NCBI GenBank assembly: GCA_944474755.1
Contig: OX104123.1
Span: 66,705,898-66,769,897, forward strand
Reading direction: 5' to 3'
DNA length: 64,000 nucleotides
Source of the DNA: Limnoperna fortunei
Taxonomy: Eukaryota; Mollusca; Bivalvia; Mytilida; Modiolidae
Within the stretch, counting starts at the first letter, position 1; every line of letters begins with the position of its first letter. Both the position numbers and the translations under genes were made by a program. The notes under the pieces are model-generated. The model was not told where the DNA came from. It did not search any database and was given only the letters and a program-made list of their open reading frames with translations. Below are positions 1 to 64,000 of this stretch, piece by piece.

Positions 1-374
1 CATTTTGGAGGCGTGCGGGAACGGCTCATCCGCTCCGTGCGCAAGGTACTTTATGCAGTTATGCAGGAGCAAAAGATTCGATTGTCAGATGAAGGACTCA
101 ATATTTTGTTTTGTGAAGTTGAGAGCATTTTGAACGGAAGACCAATTACTGAACTGTCAGATGATATCTCATATTTGAATGCGTTAACACCCAATCATTT
201 GATTCTTCAGCGATCAGGAGAGAGGATTCCACCCGGTCTATTTGAAAAGACGGATTGTTATGCGGTAAGACGCTAGAAACAAATACAATATCTTGCTGAC
301 CTTTTTTGGAGCAGATGGCGTAACAATATTTGCCTTTACTACAAAGCAGACAGAAAATGGACAAATAAAACTAG
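1..374 (+). pseudogene. BEL/Pao retrotransposon pol fragment, integrase part
   Basis: The reading frame is open from base 1, so the window starts inside the gene. It reads as the late integrase region of a BEL/Pao pol polyprotein, with the motifs GGVRERLIRSVRK, ILNGRPIT and LTPNHL. A TAG at 274-276 interrupts it at the place where the family usually has a tryptophan; the same frame then continues to the SINE insertion at 375. The integrase would insert the cDNA of the LTR element into chromosomes. The stop and the insertion make this copy non-functional. The family assignment is from remembered motifs and is fairly secure; the exact BEL lineage is not determined. Confidence 0.85.
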
Positions 375-887
375 ATTGATTGATTGATTAATGGTGTTTA
401 ACGCCCGAGCAGCAATATTTCAGCTATATTCAGGCGATGAACATGAAATGGATGATAAAATGAACATGAAATGATGATGAATGAAAATGGGATGGGACAC
501 AAGGAAAAGTAGGGGTAACGGATTTTAGATTGCCACTGGCAAATGGGAGGATGGATAGGGTCGGGCAATTTAGCCTCCTGTAGCGGGATCGAAATCCCTA
601 CTCATAGCGAATACTACAGCAGCGTTCTTTAACGTGCGAGGAACGTGGCATTTTTCCGAACACGGTGCACTAATATGGTTTGCGGTCAGGTTTTCCGTAT
701 AATGGCCTGACAACCCCAGCTTGCCAGGGGTACCCCATTCAACCACCTGGGGCACACATCCCAGTCGGTCTTTAGGCAAACCGACCTGACACGCCGGTCA
801 GGGTACTGAGCGCTATTTAGTCGCCTTTTACGACAAGCTAGCGCGACTGCGGTCTATTCTTTTAGCCACCCGGATCCCGCACGGGGC
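375..887 (-). mobile_element. SINE-A, complete copy 1 (513 bp) inside BEL/Pao pol
   Basis: The insertion is flanked by a perfect 13-bp target-site duplication, CAAATAAAACTAG, at 362-374 and 888-900. Read on the minus strand it begins GCCCCGTGCGGGATCC and ends with GAATATAGCTGAAAT, GGCGTTAAACACC and an (AATC)n tail. The other SINE-A copy at 5214-5726 is also 513 bp. There is no coding capacity; the ORF at 570-779 is a by-product. Tail and variable-length duplication fit LINE-mediated retrotransposition. An interior stretch, TTCGATCCCGC, resembles a pol III B box but lies far from the head, so promoter type is unsure. Confidence 0.9.
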
Positions 888-1090
888 CAAATAAAACTAG
901 AAACATGGACGTTGGAGACATCGTGTTGTTAGTAGACAATACGCCTAGGAATACCTGGAACGTTAGCCGTAAATTGGAAGTTCTACCAAATAAGAACAAT
1001 GTTAACCGTATTGCGAAAGTTAAAACCCAATATTCAACTTTGACTCGTCCTGTTACGAAATTGTGTCTTCTGGTAGAAAATGATGGTTGA
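888..1090 (+). pseudogene. BEL/Pao pol fragment, DUF5641-like C-terminal part
   Basis: After the second target-site copy the same BEL/Pao frame resumes. It contains MDVGDIVLLVDNTPRNTW, the hallmark of the DUF5641 domain that closes BEL/Pao polyproteins after the integrase, then runs through NRIAKVKTQ to a TGA at 1088-1090. With the fragment at 1-374 it is one gene split only by the SINE. Continuity across the insertion, apart from the TAG at 274, shows the SINE arrived after the retrotransposon. Confidence 0.85.
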
Positions 1091-1660
1091 GATCCCACCG
1101 CTGTCGCCACAATGTAGAGACTTATATAAAGAGACTTATTAAAATTTTGATATTGACAATTGTATTTTTATTGGTCTTACTGTTATATTTGGTAATTGCA
1201 TTTTGTAGAAAGGTAATTAAGGGGCTGGTATGTACGGACGAATTCATAACTTCTTTGTCGGTAAGAATTTGTTTTGAAATTTTTTATTTTATTTTGATAA
1301 AAATGATGTTTCATTCCCCTATACTTTTGTTACCCTTAAGATTATGGAAAATTTGGAAAATGTTTAGACATTTAAAGGTCTGATCTTTATTAATTTAGAT
1401 GCCAGAAGATATAAAATACGGTATGTTTATTTTTCAGATATTTATAAATATTCAGTTTCTCGGTCAGTCCATTTGTTTATAATTTTAAAGAGTGTTTCAA
1501 CGTATTTTGAATTGTTTTTGGATATTCTCACGTTGTTTGTATGAGTTAATATATGTGTGTGATAATTGTGTATTGTGGACATACAGCAATTGTAGAATAT
1601 TTTTCTCTTTATTTCAGTCAATTTCATCTTTATATATGTATGGAACTAAACATGGAATAA
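1091..1660. other. AT-rich sequence after BEL/Pao pol, no recognised gene
   Basis: This stretch holds a short hydrophobic reading frame (1087-1383) that looks like a chance product of T-rich DNA. It may be the untranslated end of the BEL element. No LTR boundary could be fixed. Confidence 0.4.
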
Positions 1661-1945
1661 ATGATGTGAATTGACACTTGTATTCTTTATGATGTGAATA
1701 GACACTTGTATTCTTTATGATGTGAATTGACACTTGTATTCTTTATGATGTGAATTGACACTTGTATTCTTTATGATGTGAATTGACACTTGTATTCTTT
1801 ATGATGTGAATTGACACTTGTATTCTTTATGATGTGAATTGACACTTGTATTCTTTATGATGTGAATTGACACTTGTATTCTTTATGATGTGAATTGACA
1901 CTTGTATTCTTTATGATGTGAATTGACACTTGTATTCTTTATGAT
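1661..1945. repeat. 28-bp tandem repeat, about 10 units
   Basis: The unit TGATGTGAATTGACACTTG plus TATTCTTTA repeats with a 28-bp period and almost no divergence (one unit has AATAG for AATTG). Near-identity implies recent expansion. It is a minisatellite, not a CRISPR array: units are contiguous with no spacers. Confidence 0.95.
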
Positions 1946-2136
1946 GGCAAATTGAATCATACACATGCAACTTTATCTTTTTGTTTACTTTTTTTTTGTA
2001 AAGTCGTTAACATTTTGCCATTGCTTTATTTTATTCAATAAACATAGATTTGAGGTTTTCTTTTTTTGATGCAGCTAGATATTGCCAGACATTGATCTGT
2101 CACAATAAAATCCTAAACTAGCTTAATTTCCATGAG

Positions 2137-2929
2137 AGTAGGACAAAATCCCCCCGGACAAAATCCCTTCCGTGTAATTTAGCATAGGCGGACAAAACCC
2201 CCCTCGTTAAATTTACAAGGCGGACAAAATCCCCCCTGTAAAATTTTCAAGGCAGACAAAATCCCTCTCGAATATGATTTTTGAAAATGCATGTTTTTTA
2301 AATGTTCACATCGTAGTCTTATACATATACAGATAAACCTTAAAAAATGACCTTATATTTTACTAAAAAAACCCCAGATTTTTTATTGTTTAATAATAAT
2401 AATTGTTTGTCTCATTTGCAGTGCTTAATTGGTGGCTTGTTAATTAAGATTGTTTATGATCAAACGAATATCGCTTACTTGAGCAAAACAGTCTATATAT
2501 CTTATAGAAAATTGAAACGGGTATGGCTTTTACTAATAAGTTAAACTTTAGTAAAATAATGGTATAATTTAGTTCAATATCTTTTTTCGGTAGATAATAA
2601 TGAAAGGGATCAAATGGCGCGATTCCTTTTATTAACACATGTCGGACAACACACACCATATCGACTCCATGCATTTCAGTGAAAAAAAATAATAACCATG
2701 TTTGAATCTTTGTCTCATTCATCATTTTAAGTACCAAGTAAAAAACTATAAAACACGATGCACAATACTTATCGATATTACCATAATCCGATTCGGGAGG
2801 GATTTTGTCCGCCTTGAAAAATTTTCAGGGGGGATTTTGTCCGCCTTGTAAATTTAATGAGGGGGATTTTGTCCGCCTATGCTAAATTATACGGAAGGGA
2901 TTTTGTCCGGGGGGATTTTGTCCGTCCCC
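2137..2929. mobile_element. Long-TIR DNA transposon, Mutator-like (non-autonomous)
   Basis: The ends are inverted copies of each other for about 130 bp (near 2141-2272 and 2788-2925), each carrying five copies of a GGACAAAATCCC motif. A perfect 10-bp duplication, TTTCCATGAG, flanks the element at 2127-2136 and 2930-2939. Long TIRs with 9-11 bp duplications are typical of Mutator-like elements. The 0.5-kb interior has no convincing transposase, so it would depend on a partner. Each terminal repeat is itself a mini-array, which is unusual. Confidence 0.8.
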
Positions 2930-3263
2930 TTTCCATGAGCCAGCCATGCATGCAGTTCAACAAAAATTATTCGCTGAATGTTTGCAACATGATCATTTTT
3001 CGTATTTAAAAAAGCTTTGCTACGAAAAGTTTTTACGAATACCTTGCGAACAATATCTGCGAACCAACTTGCAGCAGAATTAACAATTCGCAGAGTATTC
3101 GCTTGAATTGTTCGCTGCAAAGTATAAATTTCCATACGAAATACGAATATTCTGCGAATGTTTATTTTATAGTTAAATATCAGTTCGCTGGGTATTCACA
3201 TCATATAAACTGAGTGTTCGCAACAAATGTTCGCCACAGGGGCGATTTGTTTGTAAGGGCTAG

Positions 3264-3300
3264 TATAAATACGGCTGAAGATCGGCATTTCATTCAGACT
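3264..3300 (+). promoter_or_regulatory. Core promoter: TATA box and initiator, probably in an LTR
   Basis: TATAAATA at 3264-3271 lies 32 bp before the A of TCAGAC at 3294-3299, a textbook TATA-to-initiator distance. An AATAAA follows near 3414. The flanking sequence has recurring TTCGC/GCGAA motifs upstream. This layout suggests a U3-R-U5 region of a retrotransposon LTR, possibly that of the BEL element at the left edge, but no second LTR is in view. Confidence 0.5.
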
Positions 3301-3515
3301 TTGGTTGGGTACTCGGAGCGTTAAAAGGTAACTTAGATTTATATCAATCGGAATTCAAAGGGCGCGTTGTTGTGTCTGGATATCAACGCACAGCTTGAAT
3401 AAGGCTAAGGGTAATAAATAGACAACGAGACCTCATTGTTTGGGAGCTAGACACCTAGAGGCGCATTGCTCATGCGCATGGTAATAGCTGTATTGTGTAG
3501 GCGCAAGGATATTGA

Positions 3516-3936
3516 TTTTGATTGATTGGATGTCGGCTTTACGTCCAGCGAGCAGTATTTCAGCTATATTCAGGACGGGAACAAGTTAACAAACAATAAA
3601 TCAACGGAAAATGGGGATGGGATGGGTCACAGGATATACAATTTTGCCTGCCACTAAAAAAGTATGGAGCTTTGGGTAGGGGCGGAAAATTTAGCCTTTT
3701 GTAGCGGCTAAATGAGCCTACTCTTTTTCGAAATCTACAAAAGGGGTCTTTATCGTGCAAGGAGCGTGGCACTCTCCAAACACGTTACCCACTACGGTCC
3801 GCGGTCAGGCTTTCCGTATTATGACCTGACAACCCCCCCCCCCCAAACGAGAGGGTCTAGCCTATCCGACACCCGCGGACGCGCTGGGCTGCTCTGTGGG
3901 TTTAGCACTGGGAACCCTCCCAGTATGGTCCCAGCG
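3516..3936 (-). mobile_element. SINE-B, near-complete copy
   Basis: About 420 bp, flanked by a 10-bp duplication AGGATATTGA at 3506-3515 and 3937-3946. On the minus strand it starts with GGGACCATACTGGGAGGG and ends in CGTCCTGAATATAGCTGAAA, CTGGACGTAAAG and ATCCAATCAATC. It shares its central domain with SINE-A but has a different head. A 13-base C tract near 3829-3841 (G on the sense strand) sits inside it. Confidence 0.88.
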
Positions 3937-4235
3937 AGGATATTGAAAACCATTAAGCAAATTACCTATGTGTTAAACCCAACGTTCTCCTTTCTGAACA
4001 TAAAGAGTTATTATTAACGAGAGCCATACTTATCGAGGAATTAACCTGGTACGAACCCAAAGAAACACGTTACATTTTTTTCTCGAGTGTCTGGATATAA
4101 GATCTAAGTGGAAGCATAATGAATACTTATTTTTCATGTATTTGTACTATATATATGCAAAAACCAATTGTATATTGTTCTGCAAATACTTGTATTCCAT
4201 TTTTATATTCTACACATCTAAAAAGCATATATTGT

Positions 4236-4437
4236 TGTTGTATGTTAGTATGAATGGTAAATGTGTTTTTTGTGTTTGTGTGATAGAATTGTTTCCCTTT
4301 TTCCCGCTATATGTATTTGTAGTTGTGACGTCATTGTTTGTCTGGATAAAATGTAGCAATGGAAGCTGATGTGTTTTTGTTTTTAAGCCTTTAATCGGTG
4401 CCATCCCACCATTGTGAGCGTTCCCCCAAGTCCCTAC
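4236..4437 (+). repeat. Possible left LTR of a short retroelement
   Basis: This ~202-bp block is repeated in the same orientation at 6060-6263 with high identity. Both copies start TGTTGTATG and end CCCT(T)ACA, consistent with TG...CA LTR ends. A G-rich tract, GCGGGCGGGA, directly precedes the second copy, like a polypurine tract. No gag or pol lies between, and I found no flanking duplication, so this could also be two copies of another repeat. Confidence 0.45.
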
Positions 4438-5213
4438 AGTGACCCTTTTAAAGCGATTTGATGGAATTTTTAACTACTTCCCCAGATATTTTGGACATTT
4501 TAAACTTTGGAACTATCTGAATTTCTGTCGACCTCGTGCATCGTTTGGTGCCATGTTGGATTTTGATTTTCAATTCAAATCGGATTGTGATTTTGGACTT
4601 GCATTTTACACCATTTGGATTATAAATTTGTTGAAATTTTAGAATATTTTACTCGGAAGTTTACAGTCGGATAATAACTTTGACATTTTCCACCAAATTC
4701 CAATATGAACCGAAGTTTCCTGTAAGTTTCTACTGCCGTTTATGATGTGTCGTCTTTCAATTATTCGTTGACAGTTCAAAACCAGAACCAGACCATGTCT
4801 TGTCTACTGCTCTAGTGATGTCTTTCTGTGTTCCCGATGTATTGACTACACGTGTTTTGTTTGCATCCTGCCAATACATTTTAATGATTTACGACTTTCA
4901 TCGACATTTGACTGTATAAACACTGATAATATGGAAGTTCAAGACTTTTTGAGCGTGCACCTCTCTCATTCATATCAAATTGTTTATGTCGGTGTATTAT
5001 TTATATCGCCGATTTTACAGTGTTAAAGAAATCGAAGTTATGACAATTTTAAAGTATTAGATTTGAAATTTTAGTAACTTAGGTGAAAGTTTATTTTGTT
5101 CCTTGGTTACATGAACGTATTGTGAACTTGTCATTTAGCGGTGTGATATTGGTCATAAATAAAACCTTGGTGTGTAAGAGTTTAAGGTCTCTGATGAATT
5201 TTATCAAATTGTA
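4438..5213. other. Sequence between the LTR-like repeats, no gene recognised
   Basis: Together with 5739-6059 this would be about 1.1 kb of internal sequence once the SINE at 5214-5726 is discounted. It has no open frame of note, which would make the element a TRIM-like non-autonomous retroelement if the flanking repeats are LTRs. Confidence 0.35.
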
Positions 5214-5726
5214 ATTGATTGATTATTTAATGGTGTTTAACGCCCGAGCAGCATTATTTCAGCTATATTCAGGCGATGAACATGAAATGGATGATAAAAT
5301 GAACATGAAATGATGATGAATGAAAATGGGATGGGACACAAGGAAAAATAGGGGTAACGGATTTTAGATTGCCACTGGCAAATGGGAGGATGGATAGGGT
5401 CGGGCAATTCAGCCTCCTGTAGCGGGATCGAAATCCCTACTCATAGTTAATACTACAGCAGCGTTCTTTAACGTGCGAGGAACGTGGCATTTTTCCCAAA
5501 ACGGTGCACTAATATGGTTTGCGGTCAGGTTTTCCGTATTTTTGCCCGACAACCCCAGCTTGCCAGGGGTACCCCATTCAACCACCTGGGGCACACATCC
5601 AAGTCGGTCTTTAGGCAAACCGACCTGATACGCCGGTCAGGGTACTGGGCGCTATTTAGTCGCCTTTTACGACAAGCTAGCGCGACTGCGGTCTATTCTT
5701 TTGGCCACCCGGATCCCGCATGGGGC
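5214..5726 (-). mobile_element. SINE-A, complete copy 2 (513 bp)
   Basis: Flanked by a perfect 12-bp duplication TATCAAATTGTA at 5202-5213 and 5727-5738. It matches the copy at 375-887 nearly base for base and has the same length, indicating recent amplification from one source gene. Minus-strand tail (AATC)n at the left end. Confidence 0.92.
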
Positions 5727-6059
5727 TATCAAATTGTATTCAGCTTTTATATGACTTTGTTTGAACTAGTAGGAAATGCCATTAATTGATTGGCATCGCT
5801 GTAAATTGTTGTGTGAAAGTTATGCGTGCATAAGGTCATCCGAGGGAGGAGTACGAGATGCCAGACTTTCAGGTTATGCAGCGTTGATACGGGTGTTTTA
5901 ATAAAATGGTTACTAGTTGGTCGAATGATGAGATTGCATTCATGTTAACGAAATGTGTCTAAATATTTTTTTACAATGGCTGTATTACTATATTTCAATT
6001 TTGACAAAAACAAATTTACCATTTGAAAAATTTAGGAAATTTTTGTTTTGCGGGCGGGA

Positions 6060-6263
6060 TGTTGTATGTTAGTGTGAATGGTAAATGTGTTTTTTGTGTT
6101 TGTGTGATAGAATTGTTCCCCTTTTCCCCACTATATGTATTTGTAGTTGTGACGTCATTGTTTGTATGGATAATATGTAGGAATGGAAGCTGATGTGTTT
6201 TTATTTTTAAGCCTTTAATATGTGCCATCCCACCATTGTGAGCGTTCCCCCAAGTCCCTTACA
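6060..6263 (+). repeat. Possible right LTR (repeat of 4236-4437)
   Basis: Same-orientation copy of the block at 4236-4437, starting TGTTGTATG and ending CCCTTACA. It is preceded by GCGGGCGGGA, a candidate polypurine tract. See the left copy for caveats. Confidence 0.45.
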
Positions 6264-6374
6264 TTATACATCTGGCTGGTCCTGTGTCTTCTAATATTTT
6301 ATGTCATATGTCCAATCATATAACTGTTTTGTAACATGATGCCCTTCATGGGTTCTTGATTAGTTAATAATATA

Positions 6375-6493
6375 GGGTTATTGCATGAATATTGGGAAAT
6401 ATTGTCCCAAGCAAGTGTTATATTGCACGAGCTTGCGAGTGCAATATAGCATCTTGCGAGGGACGATATTTCCCAATATTCATGCAATAACCC
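6375..6493. mobile_element. Foldback (hairpin) MITE, family also at 28623
   Basis: GGGTTATTGCATGAATATTG at the left is repeated inverted at the right (ending ATAACCC at 6493); the inner halves also pair, so almost the whole 119 bp can fold. The copy at 28623-28741 has the same termini in the opposite orientation. No clear target duplication. Confidence 0.7.
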
Positions 6494-7255
6494 TTTTATT
6501 ATATAGTAATAATTTTTTTGTGCTTTTAATGGAATTGTCTAAAAGTAAAATAAATCAAATTATCTTGTATTTTGAAACTGTCCGTTATCTTTGCTATTTT
6601 GTAATATTTAACTAGGTCCAATATTATCATATTTTCACTTGGTCAATATTATAGATATATATTTTGATGTAGATTTACATGTAATAAAAAACAGATTTTT
6701 TTTCAATTTTGTGTTTTTATTTGTTGCTCCTTATTGTTGTGAATATATGGCCACACGCTAGAATTTCGTCCATACTCGAAATTCGGCGATTACCCTTCTT
6801 TCGGCAATTCAAACAATGATCCCAAGGCTAAATTACTTTTAAATATCTTGCATTTATTGCTCTAACCAATAAAATAAAATGAATTTCAGCGAAATTTACG
6901 TCTGTTACAGCGACACACTTTCATCGCCAAAATTCGAGTGTACTAGCATAAATTCCTGCTTTGAAACTGACGAGCCACTTGCGTACACGATATTCAAATC
7001 CCATTTTGTACAGTTTACACTTGCTTTTTTCCTTTGTTGGCTCTATGAAATTTACTTTTATCTACAATTGAATTCACTTCCATTTGTTCAGTTCAAGCGG
7101 TTCTTCTAATTTTCCCCTCGAGAGCAGATCATGTATGTCATTTTCGGCCATGTTTGTTTACCAAACAACAGTAAAATATAAAAGCCGATGTTCGGAACAC
7201 ATCTGTACTTTCCGGAAATTACATAAAAGACCGAGATTCAGTGTAAAATATGTTT
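6494..7255. other. No recognisable gene or repeat
   Basis: AT-rich sequence with only short chance frames. Confidence 0.4.
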
Positions 7256-7440
7256 GGTTTTTTTGTTTGTTTGAATGGTGTTTTAACACCACTTTCAGCA
7301 ATTTTTCAGCTATTTCATGGCGTCCAGTTTTTATTGGGGGAGGAAGCCGGAGTACCCGGAGAGAACCCCCGACCTGCGGTAGGAAAACTGGCAATCCTTG
7401 TCAATTAAGATTGGAGTCCAGTACACCCTGCCTGCAGTGA
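7256..7440 (-). mobile_element. tRNA-type SINE (family C), head-truncated
   Basis: Matches the family best seen at 55167-55424: minus-strand tail GCTGAAAGTGGTGTTAAAAC and body GAGGAAGCCGGAGTACCCGG (read on plus). The tRNA-like head is missing, so the copy is 5' truncated. Confidence 0.75.
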
Positions 7441-7873
7441 GAATATGTAAAATATGAAAATATACTGCACTTTATTGCTATATAAAATACAATGGGGAAA
7501 AAATATTACTATATAATAAACATTCTTATTCTTATTATATTAACCGTTAGTTAGATAATTAAAGATTGGTTCATGGGTTTGTTTTCTAGGTTAAATCCTT
7601 AGAATATCCACTTAAGAACCCTGCAAGGTCCATAAAAACTTATTTACATATACAGTAGGGTATGACAATTTTCGTATAGGACGAGATATCATGAATTCGT
7701 TTTTTAAAGTTATTCTTGTCCTAAATATAACTGAAATACTGTTACAAAACATAAATATCTTGACTTTTAATTGTTTTTTATTAAATAATTTTGTGGTTCT
7801 TTGTAAATAAATTAATTAAAAAAATATTTTTGTTGTTCCTACTACAAGAATGCAATGTGTTTCTGTCTACACA
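7441..7873. other. No recognisable gene or repeat
   Basis: AT-rich sequence without long frames. Confidence 0.4.
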
Positions 7874-8195
7874 TGATTGATTGAACGTTAACTTTACGTC
7901 CAGCGAGCAGTATTTCAGCTATATTCAGGACAATAACAAGTTAACAAACAATACATCAATTGAAAAAGGGGTGGGATGGGACACACGGAACACAATTTTG
8001 ACTGCCACTGGAAAAGAACGGAGTATTGGGTTAGGTCTGAGAATTAAGCCTTTTGTAGCGACTATATGAGCCTACTCTTTCGAAATCTACAAAAGGGATC
8101 TTTATCGTGCAAGGAGCGAGGCACACTAAAAAAACGTTACCGACTATGGTCTGCCGCCAGGCTTTCCGTATTATGACCTGACAACCCCCAACGAG
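7874..8195 (-). mobile_element. SINE-B, head-truncated, abutting the giant element
   Basis: Minus-strand tail at 7874 and SINE-B body up to ...CCCCAACGAG at 8195, where the terminal repeat of the giant element begins. The missing head is not found beyond the element's right end at 41562, so a simple insertion into an intact SINE is not supported. Confidence 0.75.
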
Positions 8196-8600
8196 TATGG
8201 AACGCCAAATTAACATATATTCAATTAATTGTACCTATCTTCAAATAATTGAAGATATCTTCAATTGAATTATACCTATCTTCAATTCAATTATAGATAT
8301 CTTCAATTCAATTATACCTATCTTCAATTCAATTGTACCTAGGTACAATTCAGCACAATTAAAGATATCTTCAATTAAATTGTACCTATCTTCAATTCAA
8401 TTATAGATATCTTCAATTGAATTGAACCTATCTTCAATCGAATTGAACCTATCTTCAATTGAATTAAACCTATCTTCAATTCAATTGTGCCTAGGTACAA
8501 CTGAATTGAAGATATCTTCAATTGCACTTAATTGTACCTAGGTACAATTGAATTGAACCTATCTTCAAATGAATTATACCTAGGTACAAATGTATTGCGA
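8196..8600 (+). repeat. Left TIR and palindromic subterminal array of the giant element
   Basis: After the 70-bp TIR come many degenerate units of the form CTATCTTCAATT and GATATCTTCAATT, with TACCTAGGTA variants. GAAGATATCTTC, TACCTAGGTA and CAATTG are each perfect palindromes, so the tract can fold into many hairpins. Subterminal repeat arrays commonly bind transposases; that role here is inference. Confidence 0.88.
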
Positions 8601-9069
8601 CCGGAAACGGAAGTTTTGCAACTATTTGGAAATGGACAACGAGGAAGATGCAGATGTTGGTCAAGCTACAAATAAACCAGGTTTGTACACAGAAAAACAA
8701 CATTAAAGACAAATCACAAGTTATTGGGTTTTTTCCGATATCTTTACATTTTTCAATGCTCGGGATATTGATAGATATGACACCAGATATCATTTAAAAT
8801 ATCCATTATAAAACAGGAATGAATATAATTTTGATCAGAGAAATTGAATAATAATAATTGTAATAATGTGTATATAAATACATGTTTCTGTCTTGATGAA
8901 ACTGCAAAAAAACCCTGAAAAATTTATGCCGTAAAATGTTAAAATGCCGACCCCAAATACTCTGTATTAACGACTCTAATGTATGTAAATGCACAGAATG
9001 CAGGATTTTGCACCATTTACCCCAGAGCTCCTTGGGGCCTTGAGCGGCCCCCAATCCCCCTGCCGAATT

Positions 9070-9228
9070 ATTTTTGCCTCATCTAAATCAAATCTCTAGT
9101 TACGGCCCTGAATGCTTAAACAGCATGAGACTTCCGACGGTCGTTGTTGCTGGCCTTCATCAGCATATGTGTATCTGGGAAGGTCACAAGTTCCCCCTGT
9201 ATTGTGGTGTTATAAAAACAATTATAAG
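9070..9228 (+). pseudogene. LINE reverse-transcriptase C-terminal remnant, left part
   Basis: The frame at about 9170-9228 (EGHKFPLYCGVIKTII) resumes at 13429 as RYWYRLENL, the usual late region of a non-LTR polyprotein. The CAC-ended element at 9229-13428 separates the two, and the frame is the same on both sides once one ATAAG copy is discounted. Confidence 0.6.
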
Positions 9229-11461
9229 CACGCCTGGTAAACCGATTAATCTGCACCAAATGCGCAGCACTTCAAAAAGTTATGTGATAATTCCGGTGCA
9301 GAAATTCTGGTTCAAAACTACGAAAAAAAATAATCTGTTGATTATGTTTTGATTCATTATTTGTAAATAAAAGCTTATACGTTAAAAAGGAGAATGTAGT
9401 TGAGTGCCTATATCATTCTAGGAACGCATGTTTGAGTCACAAAATGGAATTAACCATTATCTAAGCTACAAGCGTTTTTTTTCCGTCAGGCAGTTGGTAG
9501 GTAAATTTGATCGTTTGTGTCTGTTTTGTGTGTGATTTATTCAAAAACTCATAATTAACTGGTTATTTTTTTCTATTCATGCATATCTAGATAAAATATA
9601 CATGATATTTTAATCGTTAATACTTGTCACGAAGCAATTATATTACTCTTTATATGCTAAGTGTTGTCATTTAAATATGGTTCAGATGGCGTGGTATACG
9701 TGCAGATGGTATGGCTTATGAAAGAAAACTAGGTTTATTTCCTAGTATTTTATGGTTTGAAGTCTATAAAGACTATTTTGGGTTTACTTTGCAATATATC
9801 TTGAAACAATGATATGAACTTCGTATGAAATAGAAATAGAAATTCTTTATTGACCGAATTAAAGGGCCCACAAGGGGCATACAACATGAAATATACATCA
9901 ATAATTGGTACATTAAAAGATAACATTACATAACATTTTACAGAACTATGTAATATTATTACAGTAAAGACATAGTATAATAATTGAAAATATTTTGTGG
10001 GGATAAATAGTATGTTTTCTTTGAGTTTCACCAGTGACCAGTATTGCTCAGCATTGTAATTTAAGAGTAGTGGACACTGGGATCCACACATTGTTTATTC
10101 AATTTATAGATTAGTTTCATAATGACACTATTAAGTATTCTAGTAATTTACATTACACATGTATGACTATATATGAATATATACTTCTTTTTTTCTTTTT
10201 CGTATGTATAGTCTTTCATATCCCTGATATGTTGTGAATTGTATATGTGCAGAATGCGTGGTTTTGGATTTAAAACAAATCTCTGCTTGTACTATGTTTC
10301 AATTCAAGTTTACAACATAGTTGGTTAATTTCAATTGATTGCAGATCGTTCTTAAAATGTCGAATGATATTTTCGAGCATAATTGGCTACTTTTTGTTAC
10401 TTTTGTGTAGTATTTTTCAGTTCAGTTATGAAATGCATATACATGCACAACGTGTTGAAATACTAACTACTTGTAATCGGAAATTTAGGTCAAAGTGTGT
10501 GACCTAACTCATGATGATGGTATTTTGTAGCTCATCAACTTACCTTAATTATATATATTAGCTCTGATTTGGCATTGTTGTCTGAATTTAATTAGTTCAA
10601 AGTTAATCCAAACTTAACCAGATGCAACCACATATTTTTCATCGTCGGAAACCCACCGGCGGTCGTACTTCGCCTTGCTACGCTTACCACGTAGATAAAC
10701 GTAGGGTGCAATCAGACCTGGGTATCCGAGGGTGCATATTTTTATACTTGCATGTACATTTGTAATTGAAATGCACATGTTAACATACATTGCAAACTAG
10801 TTAGGTTATATGCCTGTGGTAACATAAAAGCTTTACGTAATTATTGGCGATTTCTTCAAAGAGTATAGGTTACACGGACTTCATTGAGCTTGATAGTCGA
10901 AATCAAGATAAAGTCAACAATAAACCCCCGATCAAGAAATGTGAGTCAGAGCCTCTTCACGACACCCTAGCTTCTTATCATCTCTAAGTGCTTGAATTGT
11001 ACTAATGTAGTTGATGTGCCACTTGATAGTTTCTCTAACCAGTCTTTCTAACCGAGTAGCGCAAACGCGAAATGTGGGTCAGAGCCAACATTTAAAATCA
11101 GCATCCTGCTCACCTTCAATAGGTACATCCTTGACCAATATAGTTGATATACTAGATAATAGTTTATAGCGGGAATATACTTTACCTAACCATTATCATC
11201 TTAATATATCCCATTTTACGTTTTATGTTGGAGTCCATGTTGCCAAAATAGGGGCAAAGACTCCCTTGTGAGATCCAATACTTTAGTGTCCATTTTTAGC
11301 CAATAATAGTATAAAACAAAAGGTAATGTGGAAAATGTCAGAGACAACAACTCGACTGTAGAAAGAAACAACCAAAGGTGACGTCTATATTTTTAAGATT
11401 TGATATCTGTACAGTAGTTTGCCACCATTTGCATGCAGTCAACGCTAGTATTTGAGTACGT

Positions 11462-11728
11462 GAAAGACACTCTGATATCCCGCTCGCAACTTTGTCACAA
11501 AAAGGTCTACATAAAAGGTAAACCTAAGTCTCTCAGACAAACAGACACTGACAAGACAGCAACGTTTAGTCCTTCATATAAGGAACTAGTGTACAAAATT
11601 TCATGAAGATCCGACTTGTAGTTCCCGAGAAATTCTAGAAAAACAAAAGTGTGACGGACGAACGGAAGGACGAAAGAACAGACCGAAAAACTATATACCC
11701 CTCAACAAAGTTGGCGGGGTATAAAAAC
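11462..11728 (-). mobile_element. Dispersed element F2, short copy
   Basis: On the minus strand it starts with a hairpin ATACCCCGCCAACTTTGTTG and ends near GCGGGATATCAGAGTG. It matches copies at 18195-18870 and 31925-32200. No coding capacity. Confidence 0.7.
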
Positions 11729-12046
11729 TGTCATTTTTAAGCATCATTTCTTTGCAAAACACTGGGATTTCACCGTCACAAGTCAGGGGTCCTGCGTCCA
11801 ATAGCGGTCCGATAGTAGACACGGTACCAGGGTGGGGTGGGGGCACCTGGTTTAAAAATTGATGTGGATGTTCTTCGGGTTGTTCAAACACTGACCCCTT
11901 TCTAGGCACGTTTTTTGCTAATTTTCGGACCCCATTCCAGACAATTGTACAAAATTATAGACCATCATTAATTTAACCAAATAAAATTGATGTATATGAT
12001 ATAATTTAATTTTACACGTATTTAATGCGTTGTATATTCATCTAAT

Positions 12047-12178
12047 GCATAAAGTCGTTCAGGCAGAAAATGTATGTCACAGTGACCTACTGTCACCTGT
12101 ATAACTGAATGTGGACGCCGGGGGGGGGGGGGGGGGGTTACGCCAATAGTTCTGCTCAACTTCGTTAAGGCGAACTAA
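12047..12178 (+). repeat. Degenerate F1 element end
   Basis: Ends TTCGTTAAGGCGAACT like other F1 copies and contains ATGTCACAGTGACCT (12074-12088), a one-mismatch form of the palindrome shared by the family. A run of about 18 G lies at 12121. Confidence 0.5.
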
Positions 12179-12917
12179 AAATCACATTTTTATGCATACA
12201 TTTACACGATTTTTACAATAAAACCTCATTCAAGACAGATAATTCTTTACCCTTTACCAGATGAGACGAAAACTGAGTACCAATTTCCAGACGAATCTTG
12301 TCCAGATGCCACCCCGTTTGTCGGAACATACCCACTTACCATTTATATAGGGAGTGTCCCTCCCCCGGGATTCAGGTCCGCTGAATTGTGAGGAAGTCAT
12401 AAATTCGGCGAACGATATCTTCGCTCTCAACTGGGTTAAGGGTCTGGAGAATTGATTAAAAGGGCGGTAAATTGGGGGTTGAAGGGGCGAAGAGCGTAGA
12501 ACGGACGAGAGTATGGGAAGTGAAAGGGTCCAGGGAATAGGGGTTAAAGGACGGAGAGCGGGCGTCAGAGTGGGGAATGTTGGTAAAATGGATGTAAAAA
12601 GAAGACCACCCTTGTCTACCTATTCTTAATTTCTAGTAAGAAGGAATGACAAAACAAAGATTTTTACCACAAATTCTTATAAGGAGTTGAAAAAAAGCAA
12701 AAAAGCGAAATATTCATTTTTAAGGAGGTGGAGTTATGTTATTCAAATAAATATATACATACAAACACTTACTATATATAAACATTACAAATAGGTCACA
12801 CGGTGTGGCAGTCATTAAGGGCTCGAATTTTTTTCTTCAGTTAAATATACGAGTTGCAATCCATCTATTTACAGCATCCTATGTCTTTATATATAAATGA
12901 TCGTTGATGGCTGAAAA

Positions 12918-13014
12918 CACAGGGGTCCGAGATTAGTATAGGCGACTTTGCTTCTAATATACGAGCTCATAAAATAGAAAGAAAGTCGCCCTTTACTAAC
13001 CTCGGACCCCTGTG
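12918..13014. mobile_element. 97-bp foldback element with CAC ends
   Basis: CACAGGGGTCCGAG at the left returns inverted at 13001-13014; most of the 97 bp pairs with itself. No flanking duplication is visible. Confidence 0.65.
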
Positions 13015-13428
13015 GGTATAAAGGTTAGATTTATATGGGACTGGTAATAAAAAGACCGAAATACTGCATAAACATTATATTTGAATCAGTTTTGTTCAAT
13101 AAGCACTAAAATGACTGAATTAACCCATGAACCTTGTTTGTTTTGTTTTTAGATCAATTTTTACCCATATTGACGTGTTTAGAAATGTGATTACGGACGT
13201 AATTGCAAATACATATAACAATGTTCATTTAAAAGACTATTCATTTCTATAGCTGATAGCATTCTTCCTTTTTTGAAAATTATGTCTTAAAATCGTAAAT
13301 TTATATTTTTTTCATACCAACCCGTCAAATATCCTCTCTTTTTCAACCAGAATTTCTGCACCGGAATTACCACATAACTTTTTGAAGTGCTGCGCATTTG
13401 GTGCAGATTAAACGGTTTACCAGGCGTG

Positions 13429-13890
13429 ATAAGGTACTGGTATAGATTGGAGAATCTTTCATCTGATTTCCCATTATTAAATGATGCCTATAAATGTAGC
13501 AGGAATCTTCACATAGAAAATAAATTCTCTTGGTTTACTTTTGTTAATAAGTTACTTCAATTTATTGGAATAAAAAGAGAGGATTGTACTAAAAAAGGTT
13601 TCGATTTAACAATCTATTAGACAAATTAATAAGAAAAAAACTTTTAGGTACTTGGTACGGAATGAAAATTGATGGTAAACTTTGTACATACCTCAAGAAC
13701 AAGGACCATTTTGGTTTTGAACATTATTTAACTTACTGATAAACGCAACGCAAAGCTTTTTGTAGACTTCGAATTTCAGCTCATGGTTTATAGATTGAAA
13801 CTGGTCGTTATTCAAAAACTCCTAGATCAGATTATTTAAAAAGGGTTGTAAAAATGTACACCTCTTACTTGCTCCACGCGGCTCCTGATT
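13429..13890 (+). pseudogene. LINE reverse-transcriptase C-terminal remnant, right part
   Basis: Starts with RYWYRLENLSSDFPLL and, after stops and a frameshift, continues with RISAHGL and IETGRYSKTPRSDYLKR, motifs from the end of CR1/Jockey-type LINE proteins. It is a decayed fragment lying in the first intron of the integrase gene. Confidence 0.65.
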
Positions 13891-15424
13891 TTGAATTTGT
13901 AAATTGTAGTTGGCAGACCATCGTCAAATATTGACAGAGACTCTTTAATCCTGTTACAAAAGAAGGGATTCACGGCCAACCAGATGGCAAAACATTTTGG
14001 ATGTTCCTGTTCGTTAATTTATACCAAACTTCAACTATACGATCTTCAACAAAGGAAGAAATATACGGACATAACTGACGAAGATCTAAAGATCTGCATA
14101 GAAAGGCTACACAGAGAGTTTCCAGCTGCTGGTGAAAAGGTATTTTTAATGTGAATAATTCGCTGTGGATTAACACACAATAAAATTTAGTTGATGGGGG
14201 TCTTTTTGTAACGGGTGCGTCTAGCAGACGTGGGAAGGGGAGTTGATTAAGGGTGGACATGGTGTACTCTTCTTTCACTTCCCGCCTTCTCTCCTCCAAC
14301 ATCTCGGATACTCTTAACCAACCTCTCATTTCTTAAAAAAAAACCACACAAATACTCTCACCATACAGGCAATCTGATTAATTGTCGGTCACGGGGTTCC
14401 ATTTTAAAATGGTCTACGTAAGTTGCTACACACCATGATATATCTGTTCTTTTTTCGAGATTCGTGCAGTGTAGATATCTCAGGATCATAGCCTCTGTCT
14501 TCTCTTCAAATGTTAGAATGTTTAATATTTTACTAACTTAATTTCAGCTCATGAAAGGTTACCTTCATACGGAAGGATAGTAGTGCAAAGGAAAAGATTA
14601 CGCACCGCCCTTTCAGCAGTGGCAGATCCGAACGTAAAATCCAAAAGAATAAAGCGAAGAACTTATAAAGTGGCCACGCCGAACACTTTATGTCACATGG
14701 ATGGTCATATGAAACTCATTAGGCGAGTAAAATTTCATAACTGACTTATGTAATCGTAGGTTGTCTCTTGCAGTTTTATATATGTGTAGTATTTCCCCAT
14801 ACTCCTTCTGTTTATATGGTCACTAAAAGACCATATTATAATCGGGCACAATAGTGGTACTAAAATTTGTCTTGAATGAAAAAAAAACATGAAATTCTGC
14901 ATGCTGTTTATCTTTTCTTTCAAGTACAGTATTAGTTCTTGGATACATAAGCCTAGAAAATTGGACCATTGAAAAATAAAAGTCGATTATTTTTAAACAA
15001 TCATATGTTAGTACATTAACTATATAGATTTGGCATGATAAAAAAAAATATCAATCGAAAATTAACTAAATATGCACATTGAAAATTTATGTTATTTTTC
15101 AATGGATAACATTTTTATCAGTGTCAATTCTTAATAATTAATTTCAAAGGACATTTTGATCTAAAAAGCGGCTCTAAGTTTGAGTGAAAAATCATGTGAC
15201 CATATCCATTGAGAAATAACAAAAACCATTTTAGCCAATCAAATTAAAAAAAACCTAAATAGTGAAGAAAATTAAATCTACCTTTAAAGCGTGGTCTATG
15301 GCTAATAAAGCTGTTTTATATTTTAGTAATTTTACATTTATTATTCACCTGCTATTATAATAGTTTTCTAAATATTCTGGTCTCAATTCTGCGAGCATAA
15401 TTGGTAAAACATTTTGTTTTACAG

Positions 15425-16151
15425 ATGGGGGATAACTACACATGGATGCATTGATGGCTTTTCAAGACTTATTGTGTACTTGAATGCTTCGACAAACAAC
15501 AAAGCTTCTACAGTTTTCCAACTTTATGTAACGGCAACACTCCAGTATGGCCTTCCTGCATCTGTAAGATCAGACCATGGTGGTGAAAATAGGCATGTGG
15601 CTCTGTTCATGAATTTGGTATCAGATGCTCGACAACGTCATTTCACTGGTCGCTCTGTCCACAACCAAAGAATCGAAAGATTGTGGAGTGATGTTCGCAC
15701 ACAGATTACAGATTGGTTTTACGATTTATTCTGCAAAATGGAGGATGAAGGCAAGTTGGACATTAACAACGAGAGTGAGATTAAGGCATTACACATTGTT
15801 TATTTACCAATGATCAATAGTCGGCTCTCGGTTTTCAAGGAGGGTTGGAATAACCACTCTATTAGAACAGAGAGTAATCAAACCCCAGAACAGTTGTGGA
15901 TGCTAGGAACAATAGAGAATGGTCACAAGAATACATCTAACATTAGAGGCATACTCTCGCCCGAGGGCTCAGTGAGGAACCAGTTGCAACAGGGTTTAGA
16001 AAAGTATGGCCTCACATTTCAAAGTTTTAATGACATGGAAGAGATAGAGGAACATAATGTAGAAGATCAGTTTGTTCAAGACATTTTAGCAAGGGACTCA
16101 AATTTGGAAGACAAATATTTGGAAATTAAGACATATCTGGGTAACAATTAA
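15425..16151 (+). CDS. Integrase catalytic-core exon (exon 4 of the left gene)
   Basis: The longest open exon, 727 nt after the acceptor TTTTACAG ending at 15424; the ATG at 15414 lies in the intron and is not the start. It carries CIDGFSRLIVYL, the second catalytic Asp in RSDHGGEN, the motif SVHNQRIERLW with the catalytic Glu, and NQTPEQLWMLG typical of the family. The tail after about residue 170 is acidic and less conserved. No stops or frameshifts occur in this exon. Confidence 0.88.
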
Positions 16152-16208
16152 AATGTTCATACATTGAAGTTAGGAGTTGGTCACATTTATTCCATTTAAT
16201 TCACAAAT

Positions 16209-16418
16209 AGCTTACTACAGTCCTCCTAAAAAATGACCTCAAAAGGAGATGGTATTGATAAAGGAAAACACCTTAATTGTCAAATGAATTGGTTGAGTAA
16301 TCCTATAGAAGTAGTATTTAAATGGCTTAATAGAATGTCATAGAAGGAGTTTAAAAGACTTGGTCAGATTAATCAATCATCTAGTTCATTTGATGAAACT
16401 AATGTACCAAAAAAATAA
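16209..16418 (+). repeat. Inverted repeat arm just past the integrase stop
   Basis: About 210 bp starting 58 bp after the integrase stop is repeated inverted at 19044-19250, just past the ligase stop. Both arms encode a near-identical short frame, MTSKGDGIDKGKH to FKWLNRMS and stop. Either a duplicated 3' untranslated region or the relic of a third gene. Confidence 0.8.
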
Positions 16419-17626
16419 CGGGTGGAATGAAGGAATATAAACTAGTAGGATTTTTTAACATGGATCTTGATTCAAATTACTGTTGTTAGTATGCCTTATT
16501 ATTTATGTAGTGCTTTGCTTCAACCAAAAAGTCAATTTATTTTTCTCTTATCTGAGCAAAATACATTTTTATTGTAGAACAGATTATGCAGGACTCTTAC
16601 CATTTTACAATTTTTGACACTTGCTGTAAACTCTTGCAAGAATACTTATATTGCATGGGTCATATATAACAAATCATCTGGGTACAGATTAAATAATTTC
16701 TAAAAAGTTGAGGACAGAATATTGATTGATAAAATTAGCACCCCCTCCATATTTAAAATCAAATGGTTTTGTATTTTCCTTTAAATAAACTTGTTGTTGT
16801 CGTGAAACCCCTCTTCTCTTTTCTTCCTATTTCTTAGGTAATTATGTTTATAGTTAATCATAACCGTTTAAACCCAGTTATCACATCTCTGATAGGATTG
16901 AAATATCTGCATTGTTTTTGTGGACTTACTGCAAATTGAGAAATTGGTCAAATTAAGACATTTTCTTATTTCGAGGAGTTTTTTATAAGTTATCCCCTTG
17001 CCAGATCCAGATGGGCCCTTTAAAAATCAGACATGCTAAATATGTCATCTTCGCAGACACAGATCAGATGGTAACAAAGATAGTGCCAGTTGTAACTTGG
17101 TACAAGTTTTGTGGTAGGAGAGATAAACACAAGCCAGAAGTTAGCAGTGAAAAGAAAGAAGTTGAAAAGGTCCATCAAAGACCTGAATAGCTTCCTCTTT
17201 TGATAGCAGCTGACCAATTTGCAAATTTCATGAAATTCTATTTTTTCATTCTCCAGTATATAATATTCCTGAAACACCTAGTGATATACTTTGGCCTTAT
17301 TTCTTTATTTGATCAAGTCCCTGTGACCTTGACTTTTGACCTACAGGCCTGTAAATCTTCCTTCTCCCTCTCATTATCCATATTTGTCATACAATTCCAT
17401 AAAAATGTTCTCAAGTTTAACTATTACATGGAATTTTATGATCCTTATAATTCTATGAGTAGCAATGTAACAATTTCAATTTATAATTGTATTACTAAGG
17501 AATTACATGAAAATGTAGGAATATGAAAATTGATATCTTTATATTGACTATAACTATCGATTGATTCATAAATAGTCTTTCTTTTGATCTTATATATTTA
17601 AAAACATAGGTAATCACCGATAACAA
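16419..17626. other. Central spacer between the convergent genes
   Basis: AT-rich, no recognised gene. Together with 17990-18194 and the F1 and F2 insertions it separates the 3' ends of the integrase and ligase genes. Confidence 0.4.
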
Positions 17627-17989
17627 AGTTCGCCTCGTTCAAAACATCGGAAAATGTAGGTCACAGTGACCTAATTACATCTGGATGCTGATGTACCACC
17701 CCTGATGCATCCATATTCCAAGTTTGATGATCTTGCCATGTATAGTTCCTGAGATATGAAGTCGGACGTAAACTCGAATGTAAGTTGCTCAAACGGAAAA
17801 CGTAGGTCACAGTGACCTAATTATGTCTGGATGCTGATGTACCACCCCTGATGCATTCATATACCAAGTTTGATGATCCTGTCATGTATAGTTCCTGAGA
17901 TATGAAGTCGGACGTAAATTTGAATGTGGACGCGGACATGACGCCAGGGGTACTCCGATAGTTATCCCTCAACTTCGTTAAAGCGAACT
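17627..17989 (+). mobile_element. F1 TIR element with two response-element palindromes
   Basis: Ends AGTTCGCCTCGTT (left) and AACTTCGTTAAAGCGAACT (right) are imperfect inverted repeats. It contains two perfect AGGTCACAGTGACCT sites at 17658-17672 and 17804-17818, in two internal units about 146 bp apart. No coding capacity. Confidence 0.72.
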
Positions 17990-18194
17990 AATAAAAATGA
18001 AGATGATCTATAACTTCTGTAAGTTTTAGTATAAGTCAGAATTCCATATTAGACTAAAAACAGGAGACAGTTTTGATCCGATCAGATAATTTTGAACGTC
18101 ATCATGGTCATAATATTTAATTTTCGACCTAAAGAAATTGCAGCATATTTCCCTACATATATTATTATCATACTGAAGAATCTGGGACCAATTT

Positions 18195-18870
18195 ATTATT
18201 ATACCCCGCCAACTTTAGTTGCGGGGTATATAGTTTTTCGGTCTGTTCGTTCGTCCGTTCGTTCGTTCGTCCGTTCGTTCGTTCGTCCGTCACACTTTAC
18301 ATTTTCTCAAATTTCTCGGGAACTACATGTCAGATCTTCATGAAATTTTGTACACTACTTCATTGCATGAAGGACTAAACAATGCAACCATCAATGGGCT
18401 CTTTCTTCAATGTCTGTCTGTCTGAGAGACTCAGGTTTACCTTTCAGGTACACCTTTTTGTGACATTGCTGCGAACATTTTCTCCAATTTCTCAGGAACT
18501 ACAAGTCAGATCTTCATGAAATTTTGTACACTACTTCATTGCATGAAGGACTAAACAGTGCAATCATCAATGGGCTCTTTCTTCAATATCTGTCTGTCTG
18601 AGAGACTCAGGTTTACCTTTCAGGTACACCTTTTTGTGACATTGCTGCGAACATTTTCTCCAATTTCTCAGGAACTACAAGTCAGATCTTCATGAAATTT
18701 TGTACACTACTTCATTGCATGAAGGACTAAACATTGCAACCATCAATGGGCTCTTTCCTTAAAGTCTGTCTGTCTGTCTGAGAGACTCAGGTTTACCTTT
18801 CAGATACACCTTTTTGTGACAAAGCTGTGGGCGGGGTATCCGTGTCTTTCGGACACATTCTTGTTTCTTG
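18195..18870 (+). mobile_element. F2 element with 176-bp internal tandem repeat
   Basis: Starts with the ATACCCCGC hairpin (18202) followed by a GTTCGTTCGTCC-rich run and ends GGGCGGGGTATCCGTG. Three 176-bp units (GTACACTACTTCATTGCATG at 18350, 18526 and 18702) lie inside. Confidence 0.78.
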
Positions 18871-19043
18871 ATGGCCTAAGCCAGTTTAGATATAAAGTGA
18901 CAAGCAAATAAAAGGGTGCAATGAGAGTATGACTGTGTATAAAGATTCTATTAGTAATGTGCAACAATAAAATTATAATGTCTACTGCTTTTATTCATGA
19001 AGTCTTTTTACATAATTGGACTTTAGTAACAACAAAACATCAA

Positions 19044-19250
19044 GTTATTTTTTTGTACATTAGTTTCATCAAATGAACAAGATGATTGATTAATCTGACC
19101 AAGTCTTTTAAACTCCTTCTATGACATTCTATTAAGCCATTTAAATACCAATTCTATAGGATTACTCAACCAATTCATTTGACAATGAAAGTGTTTTCCT
19201 TTATCAATACCATCTCCTTTTGAGGTCATTTTTAGGAGGACTGTAGTAAT
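19044..19250 (-). repeat. Inverted repeat arm just past the ligase stop
   Basis: Inverted partner of 16209-16418. It lies about 310-515 bp beyond the ligase stop codon on the ligase strand, and carries the same short frame ending FKWLNRMS. Confidence 0.8.
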
Positions 19251-19558
19251 TTGTCTTAAACCAGGAAACACATAGTCATGTAGCACAAAGATCACTGTTA
19301 TTATGTAGTTGTGCATTTCCAATATTCACCTTTTTATGGAAGTTGAATATTGCCCTTTTGTCATGAAAGTTTCTCTATCAAGTCCATACTGTGCACATCT
19401 TTCGCCATAAAATTATGGAAAACAACTTGAATGTTTATCAAATGAGGTGCTCAACACAATAACCAAGCCCTAATCAAGACCAGGTTTCACAACACCAGAC
19501 AAAAGATTTATTTGTTTTATTACATATACTCATTTTCGTTGAGGCGAACTAAAAATGT

Positions 19559-22500
19559 TCACTCATCAGTAAATACTTTAACTTGATCTATAGCAGCAAG
19601 CATATTGGACTTGAAAAGTTGATAATTGCTTAATACAGGCAACTTCAATTCATTGCTGCAAGTGTTTGCAAAAGGAAATTGTCCAGTTATTGGATTCATA
19701 TGATCATCTTCATGTAGAAAGATAATAGATGGCGCAGGGCTGATTCCCAAGGGGGGGATTCTTTTCAGGCCAACTGAAAAGGCCATGAGGTCTTCCAGTC
19801 TGTCTTCATCTGTAAAAGAAATAAAATTACAGTTTTATTTGTTACTGTTTCATTAAAATCTTTATGATAAGATTAAGTAAGAATTAAGTAATGCAAAGTC
19901 TTCAAGTAGTTTTCCATTAAGGCTATTCCAAAATTGCTTGCAGGCACTGATAAATATCAGGGTACCACTTGATTGATGTACCACTAAAGTTTCTGTGGAT
20001 AAGTGATAGTCTTATAAAATACAAGTGTGAAAAAAGTTCCTGCTGTTATTTTTCATGAAATTGATGTTGTGATAAAGAAGACTGGAAAGTCTATGAGAAA
20101 CAGGATACACCTCTCGTTAAAGTAAATCACTAAAGATTTCACAGATAGAGGGAAAAATGAGAGTCCCTAATTCATAGTAGTGAATAGTGCTCTACAAAGA
20201 CCTATCTACCCACCATGAATAGTTGCTGAGAAATGAACCTAACACTGAAAACTTAACCTAGTGGCTCAAGTGGAAAATGTAGGTCAAGGTGACCTAATTC
20301 ATAGTGAATAGTGTTCTACTAAGGGATATTCCAGAAAAAAATAGCCCTAACTAAGATCTATCTACCTACCAAATATCATTGACCTACCATGTATAGTTGC
20401 TGAGAAATGGACCTTAAGCGAAAAATTAAGGTCAATTTGAGCTTTGTAAACACTTGCGTGGATTCTGTTTCTGATTCTTAATTTTGAAATGAATCACAAC
20501 AGGGGCGGATCCAGAAAGTTTTGAAAGGGGGGGTTCTCGAAGGAAAGGGGGGGTTCCAGGCCTAATTTTACCGATTTTTGCTGAAAAATTGCACGAAAAT
20601 CTAAAAATTATCCGCCAATGCACAATGCATTTCTCACACCCCTTTGTTCATCAGAAAAATGCTCAATCATACTTAAACACACCTTCTAGGTCCTGCAAAA
20701 AATCCCTCCAGAAATTCTGGGTAGTTTTCTCCTTTTTAAATTTGTTGGAGCCATTTGCTGCCCACATGTTGATAGAGAAGACATCTTCTACTAATGCGGC
20801 AGTGAGGACGTTTTCTTTGTTGTAGACAAACAGTTGTCGCATGGTGTCAGGATTTTGTTTGATAGCTTCAAGTACACCACATGTTTTTAACCCCTCACAG
20901 AATCTATGAAATAAATGGAACATTTTAAATAAAATTGTGAGTCTGCCATATGGAAGACATGTGTCGCCTGCACTACAAAAATATTAATGGTGAAAACAAT
21001 CTGAGTCTGTAAACAGCAATTAGATTTTGTCTGCAAATCTGAAAAATGTGACACAATATGGGATACCAGATAATGCATACCAAATATTGAAATGCTATGA
21101 CAAGTAAAGTCCATGAATCGATGAATGGAACTGTTTCATGGATTGATGATGGATCCATGAGCGATTGGGGTCATATCCATGATGGATCAATACATGATTA
21201 CTGACCTAATTCATTTGCATTGTGTTGTACAAACAAGAGGCCCCCAGGGGCCGGAATCGCTCACCTGATACCTAATGTTCTGAATTTATTGAAAATTAGT
21301 TGAAAATGGCAGCCATTTTGAAAATGGCCACCTGTAGAAAATTTTCGATACTGCCATTCAACTCAGGGTGTCCAGTTTACCCTTAAAACACATTGCTAGA
21401 GAAATTTTGAGGGAAAAGGGCAATAACTCCTACAAAACTCAAAGGATTGTTCTGAAATTTGGTCTGAAGGTAGATCTCATCATTCTTCACATTTTTCCTG
21501 AAGTAATTGATCAGCTATCGCGTACCGTTTTTCCGTTTCAGCCAAATTTTCCAAAATTTTGAAATAAAAGGGGCAATAACTCCTACAAAACTCAATGGAT
21601 TTTTCTGAAATTTGGTCTGCAGGTAGATCTCATCATTCTTCACATTTTTTCTAAAGTAATTGATCAGCTATCTCGTACCGTTTTTCCGTTTCAGCCAAAT
21701 TTTCCAAAATTTTGAGATAAAAGGGGCAATAACTCCTACAAAACTCAATGGATTTTTCTGAAATTTGGACTGTAGGCAGATCTCATCATTCTTCACATTT
21801 TTCCTGAAGTAATTGATCAGCTATCTCGTACCGTTTTTCCGTTTCAGTCAAATTTTCCAAAATTTTGAGATAAAAGGGGAAATAACTCCTACAAAACTCA
21901 ATGGATTTTTCTGAAATTTGGTCTGAGGGTAGATCTCATCATTTTACACATTTTTCCTGAAGTAATTGATCAGCTATCTCGTACCGTTTTTCCGTTTCAG
22001 CCAAATTTTCCAAAATTTTGAGATAAAAGGGGCAATAACTCCTACAAAACTCAATGGATTTTTCTGAAATTTGGTCTGAAGGTAGATCTCATCATTTTAC
22101 ACATTTTTCCTGGAGTAATTGATCGGCTATCTCTTATCGTTTTTCCGTTTCAGCCATTTCTAAGACAAATTTTGCAAAAATTAAGGGAAAAAGGGCAATA
22201 ACTCCTACAAAAATTAATAGATTTTTCTGAAAATTTTACCACAGATAGAGCTTCATATCAGCTTTATTTTGAGGTAACGGTTTTTTCTGTATCTCATGTG
22301 GTTCCTGAAAAAATAGCAAAAATCTGCGGTTTTACCCCATGTTCTATTTTTAGCAACGGCGACCATGTTTTTTGACGGATCAATTTGAAATGAGGAATTT
22401 TTGTAGCCAATACCCCATAGACCATTGCTACCAAGTTTGAAGCAAATCCGTTCAGCGGTTTCAGAGAAGAAGATTTTTGAAAAAGTTTACGACGACAGAC

Positions 22501-25074
22501 GACGACAGACGACGGACGACGGACACAAAGTGATCGCAAAAGCTCACATGGCCTATAGGCCAGGTGAGCTAAAAATATATATGTGCCTACAATTTGAAGT
22601 ATCATCGTTCTACCATGTATAGTTACAGTTAGAAATGGACCTAATCATAGAACTTGACCAAGATCGGGACGTACGTACATACAGACAAGCGTGAATTATG
22701 CCCTGTCACATAAGTCTTCAGGTTTCAAAATTTCATAAATGGTAAACTTACTGAGTTAAAGCCATGATTTTCCTGCCAATGACAAGAAAATGGCAAACAT
22801 TATCCAGTAGTTCTTGTTTTCTGTCATATGAGTGTGCTAAATGTATGCATCCAGATAAGTCAATTAAATCCATCATGGCTCCTGTAGCCTCAATATAATC
22901 ATTGGCATCTTTAGAGTCTGATACCTGAAATATTTGAATATTAATGACAATAAGTAATAATATGCACAACTACATTATATCATTGAATCTTCCAAATTGG
23001 CTCTCCACTGTGGGTGGGGAGTGAAAAAGTCACCTTGATGCTTTGATCAAGAATACCGCTCATATTTTGTTCATTGTTTAAGGCCCTCAGGCAACACCAA
23101 GATCAAGAAAGCCCTGTTCTTTGATCTACATATTTTCCCCATGTATCATGCAAATTTAATAAATTCAATAACAATTACTTCCACTCCATAAAACTCCTTT
23201 TTATAGGGATACCTGCTGATACATTTAAAAACCTTTTATTACCTTTTGTAATTTCTGACGTATGTCATGTTCTGATACATGTTTTAGCGACACTTTAGTG
23301 AATTCTTGCCCATAGGCTATTGTGTTGTACAGCACTTCATTAAAAAACTGGTGGCGGACCCCCATGCACCAAGCTATACGATATTACTCTTGCGTAGAAA
23401 TGATAGGTGCCTTCTTCTAAGGCTGAAAAAAAAATTAGAAATAGACAGGATATGAGGAAATGTCATGAATACAAAGGTATAACAAAAACAAACTTCAAGA
23501 AACATAAGTGCATATATATTTTACATTTGTATATACTGAAACAAGGCAATTTTATTGCTGTATTTTTTCCCCGGTTTGTTGCAGTGAAAATAAAAAAGCC
23601 AAATGAATGAAATTTTCCTGTTTAAAATATTTTCTAAAAAAGTTATCTGTTTATGCTGCTTAAGAACAAATACAAATGGTAAAGATTTGTAGTGAAACTG
23701 CTACAATATTTTTCAATTCATTATTTTCAATACAATGTATAAACAAAATGCACTGTGAGCAAGCTCACAAAAGAATACCCCTCACATTCATGAGCAACAA
23801 ACAAAGATAAAATTCCAAGAAGCAGTCTATGAGGAGTTCCACTAACAAGAAATGTGTACAGACTGCACTAGTAAAATGTACCAAAAAGGTTTGATACTTT
23901 GGCCAATACACAATTGGGAAATCTATACATCTTGAATTTTCTATCATCAATAAGGTTATGTTTGTACGCATTCCTTGCATTTGTTTAAATACATGTACAT
24001 GAATAGAATTCATAACTATTTACCTTTGTAATTTAAAATCAAGTTTTTGGCATCTCCGATAGTTTCGAAGATACCAGAATCTTGGATATCTGTTACGGCC
24101 AATTGGAGAAACTCCCTAGTTAAGCCTCCGTTATCAATTCCCATTTCGGCCGCAAATCTAACAGTCAGTGGTGACCATTGGTTAAAAGTAGGCCTGCTGA
24201 ATGCCCTCCTACCACCATCTAATACTGCATCTCTATCCACATTAACTATGTTTTTTCTTCCATTAATATCGATACGGCTTGAAAGTTTTGTCATGATGGT
24301 AGTCAGACTGTAAAAAATATAAACAGAATAATGGAAGTTGGTATCTATTTATGTTAGTTCATGTTATTTGTCATCCCCAAAATACCTGATATCAGACATG
24401 AAAATGACATGAAAAATGGGGAGGGGGATATATATGAAGTAAATGGAAATGGGGAACATGTCAAAGAGACAACAACCCAACAATGAAAAAATAACACTGA
24501 AGGATGGTCTACAATTGGCCTCTGATCACTAACACCAAGGCAGGTGAAATAGATGCCCTTCTAGACTCCAAGACAACATGTATAACTAAATTTTGTATAA
24601 CTAATTTTGTTTGACCGCAGCACATTACGGAGACTATTCTTTACTGCGACCTTTATTTCTCAACATTTAAACAGATATACAGCTTAAAATAGCAGAAAAT
24701 ATAATATACATGTACATGCATGTAATTGATAAAATTAACTTTAAATTTCAACTTGATTTTCTCTAACTGTAAGATTTGTGCTGACAATGGAGGCTTAACC
24801 AGGGAGTTTCTCCAATTGGCCATAACAGAAATTCGCGATTCTGGTATCTTTGAAACTATTGGAGATGCCAAAAATCGGAATAATACTTATGGTGTCCATG
24901 AGCTTAAAACATTTCAATGCTTTTCAAGTTTGTATTTTAAATATTCTCATACCATTCAGCTTCATCGGGATTCATTGGTATGGTTTCATCATTTGCATGA
25001 TTTGCAGCAACAGTAGCACTAGAATCAACCCCACCAAAGATAATCTCATCATCACTACTTGAACTTGAAGAATC
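19559..25074 (-). CDS. HECT domain exons of the ligase gene
   Basis: Six exons (24953-25074, 24024-24307, 23243-23422, 22752-22924, 20683-20903, 19559-19809). Recognisable HECT landmarks in order: AVLDGGRRAFSRPTF, VRFAAEMGIDNGGLTREFLQ, SLVHGGPPPVF, NFWRDFLQDLE, RIPPLGISPAPSIIFLH and FANTCSNELKLP with the catalytic cysteine, ending about 37 residues later. The style is that of the compact HECT proteins often annotated as G2E3-like in molluscs and fish. The homopolymer T run at 23353-23358 causes the frameshift. Intron 22924-23243 is short; the intron 20903-22752 holds an F3 element. Confidence 0.85.
20281..20295. promoter_or_regulatory. IR3 nuclear-receptor-type palindrome in a repeat
   Basis: AGGTCAAGGTGACCT: perfect AGGTCA/TGACCT half sites with a 3-base spacer, in F1-related repeat sequence within an intron of the ligase gene. 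Function is unproven. Confidence 0.5.
21232..22575 (+). mobile_element. F3 element with six ~153-bp internal units
   Basis: Begins ACAAGAGGCCCCCAGGGGCC and GCTCACCTG, ends with the hairpin-capable AGCTCACATGGCCTATAGG and CCAGGTGAGCTAAAAA. Units starting CAATAACTCCTACAAAACTC recur at 21421, 21574, 21727, 21880, 22033 and 22196. Non-coding; copies at 36967, 37918 and, divergent, 30990. Confidence 0.82.
22985..23110 (+). repeat. MITE-like repeat, inverted relative to 25250-25372
   Basis: Starts CCAAATTGGCTCTCCACTG and GGGTGGGGAG; its inverse ends near 25366 in CTCCCCACCCGCCACAGAG. Both contain TTGATCAAGAATACCGCTCA or its complement. They lie in separate ligase introns. Confidence 0.55.
24783..24874 (+). 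pseudogene. Inverted partial copy of a HECT exon
   Basis: Encodes DNGGLTREFLQLAITEIRD and GIFETIGDAKN, matching the HECT exon at 24024-24307 but on the opposite strand and only 92 bp long, without splice sites. It lies in the intron just upstream of that exon, so the transcript could fold back on itself here. Confidence 0.85.
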
Positions 25075-25249
25075 CTGTAAAAATATTTAACAGTAGAAAA
25101 AGGAAGGATATGGAGTGAATGTGCGTGTGACAATGAATCACACAATGTACATGAAAAACTCCAGTGTATCAAGGACAGGGCTTTTATTCCTGTCTTCATC
25201 TTGATGTCGCATGAGGGTCTTCAACAAGTGGTGAAAAACAATCACCCCC

Positions 25250-25372
25250 TCAAACGAGATCAAGAAGGCCCCTAGCGTGCACATGAGCGGTATTCTTGAT
25301 AACAAAATATTTATCAAGGTAACCCCCTTGCTCCCCACCCGCCACAGAGTGCCAACTTGGGCGATGTTCAGG
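25250..25372 (-). repeat. MITE-like repeat, inverse of 22985-23110
   Basis: See partner. Shares CTTGATCTCGTTTG-like and CTCCCCACC segments in inverted orientation. Confidence 0.5.
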
Positions 25373-26664
25373 GTTATCCAGCTGAAAACACCAGGTCTAT
25401 TAACAGGTCTATTAGTTGAACTAAAATAAGTTTTAACAAGACCAAGTACATGTCAGGACCTGCATCACCGTCATTTTTTTTCAAATTTCTCCAAAATAGG
25501 AGGTGCACATCTTTAATGTCTATATAATCACTATGTGAAGTTTGAATTATGTAGCTTGAATACTTTTGAGCTACGGATTACAAAAAAAATTGCGACGCAG
25601 GGACAGAGTCAAGCGACTACTAGACCTGCTTTTCACTTTTGGTGACGCAGTTAAAAACAAATGTCTCCCTTCTGAGAAGGGAAGACAAAAGTCTATACTT
25701 ACACAACAAAATGAAACTAAATTTTTCATATTTTATAGATGAGCAATAAAAGTAACTCAACATACTGTGAGTGTTCTCACAAAAGGTGAAAGTTGGATTA
25801 TCTCCCTTTAATGATAATGGAGTACAATCAAATGTATTCCTGTACATCTTCATAAGGTGTCCTTACATTGTACAAAGCAGCATAAAATTTCATGAAGTGG
25901 TCCAGGAGAAGTTCTATCCCTATATACCCCCAAATCAAAGTTTGTTTGGGATAAAAATATTGTAACTTACTGATATGACTGCACCGCAAATAAAGTTGTC
26001 TGCATTCAGCGCAGCCCTTCTCCTACTTCTTCTGTTCAAGGATATCACAGGCATTTCCTGGGAAAATCGGTTATTTTGTTTTATAACAATTTTTCAAACC
26101 AAATTTTATTTTAAACTACATGTATTATGTCATAAATAATATTAAGTTTCTGTCAGCGATATTTGAGGAGAACAGTGGCCAGCAAACATACTGCTCCACT
26201 CGTATTTTAGTGTGTATTACTTTCTGATTATACCAATTTTGGGCATGACTAAAACGAAGCAAATGAGTTTTTTTTTAAATGCAAAATAATGTATGTTCCT
26301 TTTTTCAAGGTGTCAATTTAGCTACAATTTGCCGCAATCTTACATATAACATATTCAAAAATTTAAACAAAAGGAGCCTAATCGCAACCTGAAAAGGGTC
26401 ATATCTTACGTTTGCTATATTTTTTCTAAATTCTCAACATACATCTTTCTCATAATTGTCAGAATTTTGTTAAAAGCAACAGTTTTGAGTAGTTTTCAGA
26501 AAATGACTTCTGAGCCTATGATGTTCTACTTATAGCCACAGCAGACAAGTTTTTTTAATGAATAAAAAATTCTAATACCCTTTAAGGAGCATTTGTGTGA
26601 AGTGTGAAAACTGTGGATCAAGCTGCTTCAGATGAGAACATTTTCAAAGATTAATTATACTCAC

Positions 26665-27141
26665 ATTATCACTAACTCCTGCTGCTTGATTGCTTAAACC
26701 ACCTGTTAGATTGCTTGAGCCTCCTGCTTGATTGCTTGAGCCTCCTGCTTGATTGCTTGAACCACCTGTTTGATTGCTTGAGCCTCCTGCTTGATTGCTT
26801 GAACCACCTGCTTGATTGCTTGAACCACCTGCTTGATTGCTTGAGCCTCCTGCTTGATTGCTTGAACCACCTGCTTGATTGCTTGAGCCTCCTGCTTGAT
26901 TGCTTGAACCACCTGCTTGATTGCTTGAGCCTCCTGCTTGATTGCTTAAACCACCTGCTCGATTGCTTGAGCCACCTGCTTGATTGCTTGAAGAACCACC
27001 TGCTCGATTGCTTGAACCACCTGCTTGATTGCTTGAGCCACCTGCTTGATTTCTTGAACCACCTGCTTGATTGCTTGAACCACCTGCTCGATTGCTAGAG
27101 TCTCGTGCTTGGTTGCTTGCACCACCACTAATTTGTCGGTC
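26665..27141 (-). CDS. Ligase exon of about 20 GGSSNQA heptapeptide repeats
   Basis: A 477-nt, phase-0 exon between TCTAG/GACCGA (27141) and AAT/GTGAGT (26665). It starts DRQISGGASNQARDSSNRAGG and repeats a 21-nt unit coding GGSSNQA, with NRA, SRN and one inserted Ser as variants, ending GVSDN. The flanking exons 34389-34439 (DRQVIGAPEE) and 35059-35118 (...GVSDY) share its start or end, suggesting exon duplication. Low-complexity Ser/Gly/Asn/Gln sequence would be a flexible linker or phase-separating segment. Other-frame ORFs here (both strands) are shadows. Confidence 0.85.
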
Positions 27142-27339
27142 CTAGAATGAAATCAAAAATACAATATCTTAATAGATTTAATTTTCGGAATTTCGGAATT
27201 TTGGCATATGTCTCTTGTACAATGAAAATTAAGATGCAGAATTAAAATGCCAAGAAAACATAGCCTTTATAATTTAGTAATGTAAAATAATTCGCTTGTT
27301 CTATACAGATATAAAACATCAACTATAACCTAAGTCGCT

Positions 27340-27714
27340 CAAGCGTAAAATGTAGGTCAAAGTGACCTAATTTTGGTACGGATGTTGGTTACTACCCAAG
27401 ATGTATCCACTTACCAAATATCATCCCTCTACCACTTGTAAGTTACCAAGATATGCACCTCAACCGAAACTTTAACCTAAGTCGCTCAAGTGGAAAATGT
27501 AGGTCAAGGTGACCTAATTCTGGTACGGATGTTGGTTACTACCCAAGATGTATCCACTGACCAAATATCATCCCTCTACCACTTGTAGTTACTGAGATAT
27601 GCACCTTAACCGAAACTTTAACCTGACCATTACGTACACACGTACGTAAGTACGTACTAACGCACGAACCAAACGCTATATCCCCTCCCCAACTCCGTTG
27701 GGCTCGGGGATAAT
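27340..27714 (+). repeat. F1-related repeat, two units with IR3 palindromes
   Basis: Two units about 147 bp apart, each with AGGTCAAAGTGACCT (27354-27368) or AGGTCAAGGTGACCT (27501-27515), followed by ACGTACGTAAGTACGTA and a terminal CCCCAACTCCGTTGGG hairpin. Confidence 0.65.
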
Positions 27715-27857
27715 AAAGTTTTGTTCATGTTTTTGCATCTTCAGCTATGATCTGATGGTCTTCTAACATTGATATTTTAGATGTGGTATAGATCATCTCA
27801 TGATAATGTGTTGAGCGTTAAATATATAGTTTTTAAAAGGGTACATATTGAACTAAC

Positions 27858-30800
27858 CTCATCTAGCCACTGAACCTGAATAACAGTTGGCGAAGTTATT
27901 CCATTGTCTCTCAAGAGACCAGTTCTTTCATTTGAGGATATTATTGGAAGGCCAGGCACCACTAGCAGAAACGTTCTGCTGGCACCCTCTAGACTGCCAA
28001 CAAAATCATGGAGTACCTTAAGATAAAAAGAATGTACTTTTACAATATTTTATTTAATATAGTTATATTTTTAATAACTTTAATTATTGTATAGCAATAT
28101 TATTTTCCCATACAAAGCAATGGGATGTCATCGTGCAATAATATATACTTATTGACTGGGAATGAGGGAAATAGTTAGTTTATTATCACGAGGTGCAACT
28201 ATATTGCCTCGAGGCGTAGCCGAGGGCAATAGTTGCTTCCGAGGGATAATAAACTAACTATTTCACGAAGTTATCCAGTTAATAAGTATTTTATTATACC
28301 GAAAGAGACCAAGAGATGGTATAAATTATGTAGAAAGTCAAAAACGTCCATAATAAAACCCGGGAAAACTTTACGACGTCGCCCCTGGAACAGGCGTCAC
28401 CACGCCCACATCACAACGTTGTCCAATCAGCAAGCGCTGGTACGACCGGTCAATAGTTTCCAAACTATTTTCCCTCTCAGAATAGTTAGTTTATCAGCGT
28501 TGTATATACTGAGGTATAATAAATTCTCATTTTACTAGGGAAAATATGACTTAAAATTTGTGACTTCATCAAAGATAAAGCTTAATTTTAGGCATGAAAT
28601 TTGTGTGTGCTATACAATAAAAGGGTTATTGCATGAATATTGTGGAATATTGTCACTCATAGAATAAATATTGCACTCGTAAACTCGTGCAATATAGAAT
28701 TCTACTTGTGACAATATTCCCCAATATTCATGCAATAACCCTATATTACAATAGTCTATTTGTGATGAAACATTATTATGTTGTTTCTCACCACTATACA
28801 ATGTAGCAAGGTTGCAAACCTTTTATTTAAAATGAATTGGGGACTAAAAATGTACCATAAGAGAACTTTACATGTAATTACTGCCATATGGCCAGATTTT
28901 ATAAACTGTTTTGTTTGTTTCAATCTAATTAACATATAATATAAATATTAAATTAAATATTGTACATTTTGAAGGTTTTTAGGAAAAGTGAGTTTCAACT
29001 CTTACAACTTTCTCATATTTACAGTAAAGATAACAAAATAATTTTGGGTAGAGGTCTGACAAGAGTGCATGGAAGTTAGTATTTCTAGTTGTATGACGTT
29101 CCAAAGATGAGGCTTCATATAAATCATTACCTTTATAGGGAAATGTAAAATTATATTTTTTATCTAAAATGTTGACAGAATTTCTCTTCACTCCTGTTCT
29201 CAAATGAAAATAAAGAAAATTTTAATAATCATTAGGAAGTGTTATTTAATACTTGCTTACAGCCATTTCAGTATCGGGTCGAAACCTTCTAATAACATTG
29301 GACCAGGAAGTAGTTGTCCTGAACTTTAATAGAAAAAACCCATCAGTTGGTTCTTCCGGTAATCGCTGCTTTCTTTGTAATCTCAACTGAAATTAAAAAA
29401 ATCATGATACATTTTAACCAAAAAAACTCAATCAATAAAAAAATGTTTACCTGCAACTTACTTACATATTCATTTATTCCTAGTATATTCATTTAGTTAC
29501 ATGCCTATATTGCTTCCCATATCATTTCTTTACTCATATTAATATCAAAATCATAAATGTTTTCTAATTTCAAAAAGTCAACTTTCCATTCCTTTGTGGA
29601 AATGTTCCAGACCGTATGAGTATTTAGACCGTACGCGTACGGTCTGGACCGTATGAGTATACGCGTACGGTCGGACCGTACGAGTATCTCAAACACAGTT
29701 GGATTAACGAGCCGGACCGTATGAGTATCCAGACCGTACAAGTATATTCTTCTTTATATTTAATAATATTCAATGCAAGAAGACTAAAAATAAGCCCTAT
29801 AATGGAAAATAATGACAAAAAATTTAACATTTTATTTAATTTTTAATTAAAGTAAAAAAAAAAAACATTAGAACATTACTCAATTAAAATTCAAAAGCAC
29901 AAAATGGTCAATTAAGGAACTGCTTTCGCATGTTTCATCGAAATATTGATTTAATATTTCTACTAATTCAACAGATATATACTGAAGATTCACTGAAAGT
30001 CGAAACAAAAGTCCGACATTTGAAAATGTTGTAGGTTCTCGTGATACAGCATTCATTTCATTCAATATTTGATATCTTCAATGATACCCAGACCGTACGC
30101 GTACGGTCGGACCGTACGAGTATTTTGAAAATATACGCATACTGTCCGGATCGTACGCGTACGGTCCAAATACTCATTCGGTCTGGAACAGAAACATTTC
30201 TTCCATCCCTGTATGGGATATACATTTCACAACTTTGTACTGTGGATCGCTCATTTATTTTTAGTTTTTTGTTTGTTAATTTTTTATTGTTTATACGTAT
30301 GCATATTGGATGTTGTGTCTGGTTTCCCGATTTTGTCTTTTCCATAGACTACATTTTTTTTTGTATGCCTAAATTACAGTTATAATTTTGCTTGCCTTAT
30401 CTACTTTCAGTGAATCAATTTCATGCCATTTCATAAAGATGTTCTTATTTTTTTCAGAAACCAATTATATTTTGTCAATCATTTTTGAGTTGGACAGACT
30501 AAAAAGTATTTTTAATAAAATATGGCCGTAAATATTAATATATACAGATTGTCATAAGAAACACGCCACCACAACAGGTGATTTTTTCATAAAACAAGTT
30601 GAATTTTCTATTAAATTTCTTTTTGTATATATATTTTTGACAAACATTTCTGAGAAGAAAAACTGATGTGCTTCTTATGACGGTCAGTAAATATCTATAT
30701 ACTTCTTCTATTTCTGTCCTTTCTCTTTCTTCTTGATTTCTTGTTCTTTCTTCTTGTCTTCTGGTTCTTTCTTCTATTTCTGTTCTTTCCATTTCTTCTT

Positions 30801-31709
30801 GTCTTCTTGTTCTTTCCTTATAATTATAAAAATGCTTGAAATTGCAAGTAAATTTTGAACTCTGTCCCCATCGAACTTTAATTTGATTACTGTAATACAT
30901 ACAACTTTTAAAGAGAATTTCACTTTGAGTAAACTGTTAAAACGTAGTACTAAGTTGTTATTATCTTCATATGAAAGTTGAGTACATTTAACAACAGGCT
31001 CACATGAGCCTAAATGACTCACTTGATAACCATTGAACAAATGGAAATGTTCTACAAATGTTTTATAGAATCCTCCATGGTTTACAATTTGCTACAAATG
31101 CAAGTCACAGTTTGTTTTTCATCAACATCGTTTCATAACTATACCAAGTTTTATTGAAAATTGAAAATATGTCAAGACAAAAACCCACTAACTTAATTAT
31201 AAACAGGAAGTTGTTTTCTAACATATCAGAAATAAATTCCTACTATATATTATAGGACTGGAAAGAAATCAGTTCCTACATTATAGAAACATCCCCTCAT
31301 GATGCATACAGTTAGTAGATTTTGGATTAAATGTTACAAAAGAAAATGTTCTCCACCCACAGCTGCCCAACAATCCAATACATACTATAACTTGATTTCA
31401 ACAACTAGAAATGTGTTTTATTTATAATAACGATGGCCCTGTTTTTTGGGGACATTCTTGAAGGACACATTTGACAGCCCAAGATGTTGTCAATTTTTGC
31501 CAATTATGTTCAGGATTTTCAGGAGAAAATTCATAGATTAGTTTACAGACATAGACGATGAACAACACCAGACGCAAAGCTCACATATCAAAATTGGGTG
31601 AGCTAAAGAAGAAGACCATTTCTTACTCTCAATTGATCAATAGTAAACTTCTTTGGTATTCAGCGTCTTGCTGTTGTATTAATGTGCGTCTTTCAGAAAG
31701 TGATGTATT
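27858..31709 (-). CDS. UBX-like domain exons of the ligase gene
   Basis: Exons 31627-31709, 29261-29386 and 27858-28016. They read SERRTLIQQQDAEYQRSL, then LPEEPTDGFFLLKFRT, IRRFRPDTEMA, VLHDFVGSLEG and end near TVIQVQWLDE. This mirrors the helix plus ubiquitin-like fold of UBX proteins (EQD.EY.ESL, LP.EP, RRF, L.DFV). UBX domains bind p97/VCP; joining one to HECT would link substrate extraction to ubiquitination. The pairing is inferred from phase continuity. Exon 31627-31709 is one base short, so the frame breaks near SL. Confidence 0.7.
28137..28297. mobile_element. Foldback element, ~160 bp
   Basis: AATAGTTAGTTTATTATC at 28170 recurs inverted near 28244-28262, and the outer CTTATTGACTGG pairs with CCAGTTAATAAG. 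The centre GCCTCGAGGC is a palindrome. Confidence 0.65.
28623..28741. mobile_element. Foldback MITE, second copy of the 6375 family
   Basis: GGGTTATTGCATGAATATTG at 28623 and its inverse ending 28741; inner arms ATATTGCACTCG/CGTGCAATAT also pair. Same termini as 6375-6493, opposite orientation. Confidence 0.72.
29604..30189. mobile_element. TIR element built from CGTACG palindromes
   Basis: Ends GTTCCAGACCGTATGAGTAT and its inverse (30170-30189, one mismatch). Each end carries GACCGTACGCGTACGGTC, an 18-bp perfect palindrome (29627-29644, 30091-30108) and variants. About 586 bp, no coding frame. The CpG-rich palindromes stand out in AT-rich DNA. Confidence 0.7.
30990..31606 (+). mobile_element. 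F3-related element, divergent copy
   Basis: Begins ACAACAGGCTCACATGAGCC, ACTCACTTG and ends ACGCAAAGCTCAC...GGTGAGCTAAAG, like the F3 family. Confidence 0.6.
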
Positions 31710-31924
31710 CTGAAATAAAAAATAATATCAGTTTTATTTATACTGATCATTCATATAATTCGTTAAATTGAGATAGTTTTCAAGATTGAAATGCAAAAGA
31801 CATTGTCAATACTAATCACTTTCCTAGGGATAAGACAAAAAGGGGGACCAGGTGATTAGTTTTTCATGGGTATATTGTCGGAAAATTAACAAGGGGCAGC
31901 AAAACATAAACAAGGGAATGTGTC

Positions 31925-32200
31925 AGAAAGACACTCTGATACCCCGCTCGCAGCTTTGTCTCAAAAAGGTCAACCTGAAAAGGTAAACCTGAGTCTCTCA
32001 GACGGACAGACATTGAAAAATGAGCCCATTGTTGGTTGCAATGTTTAGTCCTTCATACAAGGAACTAGTGTACAAAATTTCATGAGGATCCGACTTGTAG
32101 TTCCCGAAAAATTCCAGAAAAACAAAGTGTGACGAACAGACGGACGAACAGACCGAAAAACTATATACCCCGCAACAAAGTTGGCGGGGTATAAAAATAA
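31925..32200 (-). mobile_element. Dispersed element F2, short copy
   Basis: Minus-strand copy running from the ATACCCCGCCAACTTTGTTG hairpin (32192) to AGCGGGGTATCAGAG (31937). Closely matches 11462-11728. Confidence 0.75.
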
Positions 32201-32404
32201 AAAGCTACGCCGAGCGCAGCAAAATACGACCGCAGCAAGTTTGAACCCTGTATGTTGGGGTCCAATATAGATACTAGTAGTCCATTGTATTTTGTCACTT
32301 TCAGCCCTTGGTGGACTGATTAAACATTTTTGTCACATGTGGCCCATGGTGGACTAAATAATAATCAGTTTAACATAAATAAATATAACTTTATAAATTA
32401 AATG

Positions 32405-32670
32405 CATGTTTGGCACTTTCAGCCTTAATAACTCAAAAACGGTAAGGGATAGCTCAAATCTGTTGCTTACATCGGCAAGGTCTCAATGAGAGCTATATTT
32501 TGGGAAAAAAAATCATTCAAATCGGATATGAAATTAAAATTTTACTAACTTTTGAAATTCGCATTTTCAGCCCCTTTGGCCCCTAAAAACTCGAAAACGG
32601 TATGAAGTAGCTCAAATCTGTGACACACTACTGAAAGGTCTCAATGAGAGCTACATTTTGGAGAAAAAAT
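32405..32670 (+). repeat. Two ~158-bp tandem units
   Basis: AGCTCAAATCTGT recurs at 32451 and 32609, with GGTCTCAATGAGAGCTA after each. Confidence 0.65.
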
Positions 32671-32683
32671 CTATCAATTACTG

Positions 32684-33474
32684 TGTTCGCCTCGTTACCG
32701 CATATATCGATAAATAAAAATATCTTCTGAATGGAACAAAGTCAACAGAGTCATTGGATTAAATAAAATATTGTTCAAAAAGACATAATATTCTTATAGG
32801 GATGCTGACAGACCACCATAGATACACCTATATGCATGTTTATATAACTCTAGTATGTTTAGTTGCTGAATTCTGTTGATTTCAATCTATGTCGTCCGCA
32901 AACTCTGACAAAGTCCAAAAGTCAATGAACCGTAAAAATGTAGGTCACAGTGACCTAATTTTATCTAGAAGCTGACAGACTGCCATAGATACATATATAT
33001 GCAAGTTTATATGACTCTAGTATGCATAGTTGTTAAGTTATGTTGATTTACATCTATGTCGTCTGCAAACTCTTACAAAGTCCAAAAGTCGATTAACCCT
33101 AAAAATATAGGTCACAGTGACCTAAATTTATCTTGATATTGATAGACTACCATAGATACATCTGTATGCAAGTTTATATGACTCTAGTATGTATAGTTGT
33201 TAAGTTATGTAGATTTTCAATTTTCCATCTATGCCGTCCGTAAACTCTTACAAAGTTTCAAAGTCGATGAACCGTAAAATATGGGTCACAGTGACCTAAT
33301 TTCATCTGGATGCTGACCTACCACCCATTATGCATCCACATACCAAGTTTCATGAACCTAGCATGTATAATTGCTGAGATATAAGTCTTATTCTATGTCG
33401 TCCGTAAACTCTTACAAAAGCTATGTTGGCCGTAAACTCCAATAGTTCTTCCTCAACTTTCGTTGAGGCGAACT
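32684..33474 (+). mobile_element. F1 TIR element with three response-element palindromes
   Basis: Left end GTTCGCCTCGTTACCG and right end CTTTCGTTGAGGCGAACT are inverted repeats. It contains AGGTCACAGTGACCT at 32942-32956 and 33119-33133, and GGGTCACAGTGACCT at 33293-33307, in units about 175 bp apart. Confidence 0.78.
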
Positions 33475-33633
33475 AAAAATGTGACGAAAGTTTTTGACGG
33501 CGACGCAGGACGATGACGCAAGACGACAGATAGTACCCAAAGTAATCCCTAAATGCCGACTCTGCTAAAGCAGGCAACATAAAAAATTAAAATATCTAAA
33601 AATTCATCATACCATAAAACTATTTATCATTTT

Positions 33634-34126
33634 CACTGGGGAGTACCCGATGTCGGTAACAGCAGTTACCGACATCCCAAGATGGAGGAAGTAAAATTAG
33701 GTCAAATCACTGCCTTCCATTTCTCCATCCTGTGACATCTTTTATTTTAACTAGTAGCGCGGATACCGTCATTGAATAATTTAGAACTAAACTGAAGCGA
33801 TAGTATGTGCGAAAGATCACTTTCTTGTAAGATTTTGATGATTCTTTTTTGGATGATGATGTCGGTAACTGAAAATTTTCAATTTCAAAATCAAAACAAA
33901 AGTTACCGACATCATGACGGAAATAAATTCATGAAAATCAGACAGGAAAGTGATATTTATTACACATTTTCGCTTCAATTTAGCTCTTAACTCTTCAATG
34001 ATGGTATCTTCACCACTAGTTGCTATAAAAGATGTCTGAGAATGAAGATCAGGCAGTGGCTATTATTACCACATAATCCTTGGGATGTCGGTAACTGCAG
34101 TTACCGACATCGGGTACTCCCCAGTG
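33634..34126. mobile_element. 493-bp TIR element, CAC termini, 5-bp target duplication
   Basis: 48-bp TIRs (33634-33681, 34079-34126) start CACTGGGGAGTACCC with one mismatch, flanked by ATTTT at 33629-33633 and 34127-34131. GATGTCGGTAAC and its inverse occur as a pair in each TIR and again in the middle (33858 and 33902), so every copy can form hairpins. Non-coding. Confidence 0.85.
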
Positions 34127-34266
34127 ATTTTGAGAAATCTGATTGGTTAACGTTTGTCGAATATGAGACCATATTACCGACTGGCGACGTTTATATGATG
34201 GCGTGTGACACAGGCGGTTATATGAGCCCATAAGTGTATTACCTGACTTAGCAGTATGATAAATTT

Positions 34267-34370
34267 GTTATATGGGATTTAGACCGGTAATATAACCTGC
34301 GGGTCGTGAAATATAATTACAGACATGTTATAATTATGAGCCTATATTACCCGTCTAAATCCTATATAAC
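34267..34370. mobile_element. Foldback element, ~104 bp
   Basis: GTTATATGGGATTTAGAC at 34267 pairs with GTCTAAATCCTATATAAC ending at 34370, with GGTAATATA/TATATTACC continuing the stem. Confidence 0.65.
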
Positions 34371-35768
34371 TAATATTATTATACATACATTAATACTAGC
34401 TCCTGCAACTTCTTCTGGTGCACCAATAACTTGTCGATCCTAGGATTAAATAAATGAAAATACCAATGGTATGCCATATACTATAATATAGATTGGATTC
34501 TTTGATCAATATATATTTTACACATTTAATTCAATTTTTGTTAAAAAATAGAATTATAGGTATCATTTTAAATATTTGAACAGATTAATATAAAAAACTA
34601 TTCCGTTTTGAAACACTTTTATAAATTTTCACTTCCCTAAAGTATATAGAATATAGTACAAATGTAGTTCCTCCATTAGTGGCCATTCCCTAGGAGTGGT
34701 ACTGACAATAATCTTGCCCTAATGCCCCTGTCTCATATAAGCGTATAAGTCAGCGTGCGCGGAAAGTTTCCGTGTGTTCTATACGCTCAAAATGTCAAAA
34801 TGAATGACTTAAACCCTAGCTGCATGTTCAAAGAAGGTTTAAAGATCGTTTCATTGGCGTTCTCTCTTCTTTATATATAATTATGGGTTCATTTTTCAAA
34901 AACAAAATGGCACACTCCTACCAAAAAATATTGCCAGTTAACCCTCACCCACCAGGAACCTAGCTCTATTGATAACGCTACACCTCGATCTGTTGACCCA
35001 TAATATTCATATTCCTAACCCTAACACAACTCTACAGTTTTTAAAATACTGTACTTACGTAATCACTGACTCCTTCCCTTTGTTGGACTGAACCGGCAGT
35101 ACCAGTACCATGATCATCCTGAAGGCAAAATCAAGTAAAGGTCTAAATATTAAGACTTCTCAATGAAAAATTCAAGAACCATCCTTCAAATTTTGACTCT
35201 GTTGGTCATATGAACATTTTATATATCATATATCTTTTTCCATGATATAAAATGTATACTCAAATTTCGCTTCTTTTACTTCACTTTATTCGTGTTATTT
35301 AGACATGAAGATGTTCCTTGTCGATTCGGTTCAATATCTATCAAATTGACGAATAATGACCAAAAAGTAGTGTTGTTCAATCGGTTTAAAACATGAACCG
35401 ATTATCTATTACTATCGGTCAGCCCCAACCAACCGACTATTAGATATAATCGTTTTGTTTGAAATTGCAATGACTTGATGCTATTTTGGCTTTAAGAAGA
35501 CTAAAGTTGATAGTTTTGCAGGAATATGTGCACGTGCATTTAGTCATTTAGTATGTGTAAAATGATGGTTATTTAGATTTTGCTTTATTCCTTGTTGATC
35601 TAATGCTTTTGCTTTATGTTTTTGCATCAATGTTGACAGTTTTAACTAACTTTTGTTTCATACTTTGGAATATACAATTAATTAAATATAGTTTCATTTT
35701 TATATTTGAGCATTAAGCAGTTCAGTTTCTTTTCTCATGTTTTTGTTCACTGTTGACTCAAGTTTATG

Positions 35769-35920
35769 TAGACTTGCCATAAATCCCTTTGAATTTTTTT
35801 GCTATTAGCGAATTACATCATTTCCTTTACTATCCATCTATGTACACAAGTGGATAGATTAGGAAATGTTGATAATAAGGATGTAACTCTCAAAATTCAA
35901 AGGAACTTGTGGCAAGTCAA
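35769..35920. mobile_element. Foldback MITE with 9-bp target duplication
   Basis: AAGTTTATG flanks at 35760-35768 and 35921-35929. Ends TAGACTTGCC and GGCAAGTCAA are inverted; inner segments CCTTTGAATTTT and AAAATTCAAAGG pair. A 9-bp duplication suggests a Mutator-like source. Confidence 0.72.
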
Positions 35921-36449
35921 AAGTTTATGGTGTATTTGTAACTAATCAGTCGTGAATACACTGTATGCATGGATTAAACTTAACTATTTTTCCTTTAGTA
36001 GCCAGCTGGACTCCTGTGCCTAGAAATCCCGGAGCCTAACAACATTGTTAGGGACCCAACTTTTTCAGCACAAAATTGTCTTTTTACTATGACTCATATG
36101 GTGATGTGTATAATTCTTGATTATAGAACATACATGAATTCAGAAATTATTGTCGTTTTGATATCGCTAATAAATAATATATAGAACAATAGGGTAAATG
36201 GTGTGTTTTATTCTGTCAAAGTGCTTGTATTGTTTCATAAAATTAAGTTAAATTATATAATTTGCAGGATAGCACTAAAAAAATGTAAAAACTTAATCTT
36301 CACTTTTGGGCTCTGTATGTTTGTATTTTTTCATGTTAACATTTTTTCCCCTACTTTTCATCTCAGAATTTTAGAACAGAAAAAATTAGAATTTAGAAAT
36401 AACTGACATAACATGGTGCTTGGGTGCCATCTAGCCCCACCCCAAAACA

Positions 36450-36575
36450 TCTGAATACAAGTCAGATCGGCACTTGGTCAAAACGGCACCTGGTTAAATC
36501 GGCACTTAGTATAGTCAATTCGGCACTCAGTATGGTTAATTCGGTACCTGATATAGTCAATTCGGCACCTATGTT
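36450..36575 (+). repeat. Short degenerate repeats of TCGGCACCT
   Basis: TCGGCACTTGG, CGGCACCTGG, TCGGCACTTAG, TCGGCACTCAG and similar words recur every 20-30 bp with AGTCAAT or GTTAAT between them. Confidence 0.6.
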
Positions 36576-36791
36576 TTTTCTGAATTTATTATAATATGTT
36601 CAGTTATAAACAAAAACGACTGAAAGTGAAAGATAATAATGTTTATTTCATTAAAAATCTAGCACATATAAACGCAACCAGCACAATAAAATCTAAGAAC
36701 TGTTCAAAATGATAAAGTAATATATTAAATGATTTAAAAATCATTTCAATTCATCATATTAAAGTTACAGTTAATGTCAGCATTATGATCG

Positions 36792-36944
36792 TTACTGTGC
36801 AGGAGGTCCGTAAACCGATGCGCATTTCCTTAGTAAATAGCTGGCACTGATGGTGTTGTTCTTATATTGCTGCCACAAACTGAAAATCATTTGCTGAACC
36901 TGACGGTTCTGTTTTCTTTGATGGCGTCTTAATTTTCCCTCTGC
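36792..36944 (-). pseudogene. Unrecognised terminal-exon-like frame
   Basis: On the minus strand, after CTTGTTGCAG, the frame reads GKLRRHQRKQNRQVQQMIFS then LLRKCASVYGPPAQ and stop. Composition looks protein-like (basic, then Gln/Trp-rich). It lies in a ligase intron beside F3-type repeat. I do not recognise it; it could be an alternative terminal exon or a transposon fragment. Confidence 0.3.
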
Positions 36945-36966
36945 AACAAGCCATAGATGAGCAGTT

Positions 36967-37541
36967 TTTGAGATATAAGCTTTCATATGTCCCGACAGGG
37001 TACCCCTCTTAGAACGGCGGCCATTTTGAAATGGCGACCATTTTGAAAAATCCGAACGATGGAATTGTTCCAGATACTCTACAGAACATTTGTGTGAAGT
37101 TTCATAAAAATCGGCCCATTGGTCTTTGACAAGTTAACGTTTGAAAATTCAACAAAATTTAATCATAATTACGTCATTTTTTCAAAATGGCCGCCAAACG
37201 CTTCCAACCGATTTTTATTTTTTTTCATAAACTTGTAGTACTAATTAGCCTCTACTAGCATACCAAGTTTGATCAAATTTGGTTCAGCAGTTTTTGAGAT
37301 ATAAGCTTTCATATGTCGCAACGGGGTATCCCTCTTAGAACGGCGGCCATTTTGAAATGGCGGCCATTTTGAAAAATCCGAACGATAGAATTGTTCCAGA
37401 CACCCTAGAGAACATGTGTGTAAAGTTTCTTCAAAATCCGCCCAGTGGTCTTTGACAAGTTAACGTTTGAAAAAGTTTACAGACGACAGACGACGACGGA
37501 CGCCAAGTGATGACAGTAGCTCACGCAAGGTGAGCTAAAAA
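36967..37541 (+). mobile_element. F3 element, truncated copy
   Basis: Two units of AGTTTTTGAGATATAAGCTT followed by GGCGGCCATTTTGAAATGGC, ending CACGCAAGGTGAGCTAAAAA. The start is missing. Confidence 0.65.
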
Positions 37542-37917
37542 GGAATCTGTAATTCTTAAAGCATAAATAATTTCAATGTTCCCATATTTAAATATTTATC
37601 CCCCTTTTTCAGTGATTGGGAACGAAATTTTTCTAATGGGCCATTTCCCATTATTTTTAAAATATGAATGGGCCATTTTCAATGTTAATGTATCATGGCA
37701 CATGCCCTTCCCGATCACTGCTTTTTACATTGTAATTTTTTGGTGAAAAACATTGCAAAAATCACCTTATTTGTAATAAAATACATCAAATTAAAAATCA
37801 AATTATTATATTATAATACTCTTTTAAAAAGGACTCTGTGATTCTTAAAATGTTGCCAATTATACCCATATTGCGATAGAGTTATCGCTCTTTGTACAGT
37901 ATGATGTCATTGATTGT

Positions 37918-38648
37918 GAACAAGATGCTCCCAGGAGCCTGAATCCCTCACCTGGTACCTAAAGTTTAGAATAAATTGAAATCTGGTCGAAAATGGTCAC
38001 CCATAGAAAATTTTCGATACCGCCATTCAACTCAGGAGGTCTAGTTTACCCTTAACTTTGTAACAAACAATGACAGAAAATATGTAAAAACTGCATTTTA
38101 AGGCTGTGTTCTATTTTTATCAACAGCAGCCATGTTCCTTATCGGATCACAACAAAAAACATGTAAGAACTGAGTAGCTAACATACCAAAAGTCATATAT
38201 ACTAAGTTTGAAGCAAATCGGTTCAGCAGTTTCAGAGAAGAAGATTTTTTTAAAGAAGTGTTCTAAATACATTGAAAATTGGTCGAAAATGGCAGCCATT
38301 TTAAAAATGGCCGCCCGTACAAATTTTTTGATACCCACATTCAACTCGGGAGGTCTGGTTTACCCTTAAAAACACATTCCTTGAACACTTTATAACAAAC
38401 AATGGCAGAAAAATATGCAAAAACTGGGTTTTAAGGGCTATGTTCTATTTTTAGCAACGGCGGCCATGTTTTTTATCGGATCACAAAAAAAAACCACAAA
38501 CTTGGTAGCTAACATGCCAAGTTTGAAGCAAATCGGTTCAGTAGTTTCAGAGAAGAAGATTTTTTAAGAAATGTTAACGACGACGACAGACAACGACGAC
38601 GGACGCCAAGTGATGACAATAGCTCACGGCCAGACCTGTGAGCTAAAA
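37918..38648 (+). mobile_element. F3 element, two internal units
   Basis: Begins AACAAGATGCTCCCAGGAGC and CCTCACCTGG, ends ATAGCTCACGGCC...CTGTGAGCTAAAAA. Two internal units with GGTTCAGNAGTTTCAGAGAA. Confidence 0.72.
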
Positions 38649-39298
38649 ATGGCAAAAATCACATTATTTTCTAAAGAATTATTTTATGAGGTCTCTATTT
38701 TCAGATTCATGTCGAAATTTCCCAAAACTGTTGTACCACATTTGAGACCCAGTATTGATTTCTTTATTCGTTTGTTAGACTTGCTTCAAGTCCCTTCCTT
38801 TTTATTAAACATAAAAATTATGAGACTCAGAGATGCAGATAAGTGCAGGACCTACATTTTTAAGGGCAGAAATTTGATAGGTCCTGCAAAAGAAGTCATT
38901 GTGCTGGACCTATGTCTGGCAAACTTTTGGACAGCTTAGACTGAAAACAGTTGATAGGTCTGCTAAAATTTTTGTAGGTCCTACAAAATTATGCATCTTG
39001 CAGGACCCACTGTCTGACAGGAAAAAAATATTTATCTGCATCTCTGGAGACTGCTTGTACAGCACATTGATAGAGGGGAATCAACTGGATGGTAATCAGA
39101 TTATCTGATAGAGAAATATCATGTATAGTGGAAATAATAAAGTACAAAGGGACTTGGAGCAAGTCTATTCGTTTGACTAATAACCATATTTCCTTGGCCT
39201 ATTTCTCTCCACAACAACGTTTATGAGGGTCATGATGGGGGTTTACAGAATAGCAAATAATGGCTTAAAAATTTAAAGAATAGTGAATGCTTTCCATT

Positions 39299-39443
39299 AT
39301 GCGATACGTACCAGTTGAACCAGACTATTTTTATGTCGTCACCGGTTCGTCTGGTTCGTATGTTGTTGCAAACCACTTGCGCCGAACCGGGTAATGGAAC
39401 ATGAATCTGAGATTCAACTGGTATGCACCGCATAATGGAAAGC
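39299..39443. mobile_element. 145-bp MITE with ~35-bp TIRs
   Basis: GCTTTCCATTATGCG at 39299 and its inverse ending 39443; ACCAGTTGAA pairs with TTCAACTGGT. No clear duplication. Confidence 0.62.
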
Positions 39444-41003
39444 ACCCCAATTTGAAGTTTCGTGAGTATTCTGGCTGTCCAGATAGCATAACCGTATTAT
39501 GGGCGTACAGGAACGACAAAAACAATCAATGTGGACCTTTTAATGTATCCTACCCAGTAATAATTACACGGTAAAAAACTACAATAAAGAAACAAAAACA
39601 ATGCATAAATACCACGAAACGCGAGGGAATACGGAGAAAATTACAGTCAAATTATCACTAGTAATTAAAATAACAACGAAATGTTTATAGAGTTCAATAT
39701 ATATGACGCACGGAAAGTTATCCATCAACCTTGTTTTCATCAATCTCAATGATGTATAGAATATTAATTTAGTGTTCACAGTTCAATTAATTCCATGTTC
39801 TAAATAAATCGTAAGATGTGTACGGTAGCTGTTATTATACATATTTGGTGTATTTGCAGTGTTTACTCACGCTGTCCGTTGTCTTAATTTCAAACAGGAG
39901 ATTTGTTGTTGTCAATTTCTTCTCATCATGACGGAAAAGAATATAGTGTAATAATATACTTATCGATCTGGTATTTAATTGTTGAATTCCGGACAGAAAC
40001 ACAGGTGAAATGAGGATCAGCACAGGTGAATTAATTATCGATCGTGAATTAAAACAAGAATTAGATGTGCCATTATAGTGAGAGTAGCATAATTTACAAA
40101 ACTATGAAAACAAATGTGATTGTTTTGTTGCATTTGCTGTCACTTTCAAAAACATAAAATCTGTCGTTTGTAAGCAGGCATATAACAAACTAAATGACAT
40201 ATCAAAACAAGGCATCGTTGGTCTCAGACCAAAGAAAAATAAATACAGGAAAATAAATACATAAAATTTCCCCATTTTCAGTCACTTTCTATATTTTTTT
40301 TGCTTAGCCTAATTAAAAAACCACAAAAGAGACAGAAGGATTGGTCGAGCACTAAGTCGGAACGTCTAAAAACACTACAGTTTGCTTTAGTTTTGGCTGT
40401 GTATACCTGCGTAATATACCTGGCTGTTACCTGTACCTATCAACTTCCGGTTACATAAAATTTGTGTTGCAGTTCCGATCTAATATAGATCTATAAGCTT
40501 ACGGGTAACGGGGGGGGGGGGGGGGTTTAAGAGGGGGTCAGATCCTGGAATCCTGAACTTAAAAATGCCTAATCCCGACTCCCGAACTTATAAAATGACC
40601 ATCCCGACATCCCGAAATCATAATTTTCAAATCCCGATTGGCGAATCCCAACAAGGCATTTGATCATTTTCCCGAAATCCCGGGCTTAAAAATGGCCAAT
40701 CCCGGCGTCCCGAAAAAGGTCCTACCCCCTCATCTACATACAAGTAGCTCTGGGTCCTTGATGTTTTAGTCTGATGAGTCGTGCGGCCTTCCAAATAAAA
40801 ACAAATCAACAAAAGTGATCTGATCATTTTTCGGTAGGAGCACCAGTTCGGGAAAAGTACGAATATTCGGCGCGGTAGCGAAATCATCGTTTTTTTTTAG
40901 AAAACGCAAAAATCTTGAATGAAAATAAATCTAATTGAGCTTTATTATATACATTTAAGGTATGATATAATACCAAAAGGTAATTATGCAATGAGATGTG
41001 TAC
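39444..41003. other. First ligase intron, partly degenerate repeats
   Basis: Contains a run of 17-18 G at about 40510 and, to 40720, degenerate copies of AATCCCGACATCCCGAA. A donor-like AGC/GTGAGT on the minus strand near 39868 ends a short frame (EIKTTDS), but I could not place a matching acceptor in phase. Confidence 0.35.
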
Positions 41004-41084
41004 CTGTGATTCGATTGTTTGAAGAGCTGGCTGAACAACGTGTTGCAACTGCTCGGCCATGCTGCTGCTAAGGATGATGGGAAG

Positions 41085-41561
41085 ATGGAATTATACCTAT
41101 CTTCAAATGAATTTTACTCATTTGTACCTAGGTATAATTGAATTGAAGATATCTATAATTGAATTGAAGATAGGTATAATTCAATTGAAGATAGGTGTAA
41201 TTGAATTGAAGATATCTTCAAATGAATTGAAGATATCTTCAAATGAATTGGAGATATCTCCAAATGAATTATGGAGATGTTGGAATTAGACCTATCTTCA
41301 AGTGAATTAAAGATATCTTCAATTCAATTGAAGATAGGTACAATTGAATTATACCTAGGTGCAATTAAATTGCACCTAGGTATAATTCATTTGAAGATAG
41401 GTTCAATTGATATGAAGATATCTTTAATTATTTGAAGATAGGTACAATTGAATTGAAGATATATTCAATTAATTGTACCTATCTTCAAATGATTGAAGAT
41501 ATCTTCAATTATTTGAAGATAGGTACAATTAATTGAATATATGTTAATTTGGCGTTCCATA
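41085..41561 (-). repeat. Right TIR and palindromic subterminal array of the giant element
   Basis: Inverse of the left array: 70-bp identical TIR (41492-41561) and about 400 bp of GAAGATATCTTC, GAAGATAGGT and TACCTAGGTA units joined by CAATTGAATT. The register and number of units differ from the left end. The ligase ATG is at 41060, about 25 bp inside. Confidence 0.88.
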
Positions 41562-41991
41562 GTTTTTAATTATGTATTATTTTTAAGATCTTCTTTATAT
41601 TATTGTCTTTCATAGCGATAAATTAAGTCCATTACTGAGTCGTTCTTTAGAGTAGGCAAAAACAAACCCGCTCTTAAGTCAAAGTCTCTATCACTTATGG
41701 TCCATGAGTTAGAAAGGTACAAATTGTACTTCCAATAAATAAGGGGAAATAACTCCTGTAAGAAGTTGTCAAAATCCTTTGCGCTATATGTAACAAATTG
41801 TCCCAATCAACAGCTGACCATTTTGTGCGACATCTTTAAAGGTTTCATAGTTAATCTTCTAACAAGCTTTTTGTGACAGGAACAATTACTATGTAAAGAA
41901 AGTGTTCGGTGTGCCATTATTAACTGTTAAAGCGTAATGTCAAATACATTCATAGTACAAAATGTCTTTGCAACATGCCGCGAAACAAATT

Positions 41992-42418
41992 TATAATGGG
42001 TAAGAACTGGGACCATACTGGGAGGTTTCCCAGTGCAAGACCCACAGAGCAGCGCGTCCCCGGGGGGCGGATATGGGACACCTCTCGTTGGGGGGTTGTC
42101 GGGTCATAATACGGAAAGCCTGACCGCGGACCGTAGTGGGTAACGTGTTTGGAGAGTGCTGCGCTCCTTGCACGATAAAAACCCCTTTTGTAAATTTCGA
42201 AAAAGAGTAGGCTCATTGTAGCCACTACAAAAGTCTAAATTTTCCGCCCCTACCCAAAACTCCATACTTTTCCAGTGGCAGTCAAAATTGTATTCCCTGT
42301 GACCCATCCCACCTCTATTTTCCGTTGATTTATTGTTTGTTAACATGTTCCCGTCCTGAATATAGCTGAAATACTGCTCGCTGGACGTAAAGCAGACATC
42401 CAACCACCAATCAATCAG
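41992..42418 (+). mobile_element. SINE-B, near-complete copy
   Basis: Sense strand from ACTGGGACCATACTGGGAGG to the tail CGTCCTGAATATAGCTGAAA and AATCAATC. No target duplication was identified. Reading frames at 41950-42463 on the minus strand are by-products of this SINE. Confidence 0.85.
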
Positions 42419-44266
42419 TTCTTTAAAAGTGTATTGTACTTTTGATAAATATATGAGCTGCACTAATTATTGACATCATGATAAGTTCTGTATAGATGGG
42501 TTTCCCATGAAGCAATTTGCATCAGCACAACTGTGGAAGTGGAAGTTTGCTGAACAGAAGAATTTTTTCTGGGTTTAATGTAATGTTATTCTATCTATCT
42601 TCTTTGGAAATTTTGTTCAGATAAACATGGCATGTTCACAACAAACTGTTAGGAATATTATGATATGCAAGAACTCAAGTAGATAGGAAAATAGTCCTTA
42701 TATCTGGTGCATTTTTAATTTATTAATGATAAAGGTTGTTTGCTGTTTGATATTGCATTCCATGAATAATAATAAAAAAGAAAAAAAAACTGAATCTAAG
42801 TGTGTTATGGTTTAAAAACATAAGAGAAATAATCCTGGAAATTTATGCAAATAATGAAAAATGTATGTAACTACTGCGAAATTAATTATTTACTTACCCT
42901 TACTTCTCCCTAGTGTCTCTATCTGGGATTGACTTCTCCCTGTTTAGCTGCCAGGGTGAAGTCACTTCTCCCTACTTTTTTAGAGTGGGGTGACCCCTGG
43001 TAACCGATATAAAATTCTAAGGTGTGGAAATTGTCACCTGACCACTGACAATCTTTGATTAATCACGCAAAAATATTTTTTCGATTAACTTCCTGGATAC
43101 GCGTTTTTAACACGAAGTTTGTCGAAAACGTCAAAGTGCTTGATTTCCACAAAACTTGGTTTCCGAGTAGATATAAGGGTCCTAATTACATATCCTGGAT
43201 CACATTTATTTTTCGGTCCACCGTTTTCAAAATGGCTGCCATTGAAATGTGGTTTTCAATATAACTCAAAAACCATAAAAAATTGAAGCAAACAATATAT
43301 CAGAAATATGTTCCTCTCATTGAGATCTACATTTGATATAAACGCTCGAAAACTGTGCGACAAACCGATTGCGAGTTATGGCCCTTATTTGGCTTATAAC
43401 ATTTAAAACGTCGGAGATAATATAGTAAACATGGGTTTTTGTGACGGGGGGATGATTGAAGGCATTGACAATCGCCTGATTTTCGGGTGAAATAGTTTGA
43501 ACCATTTCCATGATCTGAAAACAGAATATAACAAAATCTACACAAGTTGTACATAAAATGTGCTTGCCAAAAAGAATTTCAACATTTGAAAAAGGAATTC
43601 ATTTTCAGCACATCTTTTTGAGAAAACATTTTTGTGAATATTTTGTAAAAGTAATGAATAAATAAAGTTAAGACTAGACAAAAAAAAAAGATCCCAGCAT
43701 GCAACGAAACGAAGGACACAGCAACAAAATGGTAATGTTTTAAGGGTCGTTTCAAAATATACTATCTCACACCCCAGGACGGTACTTTATTTTGGATATG
43801 ACCACCTATAGATTTGAAAATTAAATTTAGCCACCTACTCATAGAAACAATGTTTGCATTTTTTTATAAATTTTTTTTCCAAATCTTATTTTCCAACATC
43901 CTTTAATTAATCTGTATGACAAGTACATATAGAATTGCAAAGTCCAGTAACAAACGTCTCCCCACAAACATAAACATTAAAAGATTTATTACTATCTGGT
44001 TTGAGTAGTCTCCCTTTGCATGGTGACATGAAAACTTGTAGGAGAAAAAAATTATGAATAGAAAACCAAGATAATATTCCTCCATTATATATTCATCCTA
44101 TTGAAGACCTAACATAATTCAATTCTAGGTTTGGTGGACCATCACTGTTAGCAAGATTCATTTATATACGTTCCCCTACATAAAAATTATAAATTTCCGT
44201 TTCAGACCAGCCCCAAGTATATATATATATATATAGATATATATATGCACATGAAAATATATTTAC
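42419..44266. other. AT-rich sequence, no firm gene
   Basis: Repeats of CTTCTCCCT occur at 42904-42980. A minus-strand frame from about 43513 (EMVQTISPENQAIVNAFN) follows a good acceptor, CTGTTTTCAG, and may be an exon linked to that at 44267-44500, but it runs into repeat sequence without a clear donor. Confidence 0.35.
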
Positions 44267-44500
44267 CACAGTTGTAGGCTTAAGCTCAACCCCATATTCC
44301 TCTGACACTTGTGCATACATTATTTTGTATACGTGACCTTCTGCCACTTTGTCGATGCTCGATTTAAGAAATGACGACAACTTTATTATTGTGTTTGTTT
44401 TTAGGTAAAAAACCTTCATCTGAAACTTTTTGGTCCTTCCTGACCGGGTTACTATATTTCTGAACCCAGAAGGTTCAAGTATTCGAACTATTACTGCGTC
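44267..44500 (-). CDS. Lone OB-fold-like exon
   Basis: A 234-nt phase-0 exon between CTTTCAG/GACGCA and GTG/GTAAAT. It reads DAVIVRILEPSGFRNIVTR, SGRTKKFQMKVF, KLSSFLKSSIDKVAEGHVYK and YGVELKPTTV. The spacing (RSG, strand, KVAEGHVYK, then PTTV) is like RPA-type OB folds, which bind single-stranded DNA; these occur in host RPA-like genes and in transposons such as Helitrons. Neighbouring exons are not secure. A possible first exon lies at 48253-48347 but does not join it in phase. Confidence 0.45.
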
Positions 44501-44934
44501 CTGAAAGAAAGAATAAAGCATTCAGTTTCCATATATAAAGGAAATGAAACAAGAAAGAATTGAATTGCTCCAATCTGAAATACTGTGCAAGTACTTTTCT
44601 TGATGGGCATCAAATTTCGTTGTAGTGAAAAGTTACAATGTTTCATTTGTTCATAAATCATGTAAAAAATTCAAAGAAATGAATTAGCGATCAAACAAAT
44701 CATCAGAATTCATTTACGATTTTAATTAACTTTAACTTGCAAAGCAGATTACAATTATGTCATGTTTTGCTTTTTTCGTTATGAAAATACATATTTTAAA
44801 AACACAAAAATGAAACACAATTATTCAGTATTAAATAATATCTAAATATCAGCTTTAACAATGCATCTAATCATACAATTCAGCATTGTATTTATTGCAA
44901 TTAAATAATTTGTCCGTTATAATTTGATTTTTGT

Positions 44935-45125
44935 TTAATGCCAATTTCAACTATTTTTCCGCTATATCTGGTCGTCCAGTTTTGTTATAAGGACCTGGAT
45001 TACCCAGAGCCCCGACCTTTGATATGAAAACTGACAATCCTTGTCAATTAAAATTGGAGTTGAGTTCACCGTACAGGCAGTGAAACTCGAATTCTAACCA
45101 GTTTTGACAGACCACGTGATCAATA
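44935..45125 (-). mobile_element. tRNA-type SINE (family C), divergent
   Basis: Plus-strand reading TAATGCCAATTTCAACTATT, GTCGTCCAGTTTTGTTAT, AAACTGACAATCCTTGTC and GTTTTGACAGACCACGTGAT aligns with 55167-55424. Confidence 0.65.
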
Positions 45126-46215
45126 ATAGACAATATAATAGCACACGCTATGACCCTTAGGTTTTCGTGTTGTTTAATTAGTAATTTAATTTTGACCTTT
45201 ATCTTTTATACCTTTGTAGGTGTAAACCTTGCAAGTTTCAAGAATTTCCTATAAAACCTTTTAAAATTATTTAGTCATTGAATGAGCTGTCAATTTCGTT
45301 ACAAGCATTCATATGTTTACATTTCTTATATGTAAACGCCATCAGGCTTGATAACTGCAGCATAGCCGCCATGTTGGGGCGGAAGTATAAAAATAGAACT
45401 AAAACACGAAACAATACCGGGCATAAACCCAATTTTAACCGGTTCGAAGTAACCCCCGTTAAAAACGAAAGAAAAATTTTAAGGGTCTGGATTTTGGCTT
45501 AAACAAAAATAGGTAGGGTCGGGCAACCGGAAACTCATTTTTTTCTTGGCCTTATCAATTACGGCATTTGATATAGCCAAATATCTGAAAACTATCTGTA
45601 TTAAGGTACTTCTTTTTTCTTCTATGAAATATCCGTTTGATGTTATGATGCGAGTTGTCCATCATTCTAATATGACGTCCTGCTTTAGCTATGTAAACAA
45701 AGCCGTGTCAAAATTCCAACAAGTTTAGTTAGCACATGCGTCAACTGCGTGTTTTGTGTAAATGTAAAAACTGACTTACAAATGCCGTTTGTTATGTGTT
45801 ATCCATAATTATCATAATTGTTAATAATTTAGTTATTTATAGTCTGAATTCTGAGATTTATATGATTTAAACTACTCCGGATACCTTAATTTTTTATAAC
45901 AATTCTTCATTCGAATTAATATGACGTCACAATTAGTATTCCGACGTCATATTACGCTGAACTGAAAATTTCAAACTGGAACGACGCAATTTCGTTAAGA
46001 TTTCTCAATATTTTTGTTTAAAAGGTACGTACATTCAATAAAATGACGAGAAAATATGTTTATGTCAATTGTATTTGCTTTAACATACTGTTTTGGGATA
46101 TAATCGTATTAGTTTAAAAAAACAATATTACCACTGAAAGCGTCCTCTTAGAACCGCTTCGCGATTTTAAAACATTTGTTAGACATATTAGAATCGAAAT
46201 ATATTATTGCGAGCC

Positions 46216-46337
46216 GGCTTTATGGGAATTAGAACATGGTCAGACCTAATATTTGTCTTCATTTTATAACTCGCTATCGCTCGGTATAAAATATTGACAA
46301 ATATAAGATCTGACCATGTTCTAATTCCCATAAAGCC
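46216..46337. mobile_element. Foldback element, ~122 bp
   Basis: GGCTTTATGGGAATTAGAAC at 46216 is repeated inverted ending at 46337; the stem continues through ATGGTCAGA. Centre CTCGCTATCGCTCG. Confidence 0.72.
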
Positions 46338-46493
46338 CGCAGAACATCATTCGTCAATTCTCAATGTTTTTCGGGTATTAAATTTTGAACAAAATGTAAA
46401 ATAAATACATTACCCATAAAAGGTGATTGAAAAAAATCAATTATTATTGTTACATGAGTTGTATTGCAATAAGCAATTTTAATAATGTGTTTT

Positions 46494-46912
46494 CCTGGGA
46501 CCATTCTACTGGGAGGGTTCCCAGTGCTCGACCCACAGAGCAGCCCAGCGCGTCCCCGGGTGGCGGATAGGGGAGACCCTCTCGTTTGGGGGGGGGGGGG
46601 GTTGTCAGGTCACAATACGGAAAGCCTGCCCGCGGACCGTAGTGGGTAACATGTTTGGAGAGTGCCACGCTCCTTGCACGATAAAGACCCCATTTGTAGA
46701 TTTCGAAAAGAGTAGGCTCATTGTAGCCGCTACAAAAGGCTACATTTTCCGCCCCTTCCCAAACCTCCGTACTTTTCCAGTAGCAGTCAAAATTGTATTC
46801 CCTGTGACACATCCCACCCCCATTTTCCGTTGATTTATTGTTTGTTAACTTGTTCCCGTCCTGAATATAGCTGAAATACTGCTCGCTGGACGTAAATCAG
46901 ACATCCAATCAA
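46494..46912 (+). mobile_element. SINE-B, complete copy (419 bp)
   Basis: A perfect 15-bp duplication TTAATAATGTGTTTT at 46479-46493 and 46913-46927 fixes both ends. Head CCTGGGACCATTCTACTGGG, tail CATCCAATCAA. A run of 14-15 G near 46587 matches the C run in 3516-3936, so the homopolymer is part of the family. Confidence 0.92.
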
Positions 46913-48072
46913 TTAATAATGTGTTTTTAAAGTGTTTTGACGACTTCCTGTGTTTATATTTTAGATTCTAATCACCCTACAACATGGAAATGTAGAACGA
47001 AAGTTGAAGAGTACAACAAGCAAGTAGACACACAATTTATGTAACAAGGTGTTGGATAACTCGGCGTCAAAGTTCACATTTTAAAAAATGTTTGGGTTTA
47101 CAACAATTAACCTGTAAAAGAAATGAGGTGTCGTATTTTGCACAATATATAAGCACATACCTTTGAGGTTTTAGTAATTTTTAGACCATATGTGGTTTCT
47201 GCCAAGTCCGTAATTTTATAAATTACGTCTTTCTTTAGTTAATTTACCCTGTGGGTAATATATAACGAACTGGATATGTTTTGTATATTTTTGTCTATAT
47301 TATAAATGGCTGCCTGGTGCAGCACAAACCTCTGCTGTTTCAATGCAGATATAAATTCTCGTTCCTGTGGAGGCTCGAGATTATACATCTTGTTATTCCG
47401 TAAAATATTTTAATGAACAGTTGAAAAACAAATATGCAAGTGAATATTTTCATTTTAAAGATTTAAGAAATAAATTTTATTATATTATTGTTGCAACTTG
47501 AGTGTATTAGATTTATAAAAATGAAATGTGGATTTACATGAGCATGTAAATACTAAACAGAAGAAATACGTCTTCAAGCTATTATAGCTTCATAAGACAT
47601 GGATCCAAGATGAAACGCCTCGCGACCGTCACAAGTAATGGAACAAGCTGATGACTTCCATGTATAAGTTGTCCTACTTATTGGAAAGTTTCCAAAGCAA
47701 AAACTATCTAGTAAAGTTTTTAATTTATCTGTTTTTGAGAAATTAAAGAAAGACACGCCAGCTTGAGAAAGGGACTTTTAAGGCTAATAACTGCTATAAG
47801 ATTGACAGTTTAAGGGTTAATGGAATGTTACATTTTGTGTTACTGGCCTGCCGAGGGGAATTTTTCTATCTATTATAATTAAAAAATTTAAAAGCCAAAC
47901 ATGTGCTGGTCCCATTTCTTGTATTAAGATACTGCCGCCATGTAAACTGCGGCCATGTTTGTCAGATATGTATTGGCATGTTTTAATTAAGATGTAGAAT
48001 CTTTATTGTTATAAATACTAAATAACATACATAATTTCCAAGGGGTGTGGCATTTTGTACAGTAACCAAGTT
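46913..48072. other. No recognisable gene
   Basis: AT-rich DNA; the 60-residue minus frame at 47574-47756 shows no known motif. Confidence 0.35.
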
Positions 48073-48347
48073 GTAAGTACTTACTGTGATTCTTCTCCAA
48101 GGCTTTGTTTTAACTGATGTTCTTCATTCTTGTTCCAATCTTTTATCAGAGATCTGAGTAGTACTTACTGTGATTCTTCTCCAAGGCTTTGTTTTAACTG
48201 ATGTTCTTCATTCTTGTTCCAATCTTTTATCAGAGATCTGAGTAGTACTTACTGTGATTCTTCTCCAAGGCTTTGTTTTAACTGATGTTCTTCATTCTTG
48301 TTCCCATCTTTTATCAGAGATCTGAGTTTCAACACGGTCGATTGCAT
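48073..48347 (-). repeat. 84-bp exon-like unit in triplicate
   Basis: Three near-identical units with an 84-bp period. On the minus strand each reads LRSLIKDGNKNEEHQLKQSL then GEES and a GTAAGT donor, with CTACTCAG just before the next unit. The outermost unit (48253-48347) opens with ATG (MQSTVLK). The gap between donor and next acceptor is about 15 nt, too short for an intron, so only one unit could be used per transcript. Confidence 0.6.
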
Positions 48348-48796
48348 ATGGGTGACATAAATTTATTTATATTATTTATTTATAGTCGCATTTTTTAAAG
48401 AATGAGATATACTTACCCATTATGACTTAAAAGTTCATATATTGTGTTTTTGTTGCTTATGATTCAATGGATAATGTGTGTTTACAATGAATGAATTTTA
48501 TATATCATTGCACAAGTGAAACGAAATGAAAAATATGGCTTTAAATAATAAACAATCAGTAGATATATATTCCCATTGTCTTATTTGTTTGCTCAAATTT
48601 ATCCACGAAATGCAGAAATCGTATCTATTAGACCAGCTAGTGTCTACTTTCAAGGTCAAAGGTCATAATGGTTTTTACTGAAGATCCAATGTCTCTTCTA
48701 ACATTTGGGTCACGTGTAGAAAAAACCAATCGTGTCTTAATGGGAGATAACGCCTATACTATTAAGTCAAAATTCTGTCCTTCCAAATGTTGGTTC

Positions 48797-48893
48797 TTCA
48801 TAAGTTCAATTTTCTCCGAGTACTCCGGCTTCCTCCCCATCAAAACTTAATGTCATGATAAAAGCTGAAAAATTGCTCAAAGTGGCGTTAAGA
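48797..48893 (+). mobile_element. tRNA-type SINE (family C), 3' fragment
   Basis: Reads TCCGAGTACTCCGGCTTCCT and ends GCTGAAAAATTGCTCAAAGT, GGCGTTAAG: the tail half of the family in plus orientation. Confidence 0.65.
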
Positions 48894-49205
48894 ACCATTC
48901 AGGCGAACAGGTCAATATTTTACCAAATGTATTTTGGTATTTACATTTGTCAGAATAAAAGGAGAAACGATAGGCAATTAAATTTAAAAACCGAGAATAT
49001 GTACTCAGTTTTAACTGTCTATTGTTAGACTCCTGGTCTTTATCTCTTTTGGTCCCCGCGATTTCGTTAAAAGTCATAACTTTTCTTTAAGGGCAGATAA
49101 TTCTTATAAGTTCTAACGGATATACAATATCACGCGACATGTCGGGAAGTATAAATTGGTAGTAGGCAGAAGAAAAGAGAAATAAACGTTAAAAACGTCA
49201 CCAAA

Positions 49206-50104
49206 ATGAAGTCCGGTTCCCTGCTAATAGAATGCAGTAGAAAACACCAATCGCTGAATTTACTCAAACTTTCCAAAATTGTAGATTTAGATATAACTAG
49301 CTCACCCCACAGAACGTTAAACTCAAGTCAAGGGATTATTCGCTATCGAGGTGAAGATCTCTCGGAATTATCAGATGGTGAAATATGTTTAGAACTAGAG
49401 CCTCAGGGTGTAACAAAAGTGAAAAGATTTATTGCTAATAGACAGGGTGTTTAGGTAAAACTGAACACCTTTCTGTTGAATTTCAATTCACCCACTGTCC
49501 CCGAGTCCATCAAGATTGGTCTCTACAAAATTAAAGTCAGTGCATACATATCCAACCCGTTGCGCTGCTTTAAGTGTCAAAGTTCGGTCATGGAAAGGGA
49601 CAGTGCAGAGGTCACCTGGTTTGTTTTAAATGTGCAGAAGAAGGACATGAGGGCTTTACCTGCACTAAAACTCCAAATTGTGCCAATTGCGGTGAAGCCC
49701 ACATGTCCTTATCCAAGGATTGTCAACACTTTAAAAAAGAAAAAGAAATACAAAAATTAAAAACTGAAAAGACCATCTCATACCCTGAGGCTCATCGTCT
49801 GTATAATACCATTAATAATCCCTCGTCTCCTGCATCAACGTCATACGCCAGTTTGGCCAAACGTGTTCTCACTTCAGTTGAAACGCAGACAATCATCACC
49901 TGGCCTATTGACAAACAGGAACCTTCAAAATTACCAGTTACAATAACAGACAAAATCATTAATCTTCACGAACATCTTCATCTTCTCAAACTGCTACGTC
50001 TTCAGCGCCATCCCAAACTGCTACGTCTTCAGCATCATCTCAATCCTCAACCAAATCTTCAAGCAGCCCCCCAAAAAATTCTTAAAATACCAACTCCAAT
50101 TTAA
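49206..50104 (+). pseudogene. LINE ORF1, RRM-like region and three zinc knuckles
   Basis: The start MKSGSLLIECSRKHQSLNLL leads to SSPHRTLNSSQGIIR and ELSDGEI, an ORF1 pattern shared by Jockey/I-type LINEs. A TAG at 49452 and a frameshift near 49590 break it. Three knuckles follow: CFKCQ..GHGKGQC, CFKCAEEGHEGFTC and CANCGEAHMSLSKDC. The end is Ser/Thr and His/Leu-rich. ORF1 protein binds the LINE RNA. Confidence 0.82.
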
Positions 50105-50339
50105 ATTCTTATAACTCAAATAAAAACTCAAATCAAAAAGGAGATCGTACTCCAAAACTGCTGCGGGATCCCATCAAGGTCCACAACAGGTTTGGAAGTC
50201 TAGATAATCTAGACACTACTATATGGGGCGATCCCATGGATACATTACCCCCAGATATTAGATCTAAAAGTAGATCCCTCAGCAGAAACCGGTGGGATAG
50301 CCCAAAAAAACTGTCAACTATTCCCCTATTCGCAGACAA

Positions 50340-53300
50340 TAATGGGTACAATATTACAATGGAATTGTCGAGGTCTTAAGATTAATTTTTCTTGGGATTA
50401 CATTATTAGTTCAAGCCTTTCTTCCTGTTGCATTTTGCCTCCAGGAATCCCACCTAAAACGAAGTGATAACATATCTTTAAAAAATTACTCTATATACAG
50501 CACATATGTAGACGAGAATGATAGAGCAGCTGGCGGCTCTACCATTCTTGTAAAAGATCAAGTTCTACATAGCCCTGTAGATCTCAACACTGATCTTCAG
50601 GCGATTGCTGTTAGAATATCTTTAGACAAAACAATTACTTTATGCTCTGTGTATGTCCCTCCGAATTCTTCATAAAATTTAAATCAGTTTAAACATCTTA
50701 CTGATCAGCTTCCGGCCCCTTATATATTACTTGGGGACTTCAACGGACAAAAGGCCTAATAAATCTGGAAGATCTGTGTATTTTTAATGATGGAACCAAT
50801 ACATATTTACATCCTGGGAATGGATCATATTCGGCTATTGATCTTACAATAGCAGATCCTTCTCTGTTGCCCGATTTCTCATGGAAAGTCCATGACGATC
50901 TCTGTGGCAGTGATCACTTTCCCATTATCTTGGAATCTTTACACTCTTCAAACACAGAACGAGTCGCTCGGTATAAATTTGGCAAGGTCAATTGGCCTCT
51001 ATTTGAACAACTCTGTATAGAGCGACTTAACTCGGATACTTTTGAAGCTATTTCTGATCCAATTTTAAAATTCAATGAAACACTTATTTTAATTGCTGAT
51101 GAAACAATTCCTAAGACCTCGACAAATCCAAAACATCTTAGTAAACCATGGTTTGATGACAGCTGTGAGGACGCTATTAAAGACCGGAAAAAAGCCGAAC
51201 GACGCTTTAATAAACACCCAACTCAAAATAATCTTAACCATTTCCGAATTTTTCGAGCGAAAGCTCGCAGGGTAACGAAACAAAGACGATGCGCCTCTTG
51301 GCGTGGTTTTGTTTCTAAACTAAATAACCATACCCCTATGAATAAAATTTGGAACATGATTCGTAAAATTAAAGGTAAAAACGGTAAAGCAAATGTCCAT
51401 TATTTAAAGGATGGACAAGACTTGTTAACATCAGAGTCAGACATATCAAATAAATTGGCCGAAACATTTGCAACACACTCCTCTGCTGAAAATTATCATC
51501 CCAATTTTCAGCGGATCAAAATTCAAAAAGAAAAAAAAACTTAATTTCCAGTCAAAACATTTAGAAGATTATAATAAACTTTTTTCTTTGGAAGAGCTAA
51601 AAACTTCTTTGAACAAATCTCACGATACAGCATGTGGCCCAGATGACATCCATTATCAACTTCTCAAAACATCTGCCACAATCTTCTCTCCAATGCCTTC
51701 TGAATCTTCTTAACAACATTTGGGAAACGGGTGACTTACCATCTATTTGGAAAATGGCCACTGTTGTGCCTATTCAAAAACCAGGAAAAGATCACTCGGA
51801 AGCGTCCAACTATCGGCCTATAGCCCTCACAAGCTGTCTTTGTAAAACCGTGGAAAGGATGATCAACGATCGCCTTGTCTGGTTTTTATAATCGAACAAC
51901 CTAATCTCGAATATCCAGTGTGGATTTAGACAAGGTCGTAGTACTATTGATCATCTGGTGCGGTTCGAAACATATATTCGAAACGCATTTGCCAAAAACG
52001 AACATGTTGTGTCTATCTTTTTCGATTTAGAAAAAGCATACGACACAACATGGAAATATGGTATTTTAAAAGATCTTTTTGATATGGGGTTGAAAGGTAG
52101 ACTTCCTACCGTCATCTCAAACTTTTTATCCGAAAGAGAATTTAAAGTTAGGGTCAATTCTACTTTATCTGACCCTTTTGTACAGGAAATGGGTGTTCCC
52201 CAGGGCAGCATCCTTTCTGTCACTTTATTTAGTATTAAAATTAATAGCCTTGCTCAAGTTTTAAAAGATAATATTGATGGTTCTCTGTATGTTGACGACT
52301 TCCTCATATGTTACCGAGGGAAAAATATGAATAATATCGAACGTCAACTGCAGTTGTGTTTAAATAGAATAGAGAAATGGGCAATGGAGAATGGTTTTAA
52401 ATTCTCCACTGCAAAAACTGTTGGGATGCATTTTTGTAATAAACGTAAGATGCATCCTGATCCCGAATTAAAATTATATAATCCTATCAAAATTGTAAAA
52501 GAAACTACTTTTCTTGGTCTCATATTTGATTTAAGGCTAACCTGTCTTCGCCATATCAAAATGTTAAAAAATAAATGCCTTAAAGCTTTAGATATTTTAA
52601 AAGTCGTATCCAGCACCGACTGGGGTGCTGAATGCGATGTTTTACTCAAGCTATATAGATCGCTGGTTCGATCGAAATTGGATTACGGTTGTTTTATTTA
52701 TGGTTCTGCTCGCAAGTCATATGTCAAAATCCTTGATACTATATACCATCAGGGATTGCGACTGTCTTGGAGCTTTTAGACCCACACCTGTCAATAGTTT
52801 GTATGTAGAAGCAAACGAGCCTTCTTTGTATCGAAGAAGAATAATGCTCGCTTTGCAATATGCAACCAAATTGAAGGCTTATCCTGACAACCCCGCCCAC
52901 GACTGTGTTATCAAACCTCTTTATCAGAACATTTTCGAAAAGCATCCAAACAAAATTCAACCTTTTGGCTTGCGGATTAAATCTCATTTGGAGGATTCAG
53001 GTATAAATTTAGATGAAATTGCAATTGAAATTCCACATAACCCCCCTTGGTTAAACCCCAAGCCAATATTTATTTATGATCTAAGAAAACATAGAAAATC
53101 TGACACGAACCCATTAATTATACAGCAAGATTTTGCAGAAATTAAATCTTGTTACCCTGACTATAGTACTATTTATACGGATGGGTCAAAAGCTATTCTT
53201 CTTGCGATGAAAATAGTTGCTTCGTCAGACGAGCACAAAATTATGATCTGCTCTGATTCTCTGTCATGTCTCCTTGCTATTGAAAACTTCAAAATTAAGA

Positions 53301-53920
53301 ATCATTATATTTTAAAAATTATTCAAATTTACAAATGCCTTGTTGCTTTGGGTAAAGAAGTTATGTTTTTCTGGATCCCAAGTCATGTGGGGATCCATGG
53401 GAACATGGTCGTGGACGAGGAGACCAAAAAGGCCTTGAATAACGATATTATTAATTGTGCCATACCTTTTACTGATTTTAAAGCAGTTATTTTTAAACAT
53501 ATTTCTCGTTTGTGGCAGAGTGGTTGGGATCTAGAGGTTCATAATAAACTTCATGAGATCCAGCCACTACTGCACAAAAATAATTTTAATTGTTTTAGAA
53601 GTCGTCGAGACCAAGTTGTTTCAACCAGATGTCGTCTTGGTCATACCAGGACGACTCATAGTTATATTTTAAATAACGAGCAACGACCCGAGTGTGTGCC
53701 ATGCAACTGTCCATACACTATCAAGCATGTCTTGATGGACTGTGTGGACGTGGCCCACATTCGGGAACATTTCTATACTGTAGATACTTATTTTAATTTG
53801 TTTAGGACTGTCGCGGGCGACACAATTTTAAAGTTTTTAAAAGAGATTAATTTATATATATGTATATTATCATACTATTGTATGATATATTGTTTTAGTA
53901 TTAAAGGGGGGGGGATATAA
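50340..53920 (+). pseudogene. LINE ORF2: endonuclease, reverse transcriptase, RNase H
   Basis: Endonuclease marks: MEWNCRGL-type start (50359), GDFNG (about 50740) and GSDHFPI (50905). The reverse transcriptase has KMATVVPIQKPGKD, NYRPIALTS, SIFFDLEKAYDTTWKYG, GVPQGSILS and the catalytic YVDDF (52290). RNase H begins IYTDGSK (53176) and jumps directly to AILLAMKI, so about 40 residues including one acidic position are deleted; CSDSLSCLLAI and FFWIPSHVGIHGN follow. The C-terminus holds a CVPCNCPYTIKHVLMDC motif. At least five frame breaks occur (near 50390, 50690, 51540, 51700-51890, 52770). Confidence 0.85.
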
Positions 53921-54020
53921 AATGGTTGTTTATGATCAAATAAGTTGATTTGTAGTAATTATCACGTCCTGAATATAGCTGAAATAATGCTTGCTGGACG
54001 TAAAACAACAATCAATCAAT

Positions 54021-54606
54021 CCTGGATATTGTGCATAAATAAGCCTACACCGATTGGCGCAATCTTAATAGCAGTTAGAAACCTATATTAATACTACTAT
54101 GTAAACAACAGTTTCGAACTATAGAACATAATCTGTTTAAATCAGTCCTGCAAGACTAAAAAAATCGGCTTTTTTTAACTAGACTTGTAGTTAAATAAAA
54201 ACCTACTGATTAAATTCTATATTTCATATTTTCTCTTGCCAAATAACATTTCATTAAAAAGTTGTGAGTATATGGAACAAAATATTAGTTGTACCTGTAA
54301 TAAGGTGGATCATTCTTTGAATTTTATTTTAAATTGTCACAGACCCAGAACATTTGGTTGATAGCTAAAAGCACATGGTGAGAGAGAAGAGAAGTAGGTA
54401 TCTGGTCAGTGTGGAATGGATGTATCCAATTGAAGGCAGGTTATGTGAGTGCTTTTTATGTGAAGACCAGAAGAGACTATATATTGATTACAGGAAGGCA
54501 CGAAATAAGATACATTTAAGTATGCAGTGCATTATTTTTGTTCTTGCCATAATACAGATAATTGCTTCCTTGGTATTTAAGAACTTCTGTCATCTGAGTT
54601 TTGTTT
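54021..54606. other. Short gap with one unrecognised frame
   Basis: A frame from 54375 (MVREKRSRYLVSVEWMYP) has a Cys-rich start (CECFLCEDQ) but no splice partner or known family. Confidence 0.3.
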
Positions 54607-54790
54607 AAATTTAGTGTTTAACACCACACTTTCAGCAATTTTCCAGCTATAACATGCTGCCAGTTTTTATTTTAAGAGTACCTGATGAAAACCCCAACCT
54701 TACAGCAAGGAAACTGGCAATCCTTGCTAATTCAAGTTGCGAGTTGAGCACACCCTGCCTGGATTAAAACTATAACCTTAGTAATTGAAA
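54607..54790 (-). mobile_element. tRNA-type SINE (family C), truncated
   Basis: Plus reading TTAACACCACACTTTCAGCA, CTGCCAGTTTTTATTTTAAG and GAAACTGGCAATCCTTGC matches the family; the tRNA head is largely lost. Confidence 0.7.
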
Positions 54791-55166
54791 GGCACATGAT
54801 CAATATATCAGACAACTAGCTTACATAACTACTGTGCTGTTTAGTACCCATCTGAGTTTATATAACAGTATGTCAAATACTGGAAGCCTAATCTTCAAAT
54901 TAGGATAAAGTGTCCAAATGAGTATTCAACAAGCAAGCACAATACAGCCTACCACTAACTTACAAGGAAGACGAGGGCGTGAGCTATTTTTTTTACAGAA
55001 CTTTAACTTTCCTATTAGGTTAATATTGGTACGAAGGATCAGAAACCAAATATTCTCTGGTTACAATCTTTTTTTTTGGCACAGATGAACAACAAACTCA
55101 ATTGTAATCAACACAAAAAGAAATGAACATCTATACAGAAAAATCACATGGAAACTAACCAAGAAA

Positions 55167-55424
55167 TGTTTTTGTTTGTATGATGTTTAATGCCACTTTC
55201 AGCAATTTTTCAGCTACATGTATGTCATGGCGTCCTGTTTTTATTGGCGGAGGAAGCCGGAGAGAACCCCCAACCTTCGGTAGGAAAACTGGCAATCCTG
55301 GTCAATTAAGAATGGAGTCGAGTACACCCTGCCCGCAGTGAGACTCGAACCCGAACCTCAGTGTTGACAGACCACGTGATCAATAGTAGACGAACTACCT
55401 TAACTACTCGGCCACCGAGGCTCC
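55167..55424 (-). mobile_element. tRNA-derived SINE (family C), complete with head
   Basis: On the minus strand the head reads GGAGCCTCGGTGGCCGAGTA then GTTAAGG, an A-box like that of tRNA-Ser/Leu, and GGTTCGAGTCTC, a B-box. The tail is GCTGAAAAATTGCTGAAAGT, GGCATTAAACATC and (CAAA)n. These signals support pol III transcription. Confidence 0.85.
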
Positions 55425-56759
55425 TTAAAAAATGAGAGCTAAAATCAAGGGATGATTACAAATCTCCATTCAGACAAACTTGTAAAACACAAAACAAAAA
55501 ACAACAAAAACTTGATTACTGGAAGCCAATAAAAAGCAAGGGTGCACGGAATGCGTGAACTGTTCAATGCATGGCACATATTTTTCTGAATAAAAATATA
55601 TCTATTCATGTATGTTTTACATTTAAAAATATATTATATCGGAGGAGCATGAAATATTGCTAGGGTCTCCATCATTGATTGAACCTTCCATCCCCAGCTG
55701 AGGCAACATTTCATGGTCTACTGTTACAGTATAGTATTACCTCATTCTTAATTGAGATCATCAATATCTTTCATTTTATTTTTAGGCTTGGTAGCCGTTC
55801 TGATCCATAAAATAATGTTGATCGTTTTACTTTTAGTATTCGTGCAAATAAAGGAACATTCTATTTTGCCACGATAATTTGCAATATCTCCCATTTAGAC
55901 ATGTTTTGCTGTGTGAATTCGACAAAGGTCACAGCGAACAAAGGAAAGAGGTTTACCCCCCCCCCCCTTTTGTATAGGTCATTATGCATTGAAATGTGTT
56001 CATTTCAATTATTGTATTGTGAACACCTTATACAGCGGTTTAATTTACTTTATATATAAAAGCGGTTTAATTTACTTTATATATAAAAATAGACATAAAC
56101 GCACGACACGTTACATTTGAAGATGGAAACGTTTTACTTGTATGTTCGTGCTGACTAAACTTGTTAATAGTCGCCTCCCCTGGTACTTAAGCAATGACCT
56201 TCATTTTTTTCATTGTAGACGTCAACTTACTTTTGTCAGCCCTACCTTTTTTATCGTACTAATTAACACTTGTTATGTATCATTCTTTTTGGAAAACCAG
56301 CAAGAATCGTTCTTTAAAGGCGATAGATCCTCGCATGTATCTATACAGTGTTATTTGCTGAAGAATGTCAAAAATGCATGCGCTTGTTGCATCGTCGATA
56401 GTTTTTCATGGATTTAATTCTTTTCCAGCAACCTGCATGACCTTCGCCAGTTAATGCATACAATTAGATACAATTACGAATGTATTGGTGAAATTTCATG
56501 CTACAAAAATGACATTAAAAGGTAGGGCCAACGCGAAATATAAAATTCGTAGTTATAAATACAAATGGTCACGTGATCATCAAAGGGCAATTCGTTGAAA
56601 GTGAAAGTAGAGATAATGCTATTAGAAGTATCCCCATTTAACATGTTATAGTCAAAATTGAGAATATATTTGTTGTTTGACTGTTTTCTGCCACGAAAGA
56701 TTGATGAATTTAATGCTCGTATTTCTTGCATATTTCTTAAATACGCCTTAACATACCCG
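55425..56759. other. No recognised gene
   Basis: Contains a C run at 55958, a 24-bp direct repeat AGCGGTTTAATTTACTTTAT at 56033 and 56062, and only short frames. Confidence 0.4.
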
Positions 56760-57285
56760 CGTAGCCCTCACAAGCTGTCTTTGTTAAACCATGGAAAGGA
56801 TGATCAACGATCGCCTTGTCTGGTTTTTAGAATCAAACAACCTTCTGTCCAATATCCAATGTGGATTCAGAAAAGGCGAAGTACCCTAGATCATCTGGTG
56901 CGTTTTGAAACTTACATAAGAAACGCATTTGCCAAAAATGAACATGTTGTGTCGATCTTTTTCGATCTAGAAAAAGCTTACGACACAACATGGAAATATG
57001 GCATTTTAAAGGATCTTTTTGATATGGGGTTGAAAAGTAGACTTCCTACCTTCATTTCAAATTTTTTGTCTGATAGGGAATTTAAAGTTCGGGTAAATTC
57101 AACTCTGTCTGACCCTTTTGAACAAGAAATTGGTGTTCCCCAAGGTAGCATCCTTTCTGTTACTTTATTCAGTATTAAAATTAATAGTCTCGCTCAAGTC
57201 TTGAAAGATAATATTGATGGTTCTCTATATGTTGACGACTTCCTCATATGTTATAGAGGAAAAAACATGAATAATATTGATTGTG
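56760..57285 (+). mobile_element. Internal fragment of the same LINE, reverse-transcriptase part
   Basis: Closely matches 51826-52340, with FFDLEKAYDTTWKYG, GVPQGSILS and YVDDF intact. Both ends are cut inside ORF2 with no 3' tail, so it is not a normal 5'-truncated insertion; it probably arose by deletion or segmental copying. Confidence 0.85.
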
Positions 57286-57948
57286 TTTTTCAAAATTTTC
57301 CACTTATATCTGGCCATCAGAAAATTACCTTTTGGTGAATTTCTGTATCCATAAAGGTGTTCAGCATTAATAGTCAATCCACATCAGAACTGTTAAAACA
57401 AAGTTGACTGTCCACACTTGTCCCAAAAATTTAGGGTCGACATGTTGCGGAGGGTTGTAGTCCTGCCCAGCAGACAGTTCTAGTTTGACTTAAGGGAAGA
57501 AATATTCTGCAATATTATCATATAAATCCTCTGGGGGTGGGGATGGGGTTATAGGAATCTGTCGGTGGTCTGTGCTTTGATTTTGCCGACATTTTGTGTA
57601 TATGTGCAGCTTTGCTTTTTCAGTATCCTGTGATCAAAAAGGTGCCTGTTAATTTCTTTTCACTTTTGTAAATGATTGCTAAAATTATGATAGGGATTCA
57701 ACATCAATTGTCCTAAACATTCATGGGTTGACATGCTACAGGGGGTGCTGTTGTTGATATTGTATGTAGATATTGCACATTAAGACTGCACCAAATAGAT
57801 TGTTAAAGCTTTCATAAAACCAAAATACAAATTGACGTCAAGTTGAGGCTTTCATACATTCTGAAATATAAAAAATGATTTTTTTTTTGTCTATGGAGTA
57901 AAATGTATGGAATATTCGTAATTTGTGCCTCTATATCTTCTATTATAG

Positions 57949-59846
57949 ATTATTGATGCCTATATGCTCTCCATGTTAAAGAATGAAAAGGTAAGGAAAT
58001 ACATAACTTAAGTTATTATGATAACACGAATTGTATTTAAAGAGGTGACAATAAATACAGCATATTTCAAGATGTAATCAAATATTTGCATCATTTGAAC
58101 CAAAACAAATTTAAAATCCTAACCCTTTGGAAGAAGCCCTCACAAGAACCAATAATACTTATCATTCACAAAACAATGAAAATAAGTCTGAGCATTGAAA
58201 ATGGTACTGAATTGAAGCAATCTGAAAGTTAAAAACACAATTTATAAAATTCTAATATGTTGATTATATAAATATCATTAATTTTCCTTTAACAGCCCTA
58301 CTCATAATAATTTATCTTTAAAACAATAAACTTTATTATTTTAAGTCTGAGTTTGAGTATATCCCGTGTGCAGTGATTCATTTGTTCAGCAGAAAACAAT
58401 AGCAACTATTAAATGATGAAAGGTAATAATGTCTTTCTATATTTTATCTTTGTGTTATATGTGGTACTGTTGGTAAGATATTTGTAGAAAATATAAAATT
58501 TTATAGCACTATCATACAGTTAAAAATAATCACCTTACCATTTTACCAAGTTTTAATAACTAGGCTGAATTTCATCTAAAACAGTCCAGACTATTTTTTT
58601 TTAGTTTGAAATATCATCACCAAATGCCATTGGTGTCTACAACCGTGGACGGAGACATTGGTTGGTGATTGTAAGTATTATAATAAATGGTTAATTGTCT
58701 AATGAGTAATTGTTTGGTTAAAAATTAGAAATTGTAACAAAGTATCAACTGTCTGTTATATTTCTAAAGTTCTGCTTATAACATTAAATGTGCAAGTTCA
58801 GATGTCTAAAATGACATTCATTCGGGAAAGAATTTTTTTATTTGTATTAAAAATGCCCTGATATCATTCATATCTTAGTGTATTTTTCATTTTAGGTAAT
58901 CAATTTTTCCACTAAAAGCTTAGTAGTTATGGATCCATTAGGTGAACTCCATGATCACCTACAATTCATACTGAGTAGCTGGCTGTAAATTGATTTTTGA
59001 TGTATCTCCAGACTACGTTGTTGTTTCATTTAGGATTCATTTCAAAAAAATTACTATATTTATCAGCAGTCATACCTCTTTTTATTACTATGATTAAATT
59101 TGGTATCTCAAATTTTGCTAATTTTTAAATATTTTTAAGATTACTGTAACTTTATAACCTTCTTAACATAGTTTTAAAATTATTTATCCCTTTTATATAA
59201 CACAAATTGCATATATTTTTATTTACTTTTTTGTTACTTTAAATGTTTAATGGTTACACTACCATTATACATGTAAGTGAAAATTTGTTAAAACTAACAG
59301 TAATTTATGAAATGAATTTTGTTTGGTTTTAAGTTTTTGTTGATTTATTATTTCTACCTTAATTTTGAAATGGGAGATCAAAAAGTTGCGTGGTGGCGAA
59401 AAATTATCAATAATACAATAATACAGATCAAGTATGCCACAAGGTATTAAAAGAAAAAAAATCATAAAACACTGAACTTGTTAACACATTTACACATACA
59501 TCAAGATGATGGGTATAAACATGTCTTAAATAAATTTAATAAATATAAGTCATCATTAAATATTTGTTGGGTTGAGGCTATTAAATTCAATACAATTATG
59601 TCATTGTTAATTTTTGTTTGGTTTATGCTGAAAGTCCCATTTATTATTATGGTGAAGTCTTTTGAAGGGGTGAGGGGTTTAATATTTGTATTTCATGTAA
59701 TTAACTGCTACAGTTTTTAAGATCCCTTCACATGTAAGATGTAATTACATTTTGGAACTTTATCTATTTTCAGCAATGTTGGCTCAAGACTACTGCCTAT
59801 TGTTTGTAATCAATTCCCAAGTGTTCAACCAAATCATGGAAACGAT
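57949..59846 (+). CDS. C48/Ulp1-like cysteine protease, partial exon chain
   Basis: Exons 57949-57990, 58605-58670 and 58896-58984 have good borders and matching phases: IIDAYMLSMLKNEK, then NAIGVYNRGRRHWLVI, then VINFSTKSLVVMDPLGEL and ILSSW. The HWLVIVINF...VMDPLG pattern is the His/Asp part of C48 peptidases, which cleave SUMO-type conjugates. A fourth exon at 59774-59846 joins in phase but lacks a clear QxxCG catalytic cysteine. Upstream exons and the true start are unknown. It may be a host gene or come from a transposon. Confidence 0.5.
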
Positions 59847-62800
59847 GGTAAAAGTCAGGAGTATTTTGTGGAGGTTTCTTGCCTTAAAACTGCCTACTGC
59901 GTATGGTCAAGCTTATGCTCCTTTTGTGGACCAAAAAAGAGATATATTTGAAATCAAGACTATATTTACTCAATATATTCAGTGTTTTGAAATGCAGGTT
60001 TTTCATTTTGATAGTGTAATTTACTATTATAAATTTTGACCTAAATTAGAATGGAAGTGTAACAAAGATGTAGTTGTTTTTTTAATTCCATCAGACCTTT
60101 TTGGTTGTGGTTTATGTTAAAAAAATCTTGCTGTTTGTTTCAATACTAGCTACAATAATGTAGATCCTTTTCGTTGGACAGAGGTACAAAGAGGTCCCAT
60201 TACTTGTAACGGATCAGCCGGGAGTGATTCACCCGGGGGTTTTAAACATATCCGAATACCATTGTACGCCATGAAAGTAGACTTGCGTTTGTAAACAATA
60301 TTAGATCCCTTTACAAACAAAAATGTAAAATTCCCGTAGCTAAAGTTTAGGCTTTGTGACAGGTAAAAAATGAGGCATAGTGTTAAATATGGACATGTTT
60401 TTATTAAAAAATGTTTTGTACTTTATTTTTATAATATACGTGTTCCACGGGTGTGTGACATTTTTTATTTACATAGAGATTGCACCGTATTGAAGTTGTG
60501 TAATCACTGTAACAGTTATGGAAATTGATTACATGATTGTACTTTCACATTTCTGGTACTACTCTTGTGGGCTATAAAGGAAATAAAACTAGGCAATTCA
60601 AATTTCAATTAGCCTTGCAATTGAGGGCAGCTTTATGAAAGCAAACCCAGTTTAAGCAAGCATTAAGGGTAAACCTCACCAAGTTGCATTTTTCTCTGAA
60701 AATTTAAGTACTTTGTACTTTTATATGATGACCAGTAAAATGTACAGATCAAGGAAATTTCCTGGGTCTGGGTTTACATACAACTTAAAGGTTTTTAGAG
60801 ACAGCAGTTGTATTATAATAAGATAATAAGAAGAGAGTTCATTTCAACAGAAAACATCTTTATAAAAGCATTTCCTGAAAAAAGTATGTGTTGCTGGAGT
60901 TGTGGTGCATGTACAAGTCAAAAAGGGGGGGGGATAATCATGTCATTGTAAGTTTATTTTTATTTGAACTTGCTGATGTATACAGTTAAACCTTAGTAAG
61001 TTAATATTCATTGGATATTAACAAATTATACCAAGTTGCAGTAATATGAAGAAGTTTTGGGTGTCATCTTAATTGTGTCTGAAATTGAAAAAAAAAATAA
61101 AACAAAGCTTGTAAGAAAAATTAAATTGGATGGTTCTGTGTAAAGTATATTTTTAAGTTAATCATAAATACATAATGGTTCCCATTACATATCTTAAACT
61201 ATTGTATGGTGCTGTGGGAAACTGTTGAAATGCCTTTTCATAGTGTTTCAATCTGTGTGTATTGGATGTTTCTGTAATTTTTTTTTTTTGTAAATGCCGA
61301 AACGTTTATACTCCCAATAATTGCAGCATCATATTTGACATGCAAGTATAGTTCTATGTATGAATATAGATATGGAAACACTATATTCACCACATGACCT
61401 TGTTGCTCTTGGTTCTTTAAGCATATAAAGGATATGAAGCATTGCTGTAAACTTTTTTGGTTACTAGTCCTTTAGACTAGTGACTTGCTGTTTTAGTTGG
61501 AACTTAATTTTACTAGCTCGAAATAAAAAAAAAATTATTATGAACCATGGAAGCTTGATTATTTTTCTTCCGAGTCACGTTTGGCAAACAGATATTAAGT
61601 GACACAGATAGCAACGCTAAGGAACTAGACTGTTCAATATCTCAGAAACGCTGGGTAGGACTAGTTTCCAAAAGATACTAGTGTTGATGAACGGTTAATA
61701 ATCAAAAATTGGGATTTATGGGAGAACACCTGTATAGGCTATGCATGTTTTGTAATCCCTTTTATTACTGTATTTTTTATGTGTTTTCAATAAAATGTCT
61801 TGAATTGAAATTGCTTTTTTACCTAGCAGATTAAAAACAAATAAAATTGTTTCTTACAAAGATCGACAGACTAACAAGTTGGGAGAAATGAGGCTCTGTT
61901 AACAAAACCAGTGAGATGTGAAATGATACTTTGCAGTTGTAATATGTATTCTTCGATTATTTAAACTAAGTTTGTAAATTGTAATTTTCAGAATAATTTC
62001 TTTTCCATTTTTAAAAATCTATAATCAGTTTTTATACCCTCTGTATATTTGAGTGTCTTTCTGTCTGTCCTTACCTTGGTCGTTTCCAGATGATAATTTG
62101 AAAACGTATCAACATATTATATTTAAACTTTGCACATCTATTAAATACATTAAAGTAAAGGTCATGTTCGATTTTCCAATTTGTAGTTTTTGACTTTGAC
62201 CAATTGTAGGTTTTTTGGTCAACAAATAATGGTTTTCAGATGACGATAACTTGAAAATATGTCAATAGGTTTTGTTTAAACTTTACAAAGCTGCTAAGTG
62301 CTATAAATGAAGATCAGGCTGAATTTTCAGCCCAATACCATTTGTAGTTTTCTAGTTGAGAACTATTTGTGAAATTTGAAATAATTCTAATAGGTGCATC
62401 GGTCACGATAAAAATGTCTTCGGAAATGGACTGTCATGCTCCTATAGGCCGATTTGTAAATCAGAAAAATGTATTCATTAATTTTGAAAACACTGCAACG
62501 TGGTGGATATCATTTAGTGTCCTATTAGATGCCATATTTTTCCTTTTTGTTACTATATATTAATTCATGATACCCAATAAGGTTATACAATACATATCTT
62601 TTTCCCTTTCAAAAAGTACATAACCAGATACAGAAACTATCTATCAAGGACTACAAAATATAGATCAATAAAAATGGACCAAGAAAAAAATATAGTATGA
62701 GCATAAACATTGCAGTATACTGTATCCATCATATTGTTCCCAATATTAAGTCATAATTATGCAATGTTTATCTTAACTTATATGTTCAAAGAATATAAAT

Positions 62801-63886
62801 AGCATTGCATTGAATCCAGATATAATTCTTGTTCAGCACACATCCACCTGCAAACATTTGTTAAAACGAGGTCCTTTATCGGACACAGATCTTCAGAAAT
62901 GATGACCAGCTTATAACTTTCAAGTTTTATGCTATAACTTCATTTAAAACAAAAAAGCTGCATAGCCCAGTAATATTATTATAAGATTCTAACAATTCAG
63001 TTTAATATTTTAGGGAGATGAAAGAAAGAAAAAGTAAAAGAAGTAAGATGTAAGATAGAATGATGGAGGTAAGTAAAAAACTTTATACGTGGTTATGAAT
63101 AACAGTTGAAACATTTTTCTGGCAACATTATTTACAAATGTTTCAAATTTATACATTGAAACAAGGGTATGTTCACACTAGTCTTAAAGATTATATAGTT
63201 TGTTAGATTATTTGATTTAAGCCAAGTTACACAACTGTATCAAAGTTATAAAATGCATATGAAATTTGTTGTCAGTTATGATTATTTCTCGTTAACCATT
63301 TGCATCAGTAATCTCTAAAATCAACATTTGAAAAACTGTTTTCATATTTTACCTTTTTAAGTTTTAAACAAGTATGTTATTCTTTTAATGGTATTAAAAG
63401 TTGTGATTAATATAGCAAACTTTTTCTTTATAAAAAAACTAAACCAAACTGTAGAAGAAAAATTTATTTAACAGAATTATTTTTTTTATTTAAGAAACAT
63501 ATTTACTCAACTTTATATAAGCGATCATTATCTGGAAATAGAAAATGAAGATATTTAAGATTCCTCGTAATGAAAAATTATGCAATACTTATAATATCTT
63601 GGAAGACGAATATCACTTCATTTTAAAAAGTGATAAATATAAACAATCAGATATACGTTATTTAATTCTTTAAAAATAGAAGATCCCGTGACTGATGCTA
63701 AATCCGACGAAGAAAAAATGGTATATTTGCTTATCCCAACAAATCATAATAATGTAAGAATGAATATTTGGGTTCTTTTTTAAACAGTCCTTACAACTGA
63801 GGGTAGAGGTTTCCTAACTCATATGTTTATTTTCATATATACATTTGTATATTCATTTTTCTACCGCTACTAGTGGGTTATATAGT
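59847..63886. other. AT-rich, no firm features
   Basis: No long frames. An AATAAA at 61789-61794 could end a transcript. At 62030-62360 a tract starting TTTTATACCCTCTGTATATT with two GATGA(C)GATAA(C)TTGAAAA units resembles a degenerate F2-type repeat. Confidence 0.4.
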
Positions 63887-63960
63887 TGATTGATTGCATG
63901 TCTGCTTTACGTCCAGCGAGCAGTATTTCAGCTATATTCAGGACGGGAGCAAGTTAACAA
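63887..63960 (-). mobile_element. SINE-B, 3' fragment
   Basis: Tail and first ~50 bases of the family (TTTACGTCCAGCGAGCAGTA and the following ATTTCAGC), stopping after AAGTTAACA. Confidence 0.75.
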
Positions 63961-64000
63961 GAAATCTTTGTATTTTTGTAACTGCGTCATGTATATCATG

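Follow-up and report, generated by a model that had tools for sequence, protein, structure and literature searches.

Does the 33-kb stretch enclosed by two inverted repeats in the genome of the mussel Limnoperna fortunei form one mobile element, and does the ubiquitin ligase gene inside it belong to that element or travel as a passenger? The window analyzed is a 64,000-nucleotide stretch of DNA, to which all positions refer. The terminal inverted repeats (TIRs) were identical at 70/70 positions and span 33,366 bp. A scan of the window allowing ≤3 substitutions returned just two TIR starts, which are the two ends of the element. Both ends carry a subterminal array with a 21-bp period, and the genes face inward, the integrase from the left end and the HECT gene from the right. 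An earlier note on this DNA had described these same three features (a perfect 70-bp inverted repeat at both ends, matching palindromic arrays and one inward-reading gene just inside each end), and its description holds. The locus is read here as a two-gene cut-and-paste DNA transposon of the IS3EU type, with the ligase as part of the element and the present copy rearranged and defective (probability roughly 80%). The ends and arrays were located as follows.

8196..8265, plus strand: left TIR, beginning TATGGAACGCC; identical at 70/70 positions to the right one
41492..41561, minus strand: right TIR, 70 bp; perfect match to the left end
8216..8597, plus strand: left subterminal array, repeating every 21 bp and including, among others, the palindromes GAAGATATCTTC and CCTAGG; sequence scan
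41094..41549, plus strand: right subterminal array, 21-bp period, the periodicity itself being seen over 41136-41549; sequence scan

The left gene encodes an integrase-like protein. Exon 4 matched Pfam PF24764 (rva_4) at 1e-72, and the D/D/E residues are all present. Exon 1 joins exon 2 in phase through a GT donor and an AG acceptor, as had been claimed before. In exon 2, Pfam found no zinc-binding family, and helix-turn-helix matches were weak. The integrase query found no relative among viral contigs. The full exon joins of both genes are predictions, and the exons proposed for the integrase are these.

8632..8680, plus strand: exon 1 (ATG to donor GT), by splice signals; present also in derivatives L020 and L021
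13910..14139, plus strand: exon 2, AG/GT splice signals, weak helix-turn-helix resemblance (HTH_7 E = 0.0043, below cut-off)
14548..14722, plus strand: exon 3, first catalytic Asp at 14700-14702, frame-broken here, GC donor (rva_4 6.7e-5, below curated cut-off)
15425..16151, plus strand: exon 4, second Asp (15573) and Glu (15675) with 33 residues between (rva_4 match as above)

The right gene is encoded on the minus strand, its exons spanning 41060 to 19559. Its joined catalytic exons matched PF00632 at 4.2e-14 (53.3 bits, cut-off 23.9), which identifies a HECT domain, and the putative catalytic-Cys motif TCSN is retained. The HECT ligase spliced over 21 kb that the earlier note proposed is supported in its domain by PF00632, and the splicing of its first exon is a prediction. 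The UBX label given to two of its exons stands only as a reading by eye: even at E ≤ 10 the joined pair had no match in Pfam, and no UBX chain was hit among PDB sequences. The exons are listed in the order of transcription.

41004..41060, minus strand: proposed first coding exon (ATG to GT), predicted to splice to the HECT exons; present in derivative L021
30703..30816, minus strand: proposed coiled-coil exon, AG/GT flanks
29261..29386, minus strand: exon resembling by eye the first half of a UBX-like domain, AG/GT flanks, without Pfam support
27858..28016, minus strand: exon resembling by eye the second half of a UBX-like domain, splice signals by inspection, without Pfam support
26665..27141, minus strand: open exon-like stretch with 21-bp repeats encoding (GGSSNQA)n, no Pfam match
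24953..25074, minus strand: proposed acidic linker exon, AG/GT flanks
24024..24307, minus strand: HECT N-lobe exon, AG acceptor, donor by inspection; within the PF00632 query
23243..23422, minus strand: HECT exon, frame-broken here; counterpart between both arms in derivative L012
22752..22924, minus strand: HECT exon, splice signals; within the PF00632 query
20683..20903, minus strand: HECT exon, splice signals; within the PF00632 query
19559..19809, minus strand: last HECT exon, containing the stop codon and the motif TCSN (Cys encoded at 19660-19658), by sequence reading

Both termini read TATGG..CCATA. This agrees with the TA..TA termini of IS3EU at large, where target duplications are usually 6 bp (extracts of PMC10045372), and with the TAYGG..CCRTA termini, 6-bp duplications and TIRs of >30 bp of fungal IS3EU (extracts of PMC12730594). 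The likeness extends to the integrase-like DDE transposase described in the same extracts (PMC10045372, PMC12730594), whereas a HECT ligase gene head-on to the transposase, as found here, is not mentioned in them for IS3EU. Perfect 6-bp duplications flanked 18/18 distinct complete TIR pairs retrieved from elsewhere in the genome, so the family shows the IS3EU duplication and the window copy, with flanks AACGAG / GTTTTT, does not. For locus L016 the outermost TIR pair was counted and an inner pair (732 bp, 3 mismatches) left out; L037 (repeats L015), L019 (ends 107 bp apart), L017 (overlaps L016, unscanned) and the single-end loci L001, L002, L006 (the same place as L021) and L008 were omitted. 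We infer membership of the IS3EU superfamily from the termini and the 6-bp duplications.

The window copy is damaged. A repeat is interrupted at its left flank (7874-8195), and the right flank lacks the continuation; because of this, and because the target duplication is missing, the left and right ends are not the product of one clean insertion, and the intact single insertion implied earlier is not supported. Integrase exon 3 and the HECT exon at 23422-23243 are frame-broken in this copy, and both are open in siblings (integrase exon 3 in L042, the HECT exon in L012). As a refinement of the main reading, recombination between two full-length copies of this element may have produced a hybrid that lost the matching duplications, a reading given slightly less than even odds. 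The TIRs are perfect yet the flanks are mismatched, and each end is near-identical to the ends of derivatives, which fits such an exchange; the same picture would arise, however, if one flank had been lost once the element was inserted, and the parent copies were not found.

The transposon reading was then weighed against capture of a host gene, by which the HECT gene would be a ubiquitin ligase of the host, acquired in a single event and carried as cargo with no role. Among the matches listed, 84/102 HECT hits in the window-integrase list and 85/102 in the PF24764 list were not near a listed integrase. Counting against the transposon reading itself, 132/150 integrases in each list had no HECT hit within 25 kb. 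The UBX-like exons, too, were found nowhere but the window (2 matches; 4/4 candidates scored), as capture would have it. Against this, the union of both lists held 17 distinct head-on integrase-HECT pairs (window included) among the matches listed, 2.5-7.2 kb apart, where 0.56-0.57 close HECT hits were expected by chance (the lengths of C1, C11, C12 and C15 being approximate in this expectation). Orientation was head-on in 16/18 pairs within 25 kb in the window-integrase list and likewise in 16/18 in the PF24764 list, again among the matches listed. Since 17 such pairs were seen against about 0.6 expected, the ligase seems to be a second gene that recurs and not a one-off cargo, and capture of a host gene is improbable.

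The other 16 head-on pairs, those at C6:46.416, C11:33.79, C14:18.21 and C3:7.27 Mb among them, are known from the positions of their matches, and their HECT hits were mostly partial, often covering about positions 226-282 of 306 (E 2e-6 to 9e-4, above the curated cut-off). We infer that these pairs are also transposons, and the recurring pairing suggests a group of transposons that make their own ubiquitin ligase. The next-closest integrases (L043-L050, n = 8, two groups of near-identical copies) were 44-45% identical to that of the window, and neither a HECT match nor definite element ends were found in their 3.6-kb loci, in which about 1.5 kb of flank is visible; this speaks against a ligase accompanying all rva_4 integrases.

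Derivatives of the element tie the ligase to the ends. L012 is a 1,461-bp derivative with its own 6-bp duplication (TATATC), in which the two arms of the element enclose a HECT exon; it consists of a left arm (289 bp, 99.7%), window positions 23132-23894 with the HECT exon (97.8%) and a right arm (400 bp, 98%). L021 is a 5,679-bp derivative with the duplication GACGAA, in which the left 4.7 kb of the element is fused to its right 1.0 kb; it maps to window positions 8196-12113 and 12193-12950, then 40546-41521 (identity 98.4-99.9%), after which comes the terminal repeat. None of the derivatives read had integrase exons 2-4 enclosed by the two arms. The last HECT exon occurred at 3 genome places (35/35 candidates scored), namely the window, C13:61.6 Mb and C9:41.5 Mb, the latter two away from a near-identical integrase; the near-identical integrase occurred at 2 places (150/610 candidates scored), the other being C13:29.0 Mb, apart from HECT. 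The earlier note had set its proposal against the case that the TIRs never flank both genes elsewhere. In part this is what was found, as no further copy in which these TIRs enclose the two genes in full appeared among the candidates scored (HECT 35/35, integrase 150/610); on the other side stand L012 and L021. Its claim that the ligase belongs to the element was borne out by the HECT sequence between the L012 arms, the joined ends in L021 and the recurring head-on pairs, and, judged from sequence, the ligase is part of the mobile element. That two separate insertions, a left integrase-only and a right ligase-only element each missing one end, lie here with host DNA between them would suit the absent duplication, the unrelated flanks and the integrase and HECT copies found apart elsewhere, but is very improbable given that L021 unites the same left and right ends, that HECT sequence lies between the two arms in L012, that a separate duplication flanks either derivative, and that at C3:36.79 Mb both inner ends are matched in opposed orientation 6.5 kb apart (by sequence matches).

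Under the two-gene transposon reading, the left gene's DDE integrase-like transposase would bind the 70-bp ends and the 21-bp arrays and would insert the element, generating the 6-bp target duplication, while the right gene, head-on to it, would supply an element-borne HECT ubiquitin ligase. The likeliest role of the ligase, put forward tentatively, would be to modify or remove a protein that limits transposition; its target would be the transposase complex or else a repair or silencing factor of the host. A ligase that recurs as second gene would mean that a transposon carries a protein-modifying enzyme, perhaps controlling its own transposase or disabling host defence. A more speculative and rather unlikely form of this idea is an IS3EU-type lineage in which the HECT ligase is a standing second gene whose product marks the transposase complex, or a guard protein of the host, to be removed, which would make ubiquitin signalling an integral step of transposition. 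The ClpX unfoldase disassembles the phage Mu transpososome, and tagging of the transposase complex, as proposed, would be akin to that action. Direct recruitment of p97 would follow if the UBX-like exons prove genuine.

Several known systems are comparable in part. In fungal TET+ IS3EU elements, too, the transposase gene is oriented opposite to a gene for another enzyme, but there the second enzyme is an alpha-kinase and a TET/JBP gene lies between, where the present element has a HECT ligase (extracts of PMC12730594). The alpha-kinase opposite the transposase in fungi and the HECT gene here would suggest that a protein-modifying partner benefits the superfamily. KolobokP, which occurs in bivalves and further animals, is also a DNA transposon with two oppositely oriented genes, one for a DDD/E transposase and, on the complementary strand, one for a His-Me finger nuclease; it differs in superfamily, in its composite-like form with long terminal direct repeats and in having a nuclease instead of a ligase (extracts of PMC9587614). 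Neither a transposon-borne HECT ligase nor an integrase-HECT pairing was found among the literature matches listed, Repbase being outside their scope. RAG1 has a RING-type ubiquitin-ligase domain, and RAG1/RAG2-type transposons thus offer a transposon-derived system with ubiquitin-ligase activity, although that ligase lies inside the recombinase, whereas here it is a separate gene of the HECT type. With host HECT ligases (SMURF2, E6AP, HUWE1) the protein shares the HECT domain by sequence and the catalytic-Cys motif, but it is transposon-borne and its similarity to solved HECT ligases is weak (best E 7.9e-10). Annotation of HECT gene families would be affected, as some of their members may be transposon genes.

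The outer ends of the window copy (8196-41561, 33,366 bp) form a perfect 70-bp inverted repeat, as the earlier note had described, and a 21-bp-period array lies directly inward of each end (roughly 17 repeat units at the left end, 20 at the right). No third TIR start was found within the window in a scan allowing up to 3 substitutions. Both genes read inward from these ends.

Features of the window copy (window positions)
8196-8265 and 41492-41561: left and right arms of the TIR
8632-8680, + strand: integrase exon 1, starting at 8632 and followed by a GT donor
13910 onward: integrase exon 2, preceded by an AG acceptor and in phase with exon 1
41060 down to 19559, minus strand: HECT gene

The proposed join of integrase exons 1 and 2 was borne out, with GT/AG signals present and phase kept. 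Exons 3 and 4 carry the integrase core: the Pfam model rva_4 (PF24764) was matched by exon 4 at 1e-72 and, below the curated cut-off, by exon 3 at 6.7e-5, and 33 residues separate the second Asp from the Glu. The joined catalytic exons of the HECT gene matched HECT (PF00632) at 4.2e-14, and the catalytic-Cys motif TCSN is retained. Given the TIRs, arrays, integrase core and HECT match, the basic observation of a 33-kb transposon with an integrase and a HECT ligase was right; the UBX part of the ligase label gained support from no search. Integrase exon 3 and HECT exon 23422-23243 are frame-broken in the window copy and open, respectively, in L042 (a locus with a sibling integrase) and L012 (a short derivative sharing the window copy's ends); assembly error is a possible source of both breaks. 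L042 departs from the window sequence near 16328. Just past the integrase lies a 186-bp inverted repeat (97%, 16229-16414 and 19048-19233, 2.6 kb apart), perhaps a transposon nested within the element. At 26682-27126, 21 copies of a 21-bp minisatellite give an open minus-strand frame, (GGSSNQA)n, that seems to be one of the HECT gene's exons.

Across the 1.335 Gb genome, in which the window occupies C13:66705898-66769897, at least 42 places matched 70 or 71 bases of the 71-base end exactly (40 of 430 first-look candidates scored). Among the fetched loci, 18 distinct complete end pairs were recognized (645-5,679 bp), all 18 with a perfect 6-bp target duplication, which marks the ends as those of a transposon family that duplicates 6 bp of its target. 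Inner-element sequence was detected in only three of these pairs, in a comparison that took in matches near the ends, or of >93% over >120 bp.

Complete end pairs with inner-element sequence
L021, C10: 5,679 bp, target duplication GACGAA
L012, C7: 1,461 bp, target duplication TATATC
L020: 1,060 bp, carrying integrase exon 1

In L021, window segments 8196-12113 and 12193-12950 run straight into 40546-41521, after which comes the terminal repeat; this join makes the left end, bearing integrase exon 1, and the right end, bearing the proposed HECT exon 1, parts of one element. L012 is composed, in order, of a left arm (289 bp, 99.7%), window 23132-23894 (97.8%), which includes a HECT catalytic exon, and a right arm (400 bp, 98%). 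At C3:36.79 Mb, known here from matches alone, the left inner end (371 bp) and right inner end (76 bp) were matched in opposed orientation, 6.5 kb apart. None of the derivatives read showed integrase exons 2-4 between its two arms. The simplest account of the derivatives is internal deletion of an element holding both genes. Two same-direction TIR copies approximately 300 bp apart were also noted at L016 (a locus with TIR-type ends), C3:36794420/36794711 and C1:63175423/63175726, which suggests tandem duplication of an end.

No target duplication was present at the window copy (AACGAG on the left vs. GTTTTT on the right). Its left flank (7874-8195) is a dispersed repeat with four window copies at approximately 85% (the others at 3519-3837, 42084-42392 and 46597-46913), cut at the insertion point and without continuation in the right flank. 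The mismatched flanks indicate either an origin of the two ends at separate target sites or the loss of one flank. The last HECT exon was found at 3 genome places (35 of 35 candidates scored) and a near-identical integrase at 2 among the matches listed (150 of 610 scored); among these, the two coincided only in the window. Inner right and left ends gave 4 (4 of 4 candidates) and 6 (6 of 6) matches. The expectation that TIR pairs elsewhere would hold both genes stood in part: a HECT exon lies between the arms of L012, but searches of the assembly by HECT exon, integrase and inner ends found no second full copy. These counts describe a family of many short derivatives.

Recurrence of the pairing was assessed from exon-by-exon searches, and the pairs are known here from match positions. 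The 150 places listed as similar to the window integrase (150 of 610 candidates scored) and the HECT places listed, at least 102 (129 of 192 scored), formed 18 pairs within 25 kb, of which 16 were head-on and 2 had both genes on one strand; when HECT matches were placed at random, the mean was 0.56 and the maximum 3 (500 trials). The best 150 places by rva_4 (150 of 1124 scored) likewise gave 18 pairs (16 head-on, 2 same strand; 17 HECT matches); over 2000 shifts the count averaged 0.57 and never exceeded 10. Together the lists held at least 17 distinct head-on pairs including that of the window, 2.5-7.2 kb apart, and 8 of the 14 best rva_4 matches had a head-on HECT partner. Most paired HECT matches leave some of the domain uncovered, and a single family may account for several of the pairs. 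In each list 132 of 150 integrases, including the eight next-closest relatives fetched, were without a listed HECT match within 25 kb. Groups of dispersed HECT frames with near-equal scores (122 aa and 579-679 aa), none with a listed integrase within 25 kb, are possibly further HECT-bearing repeats.

Dispersed HECT frames (Mb)
First group: C2, 23.47, 84.79 (two) and 96.93; C6, 18.74; C12, 14.44; C13, 21.95; C14, 29.89 (two)
Second group: C7, 23.95 and 91.02; C8, 80.59; C9, 24.53

The element resembles IS3EU in its TATGG..CCATA termini, 6-bp duplications and TIR >30 bp, the features on which it was compared and which passages of PMC10045372 and PMC12730594 give for that group. Its plan is like that of fungal IS3EU with TET/JBP genes, for which a passage of PMC12730594 describes a second enzyme gene opposite the transposase, there an alpha-kinase and here a HECT ligase. 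No paper in the open literature searched combined IS3EU with HECT, and no transposon-borne HECT ligase appeared among the results listed; Repbase and most subscription journals lay outside this search, and a database entry may therefore already record the pairing.

Mobile ends, target duplications and both genes belong to one element family. The integrase would bind the arrays and TIRs and insert the element. Inner sequence was detected in so few complete pairs that gene-less copies must have transposed; the element's products, or the transposase at the least, would act in trans. A role of the putative ligase in regulating or removing the transposase complex or a host factor, targets not ranked apart, was placed first, tentatively (probability roughly 0.4). 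That the ligase is passenger cargo is less likely, because its pairing with the integrase recurs.

Beyond the element, a non-LTR retrotransposon (49455-53920) carries a reverse transcriptase (RVT_1, 4.2e-27), with endonuclease-, RNase H- and zinc-finger-like matches below cut-offs in different frames. A partial second copy (56652-57338) is known from its similar translation alone. Tandem arrays occur at 1661-1946 (28-bp units, 10 copies, 99%) and 48076-48327 (84-bp units, 3 copies, 99%).
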